Part shown: in pieces, positions 1 to 64,000 of the stretch
How positions within the stretch are numbered: position 1 is the first letter of the stretch
How the letters are laid out: each line of letters begins with the position of its first letter
Origin: Asterias amurensis
Taxonomy: Eukaryota; Echinodermata; Asteroidea; Forcipulatida; Asteriidae
Assembly (NCBI RefSeq): GCF_032118995.1
Contig: NC_092652.1
Location: forward strand, 20,878,544-20,942,543
Direction: 5' to 3'
Length of the DNA: 64,000 nucleotides
The notes under the pieces: model-generated
The model's database searches: none
What the model saw: only the letters and a program-made list of their open reading frames with translations
Told to the model about the DNA's origin: nothing
Translations under genes and position numbers: made by a program

Positions 1-599
1 AACATACATGTACCCATTTTTGTGGAATACGTGAGGCCCTTTCATATGATGTATAGATTGTCAAAATAGCTTTTGTGTTTGAGGAAACGTGAACATCTGT
101 TTTCATGAATATAAAAGTCTTAGTTTTTTTGAATGACTTTTATATTTATGAAAACAGATGTAAACAGTATAATGAGGAGCTAACATTGTTTGTTATGTTA
201 AAAGTTGCACTAATAGTTGCTAGCTCATAAATGACAAAAAACAACTTCCACACCGGCTGTTGGAACCCTTAATAATGCTCCAAACATGAATAATTCACAA
301 ATACAAACTAAGGTGAACATTTTAACATGTGAACTTTTAGTGTACCCCAGTTAAAATCTAGGGACGAAGGCTTGAATCGTGTGGATTGATTGTTCAGACC
401 CTACGTGATTGTTTGGGGTTTCCCTCTTTAATGGTTGCCTATACCACATCTAAAACTGAAATTGCTTAACCACTACACGAGTATCTTCAGGTATATGGTT
501 CTTTCGAAAAAGATTTATAAAGAACAACTTTACATGTAGTGGTTATATATTTACAAACACTAATTGTTCGGTGTACACATCTAATTTTTCAAATCAGAA

Positions 600-700
600 C
601 TTAACCCCTTTAATCCTAACCCAATGTGTTTTATAAAATGGGTGGGATTCGAACATACAAGGTTTGCACTGCTGGAGCAGATCTCTTACCGCTGCTAGAG
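600..700 (-). repeat. tRNA-derived SINE fragment
   Basis: The minus strand reads TAGCAGCGGTAAGAGATCTG (A-box-like) and GTATGTTCGAATCCCACCC (B box). No cloverleaf closes, so it is a SINE head rather than a tRNA gene. Confidence 0.5.
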
Positions 701-1032
701 CAGGGCCCCATAGAGCTGCTTAGCGGTCGATGTTGTGCTTATTGGCGCAACTAGCAAACTTTTCATTTCATAACCTTGCTTAAGACATGTCAAAAGGTCA
801 CCAACATATCCATTTTTATGAAGTACGTAAAGCTCTTTCATATGATGTAAAGATTGTCAAAATAGCTTATGTGGTTGAGGAAAACATGAACTTATTAAAT
901 ACTGATGACTGTAGAAGAGACTAACTTATTGAAAGGGGGGAAATGTATTTTGAAAACGCCTTGAACGCAGACTATACACGAATGGATGCTTTATGGATGA
1001 GCACTGGAGCGTGGCAAGCCATATGCCCAATA

Positions 1033-1155
1033 ATTCGATAAACACTGTTTATCGCCGATAAACTATGTTTTTCGACCGATTAACACTGTTTTTCGAGAAA
1101 AACTATGTTTATCACATGATAAACATTATTTATCTCGATAAACACTGTTTATCGA
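1033..1155. repeat. Cluster of near-palindromic GATAAACACTGTTTATC units
   Basis: Six or so variants of a 16-18-bp near-palindrome (GATAAACACTGTTTATCG, GATAAACTATGTTTTTCG and similar) lie head to tail. A small frame across them (1,065-1,271) is meaningless. Confidence 0.7.
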
Positions 1156-1399
1156 AAAACTATGGAGGAAGAAAAAAAAAGAAAAAAATAGAATTTAGTG
1201 TTTGTAGAAACAAACACTACGTGTTCGGCTATTGTTGGGTCAGTGTTTTAATCAATAAAAAAGTGTTGTAAATAACTCGTCAAAGTTCAAAGAAATCAAA
1301 CGAAAATGTTTTCTTGATGTGTGATATGGTAAAGCATCAATGTCTGGTTTAGAAAGGTCAAAAGGGCAAGAGAAGGTCACCAACATACCCATTTTTGTG

Positions 1400-1830
1400 A
1401 AGTACGTAAGGCACTTTCATATGATGTATAGATTGTCAAAATTGCTTTAGTGGTTGAGGAAATGTGAACTGATGAATACTGACGACTGGAGTAGAGACTA
1501 ACTAAACGGAAGGGAAATGTTTTTGAAAACGCCTTGAAAACAGACTACGTACGTAAAGCCCTTTCATATGATGTACAGTATAGATTGTCAAAATAGCTTT
1601 TGTGTTTGAAGACATATAACCGAAAGGGAAATGTTTGTTGAAAACACCTTGAAAACAGACTACGTACGTAAAGCCCTTTCATATGATGTATAGATTGTCA
1701 AAATAGCTTGTCAAAATAGCTTGTGTGGTTGAGGATATAGGAGCTTATGCACAATGACGACTGGAGAAGAGACTAACTAACCGGGAGGGAAATCTTTGTT
1801 GAAAACGCCCTGAAAACAGACTAAAACGAA
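1400..1830. repeat. Degenerate tandem repeat, about 120-150 bp period
   Basis: CCCTTTCATATGATGTATAG plus ATTGTCAAAATAGCTT recurs at about 1,409, 1,557 and 1,674, with single copies at 30-90 and 830-890. AAAACGCCTTGAAAACAGAC alternates with it. Function unknown. Confidence 0.7.
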
Positions 1831-1874
1831 GCTATTTATAGGAGAAAAAAAAAAATACAAAAATAAACAAATTT

Positions 1875-1978
1875 TGGTCACCAAGTGGTCTCCCATCCAA
1901 ATACTGACTGGGCCCGATTTTGCTAAACTTCAATGACCGGACGAGAACCGGTGTTATCAACGCACTATGGTCGTAGAT
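1875..1978 (-). repeat. 5S rRNA-like sequence, copy 1
   Basis: On the minus strand it reads TCTACGACCATAGTGCGTTG, a 5S 5' end, and later CAGTATTTGGATGGGAGACC, matching the 5S internal promoter C-box region. The middle is diverged (GTTGATAACACCGG). Probably a 5S-derived SINE head or 5S pseudogene, since a full repeat body follows on the minus strand. Confidence 0.75.
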
Positions 1979-2234
1979 AAAGCTAATTAATTACTTTTGA
2001 AGAAAACTGACATGATGTTGAGAACGCCTCGAACGCAGACTAAAACGATCAACACGTGGTGCAGAGCGTGACTATGCTCCTCAATGCACCGCATACTTAC
2101 ACCTGGTGACCGCAATGCACCGCATGCTTACACGTGGTGACAAAGTACATGTACATGTAATTGTAAAATCTTTACGCGCAATCAATGGGGGAATTTTGTA
2201 GTTCTTTCTACATGAATTTTAGAATTTTCAACCT

Positions 2235-3260
2235 CGATTTTGAACCAGAAACAAGATCAAAAAGGGGTCATGTCTGCAAGGCGTTTATGGAGTTTTTATT
2301 GACCTTTCCGATGTTGTATTGATTGTAAGAATCCCTCATGTAGATCAAAAGTTTTGATTTTTTGAAATAATAAACTTTGAATTAGTGTATCTCGTCAACT
2401 GATGACGTCATCGTGACTAGGCCTGGGCGAATAATTTGAATATCCGGTTAGTGGCGAATAGGTTTTCCTATCCGTAACCGCGAATGCCTTTTTTTTCTTA
2501 ACCGGATATCCGCATAGGGCGCGAATACCTATTAACAAACCGGATAATTCTGTGATTACAACCGAGAAACCGGATAATCTTTAATATCCGAATATCCGCG
2601 GACGTCGGTCGACAACTGACATGAATTGTTTTGTCGGAATCCGTATGAAACTTCTATTAAAACAGCATAAAAAAGCATATATTAAGTATTTAACTATGCT
2701 CACCTCCTTGAAGAGTTAAAACGATGACATTTCTGACGTAATTTGTTCAAAGATTACAAAAGTTTTCCTTCACGTAGAGTCAATCACGATCAAAAGAAAA
2801 AGCAAGTCGCCATCTTAAAATTAGATACGGTCATTTTTATGAATGAACCGAGTGACACTGGTCTAAAACTAATATCAATCCGCCCATAACATCCCATTCA
2901 CAAACGAACAGCGCCCTCTAGCGGCAAAAAAATATTTTTTTTAATTATTTTTTTTTTAAATAGCGTCCTCTAGCGGCGAAAAAAACATTCGAATATCCAG
3001 TTAATTTCGGATAGTTGGCCAGCGGTATCCGAATAACAAAATTTCACTATTCGCCCAGCACTAATCGTGACGTAACAACTTTTGCATCATCTACTGGTTA
3101 TTGTCTACCAGTGTGCAAAGTTTCAACTTAATGCAAGCTTCGCATCTATGTTTTTTCTTGCAGACAATCGACAGCGAGAGGAAGAAGAAAAACCAAAAAA
3201 AAGAAAAAAACAAAAAATAATAAAGAGTTGTTCGGGCTGTTACCCGAACACCTAAAAATA
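2235..3260. repeat. Long dispersed repeat, copy 1 (interrupted by the hAT-like element)
   Basis: Segments 2,235-2,417 and 3,072-3,260 are continuous in the second copy at 3,620-3,979. They share GGGGTCATGTCTG, TCCCTCATGTAGATCAAAAG, GAATTAGTGTAT, GTCAACTGATGA, GACAATCGAC and GAGTTGTTCGGGCTGTT. The copy at 3,620 is effectively the empty site. Confidence 0.8.
2418..3063. mobile_element. hAT-like non-autonomous transposon (646 bp)
   Basis: The ends TAGGCCTGGGCGAATA and TATTCGCCCAGCACTA are inverted repeats with the TGGGCGA motif common in hAT ends. Perfect 8-bp duplications ATCGTGAC occupy 2,410-2,417 and 3,064-3,071. The interior repeats CCGGATA and ATATCCG motifs and GCGCCCTCTAGCGGC. There is no transposase. 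It interrupts the repeat that is intact at 3,620-4,032. Confidence 0.88.
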
Positions 3261-3269
3261 AATAATACA

Positions 3270-3378
3270 AAATTTGGTCGCCAATTGGTCTCCAATCCAA
3301 GTACTGACCAAGCCCGATTTTGCTTAACTTCAGTGATCGGACGGGAACTGGTGTTATCAACGCAGCACAGTCGTAGAT
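3270..3378 (-). repeat. 5S rRNA-like sequence, copy 2
   Basis: The minus strand reads TCTACGACTGTGCTGCGTTG, then CCGTCCGATCACTGAAGTTA, AGCAAAATCGGGCTTGG and AGTACTTGGATTGGAGACC, which is recognisably 5S rRNA. It is followed downstream on the minus strand by GTGTTCGGG and CCCGAACAACTCT and a T-rich tract, so it heads a larger repeat. Confidence 0.78.
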
Positions 3379-3619
3379 AAAATACAATAAAATCGATTTG
3401 AACCTGAAGCCAAGGTCAAAAGGTTAAACGCCTTGAACGAAGACTATTCTACATGAAGCTTTTTCGCGCTCTATGGATGATCACTGGAGCGTGACTCTCC
3501 CGCACAGCTAATACACTACACGTTGTGTGTATGCCTAAGTGTAATGTTTATGCACATACCAACGGGGGATTTACGTTGTTCTTTAGACGTGAATTTTGAA
3601 ATGTTCAACCTCTCTTTTG

Positions 3620-4032
3620 AGCCGGAAGACAAAATCAAAATGGGGTCATGTCTGTGAGGCGTTTACGGAGTTTTTAATGCCCTTTCCGATGATGTATTGA
3701 TTGTAAAAATCCCTCATGTAGATCAAAAGTTATGATTTTTTGAAATAATAAACTTTGAATTAGTGTATTTCGTCAACTGATGAGGTCATCGTGACTTAAC
3801 AACTTTAGTATAATCTACTGGTCGTTGTCTACCTGCATGCAAAGTTTCAACTCTATGCAACCTTCGCAACTTTGCTTTATCTTGCGGACAATCGACTCTG
3901 AGAAGAAGACGAAAAACTAAAAAAAAAAAAAAACGAACAATAACATAGAGTTGTTCGGGCTGTTGCCCGAACACCTAAAAAAAAAACGAACAATAACAAA
4001 GAGTTGTTCGGGCTGTTGCCCGAACACCTAAA
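3620..4032. repeat. Long dispersed repeat, copy 2, with duplicated foldback tail
   Basis: Uninterrupted copy of the repeat above. It ends in two tandem copies of GAGTTGTTCGGGCTGTTGCC plus CGAACACC (3,949-3,979 and 4,002-4,032) with A-rich spacers. Open frames here are not genes. Confidence 0.75.
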
Positions 4033-4040
4033 AAAAAACC

Positions 4041-4278
4041 TTGTCACAGGAAGTTGCGTGCTTTCAGATGCTTGATTTCGAGACCTCAAATTCTAAATCT
4101 GAGGTCTCAAAATCAAATTCGTGGAAAGTTACATCTTTCTCGAAAACTACTTCATTACAGAGGGAACCGCTTCTCACATTGTTTTATACTATCAACCTCT
4201 CCCAATTACTCGAAACCAAGTAATATTTTATGCTTGAAATTATTTTGAGTAATTACTAATAGTGTCCACTACCTTTAA
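4041..4278. mobile_element. TTAA MITE, AGGCAGTGG family, 5'-truncated
   Basis: Right end AGTGTCCACTACCT|TTAA with the internal AACTTG/GAGGTCTC stem of the family; the left terminus is missing. Overlapping small frames are repeat shadows. Confidence 0.75.
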
Positions 4279-5094
4279 TATGTGTAAGTGTATTGTGAAA
4301 GGCCCTACTGATTAGACTTACAATTTCTTTTTTAAACAAAGAGACCCCTCTGCGAGTCTGGCCTATGAGCTCAGTGGAGCCCTGTTCGAATCCCGGCTCA
4401 TGTTTTAAAAACATACAAGAGTATAACAGAATAGTTAAATGACATTGGATTGCCCATCAAAGGACCATGGAGGCAATACACTGTACAGATCCATGGTGGA
4501 TAAATCAATCGCTACAAATGTCCACGTCCAATCAACATGTATGTACATGTACTGGGTATAGACATGCCCAGCCACTGAGTTCTGTATGCATTTGGAGCAA
4601 CATGGTCGTAACTGATTCTCAAATTTCTCAAATGTTTCATATTGAGGTCTATGTGTACTGTAACCCTTGCACCCCCTGAGCAGATTTAATTCTGAACTTG
4701 ATCCAAGATCAATGGTGATGTGTTTAAAGACAAATCACCGTGCTCTGGAAAGGGGGGGGGGTGCCAGGTTTAACAGTGGGTGGGGTGTTACATTACAACA
4801 CTAACATTCTGCTGCGACACTTAACACTGGGGCCTCGCATAGAGCTCAGATCTGGTATGTAACGAAGGTGTGAGACGCTGGAGGAAAAAGAAAAACTAGG
4901 CCATGGGTGTTGAAATGTAAATTTATGTCTCTTTAGTCAAAGTAAATGAGAACATTTATGTCAGCTCCACTTTATCCTACAAATAATTGTACCCTGTAAA
5001 CCCCCACACCTGCAAAACAAGAACAACAACAACAACAACAAAATTAACAACAACCACAAAATAAAACAAAACCAACAAGCATTATTTAGCTTAC
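4279..5094. other. Smad4 intron without further genes
   Basis: A B-box-like GTTCGAATCCCGGCTC at about 4,378 suggests an old tRNA-SINE. A G-run lies at 4,751-4,759 and an (AAC)n stretch at about 5,020-5,045. Nothing else recognised. Confidence 0.5.
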
Positions 5095-5124
5095 CTGTAT
5101 GTTGGAGAGTCAAACCTGACAAAT
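5095..5124 (-). CDS. Smad4: Smad4, 30-nt micro-exon at the MH1-linker junction
   Basis: Only 30 nt are coding. With one base carried from the previous exon it reads DLSGLTLQHT, equivalent to DLSGLTLQ after the MH1 domain of vertebrate SMAD4. The minus-strand acceptor is CCCTTACAG|ATTTG and the donor is ATACAG|GTAAGC, phase 1 at both ends, so including or skipping the exon keeps the frame. The intron to the preceding exon is about 3.05 kb. No linker or MH2 sequence appears between 1 and 5,094, so the remainder lies off the left edge. Confidence 0.93.
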
Positions 5125-5237
5125 CTGTAAGGGTTTTTAAAAAAAACAAGAGACATTTGAAAGGTAAAATCCAAAATTTGAATAAGTAGTTGTTCATAAA
5201 ATGATAAATAAATCAATTGACTGAATACTATACTGTA

Positions 5238-6130
5238 CACATAATAATAATAATAATAATAATAAAGAATATTTATAGGGCGCCAAAATCCACCAAAATG
5301 AGGTGCTCAAGGCGCACAGGAGGGGAAACCACACACAGCAAGAAAAATAAGACAAATAGACCAGTTACATATAGGCGAGATTAAACAAAGTGGTTTTCAA
5401 CTTAACCTTGAAAGTATTGCGGATTTGTAGAGGCAAGTTATTCCAGAGTGTGGGTCCAGCATGGGAAAATGACCTATCGCCCCATGACTTGCTACTCTTA
5501 GTAACTTGAAGCAAGCATGTATTGGAAGATCAGAGAGATCGCACAGGAGTATAAGCTTTAACCAAAGAAATGTTATGTATAGGAGCAGAACCATTGATGC
5601 AATGAAAGATAAGCAACAGAAGTTTGAAAGTAAGACGAGATTCGACTGGTAGCCAGTGTAGTGACTTCAGAACCGGTGTAATGTGAGTGTGTTTCCTGGT
5701 AAGAGTGACAATGGGAGCAGCTGCGTTTTGTAATTTTTGTAGTTTAGAAAGTTGAGTTTGGGGTAAGTGAAAAAGAAGACCATTACCGAAATCCAGCCGA
5801 GAAGAAATGAGAGCATGGACTATTTTCTCAGTGGCTGGACGGGTCAGGTATTTGCGGATCAAGCCAACATTTCTCAACTGGTAACGAACAGATTTAAACA
5901 CATTGGATATATGACCTGACACAGACATTGTACAATCGAAAGTTATACCAAGATTTCTGCAAAAATGAGAGAGAGGAATCACAGAATCAGCAATCTTGAA
6001 AGAAGTAACATCGATCTTATCTAATTGAACCTTAGAACCAAATAATAGAAACTCAGACTTGGCACAATTCAATTTAAGAGAGTACACACTCAACCAGCTA
6101 CAAATATCCTCCACACATACTATGATTTCA
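5238..6130 (-). pseudogene. 5'-truncated CR1/L2-like LINE, 3' end of ORF2
   Basis: The minus strand encodes the C-terminal domain that follows reverse transcriptase in CR1/L2-type elements: NVGLIRKYLTRPATEKIVHA, SSRLDFGNGLL, LQKLQNAA and LKSLHWLPVESRLTFKLLLL. The frame breaks near 5,530 and resumes as SWGDRSFSHAGPTLWNNLP, then FKVKLKTTLF. The 3' end is CGCCCTATAAATATTC followed by (ATT)n at 5,240-5,265. It sits in the Smad4 intron in Smad4 orientation. Confidence 0.9.
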
Positions 6131-6520
6131 AAATGTACAAAATAAATAGGCATGGTGGGGCATTCAAGTCAAAAAGGGGGAGGGGTCAAAACAAAACACA
6201 AAGATGTGTTGAGCCATGCAGTGGTATGCAGCCACGATGACCATCCAAGGCCTGGAATTACACAAATGCCAAAAGCCTATTAAGATTTTCAAATGAAAGC
6301 GCCCTTCGGAAAATAATGGCCTTGCCCTCTCAAAGATAAACTTCTAGGCCTGCCTATCCCTCCTCCTCCCCTATGCCTCATAGCCTAGCCCATGACAAAA
6401 TGCATCAGTCATACAATGTTACGTGTACTTTTTGTACAGCATGTACATGTATACGCATAAAGTATGTCAACTCAAAATCAGCACATTGCTGCAAGGCCAC
6501 ACCACATGTCCTGTCCAACA

Positions 6521-6861
6521 TTAAAGACAGTGGACACTTTTGGTAATTGTCAAAGACTAGTCTTCACTGTTGGTGTGTCTCAACATATATGCAAAAAATA
6601 ACGAACCTGTGAAAATTTGCGAGATAACAATGAAAGAAAAAACACCCTTGTCACACGAAGTTGTGTGCTTTCTGATGCTTGGTTTCGTGAACTTCAGTTC
6701 TAAACTTGAGGTCTCGAAATCAAATTCGTGGAAAATTACTTCTTTCTCGAAAACTACGTCTATTACAATGTTTTATATTATCAACCTCTCCCCATTAATC
6801 AAGAAAGGTTTTATGATGATAGTTATGCTGAGTAATTACCAATAGTGTCCACTGCCTTTAA
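6521..6861. mobile_element. TTAA MITE, AGGCAGTGG family
   Basis: TTAA|AGACAGTGGACACTTTTGG ... CCAATAGTGTCCACTGCCT|TTAA. TTAA at both ends and about 25-bp inverted termini suggest a piggyBac-type transposase in trans. Confidence 0.85.
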
Positions 6862-7130
6862 ACTGGGTCTCAATTACAACATGAATGTGCCTTTGTGATG
6901 AACCTTCACGCTGTGTAGAACAGACATGCACTCATGGTGCAGTTACTCATAATTGACCCATGTGAAGTTTTTGTAAGAGCTACATGTACAACACAAGGTT
7001 AAGGATTTACTCATTTGTATGTCATAATGGATACTGTACACAATTTAGCACTAGGGGGGCTTCAGTTTTGGAGGAATATCCACGAGACCGCAAGACTTTT
7101 ACAGTTGTAGCTCAGAATGTTTATGGGCGG

Positions 7131-7450
7131 CACTCAGCACAATTGAACGATAAATTATTGTGGAACATTCAACATTTGAATATCGTTCTTTTGAGACTAA
7201 GAAGATTCAATTGTATTTATCTGTTGAAAAAAGCAGAATAAAACAGGGGAACAGAAGCAGACCATGCCAGATTTCAACGACCAGAACCAAAATTGGAAGA
7301 TTCTGATTCATGAGCTATTTTCAGCACAATTGAAAGAGATAACCTGTGAGACTCAAATTTGAACATCATTTTTTTGAGACAAAGAAGATTCAATTGTATC
7401 CATTGAAAACAAAGAAGAGGAAAATAAAACAGGGGAAAAGAAGCAGACCA
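7131..7450. repeat. About 185-bp direct duplication in a Smad4 intron
   Basis: TCAGCACAATTGAA, then TTTTGAGAC, AAGAAGATTCAATTGTAT and AAAATAAAACAGGGGAA, then AGAAGCAGACCA occur in the same order at about 7,135-7,256 and 7,320-7,450. Confidence 0.75.
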
Positions 7451-8163
7451 CGCCAGCCACCAGCCGCCAGAGGCTCCAACTGACAGCTGCAGACAACGGA
7501 CTGCACCGTTGTTGCCGCCAAAATGCTTATTCCAGGAAAGCCTATCTTCCACCTCAGTAAATTTATTGTCTGGTTTCAGCCAACAGTTGCCAGCAAAATG
7601 TCAAGGCTAAGGTTAGACCAGCTGTGGGATTGGTACATTGACTGTACTGGTGTCTGGTATGTAGTTTATAAATGTTTGGCTGGTTATATGTAAGAACTCG
7701 GAAATAAACACTTAGACTGATACATGTAGAACATTATGCACATAATTGAAGGATTGGTACTTGGTGTGAACTTGAAGATCTGTTAGAATTGTTTAAAATT
7801 TATACAATGCAACTTTGCCCCGAACAAGGAGAATAGCTTTTCTTTGTAAGGTGCTACAAACATATGTGCAAGAAGACCTTTGATTGTTTTAATCCAATAT
7901 AAATGTAGATTATCACAATAAAACCTGTGAAAGTTTCAATTTAAACTTTGGAGCGATTACGTCACAATCTGAGCCATGTGTTATACAGAAACTTTGAAGC
8001 ATTAGAACTCCTAAAGACGTTCAGAGCATATTTATCTAATTGTTGAGTCTTTCCACTTTCAGAACCAACACTATTTAAAAGAGATATTCACATGATGTTA
8101 CTGCAAACCTCTCTTAGTTATAAATATACTTCCCCAAAAAACTATGCAAAGTTTCAAACCCTA

Positions 8164-8373
<210 letters not shown>

Positions 8374-8393
8374 TCAAAAAGTGGTTTAAGTTT

Positions 8394-8594
8394 GATTAAG
8401 ACTATCACAACCGCTGTGGAATAAAGTCCAACTATACCCAAAAATGTTGCTGATACATTTGATTAAGACTATCACAACCGCTGTGGAATAAAGACCAACT
8501 ATACCCAAAAGTGTTGCTGATTCATTCGATTAAAAGACTATCACAACCGCTGTGGAATAAAGTCCAAACAAACCAAAAAATGTTGCTGATACAG
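8394..8594. repeat. 67-bp tandem repeat, three copies
   Basis: GATTAAGACTATCACAACCG plus CTGTGGAATAAAG begins at 8,394, 8,461 and 8,528. It lies in the Smad4 intron, 42 bp from an exon. Confidence 0.92.
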
Positions 8595-8639
8595 GTATGA
8601 AGAAAAGAAAATCACAAATAAAATCCATTTTCACTTCTG

Positions 8640-8880
8640 TAACTCTCACATTTTTCCCTACTTTGACTACTCTACCCATCCACAGTGTTCACTTTTCTCA
8701 ATTTCACTTTTTTCATTGTCACTACTCTCACGATTTTCACTACTCTCACGATTTTCACTACTCTCACAATTTCACTACACTCATTTTTCACTACTGTAAT
8801 CATTTTTGCTACTCTTGTTTTCACTACTCTCACCTTTTTCACAACTCTCGTTAACTGCTCTTCCCTCCCATTTTCACAAC
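8640..8880. repeat. Degenerate 18-19-bp minisatellite (TTTTCACTACTCTCACGA)
   Basis: Many variants of a CACTACTCTCAC core. Long His/Ser/Tyr or Val/Lys frames across it are artefacts. Confidence 0.85.
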
Positions 8881-8899
8881 TATGGTCAATTTGAATAAA

Positions 8900-10330
8900 C
8901 AATTTAAAACATGTAGTAAAGTACATATTATATTAATAAATAAATTTAAAAACAAAAATTATAATCAAAACATGCATAGATCTACCAGAATACTGGAAAT
9001 GTAAAAGGTAAACAACTGATCATCAAAGCACCAGTGCAAACAGAAAATATTAATTTGACATTATATTGGTCACGCTTTTGTTTGAACCTTTAGAGTCTGT
9101 CCCACATCCCCCACCTCCTACTTCCTGCAGAACCTGAAAACAACTTAAGTCAATAACATACGTACAATTAAAATTAAGAACCTGTTCATGAATGTATTTA
9201 AAATTATCAGTAGAAAAAACAAAACAGACAATGAACCTAGGTACAGAAATTTCCAAAGTCCTTGACCACAATTTCATCCTTGAGAAAAGTCTTTTGTTGC
9301 TAGTTTTAAATCCACATTGAACATGCTCGCTGTTCCTACAATTAAAAGAGGATTACAGTACTTAAAGGCACAATGTATAGCGCCCTTGGATTTTTTTACA
9401 CGTTCATTTGTCTTAATCCTACGTGTATCAGAAAGGAATACGGTACTTTAAGGCAAAGTATACAATTGGAATTTAAAAAAGTACATTTCAAAAGGTGACG
9501 TCAAATTTTTTAAAATATCGCAAATCCGGCGAGCGATTGTGTCAGTGTAGGAATAATAATCCCTAATAAGAAAACACATTGTAAAAACAATGGTACTAAA
9601 ACTAGACAGAATAGAATTCAAATGTGGGCATGTATTGAAATTCCTATACATTTAAATTCTATTCAATATCTAAAAATATATTACATTTGACCATGGAGCT
9701 ATAGATCCATGATTTGACTTCAATTCTTGTTATTGGGGGGAAGGGACTTCAAAGCAAATCAGCCATAAATGAAACTTTACCAATTGAAAATAAACCCCCA
9801 CCCCTAAACCCCCCCCCCCCCCCCACCACCCCAAACACAACAACACAAAAATCCCATTCCAACACAACAGATGAACAGAAACCACCAAAAACACAAATCA
9901 GCGTCTGTGGACCTCCAAAAATCCATCAGTGTAGTAGGAGTAGAGTAATCCAGGGAAACACAAGATCCCATTGCGCTCAAGTTGGCATATATTCCAACAT
10001 ATTCCATCCAAGCCGGGATATTGGGACAAATTCATTAGAGCTCTGCGATCAGACAACTGGTCTCCACAGTGGCTCCAGTTGGCTGTGGTTCTAGGGGACA
10101 GTCCATACATAATTCAATAGCCACAAATCCATTACTGCCAATATTTTGTCACTCGAACCTTCAATACATCTGTAGTGGAGATTAGTTTTCCCGAAGGTTT
10201 ACAGTGGCTGGAAGATGCTAAGTGTAGGCTTCTTATCTGTGCCCTTTGTGTACGTAATGTGTACAGTGTACATTTCACCAAGAAATGTAAACGGTTTCTG
10301 GTTAAATAGTGGCATTCTATGAGTTGATAA
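8900..10330. other. Smad4 intron, no gene seen
   Basis: AT-rich, with a C-run at 9,808-9,823. No splice-flanked coding block recognised on either strand. Confidence 0.5.
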
Positions 10331-10716
10331 TTAAAGGCAGTGGACACTATTGGTAATTGCTCAAAATAATTATTATCATAAAACCTTTCTCAGTGACGAC
10401 TAATGGGGAGAGGTTGATAATATAAAGCATTGTGAGAAACGGCTCCCTCTGAAGTGCCATAGTTTTCGAGAAAGAAGAAATTTTCCATGAATTTGATTTT
10501 GAAACCTCAGATTTAGAACTTGAGGTCTCGAAATCAACCATCTAAACGTACACAACTTCGTGTGACAAGGGTGTTTTTTCTTTCATTATTATCTCGCAAG
10601 TTCGATGACCGATTGAGCTCAAATTTTCACAGGTTTGTTATTTTATGCATGTGTTGAGATACACCAACTGTGAAGGCTAGTCTCTGACAATTACCAATAG
10701 TGTCCACTGCCTTTAA
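10331..10716. mobile_element. TTAA MITE, AGGCAGTGG family (full-length reference copy)
   Basis: TTAA|AGGCAGTGGACACTATTGG ... CCAATAGTGTCCACTGCCT|TTAA with matching termini of at least 24 bp. The interior holds a second palindrome (TGAAACCTCAGATTTAGAAC / TTGAGGTCTCGAAATCA). Confidence 0.92.
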
Positions 10717-11754
10717 AGAGATGGTGGAATACACCATTCCTCTACATAATTCACCTTCATAAATGTACTACGTGCATCAAACTACACTTTGTTATTCCAG
10801 TTTTCAGTAGACACAAAATGTTGTTGATTTAACAAAAAAAGTTTTTCTATTATTACCTACATACCTGTAAATATACTATGGATACTTATAAATATGTAAA
10901 TTATCACAAATTACAATCACTCACTAAAATTCTTGTTACATGTTGAAAATTTGTGACCAACTCAGAGCAAAATAAGAATGGTAGACCCTGTGTGCCCATG
11001 ATATTACTTTAGTTCTTTTCAACAAATGTTTATTTACAGAGGCCACAGCTGTCTTTACATTGGTTGGCTGTTCTTAGCCTTGATGCCCTTACAAAAAAAA
11101 CTATAAAAATGTAGACTTTCTGACATTCAGCGAAAGTGACCTTGCCCCTTGAGGAATGCAAATACTGGACCAGATTTCAAGAAAAGCAAACGATGTACAG
11201 GCACCGGTCAAAAACGGTAGCCTATCAATGCAATAGATTGTATTTTGGCTGGTAACCTTAATCTGATATTGAGCACCTGTTATAAAAGGTACACAAATTT
11301 AAAAGTACCTAATATCTAACAATCATATGTACATTGTTTGGTTCACCTTAAATTGCAGTCCTGTTTTAGAGTTAATAACCCATGTTACATTTTGTACACA
11401 TTTACGATACATGGTAATGCTCCATAGATGATAGTGAACGCTTAAATTACATGTAATGGTCGCAGTTAATTGTATCCTGTAGTGACAAGGGGGCAGTGAC
11501 TAGCATTGACAATGACAGAACATCACTCTGTATTCCAATAGAATACATGCACTGTATAATTAACAACACACTGTCAATTATTAGATGAAAGGCCTATATG
11601 GATTTGAGCAATGGGGATTATCCGTCCACGGTTTCTTGGAAATTCTCAATGCTTCCTTGGTGATTGAATTAAAACACACAAAGATGTGTGTACTTTACAA
11701 GGTCTGCTGTATCATGTACAATGTACACGTACTACTACCATGTGTCAGTATACT

Positions 11755-11793
11755 CATGGAGGAATAAATTAGAAATAATTTATTCCTCCATGG
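11755..11793. repeat. Short perfect hairpin
   Basis: CATGGAGGAATAAATTA and TAATTTATTCCTCCATGG surround a 3-4-nt loop. GGAGGAATAA ... TTATTCCTCCA recurs more loosely at 17,288-17,334. Confidence 0.65.
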
Positions 11794-11841
11794 TATACTT
11801 TACGTGCTTTAACCCTAAACCCTGACCATAACCTGTAGTTT

Positions 11842-12236
11842 TCAAAGACACTGGACACTATTGGTAATGTTGTCAAAGACTAGCCTTCACAGTTTCTGTA
11901 TCTCAACATTATCTATAGACTATGCATAAAATAACAAACTCGTAAAAGTTTGAGCTCAATCGGTCGTCAAAGTTGCGAGATGACAGAAAAAAACACCCTT
12001 GTCAATGTCACACAAAGTTGTGCGCTTTCAGATGCTTGATTTCGAGATCTAAATTTCTAAATCTAAGGTCTCAAAGTCAAATTCGTGGAAAATTACTTAT
12101 TTTTCGAAGACTACATTACTTCAGAGGGAGCCGTTTCTCACAATGTTTTATACTACCAACCTCTCCCCGTTACCAAGAAAGGTTTTATGCTAATAATTAT
12201 TTTGAGTAATTACCAATCAGTGTCCACTGCCTTTAA
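11842..12236. mobile_element. TTAA MITE, AGGCAGTGG family
   Basis: The left terminus is TCAAAGACACTGGACACTAT (TTAA mutated to TCAA); the right terminus is AGTGTCCACTGCCT|TTAA. The right TTAA is shared with the next element. Confidence 0.82.
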
Positions 12237-12608
12237 AGCCATTGGACCCTTTCGGTTCAGAAAAAAAAAAAAAAAAGTTCACAGATTTACAAATAACTTA
12301 CAGGGTTTACAGAAGACAATGGTGAAAGACTTCTCTTGAAATATTATTCCATGAAATGCTTTACTTTTTGAGAAAACAGCAAAACAATATAAATTCTCGT
12401 TAACGAGAATTACGGAGTTATTTCAAACACATGTCATGACACGGCGAAACGCGCGGAAACAAGGGTGGGTTTTTCCGTTGTTTTCTCCCGACTCCGATGA
12501 CCGATTGAGCCTATATTTTCACAGGTTTGTTATTTGATATAGAAGTTGTGGTACACAAAGTGTGGGCCTTGGACAACACTGTTTACCGAAAGGGTCCAAT
12601 GGCGTTAA
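12233..12608. mobile_element. TTAA MITE, AGCCATTGGACCC family
   Basis: TTAA|AGCCATTGGACCCTTTCGG ... CCGAAAGGGTCCAATGGCG|TTAA. A different terminal sequence but the same TTAA target. Confidence 0.85.
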
Positions 12609-14221
12609 AGGCTGTGGAAAGAAGGAGATATTGCACCACACCAATGTACAAGTTATAATATCAATATAAATCCACTTTGTGGAATCTTTAATGCCTTAAA
12701 TGTTGTCCATGCCCTAAAGTATCTCAAATAAATGAAGATTGCATGTTACTTGGAGCTGTGAATGTGTAGGTTGACTGTTGATTACATATAGGCCTACGAC
12801 TCTTCACAGGGCAAACTTAATCATGAATCATGTAAACAATGTGTTAAACAAATTTGGAATAAATTTTTATGTACAGTAGTGTACATTTTTTTTTTATTCA
12901 GTTGTACTGTACTTGAACCCATGGAGATTCATAATAACTATAATTGTAGAGATACTGTATGTTTATGGCGTAATTTAAGACTAGAGACTGGGCTACAACA
13001 CATTTACTGCAAGGTGTGTAGAGGGCAAGGTCACTGGTTGCTTCTGTGGCCCTAGCCCAAATTCATAGAGCTGCATAAAAAGGCAGCAAAATTTTGCAGA
13101 ACTGTTTTTCTTTTTTAAATATGTCCAATGTAGATTGTGGATTAGATTAGGTTTATTGCGATTTATTATACAAATACCATGAGTACAATCAAAATTGCTC
13201 ATGGCTTTGTGCTTAAAAAGACAACATATGAAACAAATGATCTAACAGCATTACAACTGTTGTTAGAATGGACTTGTCTGAATAGCTGTACATTTTGTTA
13301 GACAATTTTACAACTTTTTTCAACCATCTAGATAATTTTTAAAGTAAGTCGTATCGACTAGAATTACAATTCTGTACATGTTTTTGCAATGAACAAACCA
13401 TGTGTTGCAACTGTCAAAGGAATCCATAGTTGCCTTTTTCTAAATCACACTAAAATCCTTCCTGTCTAGTCAGTGTCACCATTATAAAGCCCCGACATCA
13501 TCCACCACAAACAAAAACATTTTTGACAGATTCCAAAATTAAAAACTTGGTTTTGATTCTGTCAGAAGAGCTGCAAAACCTCCAAAGTATGCAGACTAAA
13601 ATTGATTGGTGCCAATACATTATCCACATGTGGCGCTGTCACAAAATCTAGGTTGCCAAAACGTCTGGCTTGGACGTTACACGTATACAAAAGTGTGTCA
13701 CCGTTTTGAACTCGCACCAGTTCATAAACAGTACACGTTTTTTAGGCTTAAATAGTGTAAGACAGTACAGTTTAAAACCTTAAAATATGTCTGATTATTA
13801 AGTACATGTACAATTACACATTGTTTTTTAAAGTGCCCGTCAATCATGGGTACACATTTTAGTGGTTATTTACAAATTGTACTTTTAAACTTAGTTTGAG
13901 GATGGCAGTCAATATTGGCTCCCAAAGGTAGTTGGGCATAGCTGAGGGAACTAGTTTAAAAAATTCCAAAGAGCTAAATAAAATCAACAATTATTGTGGT
14001 GTCCAAGGTATAATGCTTTAGCTGTGGTGCCGATTGCAAAGTTTCAACACAACATTTTCCTCATAGAAATGCCCCTATTTAACCAGATAAAATTGTTGTT
14101 GCCTTTCAATACAGTTGTCGCAATCAGCTCCTCACAGTTTAATTATTTGATATATTTGTTTACATTACATGACCTTGTTTGTTAAAATCTACTGACAATT
14201 ATTTAACATCGTCTACAAACC
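12609..14221. other. Smad4 intron, no gene seen
   Basis: AT-rich with a short piece (13,060-13,100) of the GGGCCCAATTTCATAGAGCTGC repeat. No coding block. Confidence 0.5.
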
Positions 14222-14612
14222 TTAAAGGAACACGTTGCCTTGGATCGATCTAGTTGGTCTTTGAAAATCGTTCTGTAACCGCTTTTAGTAAAATGTATAT
14301 GGTTAGAAAGATATTGTAAAAGTAGAATACAATGATCTACACAAATGTGCCTCGAAATTGCGAGGTTTTCTTTTTACCCTGTCGACTAACACGGTCGGCC
14401 ATTTATGGGAGTCAAAATTTTGACTCCCACAATTGGCCGACCGTGATAGTTCGCGACGTAAAAGGAAAACCGTGCAGTTTCGAGTGATACTTGTGTGGAT
14501 CAATATTCTACTTTTAAAACATCTTTCTAACCATGTATGCATTTCATAACAAACGGTTTCAAACGCTTTGAATAGACCAACTCGTCCGATCCAAGGCAAC
14601 GTGTTCCTTTAA
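14222..14612. mobile_element. TTAA foldback MITE, AGGAACACG family, copy 1
   Basis: TTAA|AGGAACACGTTGCCTTGG ... CCAAGGCAACGTGTTCCT|TTAA. Nearly the whole element is one palindrome, with the centre GTCGGCCATTTATGGGAG / CTCCCACAATTGGCCGAC. Confidence 0.92.
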
Positions 14613-14722
14613 CACCTTCTCTCTCATGTACAACCAACATGTACTTTTGTTTAATTATAACAATTCAGTGATTGTTTCCCCTTGTACTGTACATCTGTGG
14701 TACCCTAGCTACACATATACTC

Positions 14723-15112
14723 TTAAAGGAACACGTTGCCTTGGATCGGACGAGTTGGTCAAAACAAAAGCGTTTGTAACCGTTTTTTATAAAATGCATA
14801 TGGTTGGAAAGATGTTTTAAAAGTGGAATACAATGATCCACACAAGTTTGCCTCGTAATTGCGTGGTTTTCCTTCTACTGTTCGAACTAACATGGTCGGC
14901 CATTTATGGGAGTCAAAATTTTGACCCCCATAAATGGCCGACGTGTTAGTCGACAAGGTAAAAGGAAAACCACGCAATTTCGAGGCATGTTTGTGTGGAT
15001 CATTGTATTCTACTTTTACAACATCTTTCTACCCATATGCATTTTATAAAAAACGGTTACAAACGCTTTTCAAAGACCAACTCGACCGATCCAAGGCAAC
15101 GTGTTCCTTTAA
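14723..15112. mobile_element. TTAA foldback MITE, AGGAACACG family, copy 2
   Basis: Same structure, 110 bp from copy 1. Open frames inside it and its relatives recur because the element recurs. Confidence 0.92.
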
Positions 15113-15947
15113 CGATTCAAGAGGAACCGTACAAATTCAAGGTGCAGGGTCAGTTTTGTAATAGTTATCCAGAACCGATGATACCTAGAGACAGCTTTAA
15201 CCAATACGCCCCCCCCCCCCCTCTCCTACCCACCCACCTTCCCCTCAGTCAGTCAATCAGCTGTGAGACACAAGACAACAAGTCCCGGCCGGCCATTATA
15301 ATAAAACACACTGGGACAAAACAGGAAAATAACAAGCCTTCTGTGGCCCTAAATTAATCACATCCTTTTTTCAAAATTGCCCGGGCATTGGGACCGATAA
15401 AAAATAATTGAAGCAAAGCAGTGCTCACTTGATGACATGCTTTCATCCCAACACTACTACATGAAGGATTTAAGTAGTGCTGTAATCATTTACATGTAGG
15501 ACACATATGCATCAATATAGTTGACAACTTTGTGTCAGTTTAGCAACTAAAAAGATGTACGTTGTAACTTGATGCTCATGGATCTATCTTTACAATGTGT
15601 GAATGGCAGCATCTTGTATCTCTAACAATAAGAGATGTTCAATAAAGGTCACACATGGGGTAATACATTTTGCCACTATGCCCTGTGCTTTTGCTGATGG
15701 TGCCTTTTTGCAAAGTTCCAACACAAGTTTACATTTGTCTCATAGAAGTGCCCCAGGGAAGGCCTGCATTTTTGTGTCTACACTGTGCACTTAAGTGTCT
15801 CAGACAGTTCTTGGTGCCCTTTCACTGAAAAATCTTAGAGTCAACGGAAAACTTTTCGGTCAAGACCAATGCAGCGGAGACCATGGCCCCCGTTACCCAT
15901 TTGTAATTCTAGGCCTACCCCCCCCCCTTTGAGCACACTAAATATCA

Positions 15948-18574
<2,627 letters not shown>

Positions 18575-18746
18575 GCCCTTTTCAAAACCCCGGCTTCGGC
18601 TTGGATTCGGCCGGCTTCAGGCTCCATCCTTGCTTCTGAAGCCCTTATAGAGCGGATACGCAAAACATGCGCAAGTCAAGGCAACCCGGCGGGGCCAAGC
18701 TAGCCCGAGCCGAATCCAAAGGCGAAGCCGTGGTTTCGAAAAGGGC
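18575..18746. mobile_element. Foldback MITE (GCCCTTTTCAAAACC)
   Basis: GCCCTTTTCAAAACCCCGGC, then TTCGGCTTGGATTCGG pairs with CCGAATCCAAAGGCGAAGCC, then GTGGTTTCGAAAAGGGC. Target duplication not resolved. Confidence 0.75.
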
Positions 18747-18918
18747 CAGAGGTGGACCAGCTCTAGGCCAGAGTGAGCTTTCTGAGTGAGCCCTTTCTAA
18801 ATACACACAACTGCACAGCCCTCCGTCGAAGTCGAATCCCTGTTGAAATTGACTGCAAATTTCCCTTATAGTGGTGACATAATTATACTATTTGCCAATT
18901 CGCAAGTGAGTAACTGCA

Positions 18919-18958
18919 TGATTGCACAATCACTATAGCAATATTGTAAATCTTATAG
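18919..18958 (+). promoter_or_regulatory. PSE-like palindrome and TATA-like box of vault-RNA-like copy 1
   Basis: TGATTGCACAATCAC at 18,919-18,933 is repeated at the same distance upstream of copy 3. TATAG at 18,954-18,958 sits near -28. Conservation of both motif and spacing between two otherwise diverged 5' flanks suggests promoter function. Confidence 0.5.
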
Positions 18959-18981
18959 CTTTAATCCAGCGATTATTAATT

Positions 18982-19053
18982 GTGCCGGCCTAGCTAAGTG
19001 GTTACTTCGCTCGAAGACTGTTTTGAATTATTCCCGGCAATCCGGCATTTTTT
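18982..19053 (+). ncRNA. Vault-RNA-like Pol III gene, copy 1 (short)
   Basis: The 5' end, GTGCCGGCCTAGCTAAGTGG followed by TTACTTCGC, closely matches the conserved vertebrate vault RNA start (TAGCTCAGCGGTTACTTCG), which is also the internal A box. The 3' end CCGGCA pairs with the 5' GTGCCGG to form a closing stem and is followed by six T, a Pol III terminator. A palindrome TGATTGCACAATCAC lies at about -63 to -49 and TATAG near -28. This copy is about 20 nt shorter in the middle than copies 2 and 3. No convincing B box is visible. Vault RNAs are small cytoplasmic RNAs associated with the vault particle. Confidence 0.6.
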
Positions 19054-19057
19054 GTTT

Positions 19058-19440
19058 CCACACTTTTTTTAAATGAAACAGTTTTTGTAACATTTTGCTG
19101 TATAGTTAAGAAAATTGTATGTATAATTTGGCTTTTCTTACTTTGAGTATTAAAGTTGCGATTTTGATTAATTTTTTTTTATTTGTACAAATAGTTTGGC
19201 TTATTTATAGACGAAGAAATCTAAATAGTTTTGAACGGGTTTTTGTACGGCTTGATCACACTTTTATTTAAAATGAAACAGTTTTTGTAACATTTTACTG
19301 TACAGTTAAGAAAATTGTAGGTATTCTTTGATTATTAAAGTTGCGATTTGGATTTAAAAAAATATTTGTACAAATAGCTTGGCTTATTTTAATAGAGGAA
19401 GAAATCCCATTAGTTTGGACCGGGTTTTTGTACGGCTTGA
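19058..19440. repeat. About 200-bp tandem duplication after vault-RNA-like copy 1
   Basis: AAATGAAACAGTTTTTGTAA, AGTTAAGAAAATTGTA, TTGTACAAATAG and GGGTTTTTGTACGGCTTGA occur twice in order (19,071-19,255 and 19,272-19,440). The first block also recurs after copy 3 at 21,280. Confidence 0.82.
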
Positions 19441-20055
19441 GTTCACCTTGCCCTGGTTATCATCGTGATTAAAACCGATTGCCACGTTTTATTAAAACAT
19501 GAGAAGTAATAATTTCTTACAATACAGATGTTAACAAACTCAAACACGCTCTGCAGAGCAAACAATGACCCGTTGACAGTTTACAATACTCTGCTCCCTA
19601 CCTGATGACGTCGCTCTTTCGCCAATTATTTTGATATTCTTCAAATGGGTTAACGAGAAATATACTATTGATCAATCATACGTTTTGTAAGTCCATTGAA
19701 ATCGACCGTTTGTTGTCCTGATTTAATATGTAAGCTTTTATCTTCTTCACACTCAATTTGTATTGACGTCAAATGAAGTTAAACGTGCAGTGTTAAACAA
19801 TCCTTAAGTAAAATAATTGGAGGCCATACTTGATTTTTAAGTCCATTATGTTCTATAGTAATTCAAAGAATGAAACATGTTGTCATTTTCCTGTGTAAAC
19901 AGGGTTTTTTACCTGTTAAACTTGTTTTGTTTTTTGATGTTGAAACACGAGGCATAGCTTTAGTTTTGGGGCGGAGCCGAAAAGGGTAAAACATATACCA
20001 AAACGCCTTTATTAAAAAGAGGCAGGTTTAAGTTTATTTCATAATTTATGAGTGA

Positions 20056-20176
20056 AGAATCATTGAAGAAGGCAGCGCTTATGCTTACCGTCAATTGGAA
20101 CGCTGGAACAACAGAACACGTAGGCTCCCTATATACGCTCCCGATGAAGACGATGTCACGTATACATGTCGCGCCG
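20056..20176 (+). CDS. Possible isolated exon, identity unknown
   Basis: An open frame of about 40 codons runs between a TGA (20,053-20,055) and a splice-donor-like G|GTAAGC. Part of it reads YRQLERWNNRTRRLPIYAPD then EDDVTYTCRAG, a plausible hydrophilic protein sequence that I cannot assign. The acceptor is weak. Another frame over the same bases is also open, from ATG 20,048 for 150 codons, so openness alone does not decide. It lies between vault-RNA-like copies 1 and 2. Confidence 0.2.
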
Positions 20177-20676
20177 GTAAGCATGATTAATTCTGTATAC
20201 CTAAAAAAATGCGTAGTTACTGTTGTTGTTTTTGGGGGAAAAGATTGTTTGCAAAATCAATTAAAAAAGGGATCTTGTTTAGTAGGATGGCAATTCTATA
20301 CTATAGAGAAAAACCAAAAGTGCGCGCCGGTCAACCACTTACTGTCATCGCCGCACGTGTCCCGTCACGGTCCCATCAACCGTTCCGGTGATGCTATCTC
20401 ATCCGTCGCGTCGTGTCGTCGCCATTCCGTCCGTCCACGCCAATCCGTCGGCGCTTGCATCTCCATAGTCATCTGTGCTCCTCCCAAGGTGACAAAATAA
20501 ATAAAACGAATGAAACGAGCGACTTGGTCTAGTCTACAAAACCCGTTGGCCTATCATTCGAACTTGGCATTGAGCTAGTGTCACCCATTCACGAATAGTA
20601 CACAAAACATGAATGTGGAAACATGTGTCAATACCGTCCTCACATATATAATAGTAGTATTTCCACAAAATCACTT

Positions 20677-20774
20677 GTGCCGGCATAGCCGTGTGGATAC
20701 TTCGAAAATTTGAAATTACCAAACTGGCAATCGCAAACGTACTGTTCCACTGGCGCAATCCGGCACTTTTTTTT
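20677..20774 (+). ncRNA. Vault-RNA-like Pol III gene, copy 2 (diverged)
   Basis: The ends are GTGCCGGCATAG and ATCCGGCAC followed by eight T, giving a perfect 7-bp closing stem (GTGCCGG with CCGGCAC) and a strong Pol III terminator. The A-box block is altered to TAGCCGTGTGGATACTTCG. TATATAATA lies near -30, but the -60 palindrome shared by copies 1 and 3 is not obvious. It lies 1.6 kb downstream of copy 1 and 0.4 kb upstream of copy 3, in the same orientation. Confidence 0.6.
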
Positions 20775-21101
20775 CTCAAACTATGTGGTTTTCAAACTTT
20801 GTCAAGTTTGATGTGCGTTTTGTACAAGCTGAATCTAGTACCTATAGAATGTCTTCTTTCCCCAAAATCTCGAATATTATCATATTGATGTCTTAACAAA
20901 TCAAAAATAATCTTTTGATTGAATTTGTTTATTATTGATAATTACATACAAACAACCCTTTAGAAAAATATTTAGCTGTGTGTGTGAACACGATTGGCAC
21001 ACAACACGCTTCCGTGTCCCCTGGTTTGGTACCCCCTCTTTATAGTTCTATTACATAACTATGGCCAATACAGATCGTAATGCCTATTCACGAATGGGTA
21101 A

Positions 21102-21139
21102 GTGATTGCACAATCACAAATGAATTTTATAATATAAAG
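21102..21139 (+). promoter_or_regulatory. PSE-like palindrome and TATA box of vault-RNA-like copy 3
   Basis: GTGATTGCACAATCAC is a perfect inverted repeat centred about 54 bp before the RNA start. TATAAAG follows at about -30. Same arrangement as copy 1. Confidence 0.55.
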
Positions 21140-21162
21140 CTCTAATTCAACTCGTTATGCCC

Positions 21163-21255
21163 GTGCCGGCCTAGCTAAGTGGTTACTTCGCTTTAAGAGA
21201 AACAATTCTGTTTGTTCTTTGGAATACGTGCCACTGGCGTCATCCGGCATTTTTT
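21163..21255 (+). ncRNA. Vault-RNA-like Pol III gene, copy 3 (best match)
   Basis: It begins GTGCCGGCCTAGCTAAGTGG then TTACTTCGCTTTAAGAG, and ends CATCCGGCA plus six T. The first 30 nt are identical to copy 1. Upstream lie GTGATTGCACAATCAC (21,102-21,117, about -61 to -46) and TATAAAG (21,133-21,139, about -30). These are the positions of PSE and TATA elements in Pol III promoters that combine upstream and internal signals. The sequence just 3' of the terminator (AAAATGAAACAGT and on) is also shared with copy 1, so the two are a duplicated block. No clear B box. Confidence 0.68.
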
Positions 21256-21802
21256 CTTCTTCTTTTTCTTTTCTTCAAAATGAAACAGTATTTTGTAATA
21301 TTTTGCTGTAAACTAGAGTTAATGATCGGTGTGATTTTAGATTTTCTTTAATTCTCTCTGATAATCGAAGTTGAGTTTTCGTTTGATAGAGATTTTTGCA
21401 GTGACTTTGTTTTCGTACGGCTCAATCCTCTTGCCCTAACACCCTTTCATTTATAGAGCTGTTTTAGCAGGAAAACAAGTTTGCTTAAAAGTTTCAGTCA
21501 TATGTGAAATGGTTGTTTAGCTGTAAGCCTAACTAACAGAGGTGGAACCATTTCAAGTTAATATTGCCCTTCACTGTTAACCTTTCCTCCTTAACCCTAT
21601 GTAGTTTGTTATTTTCTTAGAAGTCTTATGTAACGTGACCTTTCCAGTAAGCATCATATTTTTTGTGAATCAAACTTAAGCAGCTCTATGAAACTTGGGC
21701 CCTGGTTTTATCATCGTGCGGATTTGACCGATTGCTATATGGGGGTATCCATGATGGTGAGGCGGGCGGCCGTGCCGATGCCATGCTCACCTAGCCTGTT
21801 TT

Positions 21803-22207
21803 TTAAGACAGTGGACACTTTATGTCAAAGACCAGTCTTCTCACTTGGTGTATCTCAACATAATTGTATGCATAAAATAACAAGCCTGTGAAAATTTGAG
21901 CTCCATGATCGGTCATCAAGTTTGGGAGACAATAATGAAAGAAAAAACACCCTTGTCACGCGGATCGTTGTGCGCTTTCAGATGCTTGATGTTCGAGACT
22001 TCAAAATCTAAATCTGAGGTCTCGAAATCAAATTCGATATAAATTACTTCTTTCTCGAAAACTGCGTCACTTCAGCTGGAGCCCGCCGTTTCTCACAATG
22101 TTTTACACCACGAACCTCTTCCCATTACTCGTCATCAAGAAAGGTTTTATGCTAATAATTATGTTGAGTAGTAACTACCAATAGTGTCCACCGTCCACTG
22201 CCTTTAA
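21803..22207. mobile_element. TTAA MITE, AGGCAGTGG family
   Basis: TTAA|GACAGTGGACACTTTATG ... GTCCACTGCCT|TTAA with small insertions near the right end. Confidence 0.82.
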
Positions 22208-23131
22208 ACGGTTCCGAAATTCGTTGTGTGTGATGAATCTGAAATGGCAATTAAAACTGATACGTCACATCAGTTTTGGATCGACAAACAAATTGTACAA
22301 GGACGAAAAAAAACATTCCGCTACTCAACCAGAATGCCGCGAGCCTTTTTGTACAAAATGTTGCCATCTTCATTTACGCTTATGCCCAGACGGCTTCCAA
22401 ACCTGAGATCGCACAACTGTCATTTTGCTATAAGATTGTCACTGGCTATATAGCCAACCACAAAAAAATGCCTCAAATATTATAAAATCAAAGACCAAAC
22501 AAACTATAAACTGAGATCCTCAGTTGACCGGGGGTCTTCGTTTCGACATTTCTCATACTTGTTTAATTCACAATGATCATTGTAGCCAAGATTATTAATT
22601 TGTATTTTTTCTTCAATACAAAGCTTCAGTAGAAGTGTGTAAACACCTGCAATCGGCAAATCTCCTTTGTTCAACTCTGCGATGTCAACAAGGGACTCGG
22701 GACCACCCCCCCCCCCCCCCCCGATCGAGATGATCGAGATGCTTGAGGCACTCTATGCTTGAGGTGACTTCTTAAGCGACATGGAATTTGCCAAATGTTA
22801 ATTTCACCATTATGAACTTGAAATAAAACAAAAACCAGAAATTTGCCATAAAAAGGGCAATTTGGGGGATTTTAGGTCGGCATTCATAATGTTAATGGCC
22901 TTCTAACACTCATGAGCTAAAATAACAGTATTCCAGTGTTTTGTTCTTGTGCTAGCTCCCCCTCGGTAGGCGATTGGTGGCGCTCTACTGTCAAGGAAGG
23001 TGTCGGAGGCCGCGACTCGCGAATTTTTTCCCCCAGCCCCACCCTGAAACCGAACCTAGTGCGACAATAAAATAATATTGTAAATAAGAAGAGAATTTGA
23101 TTGATTAAGGTTATATTGAGAAGGTATGTTT
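22208..23131. other. Intergenic, no gene seen
   Basis: Contains a C-run at 22,706-22,722 and no recognised coding or RNA gene. Confidence 0.5.
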
Positions 23132-23524
23132 GCTAGCTCGGATAACTTTCCGTATGGCGCCACCACTTTTTCACTCATTTTTACAAAAAGGGATATGGCA
23201 CAACTATAGAATGCAGGTACACTTCGAAGCTTCCACTGCGCCTCCGCGGAGACGGAGTCGCGGTGACGTTCATACGTACACAGTACACTGGAGTTGAGGT
23301 CGCGCTCTGTTGCTTAACTATAAATATTTGGCAACCTAGAGGGCACTCTGAAAGATGCACAACAGCGCCCTCATTAGGCTCGAAAATACACAACTGCGCT
23401 GTGATGTCAATTTATTTTATACGATAACTCACAAGACCATTAGATGATTATTTAAATAATTATGGGAACTCCGTACAAATAGTTAATAACTTTTAATATT
23501 GCCGTACTACATATTACCCCAAAA

Positions 23525-25904
23525 GAGGATTATTTCCAAAAGGGAAAAAATTAAAGGCCGAATCCTAATACATTAGAGGATTATTTAAAAAAGGGAAAGA
23601 AAGCCCGAATTCCGTACAATAATTAATATTGCCCTAATACACTTGACCCCAATAGAGGATTATTTAAAAAAGGGAAAGAAAGCCCGAATTCCGTACAATA
23701 ATTAATATTGCCCTGATACACTTGACCCCAATAGAGGATTATTTAAAAAAGGGAAAGAAAGCCCGAATTCCGTACAATAATTAATATTGCCCTAATACAC
23801 TTGACCCCAATAGAGGATTATTTAAAAAAGGGAAAGAAAGCCCGAATTCCGTACAATTATTAATATTGCCCTAATACACTTGACCCCAATAGAGGATTAT
23901 TTAAGAAAAGGGAAAGAAAGACCGAATTCCGTACAATAATTAATATTGCCCTAATACACTTGACCCCAATAGAGGATTATTTAAGAAAAGGGAAAGAAAG
24001 CCCGAATTCCGTACAATAATTAATATTGCCCTAATACACTTGACCCCAATAGAGGATTATTTAAAAAAGGGAAAGAAAGCCCGAATTCCGTACAATAATT
24101 AATATTGCCCTAATACACTTGACCCCAATAGAGGATTATTTAAAAAAGGGAAAGAAAGCCCGAACTCCGTACAATTATTAACATTGCCCTAATGCACTTG
24201 ACCCCAATAGAGGATTATTTAAAAAAGGGAAAGAAAGCCCGAATTCCGTACAATAATTAATATTGCCCTAATACACTTGACCCCAATAGAGGATATTTAA
24301 AAAAGGGAAAGAAAGCCCGAATTCCGTACAATAATTAATATTGCCCTATACATTTGACCTTATTAGAGGGTTTAAACAAAAGGGAAATGGAAAGCTCGAA
24401 TTACGTACAATTATTGTTATTGCCCCAATACACTTGACCCCATTAGAGGATTATTTAAAAAAGGGAAAGAAAGCCCGAATTCCGTACAATTATTAACATT
24501 GCCCTAATGCATTTGACCCCAATAGAGGATTATTTAAAAAAGGGAAAGAAAGCCCGAATTCCGTACAATAATTAATATTGCCCTAATACACTTGACCCCA
24601 ATAGAGGGATATTTTTTAAAAAAGGAAAGAAAGCCCGAATTCCATACAATAACTAATATTGCCCTCATACATTTGACCTTATTAGAGGGTTTAAACAATA
24701 GGGAAATGGAAAGCTCGAATTACGTACAATTATTGTTATTGCCCCAATACACTTGACCCCATTAGAGGATTATTTAAAAAAGGGAAAGAAAGCCCGAATT
24801 CCGTACAATTATTAACATTGCCCTAATGCACTTGACCCCAACAGAGGATTATTTAAAAAAGGGAAAGAAAGCCCGAATTCCGTACAATTATTAATATTGC
24901 CCTCATACACTTGACCCCATTAGAGGATTATTTAAAAAAGGGAAAGAAAGCCCGAATTCCGTACAATTATTAACATTGCCCTAATGCACTTGACCCCAAT
25001 AGAGGATTATTTAAAAAAGGGAAAGAAAGCCCGAATTCCGTACAATAATTAATATTGCCCTAATACACTTGACCCCAATAGAGGATATTTAAAAAAGGGA
25101 AAGAAAGCCCGAATTCCGTACAATAATTAATATTGCCCTATACATTTGACCTTATTAGAGGGTTTAAACAAAAGGGAAATGGAAAGCTCGAATTACGTAC
25201 AATTATTGTTATTGCCCCAATACACTTGACCCCATTAGAGGATTATTTAAAAAAGGGAAAGAAAGCCCGAATTCCGTACAATTATTAACATTGCCCTAAT
25301 GCATTTGACCCCAATAGAGGATTATTTAAAAAAGGGAAAGAAAGCCCGAATTCCGTACAATAATTAATATTGCCCTAATACACTTGACCCCAATAGAGGG
25401 ATATTTTTTAAAAAAGGAAAGAAAGCCCGAATTCCATACAATAACTAATATTGCCCTCATACATTTGACCTTATTAGAGGGTTTAAACAAAAGGGAAATG
25501 GAAAGCTCGAATTACGTACAATTATTGTTATTGCCCCAATACACTTGACCCCATTAGAGGATTATTTAAAAAAGGGAAAGAAAGCCCGAATTCCGTACAA
25601 TTAAAAACATTGCCCTAATGCACTTGACCCCAACAGAGGATTATTTAAAAAAGGGAAAGAAAGCCCGAATTCCGTACAATTATTAATATTGCCCTCATAC
25701 ACTTGACCCCATTAGAGGATTGTTTAAAAAAGGGAAAGAAAGCCCGAATTCCGTACAATTATTAACATTGCCCTAATGCACTTGACCCCAATAGAGGATT
25801 ATTTAAAAAAGGGAAAGAAAGCCCGAATTCCGTACAATTATTAATATTGCCCTCATACACTTGACCCCATTAGAGGATTGTTTAAAAAAGGGAAAGAAAG
25901 CCCG
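23525..25904. repeat. 79-bp satellite array, about 30 monomers
   Basis: The monomer contains CACTTGACCCCAATAGAGG, ATTATTTAAAAAAGGGAAAG and CCCGAATTCCGTACAAT. Starts at 23,604, 23,683 and 23,762 give a 79-bp period. A variant monomer (TTTGACCTTATTAGAGGG, GGGAAATGGAAAGCTCG) recurs at 24,351, 24,670, 25,143 and 25,462. This is a 792-bp higher-order period of about ten monomers, present twice. The first unit resembles the unique left part of the element (CTCCGTACAAATAGTTAAT, TTTAATATTGCCGTACTAC). Confidence 0.93.
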
Positions 25905-26150
25905 ACCGCGCCTCCGCGCCTCCGCGCCTCCACCTTCCCCGTCTTCACGATTGCATCATATGCTCGTCTTCCTAAAGACGCCCTCTATCGGCCATTGTCA
26001 ACACCGCGACTCCGCGCCTCCGCGCCTCCGCGCCTCCACGCTTCCAGCTTCCCCGTCTTCACGATTGCATCAAATGCACGTCTTCCTAAAACGCCCTCTA
26101 TCGGCTGCTTCACCTACCTCACCACTCACGTCACACTTTGACTCCCTACG
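25905..26150. repeat. GC-rich 114-bp direct duplication with GCGCCTCC repeats
   Basis: CTTCCCCGTCTTCACGATTG occurs at 25,934 and 26,048 (period 114), each followed by CGTCTTCCTAAA and CGCCCTCTATCGGC and preceded by runs of GCGCCTCC. It lies inside the satellite-bearing transposon. The open frames across it are repeat-encoded. Confidence 0.8.
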
Positions 26151-26574
26151 ACCCTAACATTTTATCTGCTGTATTCATCAATCGCACTCAATACAATCAA
26201 GTCGTAAAGAGCTATTTTCTTCCTCCATGCTACGACCAAGTTACTTAAAACGTACGTGACCGCGACTTCGCCTCCGCGGAGGCGCAGATAGAGCTCCGAG
26301 TGTACCTGTATTCTATAGTTACTCCAGGGATATATCAATCAGGTAAATTAGATACTATATTATTTTATTTTATTTCGAATGAAAAAGTGGTGGCGCCATA
26401 CGGAAACTTTTCCGCTAGCTCTTTAAATATTACCATTTCACATTTTCCCTGTCTATTTCTCGAATGCATTATCTCTCTCAGCTGAATCATCTGATCTGGT
26501 CTTCGGTTATGGCGTGTCAAACGTTGCATTATTCGATAATGTACAATATATGTGCGATGTTTCTCATTGTTCGT

Positions 26575-27253
26575 TTATCATCATATCACATCAGGAATAT
26601 AGGTAAGATTCGCAAGTACTTGGACAAAAGTGCCACTGAAAAGGTCATTCACGCATTTGTTACTTCTCGTCTTGACAACGGCAATGCTCTTCTCTACAGT
26701 CTTCCTAACAACCAGATTTCCCGACTTCAACGGCTCCAAAATACTGCTGCTCGCATTGTGACACTGTCTAGAAAATCCTGTTCTATCACCCCCATTCTGA
26801 AACAACTACACTGGCTCCCTATCTCTCAACGAATCATCTTCAAGCTGATGCTCATTGTCCACAAAGCTCTAAATGGCAAGGCTCCCCACTATATTTCTGA
26901 ACTGCTTCAAGTTTACACTCCTTCAAGGAATCTTCGATCAAGTTCCATGCTTCTCCTCATTGAACCCAAGTCTCGACACTCATGGGGTGACAGGTCTTTT
27001 TCTGTAGCCGCGCCACGCATCTGGAACTCTCTACCACTTAATCTTCGATCTTGTCTTTGTACTGCAAAATTCAAGTCTCTTCTCAAAACTTATCTTATGT
27101 CACAGGTTTTCAATGACTAATTTTGTTGTGTCTGTTTTTCTTTGTGTTGTGTTTTTGTTTTGTTTTGTTTTGGTTTACTGCGCCTTGAACACCCAGCAGG
27201 GTGGATATGTGCGCATTACAAGTCTTATTATTATTATTATTATTATTATTATA
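26575..27253 (+). pseudogene. 5'-truncated CR1/L2-like LINE, 3' end of ORF2
   Basis: Open to its stop at 27,120: RNIGKIRKYLDKSATEKVIH, TSRLDNGNALLYSLP, LQRLQNTAARIVTLSRK, LKQLHWLPISQRIIFKLML, GDRSFSVAAPRIWNSLPL and FKSLLKTYL. The 3'UTR contains GCGCCTTGAACACCC and ends in (ATT)n. The frame is intact over about 180 codons, so this is a fairly recent insertion beside the satellite element. Confidence 0.92.
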
Positions 27254-27670
27254 TGCGATAATTGTCACATATGTGCGATATTCATTTGATGTATGCAATA
27301 AATGTAATATATATGCAATAAATATAATACATATGCAATAAATGTAATATATATGCAATAAATTGTAATATATGTGCGATAAATTGTAATATATGTGCGA
27401 TAAATTGTAATATATGTACGATAAATTGTAATATATGTGCGATAAATTGTAATATATGTGCGATAAATTGTAATATATGTGCGATAAATTGTAATATATG
27501 TGCAATAATTTGCAATATATGTGCGATAATTTGCAATAGATAAGCGATAATTTTTAATATATGTTTGATAATTTTGTAGTATATTATATGCGATCATTTG
27601 TATGCGATGTTTTGTGACGGTATACATATGCGATAATTTAATATACATGTGCGATGTTCGTTCTTATATA
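27254..27670. repeat. 21-bp minisatellite (GTGCGATAAATTGTAATATAT)
   Basis: About 15-18 units directly after the LINE tail, most regular at 27,370-27,500. His/Ile/Tyr-rich frames on the minus strand are artefacts. Confidence 0.92.
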
Positions 27671-28164
27671 TGTGCGAAAACGGAATTGTGGGATATAGTA
27701 TGGCTTCCTGTCCACTTGATCCCCGTATCCGTAATGTTTTAGATCGGGCCAGACTATACTCTGGACGGTATAGTATGGTTCCTATGGTTCAATGAGATTG
27801 GCGTAGGGTTTATAGTGATGGTCAGGGTACGAGACTCGAGCAGCGTATTTCCGAAGTAGCCAGCCAGCCGCGTATTCGGATAATAGAACACATACAGTAC
27901 AGGGAGGTGACAAAATGTTGCATTTTGCTCAAATCTGAAGGTGAAGATCTGTTTTACTCGAACGAATTCTGCAATATTAGCATAATTTAGAATTTTTAAT
28001 TGATAATATGTCAATTTCATAGCTTCACATGATTAAAAAATAATTTATAAAAAGTGAAAAACATTAACAAAACGTCAAAAAATGACCCGCAAACGAAAAG
28101 GCAAACATTTTTATTTTGTATTTTTTGCATTTTTTAATATGTCAAAAAAACATCACTGTGAAAT

Positions 28165-28480
28165 ACAAAACCATAACTTGAAAAGAATTTATACCCTTCG
28201 TTAAAACAAAACATTTAATTTGTAATCCAGAACTTTCAAGACTAATATAGTGGGCGTATCAAATTTTGGAGCTGGGTAAATTTGGTTCACTATCTAGTGG
28301 TTAATTAACCACAGTTATTCTGACGCCATTGTCAATGTACATTCCGCCCAATTACATAGACGGTGCACTTAAACACAATTTGAAAAGAATTTGAACCCTT
28401 CGTTAAGACAAAAAGTTGCTTTCTTGTTCCAGAACCTTGAAGGAAGATAGACTGGACGTATCAAATTTTGAGCTGGCTAA
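28165..28480. repeat. About 205-bp direct repeat
   Basis: GAAAAGAATTT, ACCCTTCGTTAA, CCAGAAC and CGTATCAAATTTTG followed by AGCTGG occur in order at 28,180-28,278 and 28,382-28,476. Confidence 0.7.
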
Positions 28481-28481
28481 A

Positions 28482-29106
28482 TTAAATGCACTTTAACAGA
28501 ACATTTGAACATAATTCAACCGGTAAATATATGCACAAGAGTCATATGCACCCAAATCACTTTCAATCTGTTGACAAATTTGAATTTTTAAGTGTAAAAA
28601 AAGTGTTTTTTACCCCGAATTTAGTAACAAACGGAAATATCCCCCATGTTGTCTTTCGACGTACTTGGACAATTCCATTGCAGCGCAGGGGTGATACAAC
28701 ATTTAAGACGATTATTTACCATTTTATGTGCCTCTCATAATAGTCCCCATAGAGTTTTTAAAAATATTATATTAAAACCTTCCCTTTTGTTGAATTCCAG
28801 AGTGTCGGCTTATTTACTAACAAGAAAGAAAAAAAAAACAGCAGCTAAAACCAAAAAGAAAAAAAATACAATTCAGCGCTCAGAAATTACCCATGCCCCC
28901 TGCGGTGTAATAGAATCGTCCAAGTATGTCGAAAGACAACATGGCGAATATTTCCGTTTGCTACTAAATTCGGGGTAAAAAACACCTTTTTTACAGTTAA
29001 AAGAACAAAATTTTCAACAGTTTAAGAGTGATTATGATGCATATGACTCTTGTGCACATATTTAATGGTTGACTTATGTTCAAATGTTTTGTTAAAGTGC
29101 ATTTAA
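28482..29106. mobile_element. TTAA foldback element (ATGCACTTTAACA), about 625 bp
   Basis: TTAA|ATGCACTTTAACAGAACA ... TTTTGTTAAAGTGCAT|TTAA. Arms of about 200 bp include TACCCCGAATTTAGTAACAA / TTGCTACTAAATTCGGGGTA. Open frames at 28,486-28,978 derive from the arms. Confidence 0.85.
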
Positions 29107-29229
29107 AAATTGTTGTCGTGAGGGGTCGTGAGTTGTCGGTATTTAGTGCGACTGCGAGAGACAGTCCGCCATTAAGAGTGCTTACGCATGCACGACATTG
29201 GAGCAACGTCATATGTTTTCACACCTTTC

Positions 29230-29830
29230 ATTGGTTGGTATTTTATTGAATATTAATAAATACCTTGGACGGTTTCAAGTCTCTGATTGGTCAAAACCCG
29301 GTCACGTGTAAGAGTGTTAACGGTGGTATAAAGACCGGCTTTGGAAAATAGCGAATAAGTGGCCACTAAATCAGCATACATTGTGTAAACCTTGCGCGTT
29401 GCACTGTATCGCACGCTTATTTATATCCCTGTTAGTTTCATTGCAACTTCGCACTAACGCGTACGCGCGCTGAAAATGTATCAATTTTGAGTGCGCGCGT
29501 ATAACATGTGCGCGCGTATAAACTGACGACGCCGAGCTCGTGCGCGCGTTTTAATGCACAAGGAACAGCTATCGTCCAATCATTTGCCTCCTTTGACCCC
29601 AGTGAAGGCGCTGAACAGATCATTATTTCAAAGAGTCACTGGTCTCAAAGATCAGTAATGTAATTAACGCACGAAAGAGATGGGAACCATCAAAAGCTCA
29701 AATATGGCCCCTGAACATGTCTGGAAGTACCGCTGAGAGAAAAGTCACAAAATTTGGAAAATTTTAGCCGTTTAATTCGCTAAAAAAGGTATTTATTAAT
29801 GGCCAACCCGGTCATTACTACGCAGTGAAG
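29230..29830. mobile_element. Dispersed element, copy 1 (inverse copy at 45,870-46,510)
   Basis: ATTAATAAATACCTTGGAC at the left and AAAGGTATTTATTAATGG at the right are inverted. The interior (TTTGGAAAATAGCGAATAA, CACAAGGAACAGCTATCG, GTCCAATCATTTGCC) matches the reverse complement of 45,880-46,500. Confidence 0.75.
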
Positions 29831-30890
29831 ACCGGGTACTCGCACTGTTATTCCCTAATTCAGAAGCTAGTATGGCGGGTGGACACTTATTTTCAAACCT
29901 TTGGGGTTCATTGGTAAAAAAATGGTATACACCAATAAGTTTCCGAAGGAAATATTGACCGTGTTCGGCGTGCAGAATAAATCAAAAATATTGTTCAATT
30001 ACTACTTAACAAATTTAATTACATTTTTGTCGTAAGGCATTTAAATGGCTACTATATTAGAATCTAGAGATAAAGGCATGAAAGTAAAACACCCCACCGC
30101 CCTTGAAGCACACACACTTCATAACAATCCGTTTTCCCCCCTTTCAGACCAGTAATGTTTGGTTTCAGGAGATACGAAACCAACCTATGATATTTTCTCT
30201 TTAATATAGACTTGATAGTTATTACGCTTATCGGAATTTGTTACAGTATGCAGTTAATCCAAAAAAAAATTTTTTTGTCATTTTCACTGAAAATATTTTA
30301 TTTTATTCCCCATATTGGCACACCATAGAATCCCAAATAGTAACCACCTCACGTGATCCATCTAGTGACTAAAGCAGAATGAAACTCAATCTAGCAGATA
30401 GTAATTTTGTTTTGAACTTTTGAGGTTGGATGATGTTTCTTTGACTCATTTGAATGTTGGCATAATAATGCACTAGTGATTTGTACCAAAAATCAATCAT
30501 TTTATAATGTTTGGGCATAACCAACGACAGGAAACTTTATTCTCAGCATGATTAAGCCTGATGAAAATACAGACCGTGAGTAAACTGCATAGCTTCTGTC
30601 ACCGGTGCAGCTTGCACAATCTCGCCGTAAACGGGAATCAAAGTTGGGGTTCGAAAACATATGAGGGTCGATAACGTATGACGCTACGATACTTACTCTT
30701 AAATCTTAGAACTATTCGTTCGGTATCGTCTCCACTACGTTACGCACTTGGCTACTACAATAGCGGAACGGACTTCATAGTTCCAACTTCTAATGCCTAA
30801 TCTAATTCTAACTACTCAGTAGTAGTACAGCACTACTGTACTACTACTACATCATTGTACACTCATGACACTAGGATAGGAGTAGGGCGC

Positions 30891-30970
30891 TGAAGTTGCG
30901 ATAACGTAACCCTCCTCCACTTGGACTTGCGGCCGTCAGGTAGGAGGAGGGTTACGCTATCGCAACTAGC
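30891..30970. repeat. Short foldback (GTTGCGATAACGTAACCCTC)
   Basis: GTTGCGATAACGTAACCCTC pairs with GAGGGTTACGCTATCGCAAC. Related to the repeat near 16,940-17,050. Confidence 0.75.
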
Positions 30971-31104
30971 CTAGGCGCTATAATGACTATTATGACTGAG
31001 TGAGAATGAAAGAAAATGACTGAGAATGAATTTTTTTTTAAAATATTTTATAGTACTATTCTATTGGTAACATTGCTGATTTTAATTTAAATTAACCATA
31101 ATTA

Positions 31105-31235
31105 GACCCAGTAGTAGGTACTGGGGCCCTGGTCATCCTTTTTTTCGAAATTTTGTCATTATCGGTCGTACTAGCATGCCATGACCGATAATGAAAAAAA
31201 TTCGAAAAAAGGAGTACAGCGCCCCAGTCACTGGG
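31105..31235. repeat. Short foldback (CTTTTTTTCGAAATTTTGTC)
   Basis: CATTATCGGTC ... GACCGATAATG and flanking TTTTTTTCGAAA / TTCGAAAAAAG, with outer ACCCAGT / CACTGGGTC, form one hairpin. Confidence 0.7.
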
Positions 31236-31239
31236 TCTA

Positions 31240-31813
31240 CCGTAAAAAAAAAATTCCAATTTGTTAATTTGTAATAATGTTAGAAATTATAAAAAAAGCA
31301 TTATGATCACCATGAGTCATGAGTAGCTTAGCTAGCAACATCATACAGTACATATGTCATGACTGTGTTCCATCCCAACTCGACAATCGCCCAATTGCAA
31401 CGTGTGCATTGCAGTTTGACTCTAACTCTAACTAATTAAAACAAAATATAAGGAAATGCTGTCATCAAATAACAGGAATGAATGTCTCTAAGTGTTCCAT
31501 ACAAACCAGGAAACATGGCTGTTCTTTCCAGTTGGTGCGGCTTTGTTTATTTGTTTACTTAATTTTGTGTCATGTGTGTGTGTGTTTGACTGTGAGTGTT
31601 TCTTGTCATTCTATTTCTAAATTATTTACATGCCTTCCTGTCATTCTAAATAGTTGCTTAACCTATTCCCTGCATGTTGACTAGTACGTTAATTTCTGTA
31701 GTTATTATCTTCAAATTTCTATACAATGCATCCGTCCTTCATTATGATACTCATCAGTACTTGTTTTCTAGTGTATGCTTAAATTGTTATTGTCGACATG
31801 AAAATAAATGTTC

Positions 31814-31854
<41 letters not shown>

Positions 31855-32210
31855 ATAATACCCCTGAATTTCTGTGCTACTAGCTATTTAAGCAAAGAAT
31901 GTCTCGTAATGTAGAGTATGCGCACAAGCAAAAACTCCCTGCTTATCTGTGGAATACCCTTCTCTGATTCCATTAAGCGCTGATCCTTTGATTACATTTA
32001 TTGCGCACAATTATTAAGGATGACGTCGTCCGTCACATTCGTTTTGTTTTTTGTTTTGTTTTAATCAGGACTTTCATTGTGTTTTTTATTAGATTTTGCT
32101 AAATCACTGACCACCGATGTAATTGTTTGCCTTTGTTGGGAAGTGGACGTGCTTTTCTTTGTTTTTCCTTGAAAGCTAACATTGTTTTGTTTCATTTCCT
32201 CATTTCAGCA
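31240..32210. other. Upstream of gene A, no coding seen
   Basis: 31,812-31,852 is (ATTG)n, possibly the tail of an old retroelement because AATAAATG precedes it. The promoter and 5'UTR exon of gene A probably lie here but cannot be placed. Confidence 0.4.
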
Positions 32211-32469
32211 TGGTGACACGACATATGTAGCTTTGGGTAATTTTCCAGGGAGCTTGAGTTACAAAAGTTTCATTGTGGAATAAAACTTTGGATTCATCTC
32301 TTCTTTATCAACGGGTTAGACGACCAAGTGGGTCTTCCGCACACGGATCTTGAAGAAGAATCTTACAGATATGGGTGCAAATAAAGCGTAACGAAAGGCA
32401 CAAGTTAACTCGAGTCTTGCAGTGGTTTTTTTAACTGGTGATTCACTTTGGGTGAAACTGTTATAAAAC

Positions 32470-32608
32470 ATGAACGATATGGCAAACATGTATTGTCGTC
32501 CAGATGATTCTTGCTTCACTGTCAAGGCTTCTGATGAACTATGTGCAAACTTCCCCAAGTTACCAGACATCCCAATCAATTGTGACGGTCCTTGTTGCGG
32601 TACTTGCG
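32470..32608 (+). CDS. Gene A exon 1: Cys-rich extracellular segment of a small membrane protein
   Basis: First coding exon of a complete three-coding-exon gene whose joined frame is exactly 393 nt (130 residues). It encodes residues 1-46 with Cys at 9, 15, 25, 38, 42, 43 and 46, containing YCRPDDSC, DELCANFPKLPDIPINC and PCCGTC. An in-frame TAA lies just upstream of ATG 32,470, so the protein starts here (or at the ATGs of Met4 or Met7) with no cleavable signal peptide. The likely topology is N-terminus outside, with the later helix as signal anchor. The exon begins after a strong acceptor at about 32,210 (TTTCCTCATTTCAG|CATGG), implying an upstream 5'UTR exon; a tiny upstream ORF (ATG 32,212) precedes the start. 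The donor is TTGCG|GTAAGT at phase 1. The family is unknown to me; genes B and C are relatives. Confidence 0.82.
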
Positions 32609-32740
32609 GTAAGTACATATTAATAATATCAAAGTCTTGTATTGCGCACGTATCTACCAAACAAGGTACTCAAGGCGCTGAGATATCCAGAAAGATAGGT
32701 CATTGCAGTGATGAATTCTGAGACCCAACTATGTAGCACC

Positions 32741-32950
32741 TCATAAGGGCGCATTAAGCTACGGCGGATTAAGCAGCCACAGCCAGTAACACCGGGGCGA
32801 ACCCCTTCTCTTTTCGATAAGTGCACTGGGTTCTTTTACATGCATTACACAGCACATGGGACCAACATCTTTACGTCCCATCCGAAGGACAAAGCAATGG
32901 TTAAGTTTTTTACTTATAGACACACTGTCACGGCTGGGGATTCAATACAT
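32741..32950 (-). repeat. SINE with a widely conserved central domain
   Basis: The minus strand reads TTGTCCTTCGGATGGGACGT, GTTGGTCCCATGTG, GTAAAAGAACCCAGTGCACT and GAGAAGGGGTTCGCCCCGGT. I recognise this type of block from SINEs across deuterostomes and other metazoans (possibly the Nin-DC/Deu class; name from memory). It lies in gene A intron 1. Confidence 0.7.
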
Positions 32951-33000
32951 GTTACACTGACAGTCATTTGAAAAAGACTCCATGATAAACACAGCACTTA

Positions 33001-33391
33001 TTAAAGGAACACGTTGCCTTAGATCGGTCGAGTCGGTCTTTGAAAAGCGTTCTGTAACCGTTTGTTATAAAATGCATATGGTTAGAAAGATATTGTAAAA
33101 GTAGAATACAATGATCTACACAAATATGCCTCGAAATTGCGTGGATTTCTTTTAACCTCATCGACTAACACGGTCGGCCATTTATGGGAGTCAAAATTTT
33201 GACTCCCATAAATGGCCGACGGTGATAGTTCGCGACGTAAAAGGAAAACCGTGCAATTTTGAGTGATACTTGTGTGGATCAGTATATTCTACTTTTAAAA
33301 CATCTTTCTAACCATATGCATTTCATAACAAACGGTTTCAAACGCTTTGAATAGACCAACTCGTCCGATCCAAGGCAACGTGTTCCTTTAA
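33001..33391. mobile_element. TTAA foldback MITE, AGGAACACG family, copy 3
   Basis: TTAA|AGGAACACGTTGCCTTAG ... CCAAGGCAACGTGTTCCT|TTAA in gene A intron 1. Confidence 0.92.
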
Positions 33392-33429
33392 GAGCAAAGT
33401 AACTGACCCCCAAAAATGTCATTCAAGGG

Positions 33430-33640
33430 CGCCAGTTTGCAAAGTCAAAATCAAAAGTCCAGGTCCAGGATTTAAAATGCTTGTTTGAATTGAAGAGGTG
33501 AGTTTCGAGCTGTTGTTTGAAGATTGAAGGACTGCTCTGTGTTCTGTGGTCCAAGCGGCAGTGAGTTCCAAAGATGCAATGTTAGAGAAAGCTCTGTCAT
33601 GAGAATGAGTACTGTAATCCATCGAACAAGCCCAACTACA
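33430..33640 (-). pseudogene. CR1-like LINE remnant
   Basis: The minus strand encodes LHLWNSLPLGPQNTEQSFNL, resembling the (A)P-x-(L/I)-W-N-S-L-P block near the end of CR1/L2 ORF2. Frames are broken. Confidence 0.45.
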
Positions 33641-34075
33641 ATTTTGCTTGACATTTATTTTATTTTTGACTTTCTGTGGAGGATTTTCAAAGCGAGTACA
33701 ACAAATTACTAAGGCACATTAATCCCATGTAAAAACTTGTTTATTTTTCTCGGGGATGCCCATTGTCTTCCAGATCCGGCCATCTCTTTCGAACAGACTC
33801 CCTAAATGTGCAAGTCTCTAGCGGATGCAAACATTGGGACCTGTTAAACAGTAGACTAAATTCATGAAGCCCTGGGCCCAATTTGATAAATGCCTGTAAG
33901 CACAAAACTTTGCTAAGCACAGAGTAGTATTGCTTAGCAGAATCAGGTTACCAGCCAAAATTACGTTGATGTGGCTGGGTGATCCTCCCTATTGTTAATT
34001 AATTTGGTTGATGACACCCCTCTGAAATTAGGCGTCCTCTGAAATTCCAATTCTTACTCCTTTTTCTTCTTCCAG

Positions 34076-34142
34076 GTTGCACATGGTGGCCATTGATGTG
34101 TGTGCTGTTAGTTCCCATAAGTGTGGGCCTGATGTATTACTT
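34076..34142 (+). CDS. Gene A exon 2: transmembrane helix
   Basis: The acceptor TTCTTCTTCCAG|GTTGC and donor TTACTT|GTGAGT are both good. The exon completes Gly47 and encodes C48, then a hydrophobic helix at about residues 50-69 (WWPLMCVLLVPISVGLMYYL). Phase is 1 in and 2 out, as in gene B exon 2. The TGA just after the donor would end the frame without splicing, so exon 3 is needed for the cytoplasmic tail. Confidence 0.85.
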
Positions 34143-34214
34143 GTGAGTATTCATTACATTAAGTTGGATATTCTAGAAAAGTGTTGTACATACTGACTAT
34201 CTTTTAATTTGTGT

Positions 34215-34640
34215 TTCCTTTCTAATAATAATAATAATAATGGAGTCTTATATAGCGCCGGTATCCGCCACAAAAAAGGGCCTCATTGCGCTCGCTCATG
34301 ATACAAATAAACAGTTCAAAAGAAAGGAACAGAAAAAGTATGTTGAGAGTCGCTGGTCAACACTTATACTTCAAAGAGGTGAGCATTGAGGGCAGTTTTA
34401 AAAGAATATGTCGTATTTGCAGTGGTAAGGAAGACTACTCCACACCTTCCTGATGTTTTAATTGCAATGAGAGAAATTTGGTGTATATGACCCATGACAT
34501 TTGATTGTCGCAGGCCAGTTTATTCGTAAATGCTGGATCTTTTCTCTGGAGTGAACTTCCTTAAGATATTTGTTATATTTCTAATGTTCAGACTTGCAAA
34601 GTTACTTTCAAAAAAACTCACCCTTTCAAGATGTATTTCT
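34215..34640 (-). pseudogene. CR1/L2-like LINE 3' end with (TAA)n tail
   Basis: (AATAAT)n then GGAGTCTTATATAGCGCCGG, the inverse of the CGGCGCTATATAAGAC tail seen in related elements. The adjacent sequence is too decayed to read an ORF. Gene A intron 2. Confidence 0.6.
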
Positions 34641-34754
34641 TTAATTCATAGTTTTGTTGCGTTCCATTGTTAATTTGTTTGTTTTCCTAATTTTTCTTAT
34701 TACGGATATATCCTGTTTTGTTTACATTGTTCCTGCTTCCTTCTCTGGGCCTTG

Positions 34755-34985
34755 AGTAGACTTGTGGACAAGTCGTTAATGTCTGCCGTGGTGAGAAAGT
34801 CGAGTTGTGGCGGTGGGGTGTCACGAGATCACTGCTTTCGCGCGAACTGCTGGTTCTACTCCCCATTAAATGGGACCGTATTCAGTAGTCTCGCGGGGCC
34901 AGCAGTCTCGCAAGAATATCGTAGGAATGGCGGGGAGATTCGGAACGCTATTACCGGGACAGACATTTAACGACTTGTCCACATT
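34755..34985. mobile_element. Foldback element (TAGACTTGTGGACAAGTCG)
   Basis: TAGACTTGTGGACAAGTCGT ... TTTAACGACTTGTCCACA. Same termini as the larger element at 52,685-53,768. Confidence 0.75.
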
Positions 34986-36471
34986 CATTTTATTTGATAA
35001 ATACTTAATATTCAATTCAAAACATTCGCATAACATGTAGTATGTACCTGTTGCCTGCAATTCAAGTGAATACTGTACGCACTCCATTATCATCCGTTGT
35101 TCACAAACATTTCAGAAGGCTATTGTTACGTTTTGACTCTCAAAAAGGCAGAGCATGATAGGCACGTGTAAGTACACTATAAGGCCATGGTCAACATAGA
35201 GAAAGAATGGTTCTTGTGTTTTTAAAACAATGTGTCACTGTCCCCCTTCCTGAAGTTATTCCTAATTATCAACTCTTTGTAAAATATTTGTTCTTAACAC
35301 TTTGCACGTTAACCCTGTCATCTTTAAAAGCTTTTGCACACCATGGGTTCTTGGAAGAGTTTTGTCTGTCCTTACCATGTTTACATGTACCTCTCCTTTT
35401 CATGCTGTGAAATTAATTGGTGATGGTTAATGTTTGATGTTTGCATTGAAAAATATTCACACACTAATTTAGAGAAATCAGCAAGCAGTGGTTTTCTATT
35501 GTTGCTTTTAAAAAGTATAATGCCTATAAAGGCCTAAACTTTTTTAAGGAGGATGAAGTTGGCTGAGTGATCTCTTTCCCCGCCTTTGACCTCTGGGCCC
35601 CTGTCATTTGGGGCTTAACTGCGCTGTTTTGAAACGACTGGCCAGGTTATTTTTTCCTACCCAATTAGTAGTCCAACCCAATGGTGTACGGAGGCTTTAA
35701 TTATGAAGAGCTTGCACCCATCTCTTTCTTTGTACTTGATTTTGTTAATTTCTCTTAACACATAACCACAGGAGGAAACACTATCCAGTGAGAGATAATA
35801 AGCGTGGTGTTGTAAATGATGCATCTGCCGCTCAACCAACGCCCAACTGCAACATTCCATTAGATGCAAAGTAAAGCCGGCATGTCTACTACAGCCAAGC
35901 CCTGAGACACCCCCGAACCCAAGGGCTTCATACACACACCACGCTCATGACCCTCCTTCATGCTCATGTTGGATCTGTCACTCATCTTATTTTGGATTAT
36001 TCCGGTTCGGTTCACTTTGCGCCCCCCCCCCCCCCAAAAAAAACAAAACAAAAAAAACACACACACAAAAACACAAAAAAAAAACAAAAAAAAAAAACAA
36101 CAACAACATGGAAATCAATTTTTTTTTTTCCTGCTTTTGCATCATCAAATTTTTGTCTACCTCTTTGGTATTGAGATCATGCACAATGTGCCTGGAGCAT
36201 CATAGCCAAATGGTATAGCCAAAGTTAATCGGCTCAGTGAGCGTTTTATTAAAATTAAAAAAATTGAATGGGTATCTATTTGTCGTGACCCAGATGGCCT
36301 CTCAATCCCTGTACTACTATAGGTTTGTCAGTTTATGTACATGTGGTACCTAAAGTGCTCACACTACAAACAACTGTTTTGTTAGCGAAAACCAATTCTG
36401 TAATGTTGCTTTAGGTGTAGGAAGGTTTTCAGAAGTTTGTAAGTTAGACCTATCAGTTGTGTGTTGTTTGT
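34986..36471. other. Gene A intron 2, no gene seen
   Basis: Contains C- and A-rich low complexity at 36,022-36,103 that creates false frames. No exon recognised. Confidence 0.5.
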
Positions 36472-36850
36472 TTAAAGGGTCTATGTACTTTTTGTAGGAC
36501 AAAAAACACAATGTCCACAGATTTACACTAAACATACACAGTTTGAAGATAATGATGGTAGAAAGCTTCCCTGAAACTATTACTTGCTGAGGTGCTGTAT
36601 TTTTTGAGAAATGAGTAAAACAATGTTGTCATGAAAATAATTTTCGTCCCAGTGATCATGAGACAAACATTTTAGAATGTAAAAACGTACTTTCATGACA
36701 TTGTTTTACTCATTTCTCAAAAACTACAGCACCTAAGCAACTAATACTTTAAGGTATACGCTTTCTACTATCATTATCTTCAAACTGTAAATTTAATGTA
36801 AATCTGTGGACATTGTGTTTTGTTTTACAAAAAGTACCCAAATCCTTTAA
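36472..36850. mobile_element. TTAA foldback MITE (AGGGTCTATGTACTTTTTG)
   Basis: TTAA|AGGGTCTATGTACTTTTTGT ... CAAAAAGTACCCAAATCCT|TTAA. Inner arms are GAGAAATGAGTAAAACAATG / CATTGTTTTACTCATTTCTC. Gene A intron 2. Confidence 0.88.
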
Positions 36851-37300
36851 AAGTTATTTCATTCCGAGTGTGCGTTTATTTCACTTATCACCGTGGTGTT
36901 TATATTTTCCCCTCTCCATGTACTTCTTAAAGTACATTTAGTGGTTATATTTACAACTCGCAAGCATTTTTTTGTGGTACTTTTGTGTTTTTAAACAAAA
37001 GTTGGGTTGCTGTTTGATTTTGAAGTTAATTAATACTAAATATTGTTTCATTGTTCATGCTGTATAGACCGTATTGTTTGATGTCACTAATTCAAACATC
37101 TACCCTATAACATGGTGTCAGTAAGCGCGTGCGTGTAGGTGTGCATGCATGTTCCATAGAAATCAAACTGGGAACGCTGCGTGCTGCGTGCTTCATTGAT
37201 GTACAGGTTTTTACGTGCATTCGGCCTGCCCTACAATATTACCACTTTTATGAACAAAGGGGTTATTCGATACGGTCTATAGAGAGAGAAACAACATTTT

Positions 37301-37676
37301 TTAAAGGCAGTGGACACTATTGGTAATTACTCGAAATAATTATTGGCATTAGACCTTACTTGGTAAAGAGTAATGGGTAGAGGTTGATGGTAAAAAACAT
37401 TGTGAGAAATGGCTCCCTCTGAAGTAACATAGCAAGAAGTAATTTGATTTTGAGACCTCGGATTTATAATTTGAGGTCTCGAAATCAAGCATCTGAAAGC
37501 ACACAACTTCGTGTGACAAGGGTGTTTTTTCTTTCATTATTATCTCGCAACTTGATTGCGACCGATTGAGCTCAAATTTTAACAGGTTTGTTATTTTATG
37601 CATATGTTGCGATACACCAAGGTCCAAGTGAGAGGACTGGTCTTTGACAATTACCAATAGTGTCCAGTGTCTTTAA
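37301..37676. mobile_element. TTAA MITE, AGGCAGTGG family
   Basis: TTAA|AGGCAGTGGACACTATTGG ... CCAATAGTGTCCAGTGTCT|TTAA, gene A intron 2. Confidence 0.9.
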
Positions 37677-37919
37677 ACATATTTATTCGCCTTTTATTTT
37701 TGTAATTTTGTTTTCCTATTTGCCATCCAATTTATAACACAGGTTTTTTCTAACCTGCACTTCATCACTCGTTCTTAGATTACCTCCACTGTAAAATATA
37801 ATTCATAAAATGTATGGTTTTCTTCTTTGTGTGTAAGTTAATATCAAAATTAAACATAGATTATTTATCGATGCGGTACTCTCTGCCAAAACATAGGGTT
37901 CGAACTGCCACTAGCTGCC

Positions 37920-38080
37920 GGGCAATCTCGGTAGTCTAGTTGGTAAGACACTGCTCTAGAATAACAAGGGTCATGGGTTTGAATCCCATCCGAGTAATAT
38001 GCCTGTGGAAATTATTTCCAGGGACTCGGGAAAGTGCTGAGTGTACAGAGCTAACACACACTGGTTCAAGGGTAAACAAA
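37920..38080 (+). repeat. tRNA-derived SINE
   Basis: The head has an A box (TAGTCTAGTTGGTAAGACAC) and B box (GGGTTTGAATCCCATC), then a body with GGGACTCGGGAAAGTGCTGA and GTGTACAGAGCTAACACAC. A SINE rather than a functional tRNA. Confidence 0.72.
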
Positions 38081-38737
38081 ACAAAATTAATACGTTTATC
38101 AAGATTGTATGTTTTACTATTATTGTTAAAAGGTTTGTAAGATCCTGGTACTGTATTTATTCAAGATTGCATTTTTGAAAAGTTTGTATAGACACTTATT
38201 ATGTGTCCGTCCTGAATGTAAAATCAGTATGGGACTGTAGGGGGCTTACTGCTTGCTATTCAGGAAGTGCTGACTGGAAATCTGTTTTGCTGGGTTACAG
38301 CCTCGCTACCATGAGCCGCCTACAAATCCTATCTCATTAATGCTGATTGGCTCATATAATAGACTGTTTTGCCCACAATATGCTTATGGTGCAGGCCTGA
38401 TGCTTCTCAGAGGCAACAAAGGGGATTGCCTCCATGCCCCTATGATCATTGCCTTGGTGCCCTTGAAATGCTAATAGAGTGCCCTTTACCCAGGAGAAAA
38501 TGCCTTGGTGCCTTTGGGATCCTTTCAAAAACGAAGCATACAAGCTTGGTGGAACTGCAAACCTTGCCAAATGATCATCAAGGCATTGTTTCGTAAAGCA
38601 TATACACAAGCACAAAATCTTGCTAAGTACAGAAAACTCTTACTAAGCAAGAAATAGCCCACCAGCTAAGATACCGTACATTTACCATTTAAAACTGGAC
38701 ATCAAAATGTCGATGGCTTTCGTTTTCTTTTCACCAG

Positions 38738-38924
38738 GAAACGGCATGTATTCCCCTTTATTGAGCAACTTGGTGGGTCTACATGTGATATGGAGAGTAT
38801 TGACTTAAAAAACCACCCAGATTCTTCACAATTGGACAGTGCACCAGCAGGCAGCACACAGGCAGGCAATAGCGGGGAGTCGGGGGCCTTGCGTGGCGAT
38901 GTGGCAGTACATCATATGGAATGA
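38738..38924 (+). CDS. Gene A exon 3: cytoplasmic tail and stop
   Basis: The acceptor CTTTTCACCAG|GAAACGG restores the phase-2 frame. The exon encodes the end of the helix, a basic stop-transfer (LKRH) and a hydrophilic tail: VFPFIEQLGG, DMESIDLKNHPDSSQLD, a Ser/Gly/Ala-rich stretch, and VAVHHME before TGA. The tail is about 60 residues with no recognised signalling domain. A candidate AATAAA is at 39,702-39,707. Intron 2 is about 4.6 kb and full of repeats. Single-frame openness, exact phase and the overall length divisible by three support the model. Confidence 0.82.
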
Positions 38925-40007
38925 AATGTTTCAGCGCCTTAGGACCTCTATGTAAAGAAGCCTTCCACTGCTTAAATACATGTGCCCACAGCCCATCCTT
39001 TTGAAGCTTGGGCAATACCTCTTCTTTTCAACAACGATGTATTTATCGTCAAGAATACATCGTGATTTTTTGTTTAAAGTGGCATAAATTCAGAGGTGTT
39101 AAAGTGACTATAACAGAGAATTAGTATAAAATTCAATCATGTATATCTGGTTTTATATTTCCTTACTCTACACATTGTAACTGTGTTAAAAACCAGTGAT
39201 AATAATTCAGTGATGGTCAAACTGTGAGGTGTATGTCTCATCACCAAGTAGACTCACTCTTATTGGCTTTCACTCGAAGTACATGAAAAATGTTGACGGC
39301 TGAAACAGTGAGTGGGCGACTGGACGCGCTAGAATTCGATAGATCGACTGTTGCAGTCTTTAAGAACGACTCTGGAGTGTCTAGGGTTAGACGTCGATCT
39401 TGTCATGAGCTGATCCAATGTAAATTTTGTTAAGTTAGCCTGGCTGACACAAACATTTATTTGGGTTGACTAAGAGTCGCTCATAATCTATTTGGTTGGC
39501 GCGACTCTGGCGCACCTGTCTGAAACTGGTATTAGTTATGTAGTTGATTCTTCAAAAGAATTAAAATAATTTGTGTACATTGTAAAATGCAATGTATATT
39601 TCTGACCCCCTTTATTTCCTGTTGTAAAACAACATTATTTTGAGATAACCTCACAGTGAAACTGTGTCTGTGTACACCTTTAAAACGAAAGTATACTTTT
39701 AAATAAAGATTTTTTATATACAATAAAACTAACCTGAGAAAATTTCATTTCAAAAGGTGGTCATGTTTTTTTGAGATGACCACAAAATTCTGGAGCAATG
39801 TCCATGCACAAAGAATAATCCATAATTGGAATCGGAATGTGAGAGATGTTACTGCCAGTAATGCTTCTCACATTCAAATGTTTGGGGATTACAGCTTGCT
39901 TTCCCTCTTTACCACATTACATCAAAGTGAAATGATTCTCAAAATACTTTATACTAACGAAAGCTGCTGTAAACTTTTAACCAAGTAACTATTTATTGCC
40001 ATCAATT
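38925..40007. other. 3' region of gene A and intergenic, no other gene seen
   Basis: AATAAA at 39,702 is a candidate poly(A) signal. No further coding exon recognised. Confidence 0.45.
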
Positions 40008-40357
40008 TTAAAGGCAGTGGACACTTATTGGTAACTATTACAAATAATTGTTAGCATAAAAAACTTTCTTGGTAACAAGTAATGGAGAGCTGTTGATAGT
40101 ATAAAACATTATGAGAAACGGCTCCCTCTGAAGTAACGTAGTTTCCAAGAAAGAAGTTATTTTCCACAAATTTGATTTCGAGACCTCAGAATTAGATTTT
40201 TAAGGTCTTGGAAGCACGCAACTTTGTGTGACAAGAGTGTCACTATCATTATTATCTTGCAACTTCGATGAGGTTTGTTATTTTATGCATATGTTGAGAT
40301 ACACCAAGTGAAAAGACTGGTCTTTGACAATTACCAATAGCGTCCAGAGTCTTTGAG
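40008..40357. mobile_element. TTAA MITE, AGGCAGTGG family
   Basis: Left TTAA|AGGCAGTGGACACTTATTGG; the right end CCAATAGCGTCCAGAGTCT is followed by TTGA instead of TTAA. Confidence 0.82.
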
Positions 40358-40728
40358 AGTATTTTAAGTGTATTATGTGGCTACTCTTAGTTTTCTATGC
40401 TGCGTTATGAATGCTAAGATTTTAAGTGATAGGCCCCTACACTAATGTATTATTAAAGACTAGATTTTGGAACACACTGTTACTTACTCATTTTATACAG
40501 TACATTTGTCCTAGTGCAAATGGCACTATAGACCGTTATCATGGTGCAGCCATCTTGAACTTTTCCCATTGACATCAATGTATCCAAACCGAGGCTAGAA
40601 GAACAAAATAGTCTGGCGCCTATTTGCACATTTATTTTTAGCATTCATTTGTTGTTATTCAATACAAGGAACATGACCAAGATTGAGACATCACGATAAA
40701 GGTCTATGTAATAGGTTCAGGGGTGGAT

Positions 40729-40869
40729 TTCACAAAGAGTTAGGACTAGTCTTATCTTGAGTTAGGACGAGTTACTAGTCCTAACTTAGGACAAGCTGTA
40801 TGTTTTTGATATCTCTTAGGACTAGTCCTAAGTTAGGACTAGTCCTAACTCTTTGTGAAATCGACCCCT
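40729..40869. mobile_element. Foldback MITE (CAGGGGTGGATTTCACAAAG)
   Basis: CAGGGGTGGATTTCACAAAG, then AGTTAGGACTAGTC pairs with GACTAGTCCTAACTCTTTGTG and AAATCGACCCCTG. The interior is made of TTAGGACTAGTCCTAA units. No clear target duplication. Confidence 0.8.
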
Positions 40870-41159
40870 GGTGTGACTCGGCTTGTGAATTTATTTAGTT
40901 GTATTCAGCACGATAATTGTTGTAATTTTACATAAAGAAAGTAAGACTTAATTCACATGGGACAGTATAGTGCCTCCATAATTGTCTGCACATTATAATA
41001 ACCATGGAGGAAGGAAGTGGACAGAAAATTGAAACATGGTACATGTATAACGTAATGGTTTTGGTTATGACTGAATCATGTGTTAAACTAGAGGGCGTAT
41101 AAAATCATGTGACTCTGATGGCCTGACAAGCATTTGCGCTGACCCATCATACTACACTG

Positions 41160-41460
41160 CAAGTCACTAACAATGGAGAGCTGTTAATAGTCTAAAATAC
41201 TGTGAGAAACAGCTGGATGAATCAACATAGTTTTTGAGAAAGGGGTCATTTCTCACTCAAATATTAAAATACTTCAAGCCTGAAGCCTTTTACTATGCAT
41301 AAAACACACATTTGTGTGTAACAAGGGCGTTTTTGCATTCATTTTCATATGACAAATTGAGTCAAAATTTTCACAGGTTTGCTATGATATGCCTGGGACA
41401 CACCAAGTGAGAATTCTGGTCTTTGAAAATTTAAAAAACTATACCGTGCCCTTAAGACTA
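41160..41460. repeat. Diverged relative of the AGGCAGTGG family
   Basis: Shares GGAGAGCTGTTAATAGT, GTGAGAAACAGCT, AACAAGGGCGTTTTTGC, TTTTCACAGGTTTGCTAT and ACACCAAGTGAGAA in family order; the termini are lost. Confidence 0.55.
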
Positions 41461-42144
41461 TATTTCCCATGGTAAGACACAAATATTGTTACTTTCATTA
41501 ATATTAAAAGCTATAAATAATGTTATACATGACTGAAAATACTCTTTTGCCCAATTTATGTTTGTTTGTTTTGCTTTTTAGTTGAGGGGGGGGGGACAAA
41601 GATCAAGTCAAGTTCCAAGTTCCATTCCAGAGAATTTTATAGATATTGTCTGAAATGTAACAAGTTATTTTACTATGAAGAATGGAATTGCATGTAAGAT
41701 TTTAAGTGTGCCCAGAGGCATCAGTACGTGCTTTGTACAACTCCATATTTAATACAAAGATTTATTTAATAGGAATCATGTTGTTTATAATCGTTAAATC
41801 AATGTGTTAAAGAGTTTGTTTATTTAACTGGTGTGTAATATTGACTACCGTACCGACAGCTTTGTTTTAGTAGGGATGCATGTTATATAGTGCGACAAAA
41901 CCAAAGCTGAGTGTTGCGAATTGCGATAATCAAAACCCATCCATCTAGCCCACCTTGTTTGGCTGTTGGCTCTCTTCTACCATTAGTCTTTACTCTTATC
42001 GTAGTCGCCATTTGATAAAAACACCGATGATAAAAGTGAGCCATACCCAACAAGGTGGACTACTCTCCATCCTTGTGATGCTCGCAACTACTTTGAAGCC
42101 AAGTATTGTTTGAAGTTTCGCATGGTGTGGAGAAATAAGAAGAA

Positions 42145-42345
42145 GTTATAAATAAATGGTAAACTTGCGGGTACATCCCTATGTGTGAATCTCTTAGGGT
42201 GAGTGTTGGCTCTGGAAGCAACCTTCTCCTACAGAGGAGCAGAGTCTGTTTGAAACGTCAATACCCAACCGGCTCTGTTCAGAGCCAACACTCACCCTAA
42301 GAGATCTACTCATCATTTTACCTGCAAGTGTTCTATTTATTTATA
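42145..42345. mobile_element. Foldback element with GAAACGTC motif, copy 1
   Basis: The outer arms AAATAAATGGTAAACTTGCG and TTACCTGCAAGTGTTC enclose an inner palindrome CTTAGGGTGAGTGTTGGCTC / GAGCCAACACTCACCCTAAG around CAGAGTCTGTTTGAAACGTC. Related to 60,283-60,495. Confidence 0.65.
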
Positions 42346-43085
42346 GTTTCTTCTTAGTTTGTAGCTACCTTCACTGGGAAAGGATCAAGCCTGGAATTTC
42401 ATCTTTGAGAGGGCAAGGCCTTCATTTTGAAAAGGTCACTTGCGCTAAAAACTCTCAAAGTCAGTGAGAAACCCCTTTGAAGGGTAGGGGCACCAAGGCG
42501 AGGACTAGGGGCCACAAAGGCTGTTGCCTCACTGTAATTCCAGGTATGAAAGCTGGTCAAACCAATGTGAAATATTTCACCTTCATGTTTTGTTTGAAGG
42601 AAGCCAAGGTACAACCATGCAACATTTCAGCTCATAGTTTTGATTTTTTTAATTGCATAGACAAAATTATAGGCTGCAACAAAGTTCTGTTGGTTTTAGA
42701 CAGTACTGCTTGTCTGGTTGTGGTTTTGGAACTTTTTGTTTTAACATTTTTTCGTTTACATAAACAACTGGTAAATCCATGATTTTACTGTTCTAGATCT
42801 TTCGGCTCTGAAGCATGCAATGGAAGTAAAACTTCTTTTTTAATCTGTATTAATATTACATAAAAGTTCAATTACATTTGCTTTTCTTTTGGATGTTCTA
42901 AATAAACTGAAGTATACTAGAAAGTAAATGCACTGTGTTGTTCGTTTTGAATTGTCATTGTTAATGTGTTTTAGATGTAGTGTGGCACTTAGGTTGGTGA
43001 ACTATGGAAAGTCATAAATAAATGCAATCAAAACACATGACCACAGTTTGTTGGGATTATCACTCAATTCAAAAAAAGTGTTGAA

Positions 43086-43769
43086 TTAAAGGAACACGTT
43101 GCCTTGGATCGGACGAGTTGGTCAAAACAAAAGCGTTTGTAACCGTTTTTTATAAAATGCATATGGTTGGAAAGATGTTTTAAAAGTAGAATACAATGAT
43201 CCACACAAGTTTGCCTCGAAATTGCGTGGTTTTCCTTCTACTGTGCGAACTAACATGGTCGGCCATTTATGGGGGTCAAAATTTTGACCCCCATAAATGG
43301 CCGACGTGTTAGTCGACGATGTAAAAGGAAAACCACGCAATTTCGAGGCATGTTTGTGTGGATCATTGTATTCTACTTTTACAACATCTTTCTACCCATA
43401 TGTATTTTATAAAAAACGGTTACAAACGCTTTTCAAAGACCAACTCGACCGATCCAAGGCAACGTGTTCCTTAGTCTTGGTTCCAAGACCATTGGTGTTG
43501 CGCGGTCACACACAGCCAACGTTCCGATTATGCACGGCAAAAACTGTCCACGCTTGTAATGAACGAACGCTAGCGGGCGCTGTTTCTCTGATTTACGGAT
43601 CTCACCATGTCCTGTGCTCACCATGAGATCTAAATCAGAGAAACAGAGCGCCCGCTAGCGTTCGTTCATTACAAGCGTGAACAGTTTTTGCCGTGCATAA
43701 TCGGAACGTTGGTTGTGTGTGACCGCGCAACACCAATGGTCTTGTGACCAAGACTACGTGTTCCTTTAA
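43086..43769. mobile_element. TTAA foldback MITE, AGGAACACG family, copy 4, interrupted
   Basis: TTAA|AGGAACACGTTGCC ... GGCAACGTGTTCCT|TTAA, split 10 bp before its right end by the MULE-like element below. Confidence 0.92.
43473..43755. mobile_element. MULE-like foldback element nested in the MITE
   Basis: AGTCTTGGTTCCAAGACCAT ... ATGGTCTTGTGACCAAGACT with arms of about 130 bp. Flanked by ACGTGTTCCTT (43,462-43,472 and 43,756-43,766). If the element is read as TAGTCTTGG...CCAAGACTA, the duplication is the 9-bp CGTGTTCCT, matching the other copy's 9 bp. Confidence 0.88.
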
Positions 43770-44096
43770 CAAAGCATACCTCCATGAACAAAGCAACCAA
43801 TCCTGGGAGGCAGGGGGCCTACAGTTTGCAGAAAATGTTCAGTGAATTCATTTCTAGAATCTGTTAACACATTTAAATGTTTTGCTAACATTCGGCCGTC
43901 CATGTAAATGACAACTATAACAATTTCATAAAATGTCATTTCTGAACAAAAGTCGAGTCGGAAACCATCCACAACAATGCAAACTCATTTTTCTTAGCCA
44001 GTTTTTATCAACAAAATGAAGGTCTACATATGTGGGTTCTCATCTAAGCCTGTTCAGCATCTAGATGAGGTCTATAGAAAAGCAGTGCACCCTCTA

Positions 44097-44229
44097 GCCT
44101 TTTGTCAAGGCCTTCGTGGTGTAGGAGCGACTCGACGAGAGACCACGCGCTTCCCCACTTCGTGGTCTCCTGTTCCAGTCGCTTGGGATCGCGGCTCTAC
44201 TCCAAGCCACGATCGCTTAGACAAAAGGC
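44097..44229. repeat. Short foldback (GCCTTTTGTC)
   Basis: AGCCTTTTGTC ... GACAAAAGGC outside and CGACGAGAGACCACGCG / CTTCGTGGTCTC inside. Confidence 0.55.
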
Positions 44230-44461
44230 AAATGCAACCTCCAGAGGGCGTTCTTTTTTGTTTATAAGTGCTCTAACAACTGTCGCAGCTAGCTAGCTAG
44301 ATCAGGCATTTTATCAGTGTAGGCTCCACCGCTACGCGACGTGTGTACTGCAGTTTGGTCCAGTGTTCTTCTTCAGAAGTGCAGGAATTGCCCAGTGAAC
44401 AAATAGGAATAACCCTCTGGACATGCTACATGTGAATTGACCACTGGACTCCACGCACGTC

Positions 44462-44579
44462 ATGGACACCGTCAACTTCTGCAGGCCCCTAGCCCTGGGT
44501 GAAACAGTTTGCCACAATGTCACATGTAATGTGTCCTTCATGTCACCACTGCCTGAACTTCCACCACTATTCAGCTGCA
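44462..44579 (+). CDS. Gene B exon 1: extracellular N-terminus
   Basis: Encodes residues 1-39: MDTVNFCRPLALGETVCHNV then TCNVS and PLPELPPLFSC. Two N-glycosylation sequons (N19-V-T, N23-V-S) imply that this end is outside the cell, although there is no signal peptide. I chose the donor CTGCA|GTAACT (phase 1) over a nearby AG|GTGCTT because only phase 1 joins the membrane-helix frame of exon 2, and it matches gene A. Gene C repeats the GETVCHNVTC block as SETVCHNISC, and both carry GACCACTG shortly before the ATG. An acceptor-like TTCTTCTTCAG lies about 80 bp upstream, so a 5'UTR exon is likely. The three exons total 564 nt (187 residues plus stop). Confidence 0.75.
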
Positions 44580-44816
44580 GTAACTGTAGGTGCTTTGATT
44601 TTACTTCTCATTTTATTAGAACATTTGATAAACAAGTTTGACAGATTGTTGAATTACAAAATATTCGTCATCATAAACATAGTAGTCCATATTACTCAGC
44701 TTTCACAGTACATGCTGATGATGTGTAATTAGATGTGAGGCACATAATATGCACTAAACATTCATTCAATGACTAACACTATTATAGTATTATTGTTAAC
44801 AGTTCAAGGGAACTCG

Positions 44817-45586
44817 GCAAACTCCGGGTTGTTCTAAAACCCCCTCGACCCCCACGACCCCCTCGACCCCCTCGACTTTTGTGCGATTTTTTTTTCTGTA
44901 CACCGAAATTGCCACAGTTCACAACCTCAGCCAATCACGCACACAATTTTGTATGCTGACGTCGACTACCATGCCTCGCACATCACAACACAGCGTCTGA
45001 GACATGACAGACCATACAATTGTAGTATGCACGAAGCAAACTTCGCGTGATTGGCTGCTGAGATCGGGCCTGTGGCAATTGTGATGTACAGATAAAAAAC
45101 CGCGGCATTTCCACACGTATCTCTTGGCCGATTCAAGATTATTATCCCAACTGGGAACCTGCGTTTACCGCCCGAGTACGATTAAGGCCAACTCATTACG
45201 TGATGATCAGGTGAGACCCATTTCCGGCCGATCGCTCCCGTCCTGTGTACTATTCCTCACTGCCTACAAGAAGCGGAGCGCAAGGTTGTAGACATGGTCC
45301 ACACGTGTTTTGGGGTCCCTAATCGGTGCGGAGCGGAGAGTAAATACTCCCAATTCTGTGTGGCTGATGCAGATAAATATAACCGCAGTCTCAGACTTGA
45401 AATCAAGTCTAGTCTTGGAAGGAAGTTGCGTCGCGGATCACACACTGAATTCTAAATCGGGGACTTAATTCTTACTTGGTCGTAAAGCGACATTTTTATG
45501 AATTCGGAATTGGGACATTCTTCGAACACGGGGCGGACGTCGAGGGGTCATGGGTCGAGGGGGTTTTAGAACAACCCGCAAACTCC
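44817..45586. mobile_element. MULE-like transposon with perfect 9-bp duplication, gene B intron 1
   Basis: The element 44,826-45,577 (752 bp) has termini GGGTTGTTCTAAAACCCCCT, then CGACCC, inverted at the right end, flanked by GCAAACTCC on both sides. It is GC-richer than its surroundings and has no transposase ORF. Confidence 0.9.
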
Positions 45587-45749
45587 CGCAAAGGAAACAC
45601 CATGGAAGTACAATCCTACCTCTGTGACACCAAGCAACTGCCAATCTCTCTCATACAAACATTGGTGGAATGTCTATGATTATGAATTACACAAATCAAA
45701 AAATTGTGTAACAGTAACTAGACGACAATATTTACTTTAGTCATTGTGA

Positions 45750-45835
45750 AATCAGTGGTTAGCTGGGGGATTCGAACCCACAACCTTGTGATTGCAAGTC
45801 CTGCAGTTTAACCACTTGACCACGGTGACAAAAAA
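45750..45835 (-). repeat. tRNA-derived SINE head
   Basis: The minus strand reads GTCACCGTGGTCAAGTGGTT (A box), CAGGACTTGCAATCACAAGG and TTGTGGGTTCGAATCCCCCA (B box). The anticodon stem pairs poorly, so a functional tRNA is unlikely. Confidence 0.6.
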
Positions 45836-45869
45836 TGTAATAGTTGAATGGATTTCATAAAACTTAACA

Positions 45870-46510
45870 GCGCCAACCACCAACCAAGGTCATTACCATG
45901 CAGTGATGGCGGGGTGCGAACACTGTTATTCCCATTAATAAATACCTTTTTAATGAAATAAACGGCTAAAATTGTGAAAAGTTTTGTGACTTTTCTCTCC
46001 ACGATACTTCCAGTACACATGTTCGGGGGCCATATTTTAGCTTTTGATGGTTCTTATCCTTTTGTGCGTTAATCGCATTACTGAGAGTAGTCTACTTCGA
46101 GACCAATGACTCACTGTTAGTGTTAAGCACCCTTACTGGGATCAAAGAAGGCGAATGATTGGACGGTAGCTGTTTTTTGTGCATTAAAATGAGCACATGA
46201 GCTCGGTGTCCATGTAGCATGTCGCTGTAAATAAGACAATTATGTGAACAAATGAGTTTATATGCGCGCACCTTTTTTACATTGTTTTAATACATTTTCA
46301 GTGTGAATGCGCATGTGCGCATAGGCATGCCATACAGTGCACAGCGCAAACTAGTTTTACACAATGTATGCTGGGTTAGGGGTCATTTATTCGCTGTTTT
46401 CCAAAGCCGGTCCTTTATCATCCGTTAATACATCCCCACATGATCGGGTCTTGACCAATCAGAGACTGGAAACTGTCCAAGGTATTTATTTAATACGAAT
46501 TAATGACCTA
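45870..46510. mobile_element. Dispersed element, copy 2, inverted relative to 29,230-29,830
   Basis: ATTAATAAATACCTTTTTAA and CCAAGGTATTTATTTAATA at the ends; long interior similarity to copy 1 in reverse complement. It ends about 120 bp before gene B exon 2. Confidence 0.72.
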
Positions 46511-46627
46511 AATAGTTCTCAGCAGATGATTATTGGACTGACAAGATGGGCCTACACATGTGCAACTGACTGGTCAATATGCATCCTTGGTTCCAACCCC
46601 TCTCTTGTATTCTTATTGATCCAACAG

Positions 46628-46835
46628 ATACAGATCTGCCATCATGTGTCCGTGCCACCACTGTGCCTCCGACAGACAACCTTACTACTATGAGCAGTTC
46701 TGCTACATCTGGTCCTGGTAGTGATGGAAGTACATGTGATGAAACATGTATTGCTGTAATACTATGCCTATCAGTCCTACTGGTAGTACTAATAGCACTA
46801 GCAGTACTACTGCACATGTACTGCAACAAGACAGG
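46628..46835 (+). CDS. Gene B exon 2: Ser/Thr-rich stalk and transmembrane helix
   Basis: The acceptor is TTGATCCAACAG|ATACAG and the donor ACAGG|GTAAGA, phase 1 in and 2 out. It encodes a stalk (DLPSCVRATTVPPTDNLTTM, then SSSATSGPGSDGS) with a third sequon (N57-L-T) and likely O-glycosylation, then CDETC and a helix at about residues 81-101 (IAVILCLSVLLVVLIALAVL), ending HMYCNKTG. Gene A has the same order (Cys-rich segment, helix) with a much shorter stalk. I cannot exclude a further exon inside the 2-kb intron 1. Confidence 0.85.
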
Positions 46836-46851
46836 GTAAGAACTTGACTTA

Positions 46852-47073
46852 ATAGACCCTTCCCATGAAATATGTAAAATGCACGTAGCGCGTGCACACT
46901 TACATTTTGGTTGGCAAAATGAGGGAATACCTCACTGTTTTGTACATGGCTATTGGGTGTGTGACGCAGACGCGATTGCGCGTCTGCTTAGTGCAAATAT
47001 CTATGGCGTTTGCCAACCAATAGGGTATGTACGCATGCGTGAATACAGCTAGCATACTTCATGGGAAGGGTCC
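46852..47073. mobile_element. Foldback MITE in gene B intron 2
   Basis: AGACCCTTCCCATGAAATAT ... CATACTTCATGGGAAGGGTC. It fills most of the 396-bp intron between exons 2 and 3. Confidence 0.8.
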
Positions 47074-47231
47074 ATCATGCCATAAATATCACTTCTGAAC
47101 AAAGAGTTGCAGTCATCCACCACATGTTGCTGTACTTTCGATGATCAAGATCCTCTTTCTATTTTCTTCTTCTTCATCATTTAACCCCCTTCTTCTTCAT
47201 TTAACCCCAAAATTACTACTTTTATTTGCAG

Positions 47232-47469
47232 GCTATTCAAGAATCGAAAGGCCCCTAGCAAATATGAAAGTTCGAGAGAATTTGACCGATCAAATTCTGC
47301 TGAACAAATTCTCTCTCAAGAGCAGCACAATAACCAGCGCATTGAAATGCTGGAGAGCCATCAGCATTCTTCAAACAAGGATAACAATGATTTACATGAT
47401 GCAACAATAGTGGTAGGAATGAAAGACCCAGAACCGGGAACAACTCCTGAAATGAGTGTCTACCTTTAA
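47232..47469 (+). CDS. Gene B exon 3: cytoplasmic tail and stop
   Basis: The acceptor TTTTATTTGCAG|GCTATTC restores the frame. It encodes a basic juxtamembrane stretch (LFKNRKAPSKYESS), a Glu/Gln/Asn/His-rich region (SAEQILSQEQHNNQRIEMLE) and a C-terminus EPGTTPEMSVYL before TAA. The last four residues SVYL resemble a class II PDZ-binding tail (hydrophobic at -2 and 0) and Tyr residues are available; both points are inference. The 3'UTR begins with a foldback repeat (47,480-47,720). Confidence 0.85.
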
Positions 47470-47479
47470 AGGAACCAGA

Positions 47480-47720
47480 GCTCAATTTCATGGCACTGCT
47501 TACCGCCGATTTTTGTGCTTACGATCTCCATTCTCCGCTTACAGTGCAAGCCCTAAATGTGTGCCCTATCCTTGTAAGCGTGAAATGCCTGTAACGTGGA
47601 TTACGCGCTTATCCGTGACATACGCTTGCCGATAGCACAGAATTCTCTGCTTCCGTAAAGCACCGATTCTGTGCTTATGGTCAGCAGAGCAATGAAATTG
47701 GGCCCATATTGTTCGCAGTG
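47480..47720. mobile_element. Foldback MITE (GGGCCCAATTTCAT family) in the gene B 3'UTR
   Basis: GAGCTCAATTTCATGGCACT ... CAGAGCAATGAAATTGGGCC, with internal GTGCTTACGATC / CTGTGCTTATGG phrases. Confidence 0.7.
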
Positions 47721-49643
47721 GGCTGCATGAAGTGCAGGGTGATGACAACGGGGTGTAGGAAGTTTTCAAGATGGCAATGAAGTTAAAACGTTTATTGAAT
47801 TACATGCAACCCCAGCGCGTGAATCCAATCTGAGAAACGTTACTGTCGGTAACACTTGTCAGATTCAAATTTTTGTAATTTATAAATAGTTGTTTTCCAT
47901 ATAAACTGCAGTACTTTGAAGTGAAAGTTTTGCTCAAAAAGCATTTATGGGAAACTGGTTCGGTTGAGTTAGCCAATGAAAAGCTTTTGAACCCGTTTGT
48001 TATAAAATGCATATGGTTAGAAAGATGTTTTAAAACTATAAAAGTATGTGTTGTTTAAGTATTAGTTTCTTTTGGAAGTTCTTTAATTGAATTGTTTGAT
48101 TTATGAAAAATCTTGCCAGGGCCCACTGATACTTGATTTTGCATAGAGCTTTATTTTTCTCTTATTAAACCTGAAAAGTTCTAGTCAATCTGAAGTGTTG
48201 TTATTGAAGGTAAAATATACAGTATTACAAGTAAGCCTGACATTTTTACCCTATATCTGAGTTTCTCAGAACGCTAAAAATTATGCCTTACTGTGAAGGG
48301 GTGATTTATTAAGACTTTGATAATGACTCTGCAAGGGTCGAAACGTCGACCACTTGATTCTTGTTGCATATAGCATTATGTCCTTTTGGATGGTGAGCAG
48401 TTTGCAATAACTTCTATTGAAAGTATTACAGAGATTACTTCCAAGTATTTTGCTTAATATTGTACTGTACGTTGTGCTACAAAATTATTTAAAACAAATG
48501 TTTTTGATAAAATGCATTGATGTAAATCATAATGATATATATATATATTTTTATCATATATTGTTATGCTCTATATTGAATCAAATTATTTTCAATGTAA
48601 AATAAGTACTCAAATAAAAACTTAGATTACAAAGGCTATAGCAGCTTGTATTCGGTGGAGGTTGCTTAGCCTCGTTTATCTGCTTAGCCTCGTTTATCTG
48701 CATGGTCACTCTGTCAGGTACGATGTAAAAGACAAAACTGAGGGTTTGAAACAAATATTGTGTTTTTTTATTGACTGTGAACAAAAAAGAGAGAAACAAG
48801 AACAAAGACTATGTTTATCTGTACAAATTTACAAAAGTATCTTTTGAACGCCAACATTTTGGCCCGATTTTAGTCTACGAGAAAGACCTTTCTATGGGAG
48901 GGACGAACCATCAAGCCATGACTTATGTTTTACATTTATACCGTCCTTTTTGTTGGTAAGCCGTTTGAAACATTAATTCTATTTTCGTTTGGAAGCATGC
49001 AGAATATTATATCAAAAATAAAGTTAGTGTACCGTAAGTTGTGCTACAAAACACGAAGATGCCTTTTGATAATAATAAATATGTATATATACTGTAAATA
49101 ATAGTGATTTTATCCCCCCTGGAAATGATCATGTTATTTATTATTATGTTATCTTTATGTTTTTGTTTTGATGTGTATGGATCAAACTATTTTATTCTAA
49201 AAATGTGCGCTCGATTATTGCATTAAATAATTATGTATTAACAACTTTTCTTCAGATAAAAGTATTATGCCTGTATAAGACTTATTTTAATTTTACTTTC
49301 CCAACAAAATGTAGCCTTAAAATACTAAAGCATTGCGCACACGTACAACTTTGTAAATGGTTCAACTTGATCCCGTAACCTTAATGCATGCATGTGATAG
49401 ACTTGCAATTATTTAGTCTCAGACGGGGACATCAACCAGTTCCCGTCAATCTTCAAAAAGAAGGGCGTTCACATTTTAATGTTCAGTTATTTTTTTAGGG
49501 ATCGTAATACATTGTTTGAAAAAAAAAAATACTCGTGTGCTATACCAATGTGGTTCTGTAGCATGCACTGCAGTTGGTTGCCCACAAGTTGCCTGTAAAA
49601 TTTACCTCCTGCATGTGACAATGCCCCAGATGTGATGGGGCAG
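47721..49643. other. Intergenic after gene B, no gene seen
   Basis: 47,990-48,045 is a fragment of the AGGAACACG MITE (TATAAAATGCATATGGTTAG). 48,322-48,352 carries GACTCTGCAAGGGTCGAAAC followed by GTC, a motif seen in Penelope-like elements. Confidence 0.45.
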
Positions 49644-49876
49644 TAAAGGCCCGGTCACACAGGCCCCGATAACGAGAACGATAACGAGAACGATAACGAG
49701 AACGATAACGAGAACGATAAAAATGCACGCCCTCGATTGGTTGAATGAGCGTGGGCGTATTCTGCGTGGAGCATTTCAACCAATCGAGGGCCTGCATTTT
49801 TATCGTTCTCTTTATCGTTATCGTTCTCGTTATCGTTCTCGTTCTCGTTATCGGGGCCTGTGTGACCGGGCCTTTA
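49644..49876. mobile_element. Foldback MITE with GATAACGAGAAC hexamer-type repeats
   Basis: TAAAGGCCCGGTCACACAGG, then CCCC is a perfect palindrome with the right end. Inside are alternating AACGAG/AACGAT units on the left and their complement on the right around CCTCGATTGGTTGAA / TTCAACCAATCGAGG. Confidence 0.85.
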
Positions 49877-50084
49877 GGGTTTGCAATGTTGTGAAAAGGA
49901 TACATCAAATACTGTGTGGTGATATAATGTGCATGTAGAATCTTTGAAAGATTAAAACGGAACAGTAAGCCCACACATTTAATACTAACCCTCTGATTAA
50001 TTTATTTGAGGCAATGAACAAGTATTTGGGTCATTGGCCGCAAGCTGTTTGTCAGTGTTGGCAAAAGGCACCGGAACGTTTGGC

Positions 50085-50330
50085 AATGGTCAACAGTATT
50101 CTAACTTGATGTGTCCCAAGTTATATGCACACAATTACAAACCTGGGAAAACATTTGCTCAAATTGGTCATTGAAGTTGCAAGAGAATAATGACACAAAA
50201 TCATTATTATCTCGCAACTTCGACGACCATTGAGCTCAAGTTTTCACAGGTTTGTTATTTTATGCATAGTTGAGATACACCAAGTGAATAAGACTGGTCT
50301 TTGACAATTACCAATAGTGTCCAGTGTCCG
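50085..50330. repeat. AGGCAGTGG-family remnant
   Basis: The right part (TTTTCACAGGTTTGTTATTT, ACCAATAGTGTCCAGTGTCC) is clear; the left part is diverged. Confidence 0.65.
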
Positions 50331-51081
50331 ATAAGCCACAACGAACATTGATTTTTGTTATCGCATTTGACAGTCGTTCAAATACAGATAGTCCCGGGAC
50401 ATGCCAGAAAAATTCATGAGTTTACAAAAAACAATGTTGGCTTTCAATATTGAAACTGTTTTAACTTGTTTGTTCACCAGAATTAACAATCGTTGTGTTT
50501 CACTTAAGAAAATATTCCCATCCGCAGTTCATGTTTCAAACAGTATAAGGCCTACAGTGAATAAACATGGATATTGCCTTTCAAACTCGCAATTTACCAT
50601 TTTATAAATAGCATTTTGGTTTTGGTTTCATTTCCTGATGAAGTGTGTAAAGTATAACACTCCTACATCAATTAAATCGGCGCTTGATTTGAAATAACCG
50701 TTCATAGACCAAAGATAAATAAGTCTGTAACATTGACAACTTATCATGACGAGTTCAACCTCGGAAGACACATCGATCGGCCCCAATAGATATGTCCATT
50801 ATGGAGTTTTACCAAAATACACATCAAACCCCAAAGTGCTCAAATTAAACCAATGTTGCAGACGCTGGTGCTTGTTTACGCCCTATGTTGTAAATTTGTA
50901 TTTTGTGTGGAACCCATGGTGACAAATTTAACCTCCAAATTTTTGGTCGGAAATGTGTGCAGCTCACATCATGCTCACATAGTAACACGGGTGAACGCAC
51001 TGTGGGTGTTGCCTGTTTAACCTTTCCCCCATCGACCACATTCCAGCCGAACCTTCTCGTTTATGTGTAAAAATAGATTCT

Positions 51082-52050
51082 TTAAAGTCACCTGGAAGTG
51101 GTATTTTTTCAAAATAAAGCTTTTGTCACTAATATATGTGTTTTGATGAGTGGAATGTGAATAAACAGTTAACTAAGGTTTTAAACAATAAGTTATTATG
51201 TTATTTACAAATTTAAGAGTAGACCCCGACCCGAGAGGGCGCTGTTCGTGACGTCAATCGAGGCAGACTTTGCCTGTAATGCGTAGAGTAAACACAATTG
51301 CAAAGTACATGTACGGACCAAGTTTTTGTACGTTTCAAAAAAAAAGAAAAAAAAAATGTTTTTTTTTCCGGTAATGCCGACCAGGTGTATTGCTGCTGAA
51401 TGCATAAAAAACACTTTTTGAAATGTACCAACTCACGACTTAAAGGAACACGTTGCCTTGGATCGGTCGAGTTGGTCTTTGAAAAGCGTTTGTAACCGTT
51501 TTTTATAAAATGCATATGGGTAGAAAGATGTTGTAAAAGTAGAATACAATGATCCACACAAACATGCCTCGAAATTGCGTGGTTTTCCTTTTACCTCGTC
51601 GACTAACACGTCGGCCATTTATGGGGGTCAAAATTTTGACTCCCATAAATGGCCGACCATGTTAGTTCGCACAGTAGAAGGAAAACCACGCAATTTCGAG
51701 ACAAACTTGTGTGGATCATTGTATTCTACTTTTAAAACATCTTTCCAACCATATGCATTTTATAAAAAACGGTTACAAACGCTTTTGTTTTGACCAACTC
51801 GTCCGATCCAAGGCAACGTGTTCCTTTAAACGTACATGTACTTTGCACGTGTGTTTACTAGCATTGCAGGCAAAGTCTGTCTCGATTGACGTCACAAAAG
51901 GGGTAGGCGGAGTCAGCCCCCAAACAACTTTATATATTTTTTAAACATATAAATCGTGACAAACAATTACTAAACAAATTGTTTTATTGTTCGTAAGCAT
52001 ATACTCTTATGTTCGAAAGAAAAAAAAATTCTATTTCCAGGTGACTTTAA
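51082..52050. mobile_element. TTAA foldback element (AGTCACCTGGAA), interrupted at its centre
   Basis: TTAA|AGTCACCTGGAAGTGG ... TATTTCCAGGTGACT|TTAA. The arms share GTACATGTAC, GCAAAGT(C/A) and TCGATTGACGTCAC in inverse order. A complete AGGAACACG MITE is inserted between the arms. Confidence 0.82.
51440..51829. mobile_element. TTAA foldback MITE, AGGAACACG family, copy 5 (nested)
   Basis: TTAA|AGGAACACGTTGCCTTGG ... CCAAGGCAACGTGTTCCT|TTAA, nested in the element above. Confidence 0.92.
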
Positions 52051-52148
52051 AACATTTTTAGTAAGACGCGAATTAATTTGCCATACAATGAGTCAACACC
52101 TTATCATCAATCTAATGATGTTGATTTTGTTTGATGTAGTTATCATAA

Positions 52149-52482
52149 TTAAAGGCAGTGGTAATTGCTCAACATAATTATCAGCATAAAACCTCACTTG
52201 GTAACAAGTAATGGGGAGAGGTTGATAATATCCCTCTGAAGTGACGTAGTTTCGAGAAAGAAGTAATTTTCTAGGAATTTGATTTCGAATCGTCAAGTGT
52301 AGAATTTGTGGTCTCGAAATCAAGCATCTGAAAGCACAGAACTTCGTGTGACAAGGGTGTTTTTCTTCTTTTATAGTTATCTCGCAACTCCAACGTTCAA
52401 TCGAGCTTAATTTTTCACAGGTTTGTTATTTTATAAGAAGACTGGTCTTATATTAGACAATTACCAATAGTGTCCATAAGTA
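52149..52482. mobile_element. TTAA MITE, AGGCAGTGG family, decayed
   Basis: Left TTAA|AGGCAGTGG then a deletion; the right end is CCAATAGTGTCCATAAG. Confidence 0.75.
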
Positions 52483-52684
52483 CAGTGATAGTTGCAGTAC
52501 ATTAAAACAAATATAATGTTTATCTTCACATAAAGAAAAGGGAGACGTAAACACCCAACAGAGTACATAGTGGTACCATGGTAGAGTTCAAAGATTAAAG
52601 CTATATATCTTTCCATAAAGCAGATCGCAACCTTTTATTTAGGGTGTATGATTGGACTATCTGTCATTTAGATCTACTACTACT

Positions 52685-53768
52685 AGACTTGTGGACAAGT
52701 CGTTAAAATTACATCTAATAACATTCGTTTTAAGAATATTTGTAACAATACTTCAGAGGGGTTGCACTCCTTCTTATACGTCATGACATGCCGATCACAC
52801 AACACTTTTAAAGGCAGGGTACACTTTAAAGGTCGGTTGACCATTCAAACTGACTTTGTATAAAGAGCTCTGGAGATTAGCTGCTGATATTACAAAACAT
52901 TGTGAGCGATTCTTTCTGTGATGTCATTTAAGTAGCTTTTAAGAAAGAGATCATTTCTCACTAAAATATCTGAATCTGAGAAAGTCTTCAGGCTTTGTGC
53001 GGCAAATGTGTTTTTTCTTTCATTTCTCTTGCAACTTTGACGACCAATATTGATAGCATATGCATATGTTTATGCTTATTTGTGTTGGACCGACACCAAG
53101 TGAGAATACTGGTCTTTGACAACTACCACTGGAAATACTGGTCCTTGACAACTACCACACGTGTCCAGTACAATAAATCCCGTATTGTTATTCAAATAAA
53201 GTCCAAAGGGACATCCCCGTAGAAGCCCCGGACACAAGTCACGAGACATCAAATCTGGGGGTCATATAATTTCTTTTGACCAAACAGAACTCTGTAAATG
53301 TAAACGAGTGAAAAACACCACATTTCGAGTTGACCCTCATATGGCTCTTTAAAAAGAGTGGTATTTCATTCTTTCAGAGGGGTTTCACTCCAAGACAGAG
53401 AGAAAAATCACTCAAAAAGATGCAAACGTCAACCTAAAAACGTGAAGACCGACCACTCGAAAAAGAGGTAGTGATTTTTCACTCCTTTGCATTTAGAGAG
53501 AAGGGAGGGGGTTCAAAATCCAGGCAGCAGGCACTTCTTCGACTTGTACAATGTTCTCATAGAATTCCAATAATATTTTCTTCATTCATATAATTTAAAA
53601 TTTCTATTTTATAACATTCGAACAAGTCTTCAGCATAGGGGTTGCATGTTCTAGGTAAAAGTAAAGATTAATACAATTTTAAAGTTATCGCGGGACGGCT
53701 CTCGCGAGACTATTGCATGAGAGCATGCACTGCGACAAACATTTTGAACGACTTGTCCGCAAGTCTAT
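52685..53768. mobile_element. Element with TAGACTTGTGGACAAGTCG termini, about 1.1 kb
   Basis: TAGACTTGTGGACAAGTCGT ... AACGACTTGTCCGCAAGTCTA. The interior holds a diverged AGGCAGGGTACACT repeat (52,808-53,170) and inverted GAGTGAAAAA / TTTTTCACTC blocks. No coding capacity seen. Confidence 0.65.
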
Positions 53769-55287
53769 GGATCTATCATGAATAAATCCTAAGGGTCCAA
53801 GATCAGAACCACACCTAACATGTATAGTTTATTACTCATACGCAGAAATGAGATGGTTTAAGGGAAAGTGAAAAGTTACCATTAAAAAAATGTAAATCAA
53901 TCTCCGTCATCAACTTTTCAAACCTACCAGCATTTCATGTACACAATAATATTTCATCAGAATTTAATGTGTCATGCTTGCAAACAAGACAGTTTCATGT
54001 TTGTCAGTGAGTTGTTTATGGTTTTGTGCACTTGCATGAACCATCCTTGGCAATTGAAGTGATTGGCAATGTTTCAACAGATCATGGAAATAAAAGATGT
54101 ATTGAACTCTATTATCGGTGGTAGTTCTGTTCGGTTTGAAACAAACTCAAATTGTATGTGCATTTGTGATGGTATCAAGCATGGAAATTGGCACATCATA
54201 CAATTATACGATGATCGTAAGAGCATTTCATTGGAAAGAATTGGATAGGCCAAGAGCTGTTACTGACTTTTTCCTTTTAAAAAACATACAGTATCTTTAT
54301 TACTATAGTTTAACAAGCAATGTCGGCCATTTTTAGTTTTTTGGAAAATATTTTTAATTCTACCATTTTTTCAGAATTTCAATTTGCGATGACCCATTTA
54401 AGCCCAATATATATATTTTTTTTTTTCATGACAACACACCGACGAGAAAGATGTTGATTTGTTGTACAAGCTTATTATTCTCCACCTATTTTTTTTTAAC
54501 ATTTCGTTATGCAATGGCCGAGCCACATATCTTCCTCACATTTTGACTGTGTGTTAAATTCCATACTGGTATCATGCACATTTACCGCCCCCCCCCCATA
54601 CACACACCCGCCCCCTATTTGGCCCCTATACATTTTTGAAAGATGGTTACAATACATCGTACGCACGGAAACCAGGGCGTAGTCCTAATAAGCATACGTC
54701 AGGGTCCACAATGTCATTTCCCCGATGTTCACATGTTAATATTATCAGCAACCTCCTGTGTGGCAAACAATATTTGATAAATTAATGTGGTATAGCTTAT
54801 TTGTTTATTATCTCTAGAGATAAACATGTACATTATGCATTCAGGCACGTGGTACGTTATCGCACACTGTAAACTTTGCTATTAATAATTTGTGTGCATT
54901 ATATTAACAGCATGTGTTGAAAACATGGTCTGTGGTGAAAAACAACGAACCAGCCAACCAGGAAACGACCATGAAACAATTTAAATTCAACTCAATTTAA
55001 TTAAATTCAATTCAATCTGAAAGCAGCCATGGGGTTCGAGTGTAATTTTAGCAGAAAAAACATAATTGATAAGTGATGAGCGTTATGCACAACATCCCAT
55101 CCACTCTAACATGTATACATAACTATGAACTATTTAAAGTAGGCCTGCAATGTAATTTACAACCATTCTTATGAACAGTATGTTTGAGAATAACATTCAG
55201 CCATAAGAAGCGGTTTACCATGGTTTCAGAAACTACTGAACAAAATATTTTGACACAAGACACTTTTCAAATTTCAGAAAGCATCAT
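53769..55287. other. Intergenic, no gene seen
   Basis: C-run at 54,588-54,597; otherwise AT-rich unique-looking sequence. A 61-codon frame at 54,063 has no supporting features. Confidence 0.45.
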
Positions 55288-55625
55288 CCAGTGGACATTA
55301 TTGGTTATTGTCAAAGACTAGCCTTCACAGTTGTTGTATCTCAACATATGCATAAAATAACAAACTTGTGACAATTTGAGCCCAATCGTTCATCGAAGTT
55401 GCGAGATAATAATGGAAGAAAAATAATTCTCTTGTTACAAGAAGTTGTGTGCGTTTAGTTGGTTCATTTTGAGACCTCAAGTTCTAAATCTGAGGTCTCG
55501 AAATCAAATTCGTGGAAAATTACTTCTTTCTCAAAAACTATGGCACTTCAGAAGGAGCCGTTTCTCACAATGTTTTAAACCATCAACCTCTCCCCATTAC
55601 TTGTCAACAAGAATAAACTACAATA
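55288..55625. repeat. AGGCAGTGG-family MITE without intact right end
   Basis: CAGTGGACATTATTGGTTAT at the left, then TTTGAGACCTCAAGTTCTAA and CAACCTCTCCCCATTACT inside; the right end is lost next to the MULE-like element. Confidence 0.7.
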
Positions 55626-55648
55626 TATAGTATAGGTTTTTTTTTTTA

Positions 55649-56455
55649 GGGTGGTCGTAGTCTTGGTTCCAAGACCATTGGTGTTGCGCGGTCACACACA
55701 ACCAACGTTACGATTATGCACAGCAAAAACTGTACACGCTTGTAATGAACGAACGCTAGCGGGCGCTCTGTTTCTCTGATTTCCGGATCTCACAATGTCT
55801 GTGCTCAGGCCGTGTCCGAAACGACGACTTCGGCTACAGCTACGTCTAGATCAGCGCGTCTACCAGTGTTGAAGAATAGCAGACGCGCGCGATCTAGCCG
55901 TAGCTGTAGCCGAAGTCGCCGTTTCGGACCATGGTGAGATCTAAACATTGATCGGAGTAACTATAGAATATGTAGTACGGCAATATTAAAAGTTATTAAT
56001 TATTTGTACGGAGTTCCCATAATTATTTAAATAATCATCTAATGGTCTTGTGAGTTATCGTATAAAATAAATTGACATCACAGTGCAGTTGTGTATTTTC
56101 GAGCCTAATGAGGGCGCTGTTGTGCATCTTTCAGAGTGCCCCCTAGGTTGCCAAATATTTATAGTTAAGCAACAGAGCGCGACCTCAACTCCAGTGTACT
56201 GTGTACGTATGAACGTCACCGCGACTCCGTCTCCGCGGAGGCGCAGTGGAAGCTTCGAAGTGTACCTGCATTCTATAGTTGTGCCCATTGGGCTCCATTA
56301 TACTGAAGATCAATGGATCTAAACCAGAGAAACAGAGCGCCCTCTAGCGTTCGTTCATTACAAGCGTGTACAGTTTTTGCCGTGCATAGATCGGAACGTT
56401 GGTTGTGTGTGACCGCGCAACACCAATGGTCTTGGAACCAAGACTAGGGTGGTCG
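55649..56455. mobile_element. MULE-like foldback element with two nested insertions
   Basis: The element TAGTCTTGGTTCCAAGACC ... CTTGGAACCAAGACTA (55,658-56,446) is flanked by perfect 9-bp repeats GGGTGGTCG, a length typical of Mutator-like transposases. Its arms match the element at 43,473-43,755. Compared with that copy it carries two extra blocks: a foldback around 55,806-55,932 (ends GGCCGTGTCCGAAACG and CGTTTCGGAC), and a 370-bp block flanked by GATCTAAA. Confidence 0.85.
55946..56315. mobile_element. Satellite-free copy of the inner transposon, nested in the MULE-like element
   Basis: The core 55,954-56,285 is the reverse complement of 23,197 to about 23,505 joined directly to the right terminus, with no 79-bp array. 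The block 55,946-56,315 is flanked by 8-bp direct repeats GATCTAAA (55,938-55,945 and 56,316-56,323). Immediately around the core are CATTGATC and CATTGGGC, a possible mutated 8-bp target duplication. The 79-residue open frame here, repeated in near-identical form at 23,181-23,393, is transposon sequence rather than a gene. Confidence 0.78.
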
Positions 56456-56724
56456 GGGTGCGGGTATTTTTTATTTTATTTTTACAAAGAGAAAGCTTGC
56501 TCAGGTAGTATGGGAAGTATCGGAAACCGCTGTAGTTTAATGGGTTTTTCCATCATGACCCTTTGTACTCGTGTGACTTCCACACAGTTTATACCGGGTT
56601 TACGCTTCTGTTATTTCCATTCTTTGGCAAGCCAAAGTTCCTTTGTGTTATAGGCCTATATATGATATCTTGACTCCCCAAATGGCGGGAACTATATAAA
56701 ATGCACATGCAAGTGCACCAGTCG

Positions 56725-57114
56725 TTAAAGGAACACTTTGCCTTGGATCGGACGAGTTGGTCTATAAAAAGCGTTTGTAACCATTTTTTATAAAATGCAT
56801 ATGGTTGGAAAGATGTTTTAAAAGTAGAATACAATGATCCACACAAGCTTGCCTCGAAATTGCGTGGTTTTCCTTTTACTGTGCGAACTAACACGGTCGG
56901 CCATTTATGGGAGTCAACAATTTGACTCCCATAAATGGCCGACCGTGTTAGTCGACGAGGTAAAACAAAAACCACGCAATTTCGAGGCATGTTTGTGTGG
57001 ATCATTGTATTCTACTTTTACAACATCTTTCTGCCCATATGCATTTTCTAAAAAACGGTTACAAACGCTTTTCAAAGACCAGCTCGACCGATCCAAGGCA
57101 ACGTGTTCCTATAA
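56725..57114. mobile_element. TTAA foldback MITE, AGGAACACG family, copy 6
   Basis: Left TTAA|AGGAACACTTTGCCTTGG; the right end CCAAGGCAACGTGTTCCT is followed by ATAA, so the right TTAA has mutated. Confidence 0.9.
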
Positions 57115-58710
57115 TCGATCCCTATACGACGTGGAATGAAACGAATCTTAGACTAAACTCATTTTTGACCATGTCCGATTGGCGGCCAGCGATGACCAGT
57201 GATCGCCGCGTCATCAATAAATTATAGGACACCTTAAAATACGCATTCTGATCTGGGTGTTTATTTTGAATCTCAAAATGGTGGAAAGGATAGGCATGTG
57301 AAAGTGCACTCCGCGTCGCAATGAGCGTCTTTTGGGGCTGGGGTAAGCAGATAATTATTAGACTAGACTTGATGTCCAGTCTGAGACTGTGTATTTATTT
57401 ATCAGCATCACCCCCGCCCCTCCCCACCCTCCACTCGCGTAGATTGGCTATCACGCGCTTTAACTCAATAGCTACTGAGCGGGGGTGAGGATAATCCACA
57501 TGATGGCGCTATTTCAGGGTACACTGTGTTCAGGCAATCAGGTACACACCACACAAAGACACACAGCTGTGTTAATGGTGCAGACCAAGGAATTCTCTTT
57601 GTTCTCCCATTGTTTGGACACAGTTTATTTTTCAGACGTTCCCTGTGGTTTTGTACACAAAATCTACCGAGGACTGTCCCCGGTGTGACTTTTTCCCGGA
57701 TCCCTTTTGTTTAAGTCCTCGGTTATCAATGGTAGCCATGCCCACGACCACACAGTTTTGAAACCAGAACACTTAGGCAGAATTTGGGAACTTCTCAATC
57801 CCCCTTTCTTTTTTGCTACATAGCAAAATATGAATGCATTAAAAATATCTGTTCGTATTGTGCACAGTAATTGTACACACTTGTTTATAAACTGGATTGG
57901 GGAAGGAAGTATAATATTGTATGCATTTAGCATAAAAGAAGTTAGCCGGAATAGGATGGGGAAGTATCGAATTAACCTAGAACCATAACCAAGACACACA
58001 AAAAAAAGAACCATTTCGACAGAAGACTGGATGGTAAGCAACAGAACGCAGAGTCACGTTTCCTATTCACTGGAATCTCTACAAAATGTATGAAGCATAT
58101 TTTCACAATCATGGAGGAAGTTGGTGGTTATATAATCAGGGGGTGTGCCACGCATCTAGAGATAATTCCGACTCCACAAAAGGCTCATTTGGACGATAAC
58201 AAGGAATGAAAATACAATACAGATGCTTCTGTATAATGTATTTTGAGAAACATTATACGATATATAGATGAAATGTTTTATAAACCAAAATGTGCAAAAA
58301 CACAAGAAAATCGTAATTTTGCAGATTAAAGCCAATTTAATTTAACATTCAATTTCACACAAAAAATGAAATGGTTAAAATAAATAAAAGTGCAAATAAT
58401 TTTACATTATTATTGTATTGAATTGTATTTTTTTATTTATTTATTTATTTTTTTTTTTTCAAGAAGGAGCTTAAATTTCTGTAAATTCCCAAAAAATTAT
58501 TGAAGGTATGCCTACAAACCACAGCAGTTCAAATATTTTCATTTAAGGGTCATTCCATGTCAGACCAACGCAGTTTTTTACCTCATGTCTTCCGATTTTG
58601 ATAAAAATTGCTGTGCTTGTAGGTCCTTATGAGTAATGAATGCACAGCCATTTTTTAGCGCGATCGGACTTACCTTGTGGTCAGGGCAGACACCACTGTG
58701 ACATTCAACT
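57115..58710. other. Intergenic, no gene seen
   Basis: (TTTA)n at about 58,430-58,450. No SDR motif (TGxxxGIG, NNAG) was found although the SDR gene lies downstream. Confidence 0.45.
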
Positions 58711-59398
58711 GTGACATTTTTAGGGTAAAATAACACCTTTTTGGTAAAAATATGTCATAACCATGTCAATTCTCATCACATATTATATGCAAACTTGGTA
58801 TCAAAATGATGAGAACTGCATGCTCAAATCAATTCTTTTGTCAAAAAGAAATTTTCTGAAATGTAGGTCACTGTAATCTTGAATATGTTATTGTGACCTT
58901 TGACCCAGTTTTTGAAATAATGTATCATTCCAAAAATCAATGAAATAAAAATCTCTTGATAGATTATGTCTTCCTCTATCAGAATCCACTTAGAATCAGT
59001 TGGGCTCTTCAAAAATTACAACTTTGTAACTATTTTTGTACAAGTCACTGTGATCTTTAATATGTTATTTTGACCTTTGACCCAATTTTTAAAACAATGC
59101 ATCATTCCAAAAATCAGCAAAATAAAAATCACTTGATAGGAAGACATTCTCCATTAAGTGATTTTTATTTCATTGATTTTTTGAATGATACATTATTTCA
59201 AAAATGGGGTCAAAGGTCACGATAACGTATTAAAGATTACAGTGACCTACATTTCAGAAAAATTATTTTTGACAAAAGAATTGATTTGAGCATGCAATTC
59301 TGATCATTTTGATACCAAATTTGCATATATGTGATAAAAATTGACAAGGTTATGACATATTTTTGCCCAAAAGGTGTTATTTTACCCTAAAAATGTCG
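58711..59398. repeat. Large 690-bp palindrome with internal direct repeat
   Basis: GTGACATTTTTAGGGTAAAA, then TAACACC pairs with GGTGTTATTTTACCCTAAAA. The left arm also holds two direct copies of a block containing TGACCTTTGACCCA and CATTCCAAAAATCA (58,867-58,964 and 59,045-59,140). Confidence 0.85.
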
Positions 59399-59429
59399 TC
59401 GTTTCCCCAGATAAACCTAGAATGTATCC

Positions 59430-59690
59430 CTTAGTTTATTTGGGCCAACCCATATTGGGCCCATATCAATCTTTTCATGCGGGATGAAATGGTGCCCTTA
59501 TGGGTTACCCCATATGTTAGCCCATAATGGGACCCATATTTTGTCGCATTTGGCCCATGTGGGACCCATGTTGGTTATATGGACCTACCCATGTGCTCCT
59601 ATATGAATCAGTTCAAGATCAGCAGGGGCCATATGGATTAACCCATGTGGTACCCCATATCTTGGCCCATTCGGACCCATGTGAACGAAT
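59430..59690. repeat. Degenerate array of GGGCCCATATGGG-type motifs
   Basis: GGCCCATAT, ACCCATGTGG, CCCCATAT and GGGACCCAT variants recur roughly every 15-25 bp. The frame 59,527-59,775 is built from them. Confidence 0.7.
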
Positions 59691-60122
59691 GCTACCTGTG
59701 ATATGCGTGTATATTGGTCAATCAGGGAACGAAAGCCGAATCAATATAATCCACAAAGTCATCTGCAAGGGTTGATGGTCAGAACAGTTGAGCAATTTAA
59801 TATTATTTAAGTCTCCCATTGGCCCAATATAACATAACTTCTTCTCTTTAGCAATCAAGTTAAGGCATGAGTTAAAAAGCTGTTAAAAGTTTTCCAGACA
59901 AAGTGCAAGGAGCCCCCTATATACATCAAACGCCGTAAAACAAAACAAAAATAAAAAAATGCAGTGTTTTGGTTTTGCATTACAATAACGTTCAATTGGT
60001 AACACCTGTGATTGGTATTCCGAAAAAAATATATACCCAATAAAAATTTTTGGACAAATTCTTGGACAGTTTAATCGCTGGACTTGACAAAAAAAAATTA
60101 ATTTCTTTTTTATTGGTTACAG

Positions 60123-60219
60123 GTGTTCCTTTCTTTGCCACCTATACATCTTCAAAGTTTGCCGTTGAGGGCTTCTCCGAATCCATTGCTTCAGTATTGC
60201 GTGACGCATACAATATCAG
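60123..60219 (+). CDS. Short-chain dehydrogenase/reductase, exon with YxxxK active site
   Basis: The exon reads GVPFFATYTSSKFAVEGFSE then SIASVLRDAYNIR after a clean acceptor (TTTTTATTGGTTACAG) and before CAG|GTAAAC, phase 1 in and 2 out. YTSSK is the catalytic Tyr-x-x-x-Lys of classical SDR enzymes, and the following F-A-x-E-G-F-x-E-S helix is typical of the retinol dehydrogenase 8 / 17-beta-HSD1 group, NADP(H)-using oxidoreductases of retinoids or steroids. The substrate cannot be told from this fragment. The Rossmann N-terminal half (TGxxxGIG, NNAG) was not found between 47.5 and 60 kb. Confidence 0.88.
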
Positions 60220-60282
60220 GTAAACTCAACTATTATGATTCATATTGTTTGAATCTTTGCATGCTGTTGATAAATAGAAAGG

Positions 60283-60495
60283 AACTATAAATTAAATGCA
60301 AACTTGTGGGTAAAACCTTGTTCATTTTGTTCAAGCTTAAACTTAAGCTCAACCACCAGCAGTAGTCCAGCATTCTCCCGAAGACGAGCAGACAGTTCAA
60401 AACGTCGAGACCCACACCGGTTCTTGTCATAGCCATCACTCCCTATAAAGAGATGTACATGTGGTTGTTGTACCCACAAGTTTACTCTTTATTTA
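60283..60495. mobile_element. Foldback element with AAAACGTC motif, copy 2, SDR intron
   Basis: ATGCAAACTTGTGGGTAAAA ... TACCCACAAGTTTACTC outside; CCCGAAGACGAGCAGACAGT and TCAAAACGTCGAGACCC inside. Related to 42,145-42,345. Confidence 0.65.
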
Positions 60496-60747
60496 AAAAA
60501 AATCCGATAATATTATGATTCGGTCGGAGGCTATGGGTTTTCGCAGAAAAGCGAACTTTGTCACACGATAGCCAAGCTTGAGTTTTAGATGTGGGCGGAA
60601 AACTCCAGAGAGTTATTCAAAAGAAAACCCATGCAATCAGGTAGTGACTGAAAAGGCAGGTCCACATGGGTGCCCCCTATAGTGAAATTCGAACCAGGGT
60701 TGAAGAGGTGGAAGTTTATTACGAATTTTGTTTATTATTTTCTGAAG

Positions 60748-61057
60748 AGTTTCCATCGTGGAGCCAGGACCAGTGGCGACACCGCTTGCAGTGATAAAGG
60801 CTAATGACAAGCCAACTTTCGATGGCTTCGAAGCCGACAAGGAGAAAGTCTATTCCATTCGCCTCAAGTACCTGAAGAGTCTGTCTCACGTCTTCCAGAC
60901 GTCTGAGGAAATAGCACAGTTGCATCGAGAGATAATACTCAGCGAAAATCCGCGTATGCGGTACCAGAGTAGTGAGTACGTGAAGGAGATCGCCGCAGCC
61001 AAGTTCAAGGATACAATTACAGATGATGTCCTCAATGAATTGAAGCGGAGCATATAA
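60748..61057 (+). CDS. Short-chain dehydrogenase/reductase, C-terminal exon
   Basis: It joins the previous exon at phase 2 (AG|A gives Arg) and reads VSIVEPGPVATPLAVI, matching the V-x-(I/L)-x-E-P-G-P-V-x-T segment of RDH8/17-beta-HSD1-type SDRs, where it contacts the cofactor. The remainder is a helical C-terminal lid: FEADKEKVYSIRLKYLKSL, then TSEEIAQLHREIILSENPRM, ending LNELKRSI before TAA. Together the exons give about 135 residues, the expected C-terminal half of a roughly 300-residue enzyme. AATAAA follows at 61,070. The frame is intact, so it is either a live gene with unrecognised upstream exons or a young remnant. Confidence 0.88.
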
Positions 61058-61069
61058 TAGATCCAAAGC

Positions 61070-61075
61070 AATAAA
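61070..61075 (+). promoter_or_regulatory. Polyadenylation signal of the SDR gene
   Basis: AATAAA 13 bp after the stop codon; close, but the only good candidate before the next repeat. Confidence 0.45.
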
Positions 61076-61230
61076 ATAGGTCAGATTCAGACTTTAACTC
61101 TTTCTAAAATAATGCTTAGTACATAAAGTGTTTTGCTATCGAAGGAAGAACAAGTTGGGCCTACTACGTACTAGCAGTTGATTTATTCACTGGCCCAATT
61201 TCATAGAGCTGCTTAAACAGAAAATATTGC

Positions 61231-61620
61231 TTAAAGGAAGACGTTGCCTTGGATCGGTCGAGTTGGTCTTTGAAAAGCGTTTGTAACCGTTTTTTATAAA
61301 ATGCATATGGGTAGAAAGATGTTGTAAAAGTAGAATACAATGATCCACACAAACATGCCTCGAAATTGCGTGGTTTTCCTTTTACCTTGTCGACTAACAC
61401 GTCGGCCATTTATGGGGGTCAAAATTTTGACTCCCATATATGGCCGACCATGTTAGTTCGCACAGTAGAAGGAAAACCACGCAATTTCGAGGCAAACTTG
61501 TGTGGATCATTGTATTCTACTTTTAAAACATCTTTCCAACCATATGCATTTTATAAAAAACGGTTACAAACGCTTTTGTTTTGACCAACTCGTCCGATCC
61601 AAGGCAACGTGTTCCTTTAA
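61231..61620. mobile_element. TTAA foldback MITE, AGGAACACG family, copy 7 (nested)
   Basis: TTAA|AGGAAGACGTTGCCTTGG ... CCAAGGCAACGTGTTCCT|TTAA. Nearly identical to copy 5. Confidence 0.92.
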
Positions 61621-61694
61621 CAGCTTTCTGCTATGAAAGCTGAAATTACCATTACACCGGTTACAAATTGTACGTCACACGGTATAGTTTTACC

Positions 61695-62192
61695 CATAGA
61701 GCTATATATATTGACTAGAGCGCTAACTTGCTCTGCGTTTTGAAGCCACCCTGGGCGCAGACATGTTTGGTGTGTTGCGTGAATTCGGAATTTTAAGAGA
61801 ACCCACATTGCCGCGATTATTTTACATTAGGCGTGTGCGTATACGTACGCAACTTTCCACTCGCGTACGTCCGCGCTACGAAAACCGTAACTTCGACTAT
61901 TGGTTGCCGTACTAAAAAAAGGTAAACGCGCCTTTTAATCATGACGCACATGACGCTCGCAGTTTGTACGCTGATCAGCAGATTGTGCGTTCACATTTAC
62001 GGCATTTTTTGCTTCGATGGCACATAAAAAAGAACAGACGCACGATCATGCAAACAGCCGTACAATTGCCGTACAAAATTTCAAGCTTTTGTATTGGTTT
62101 GTACATAAACATGGATGCGCCCACACTGCTTCAAAACCTTAGTGCGTGTATAACGGGTTGTTAGCGCTCTAGTCAATATATATAGCTCTATG
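61695..62192. mobile_element. 8-bp-duplication transposon (CATAGAGCTATATATATTG)
   Basis: Perfect inverted termini of about 32 bp, starting CATAGAGCTATATATATTGA and running through CTAGAGCGCTAAC, flanked by GTTTTACC at 61,687-61,694 and 62,193-62,200. hAT-like by duplication length; non-autonomous. Confidence 0.9.
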
Positions 62193-62289
62193 GTTTTACC
62201 CCTAATTCTGGTAAGCATAGTTTTGTACTTAGCCACTTTTTGTGCTTAAATGCAGCTTTATGAAATTGTACTCTGGGCCCAAAAGAGCT

Positions 62290-62533
62290 GGGCCCAATTT
62301 CATAGAGCTGCTTAATCACAAAATTTTGCTTGGGCAAAAAAATACTTGCTTAGTAAAATCAGATTACCGGCCAAGACTCCACTCAATTGTTACGCTAAGT
62401 AAACAGCAGCTAAATACCAGTCACAAGCAATGTACATGGCATGAAATTTTGGCCAGTAACATGTGTAAAATAAGCGAGCTATTTTCGTGCTTAAGCAAAT
62501 ATTTTGCTTAAGCAGCTCTATGAAATTGGCCCC
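62290..62533. mobile_element. GGGCCCAATTTCAT-family foldback MITE
   Basis: GGGCCCAATTTCATAGAGCT, then GCTTAA pairs with TTAAGCAGCTCTATGAAATT, then GGCCCC. Pieces of the family also occur near 13,060, 21,680 and 33,886. Confidence 0.85.
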
Positions 62534-63880
62534 TGCCTTAAAGCACAACAAAATTGCTTAGCATGAAATTTCTACCTCTAGTAATTAAACCAGGATGACT
62601 AACCACATTTCCACGTATTCGAACATTATGACCAGATAAATTGTACGGGTTTCCTCTCCATGGACGTGTGACGTGACCAAAGTGTTCCCCAAATTTCGCG
62701 CAAATTTACGAATTTCCGGGACCAGTTGGTTCCATTTAAACTGTGACATCTTTTCTAAATCAAACTTCAATTTTGGGGCTTAACAATTAATATCTTGTTT
62801 ACATACTCCGAAGTGAAATGTTTCCTAAAAAATTAATATACTATCGAAATCTGCTGTTATAGACTTCTTCCAATAGTCTGCATTGCCATTAGTTTTAGCG
62901 ATTACCAAACGATACCTCCCCTCACGTTGCATTACACAACTGATAAAGTTTCATGTGCGCGATTCTGTTTCTTCAATTACTTTATTCTATTTCTTAAACT
63001 CCCTTGTGGTTTAACGTAGTTTCTTTGCTGTAATCATATTGTTGGGAAACTAGTTTGCCGTTATTATGTCGAAGTAAAGTAAATTTGTCAATATGACTTG
63101 AAAAAAAAATGTGTTATTCCTTTTTCATTCTTTCTTTTGTAGAAGTATTAAAAAACGCATAAACTTACTCTACCAGAAATTAACCAGATTCATGGTATGG
63201 TAAAACATTGAGTGGGTTTTCACATGTGGTATTTATATTGAACGATTCGACTCATGACCTTTATTGTAGCGGTAAATTTCTAGCCTTGGTTTGAAGGCGC
63301 TCGCGGCTTCCTAGAAAAAAGAAAGAAAGAAAAACACGAACAGCGCCAACACTGGTGCTCGCGCGGTTTGTGTTTTATTATTGCAGAGGGGAATTCCCTA
63401 TCGCCACTGGGCCCATCAAAACAAATACATGTAAAGTTTTATTTGCTATAAGACTTCGACCTTTGCTTTAGGCTAAAGTGACGCCCAAACTAGAATTTGA
63501 GTATAGAATTATACATCGTTCATCCGCTTGGTACATTACATTTAGCATTTCGAGGGACCCCACAGCCATGGCATGCACCCGGGATGTTCTTTTTGTTATC
63601 CAGATATTAAGTCTGCTGGTGCAGAACTAAGTGTCTGGATGCCAAAAGTCAAGGGCAGTGATGTATGAAAGGCATAATTGTTGATGTAAGAATAGTTGTT
63701 GTTGTGGTTCACCAGGAAATATCATTTGCTGCTCACATCAGATGATGGCCAGCAACAGTGTTGCATGACAGGATTACAGTGTATATAACGCATCTACATC
63801 ACCGTCCTGTACACATTGTTCTAGTTTGTTGTTGTTGTTGTTTTGTTTATCGACCACTGAGGGTTTCAACAAGACCAATC
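62534..63880. other. Intergenic before gene C, no other gene seen
   Basis: Should hold the gene C promoter and any 5'UTR exon. (GTT)n at about 63,824-63,843. A 61-codon minus-strand frame at 62,585-62,770 has no family match I recognise. Confidence 0.4.
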
Positions 63881-64000
63881 ATGGCTAATGGAATTGCCAA
63901 CGTCGTCAGCTTTTGCCAACCTCTGGGCACCAGTGAGACAGTTTGTCACAACATTTCCTGCAGCAGATGGATACTTGAGCTGCCATTACTTCCGCCAATA
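63881..64000 (+). CDS. Gene C exon 1 (partial at window end), paralogue of gene B
   Basis: Encodes MANGIANVVSFCQPLGTSET then VCHNISC and LELPLLPPI, open to the last base. It matches gene B exon 1 in the FC(R/Q)P block, the SETVCHN(I/V)(S/T)C block with the same N-glycosylation sequon, and a Pro/Leu-rich end. GACCACTG occurs about 30 bp before the ATG, as in gene B. No signal peptide. By analogy the exon should end within a few codons and be followed by helix and tail exons beyond the window. Confidence 0.75.
   Translation, partial: MANGIANVVSFCQPLGTSETVCHNISCSRWILELPLLPPI

Follow-up and report, generated by a model that had tools for sequence, protein, structure and literature searches.

A tandem cluster of fast-changing genes for small, predicted single-pass membrane proteins was found at a single locus on an apparent Asterias amurensis chromosome. 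Eight first exons were counted in the 353 kb searched, namely those of genes A and B and of six C-type genes (C1–C6), and the original prediction of a three-member family was therefore wrong. A, B, and C1 to C6 share a layout of three exons with intron phases 1 then 2, and the predicted products range from 102 to 383 residues. We tentatively propose, with confidence just short of even, that they are small type III membrane receptors encoded at one locus, the C group comprising signaling and short-tailed members. As had been supposed earlier, no named family was found for these proteins in Pfam, among PDB sequences, or among folds matched against the C1 exon-1 model; Pfam gave no match for A or C2 and only unrelated matches below the cut-off for B and C1. 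At the level of titles and abstract openings, the literature yielded no described family of this kind, and one may still exist in print. Genome-wide pairwise searches, which could miss divergent copies, found no further members elsewhere in the genome.

Gene Structures and Topology

The gene models and their phases can be read directly from the DNA. Genes A and B lie within the window (the whole stretch of 64,000 nucleotides analyzed), on the + strand. In gene A, exon 1 (32470..32608) carries the start codon and a Cys-rich segment with seven Cys residues and ends in phase 1. Exon 2 (34076..34142), running from phase 1 to phase 2, encodes the transmembrane helix CTWWPLMCVLLVPISVGLMYY, whose mean hydropathy is 1.82 over 19 residues. 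The hydrophilic tail of the 130-residue model is encoded by a last exon at 38738..38924, in frame with phase 2. An alternative last exon at 35772..35874, also in frame with phase 2 and absent from the original prediction, would give a 102-residue form. AATAAA occurs at 39702 and 39722, downstream of the exon at 38738..38924; between the stop of the alternative exon and position 38737 there is no AATAAA, only ATTAAA. Gene B consists of exon 1 (44462..44579; start codon and a Cys-rich segment, ending in phase 1), exon 2 (46628..46835; a Ser/Thr-rich stalk and the transmembrane helix, mean hydropathy 3.46), and exon 3 (47232..47469; hydrophilic tail and stop), with AATAAA on its 3' side at 48613. 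When rebuilt, gene A was identical to the model first drawn up, and both genes were confirmed to have three coding exons each in phases 1 then 2 and coding sequences of 393 nt (130 residues) for A and 564 nt (187 residues) for B.

Exon 1 of C1, the first of the six C-type first exons, spans 63881..64016 on the + strand, its last 16 bases lying beyond the window end at 64000, and was matched at 20942424-20942561 in the genome-wide search. Extended past position 64,000, this gene is completed by exons 2 and 3 at 68796-69093 and 69392-69791 (window numbering, outside the window), with the layout of A and B (phases 1 and 2) and a product of 277 residues. A small candidate exon seen by eye at about 64164-64207 (window numbering), 3' of C1 exon 1, was dismissed as an incomplete repeat of exon 1 and its intron; the frame is complete without it.

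Hydropathy and charge predict a single helix with the N terminus outside in six models of five genes, the net charge of the helix flanks being +1 to +5 on the inner side and 0 to −3 on the outer side. This agrees with the topology proposed earlier from glycosylation sequons, an argument that is itself weak: B carries a further sequon in the part predicted to lie inside, and the outer sides of A, C2, and C4 lack sequons altogether. The proposed lack of a signal peptide is confirmed for A and B, because an in-frame stop starts only 6 nt (A) and 24 nt (B) upstream of the ATG and no AG intervenes. For C1 to C6, the closest stop in frame starts 105–138 nt upstream of the ATG, and 4 to 7 AGs fall within this interval, so that an upstream coding exon is possible in these genes.

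Relationship of the A, B, and C Genes

Leave-one-out profile searches were run against 12,059 ORF fragments from the 353 kb, with reversed DNA as the control. A profile built from B and four of the C copies, with A left out, found A exon 1 at E = 0.0019 (best in reversed DNA, 0.094), and A alone as the query found C4, C2, and C5 at E values of 0.0011–0.0043 (reversed best, 1.4). A and B are identical at 9 of 33 aligned residues, and exon 1 of B shares 48.6% identity with that of C1 in a 35-column alignment. The kinship of A to B and C is supported by the profiles and the common intron phases, in line with the single family first suggested, but genome-wide pairwise searches with E values up to 10 joined A to C in neither direction, which, like the low identity of A and B, speaks against the link. 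A weak B-like peptide at 20337 (E 0.16) was judged a chance match after its context was read. A profile of B alone matched at −87303 with an E value of 0.0089 (reversed DNA, 0.25), which became 0.17 once C was added.

The DNA downstream of five first exons, 5.2 kb for C1 and 3.5 kb for A, B, C2, and C4, was scanned by fixed rules for an exon that encodes a helix and is entered in phase 1 and left in phase 2. Exactly one exon end was found after each of the five. Among control stretches, 15 of the 858 spanning 3.5 kb and 24 of the 855 spanning 5.2 kb gave a hit; these controls were drawn at random and with overlaps from those 353 kb and are not independent. An earlier scan with other splice-site rules had recovered only A and C1 (2 of 5; controls, 16 of 523); exon 2 of A is recovered by both rule sets, and that of B by the revised rules only. 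A helix exon follows the first exons more often than expected by chance, in a scan that was not blind because the rules were changed after the result of two in five had been seen.

Organization and Sequence Change of the C Array

All six C-type models are intact, with an open frame across their three exons and intron phases of 1 and 2, and one fragment (Cx), which has no exon 1, accompanies them. The tails carry two YEEI/YEGI modules in C1, four in C3, and one in C4; C2, C5, and C6 have none, and their short tails are followed by module remnants in broken frames. The tails of A and B are devoid of YxxI/L/V, and a YFKV close to the membrane in C2 matches this motif as well, so the proposed division into signaling and decoy members is not clean. 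C1 contains 2 YxxI/L/V motifs against 0.71 expected from shuffles, a small excess due to one duplicated module. C6 is a hybrid, with an exon 1 of the C1 type followed by exons 2 and 3 of the C2 type. The C2 helix has no charged residue. The structure model of C1 exon 1 comprises a two-strand hairpin and a short helix (mean pLDDT 70.6, pTM 0.32) without a significant PDB match; the prediction for A exon 1 was poor (pLDDT 48.4, no hairpin).

Among the older paralogues, synonymous change is saturated and non-synonymous change is lower (C1 versus B, pS 0.75 and pN 0.36; C1 versus A, pS 1.0 and pN 0.46; 33–45 codons aligned at the protein level), which we count as coding constraint. Exon 1 of the close C copies differs by 0 synonymous changes in six pairs and by 1 to 4 non-synonymous ones, and dN (0.20) is close to dS (0.167) between C1 and C2. 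This pattern may reflect diversifying selection or relaxed constraint, which are indistinguishable here. C1 and C2 hardly differ over the opening 23 codons of exon 1, and the tails of C1 and C3 give a dN of 0.021 and a dS of 0.042.

Proposed Function and Alternative Readings

Here, we propose how such receptors might work. Exon 1 would form a Cys-rich knob that binds a ligand or partner, exon 2 would supply a stalk of variable length and the helix, and exon 3 would supply the cytoplasmic tail. In the long-tailed C1, C3, and C4, the one to four tyrosine modules (YEEIGN/YEGISN) would recruit SH2 proteins once phosphorylated. The short-tailed C2, C5, and C6, which stop before the modules, may act as decoys or modulators that bind the same partner but send no such signal. 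Tandem duplication and recombination could reshuffle outer and inner parts, as exemplified by C6. We infer expression, surface location, binding, phosphorylation, and the decoy role. If expressed, the genes would constitute a receptor family without a match in the libraries searched and in the midst of tandem expansion, and a compact case in which knob, stalk, and tyrosine tail lie on separate phase-matched exons open to recombination. They would also be candidates for a system of immunity or self-recognition in the starfish, whose animal group is not known to have adaptive immunity. Small genes with long introns of this sort are easily missed by annotation.

A reading as partly decayed copies, in which A and B are real genes but the C array consists for the most part of non-functional genes or of an assembly duplicate, is unlikely. 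The array units are 97–98.6% identical over blocks of at least 2 kb, so some may be unmerged haplotypes, and C2 has neither AATAAA nor ATTAAA within 2.5 kb (C4 has ATTAAA only). Decay would also fit Cx, the module remnants, the similar dN and dS between C types, and the purely non-synonymous differences between close copies, but the six open models, the lower dN than dS in the C1 and C3 tails, and the nearly unchanged start of exon 1 argue against it. An identity as small membrane adaptors or chaperone-like proteins of the Shisa/STMC6 or WBP1 style, working inside the secretory pathway and not as receptors, appears distinctly improbable. Such proteins share a short Cys-rich outer part adjoining one helix and a variable tail, and A contains a CCGTC stretch that resembles one in Shisa proteins. 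However, CCxxC was found in A alone across the exon-1 alignment and the joined models, Pfam gave no match to that family, and PPxY is absent from the six tails checked; rapid tandem turnover would moreover be unusual in housekeeping adaptors.

We regard as very improbable that the proteins are divergent TNF receptors of the BCMA/BAFF-R/TACI branch that bind a starfish TNF-type ligand, although the layouts are alike. According to PMC5360319, these receptors have no signal peptide, an outside N terminus, one helix, and a small Cys-rich outer part, BCMA having a single Cys-rich domain, BAFF-R an incomplete one, and TACI two; the BCMA gene has three exons and two introns (PMC8832753). The starfish genes resemble them in exon number, in the predicted type III layout with a small Cys-rich outer part, and in the missing signal peptide of A and B, and the hairpin modeled for C1 would fit as well. 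By contrast, neither a TNF-receptor Cys-rich domain nor a TRAF2-type tail motif was detected: the TNF-receptor model is absent from the Pfam matches, no TNF receptor is among the PDB matches, profile comparison with BCMA by hhalign gave 0.3% probability, and TNFR_c6 matches 14 places in the genome with E values no higher than 0.001, of which this chromosome holds none. The major and minor TRAF2 patterns are absent from all six tails scanned, which belong to genes A, B, C1, C2, and C4, and one TRAF6-like motif occurs in C1 against 0.4 expected. Inspection by eye showed no DxL at the turn of the hairpin in C (motif residues D and L from PMC5360319). Further differences are the Thr/Pro-rich stalk and, in part of the C group, the tyrosine modules. 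These comparisons argue against membership in the branch, with a sequence test of limited sensitivity, since BCMA itself reaches TACI only at E 0.14. A rather doubtful elaboration of the receptor proposal is that the starfish independently evolved BCMA-like signal-less mini-receptors and expanded them as a signaling/decoy array, in which unequal crossing-over swaps the ligand-binding exon between signaling and non-signaling tails and alters the number of tyrosine modules.

The small type III receptors proposed here may also be compared with clusters of paired activating/inhibitory or decoy receptors. The starfish genes differ in having no immunoglobulin or lectin domain (Pfam), no charge in the C2 helix, and no signal peptide seen. 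They are similar in the tandem arrangement, the near-identical outer parts with a tyrosine-bearing or short tail, and the occurrence of an outer/inner hybrid, here C6.

Gene models and the C array

Genes A and B, predicted to encode small Cys-rich single-pass membrane proteins, were rebuilt from the DNA as in-frame models of 393 and 564 nt, each with a phase 1 and then a phase 2 intron, which reproduces the original prediction. For gene A, an alternative last exon could lie at 35772–35874, but a canonical AATAAA was found downstream of the originally proposed last exon only. Gene C, for which an extension past 64,000 had been proposed, was completed beyond the window as a 277-aa model (C1) with the same intron phases. 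Its exon 2 encodes a Thr/Pro-rich stalk and the helix, and exon 3 (400 nt) encodes the tail. Because exons 2 and 3 of C1 were invisible when the prediction was made, they confirm the layout independently.

Five more C-type first exons follow C1, at 73785, 81707, 91613, 105258, and 113172 (window numbering), and all six C models are open, with three exons and phases 1 and 2. The products of C1 to C6 are 277, 135, 383, 214, 135, and 133 aa long, respectively. C6 is a hybrid of a C1-type exon 1 with C2-type exons 2 and 3, and a fragment near 100,269 and 100,866 consists of exons 2 and 3 without exon 1. A poly(A) signal was not found within 2.5 kb of the stop codon of C2. Since array blocks of ≥2 kb are mostly 97–98.6% identical (92% in one pair), some of the C copies may be unmerged haplotypes.

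After all five first exons tested, a rule-based scan found exactly one helix-exon end with the right phases and hydropathy (controls, 15/858 and 24/855), under rules altered once an earlier set had given 2/5 (controls, 16/523), so that the 5/5 result is not blind. The same-frame stop starts 6 nt (A) or 24 nt (B) 5' of the ATG with no AG in between, and thus a 5' coding exon cannot be spliced on. The nearest stop in the six C genes starts 105–138 nt upstream of the ATG; as AGs intervene, a 5' coding exon would be possible there.

Family size and the relationship of A to B and C

The family was originally thought to have three members. A profile search of 353 kb around the window gave eight first exons (A, B, and six C) and nothing further better than E = 0.25, the best value with reversed DNA. 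The window lies on a contig of 28.0 Mb, in an assembly of 491,506,623 bases and 23 contigs. Whole-genome searches at E up to 10, whose counts are lower bounds, placed the C1 first exon at seven sites (B plus the six C genes); with the A first exon as query, A itself was the one match. These pairwise searches did not connect the A and C first exons, and equally divergent members elsewhere could therefore escape.

Direct identity between A and B is low (9/33 residues). Among 12,059 ORF fragments from the 353 kb, a profile built from B plus four of the C copies, with A left out, ranked A as the top non-member (E = 0.0019; next non-member, 0.17; reversed DNA, 0.094). As the sole query, A matched C4 (0.0011), C2 (0.0039), C5 (0.0043), and C6 (0.052), with a reversed-DNA best of 1.4, and an A + B profile recovered every one of the six C genes (E ≤ 1.2e-9). 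Together with the common intron phases, these matches give moderate support to the proposal that A is a relative of B and C. Over just 33–38 codons aligned at the protein level, pS and pN were 0.66–0.75 (near saturation) and 0.36 for C versus B, 0.87–1.0 and 0.46 for C versus A, and 0.79 and 0.52 for A versus B; codon position 3 was the most divergent in 5/5 of these pairs. Within the limits of so few codons, this pattern is the mark of old exons retained as protein.

Topology, tails, and a possible receptor array

Sequons had been taken to place the N-terminus outside. This holds for B and C1; B also has an inside sequon, and outside sequons are missing from A, C2, and C4. The net charge flanking the helix is +1 to +5 on the inner side and 0 to −3 on the outer side (six models, five genes).

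The long tails contain YEEIGN/YEGISN modules, two in C1, four in C3, and one in C4, and the tails of C2, C5, and C6 contain none. C2-type tails (51 residues) end ahead of broken-frame module remnants. Phosphorylated YEEI is a preferred ligand of Src-type SH2 domains. A YEEI tail has been used in engineered Src-family kinases (PMC4140816). C1 and C2 are nearly identical over the first 23 codons (pN 0.02) and diverged thereafter (dN 0.45, dS 0.29; few sites). Exon 1 differences among close C copies are all non-synonymous (0 synonymous, six pairs), as expected under relaxed constraint or under diversification. The locus is best read as an array of candidate receptors, in which module-bearing C members would signal and module-less ones would not; expression, surface location, and everything that follows from them are inferred. 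The split is not clean, because C2 retains YFKV adjoining the helix and a motif scan found no such tyrosine motif in the A and B tails.

Neighboring genes and repeats

The last exons of a short-chain dehydrogenase lie between B and C (60119–61057, +; Pfam adh_short, E 1.2e-8 for two manually joined exons). Two flanking genes upstream of the window are possible synteny anchors: one encodes a legume-like lectin (E 1.8e-35; G000:C5 ~20846180–20846540, +), the other a member of the prolyl-oligopeptidase family (E 4.9e-5; G000:C5 ~20821150–20821500, −). By eye, ORFs at 26419–27120 (+) and 5530–6168 (−) resemble fragments of a LINE reverse transcriptase; the first of them had no Pfam match at E 0.01. 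A ladder of self-matches marks a tandem array with a period of ~79 bases (23571–25905). A long inverted-repeat element with ends near AAAGGAACACGTTGCCTTGGATCGG recurs at ~43090–43470, 51440–51830, 56730–57110, and 61210–61620, and by eye looks like a non-autonomous transposon. Downstream of C5, a 254-aa open frame (107889–108650, window numbering), partly repeated after C2 near 76717, is by eye a putative transposase.
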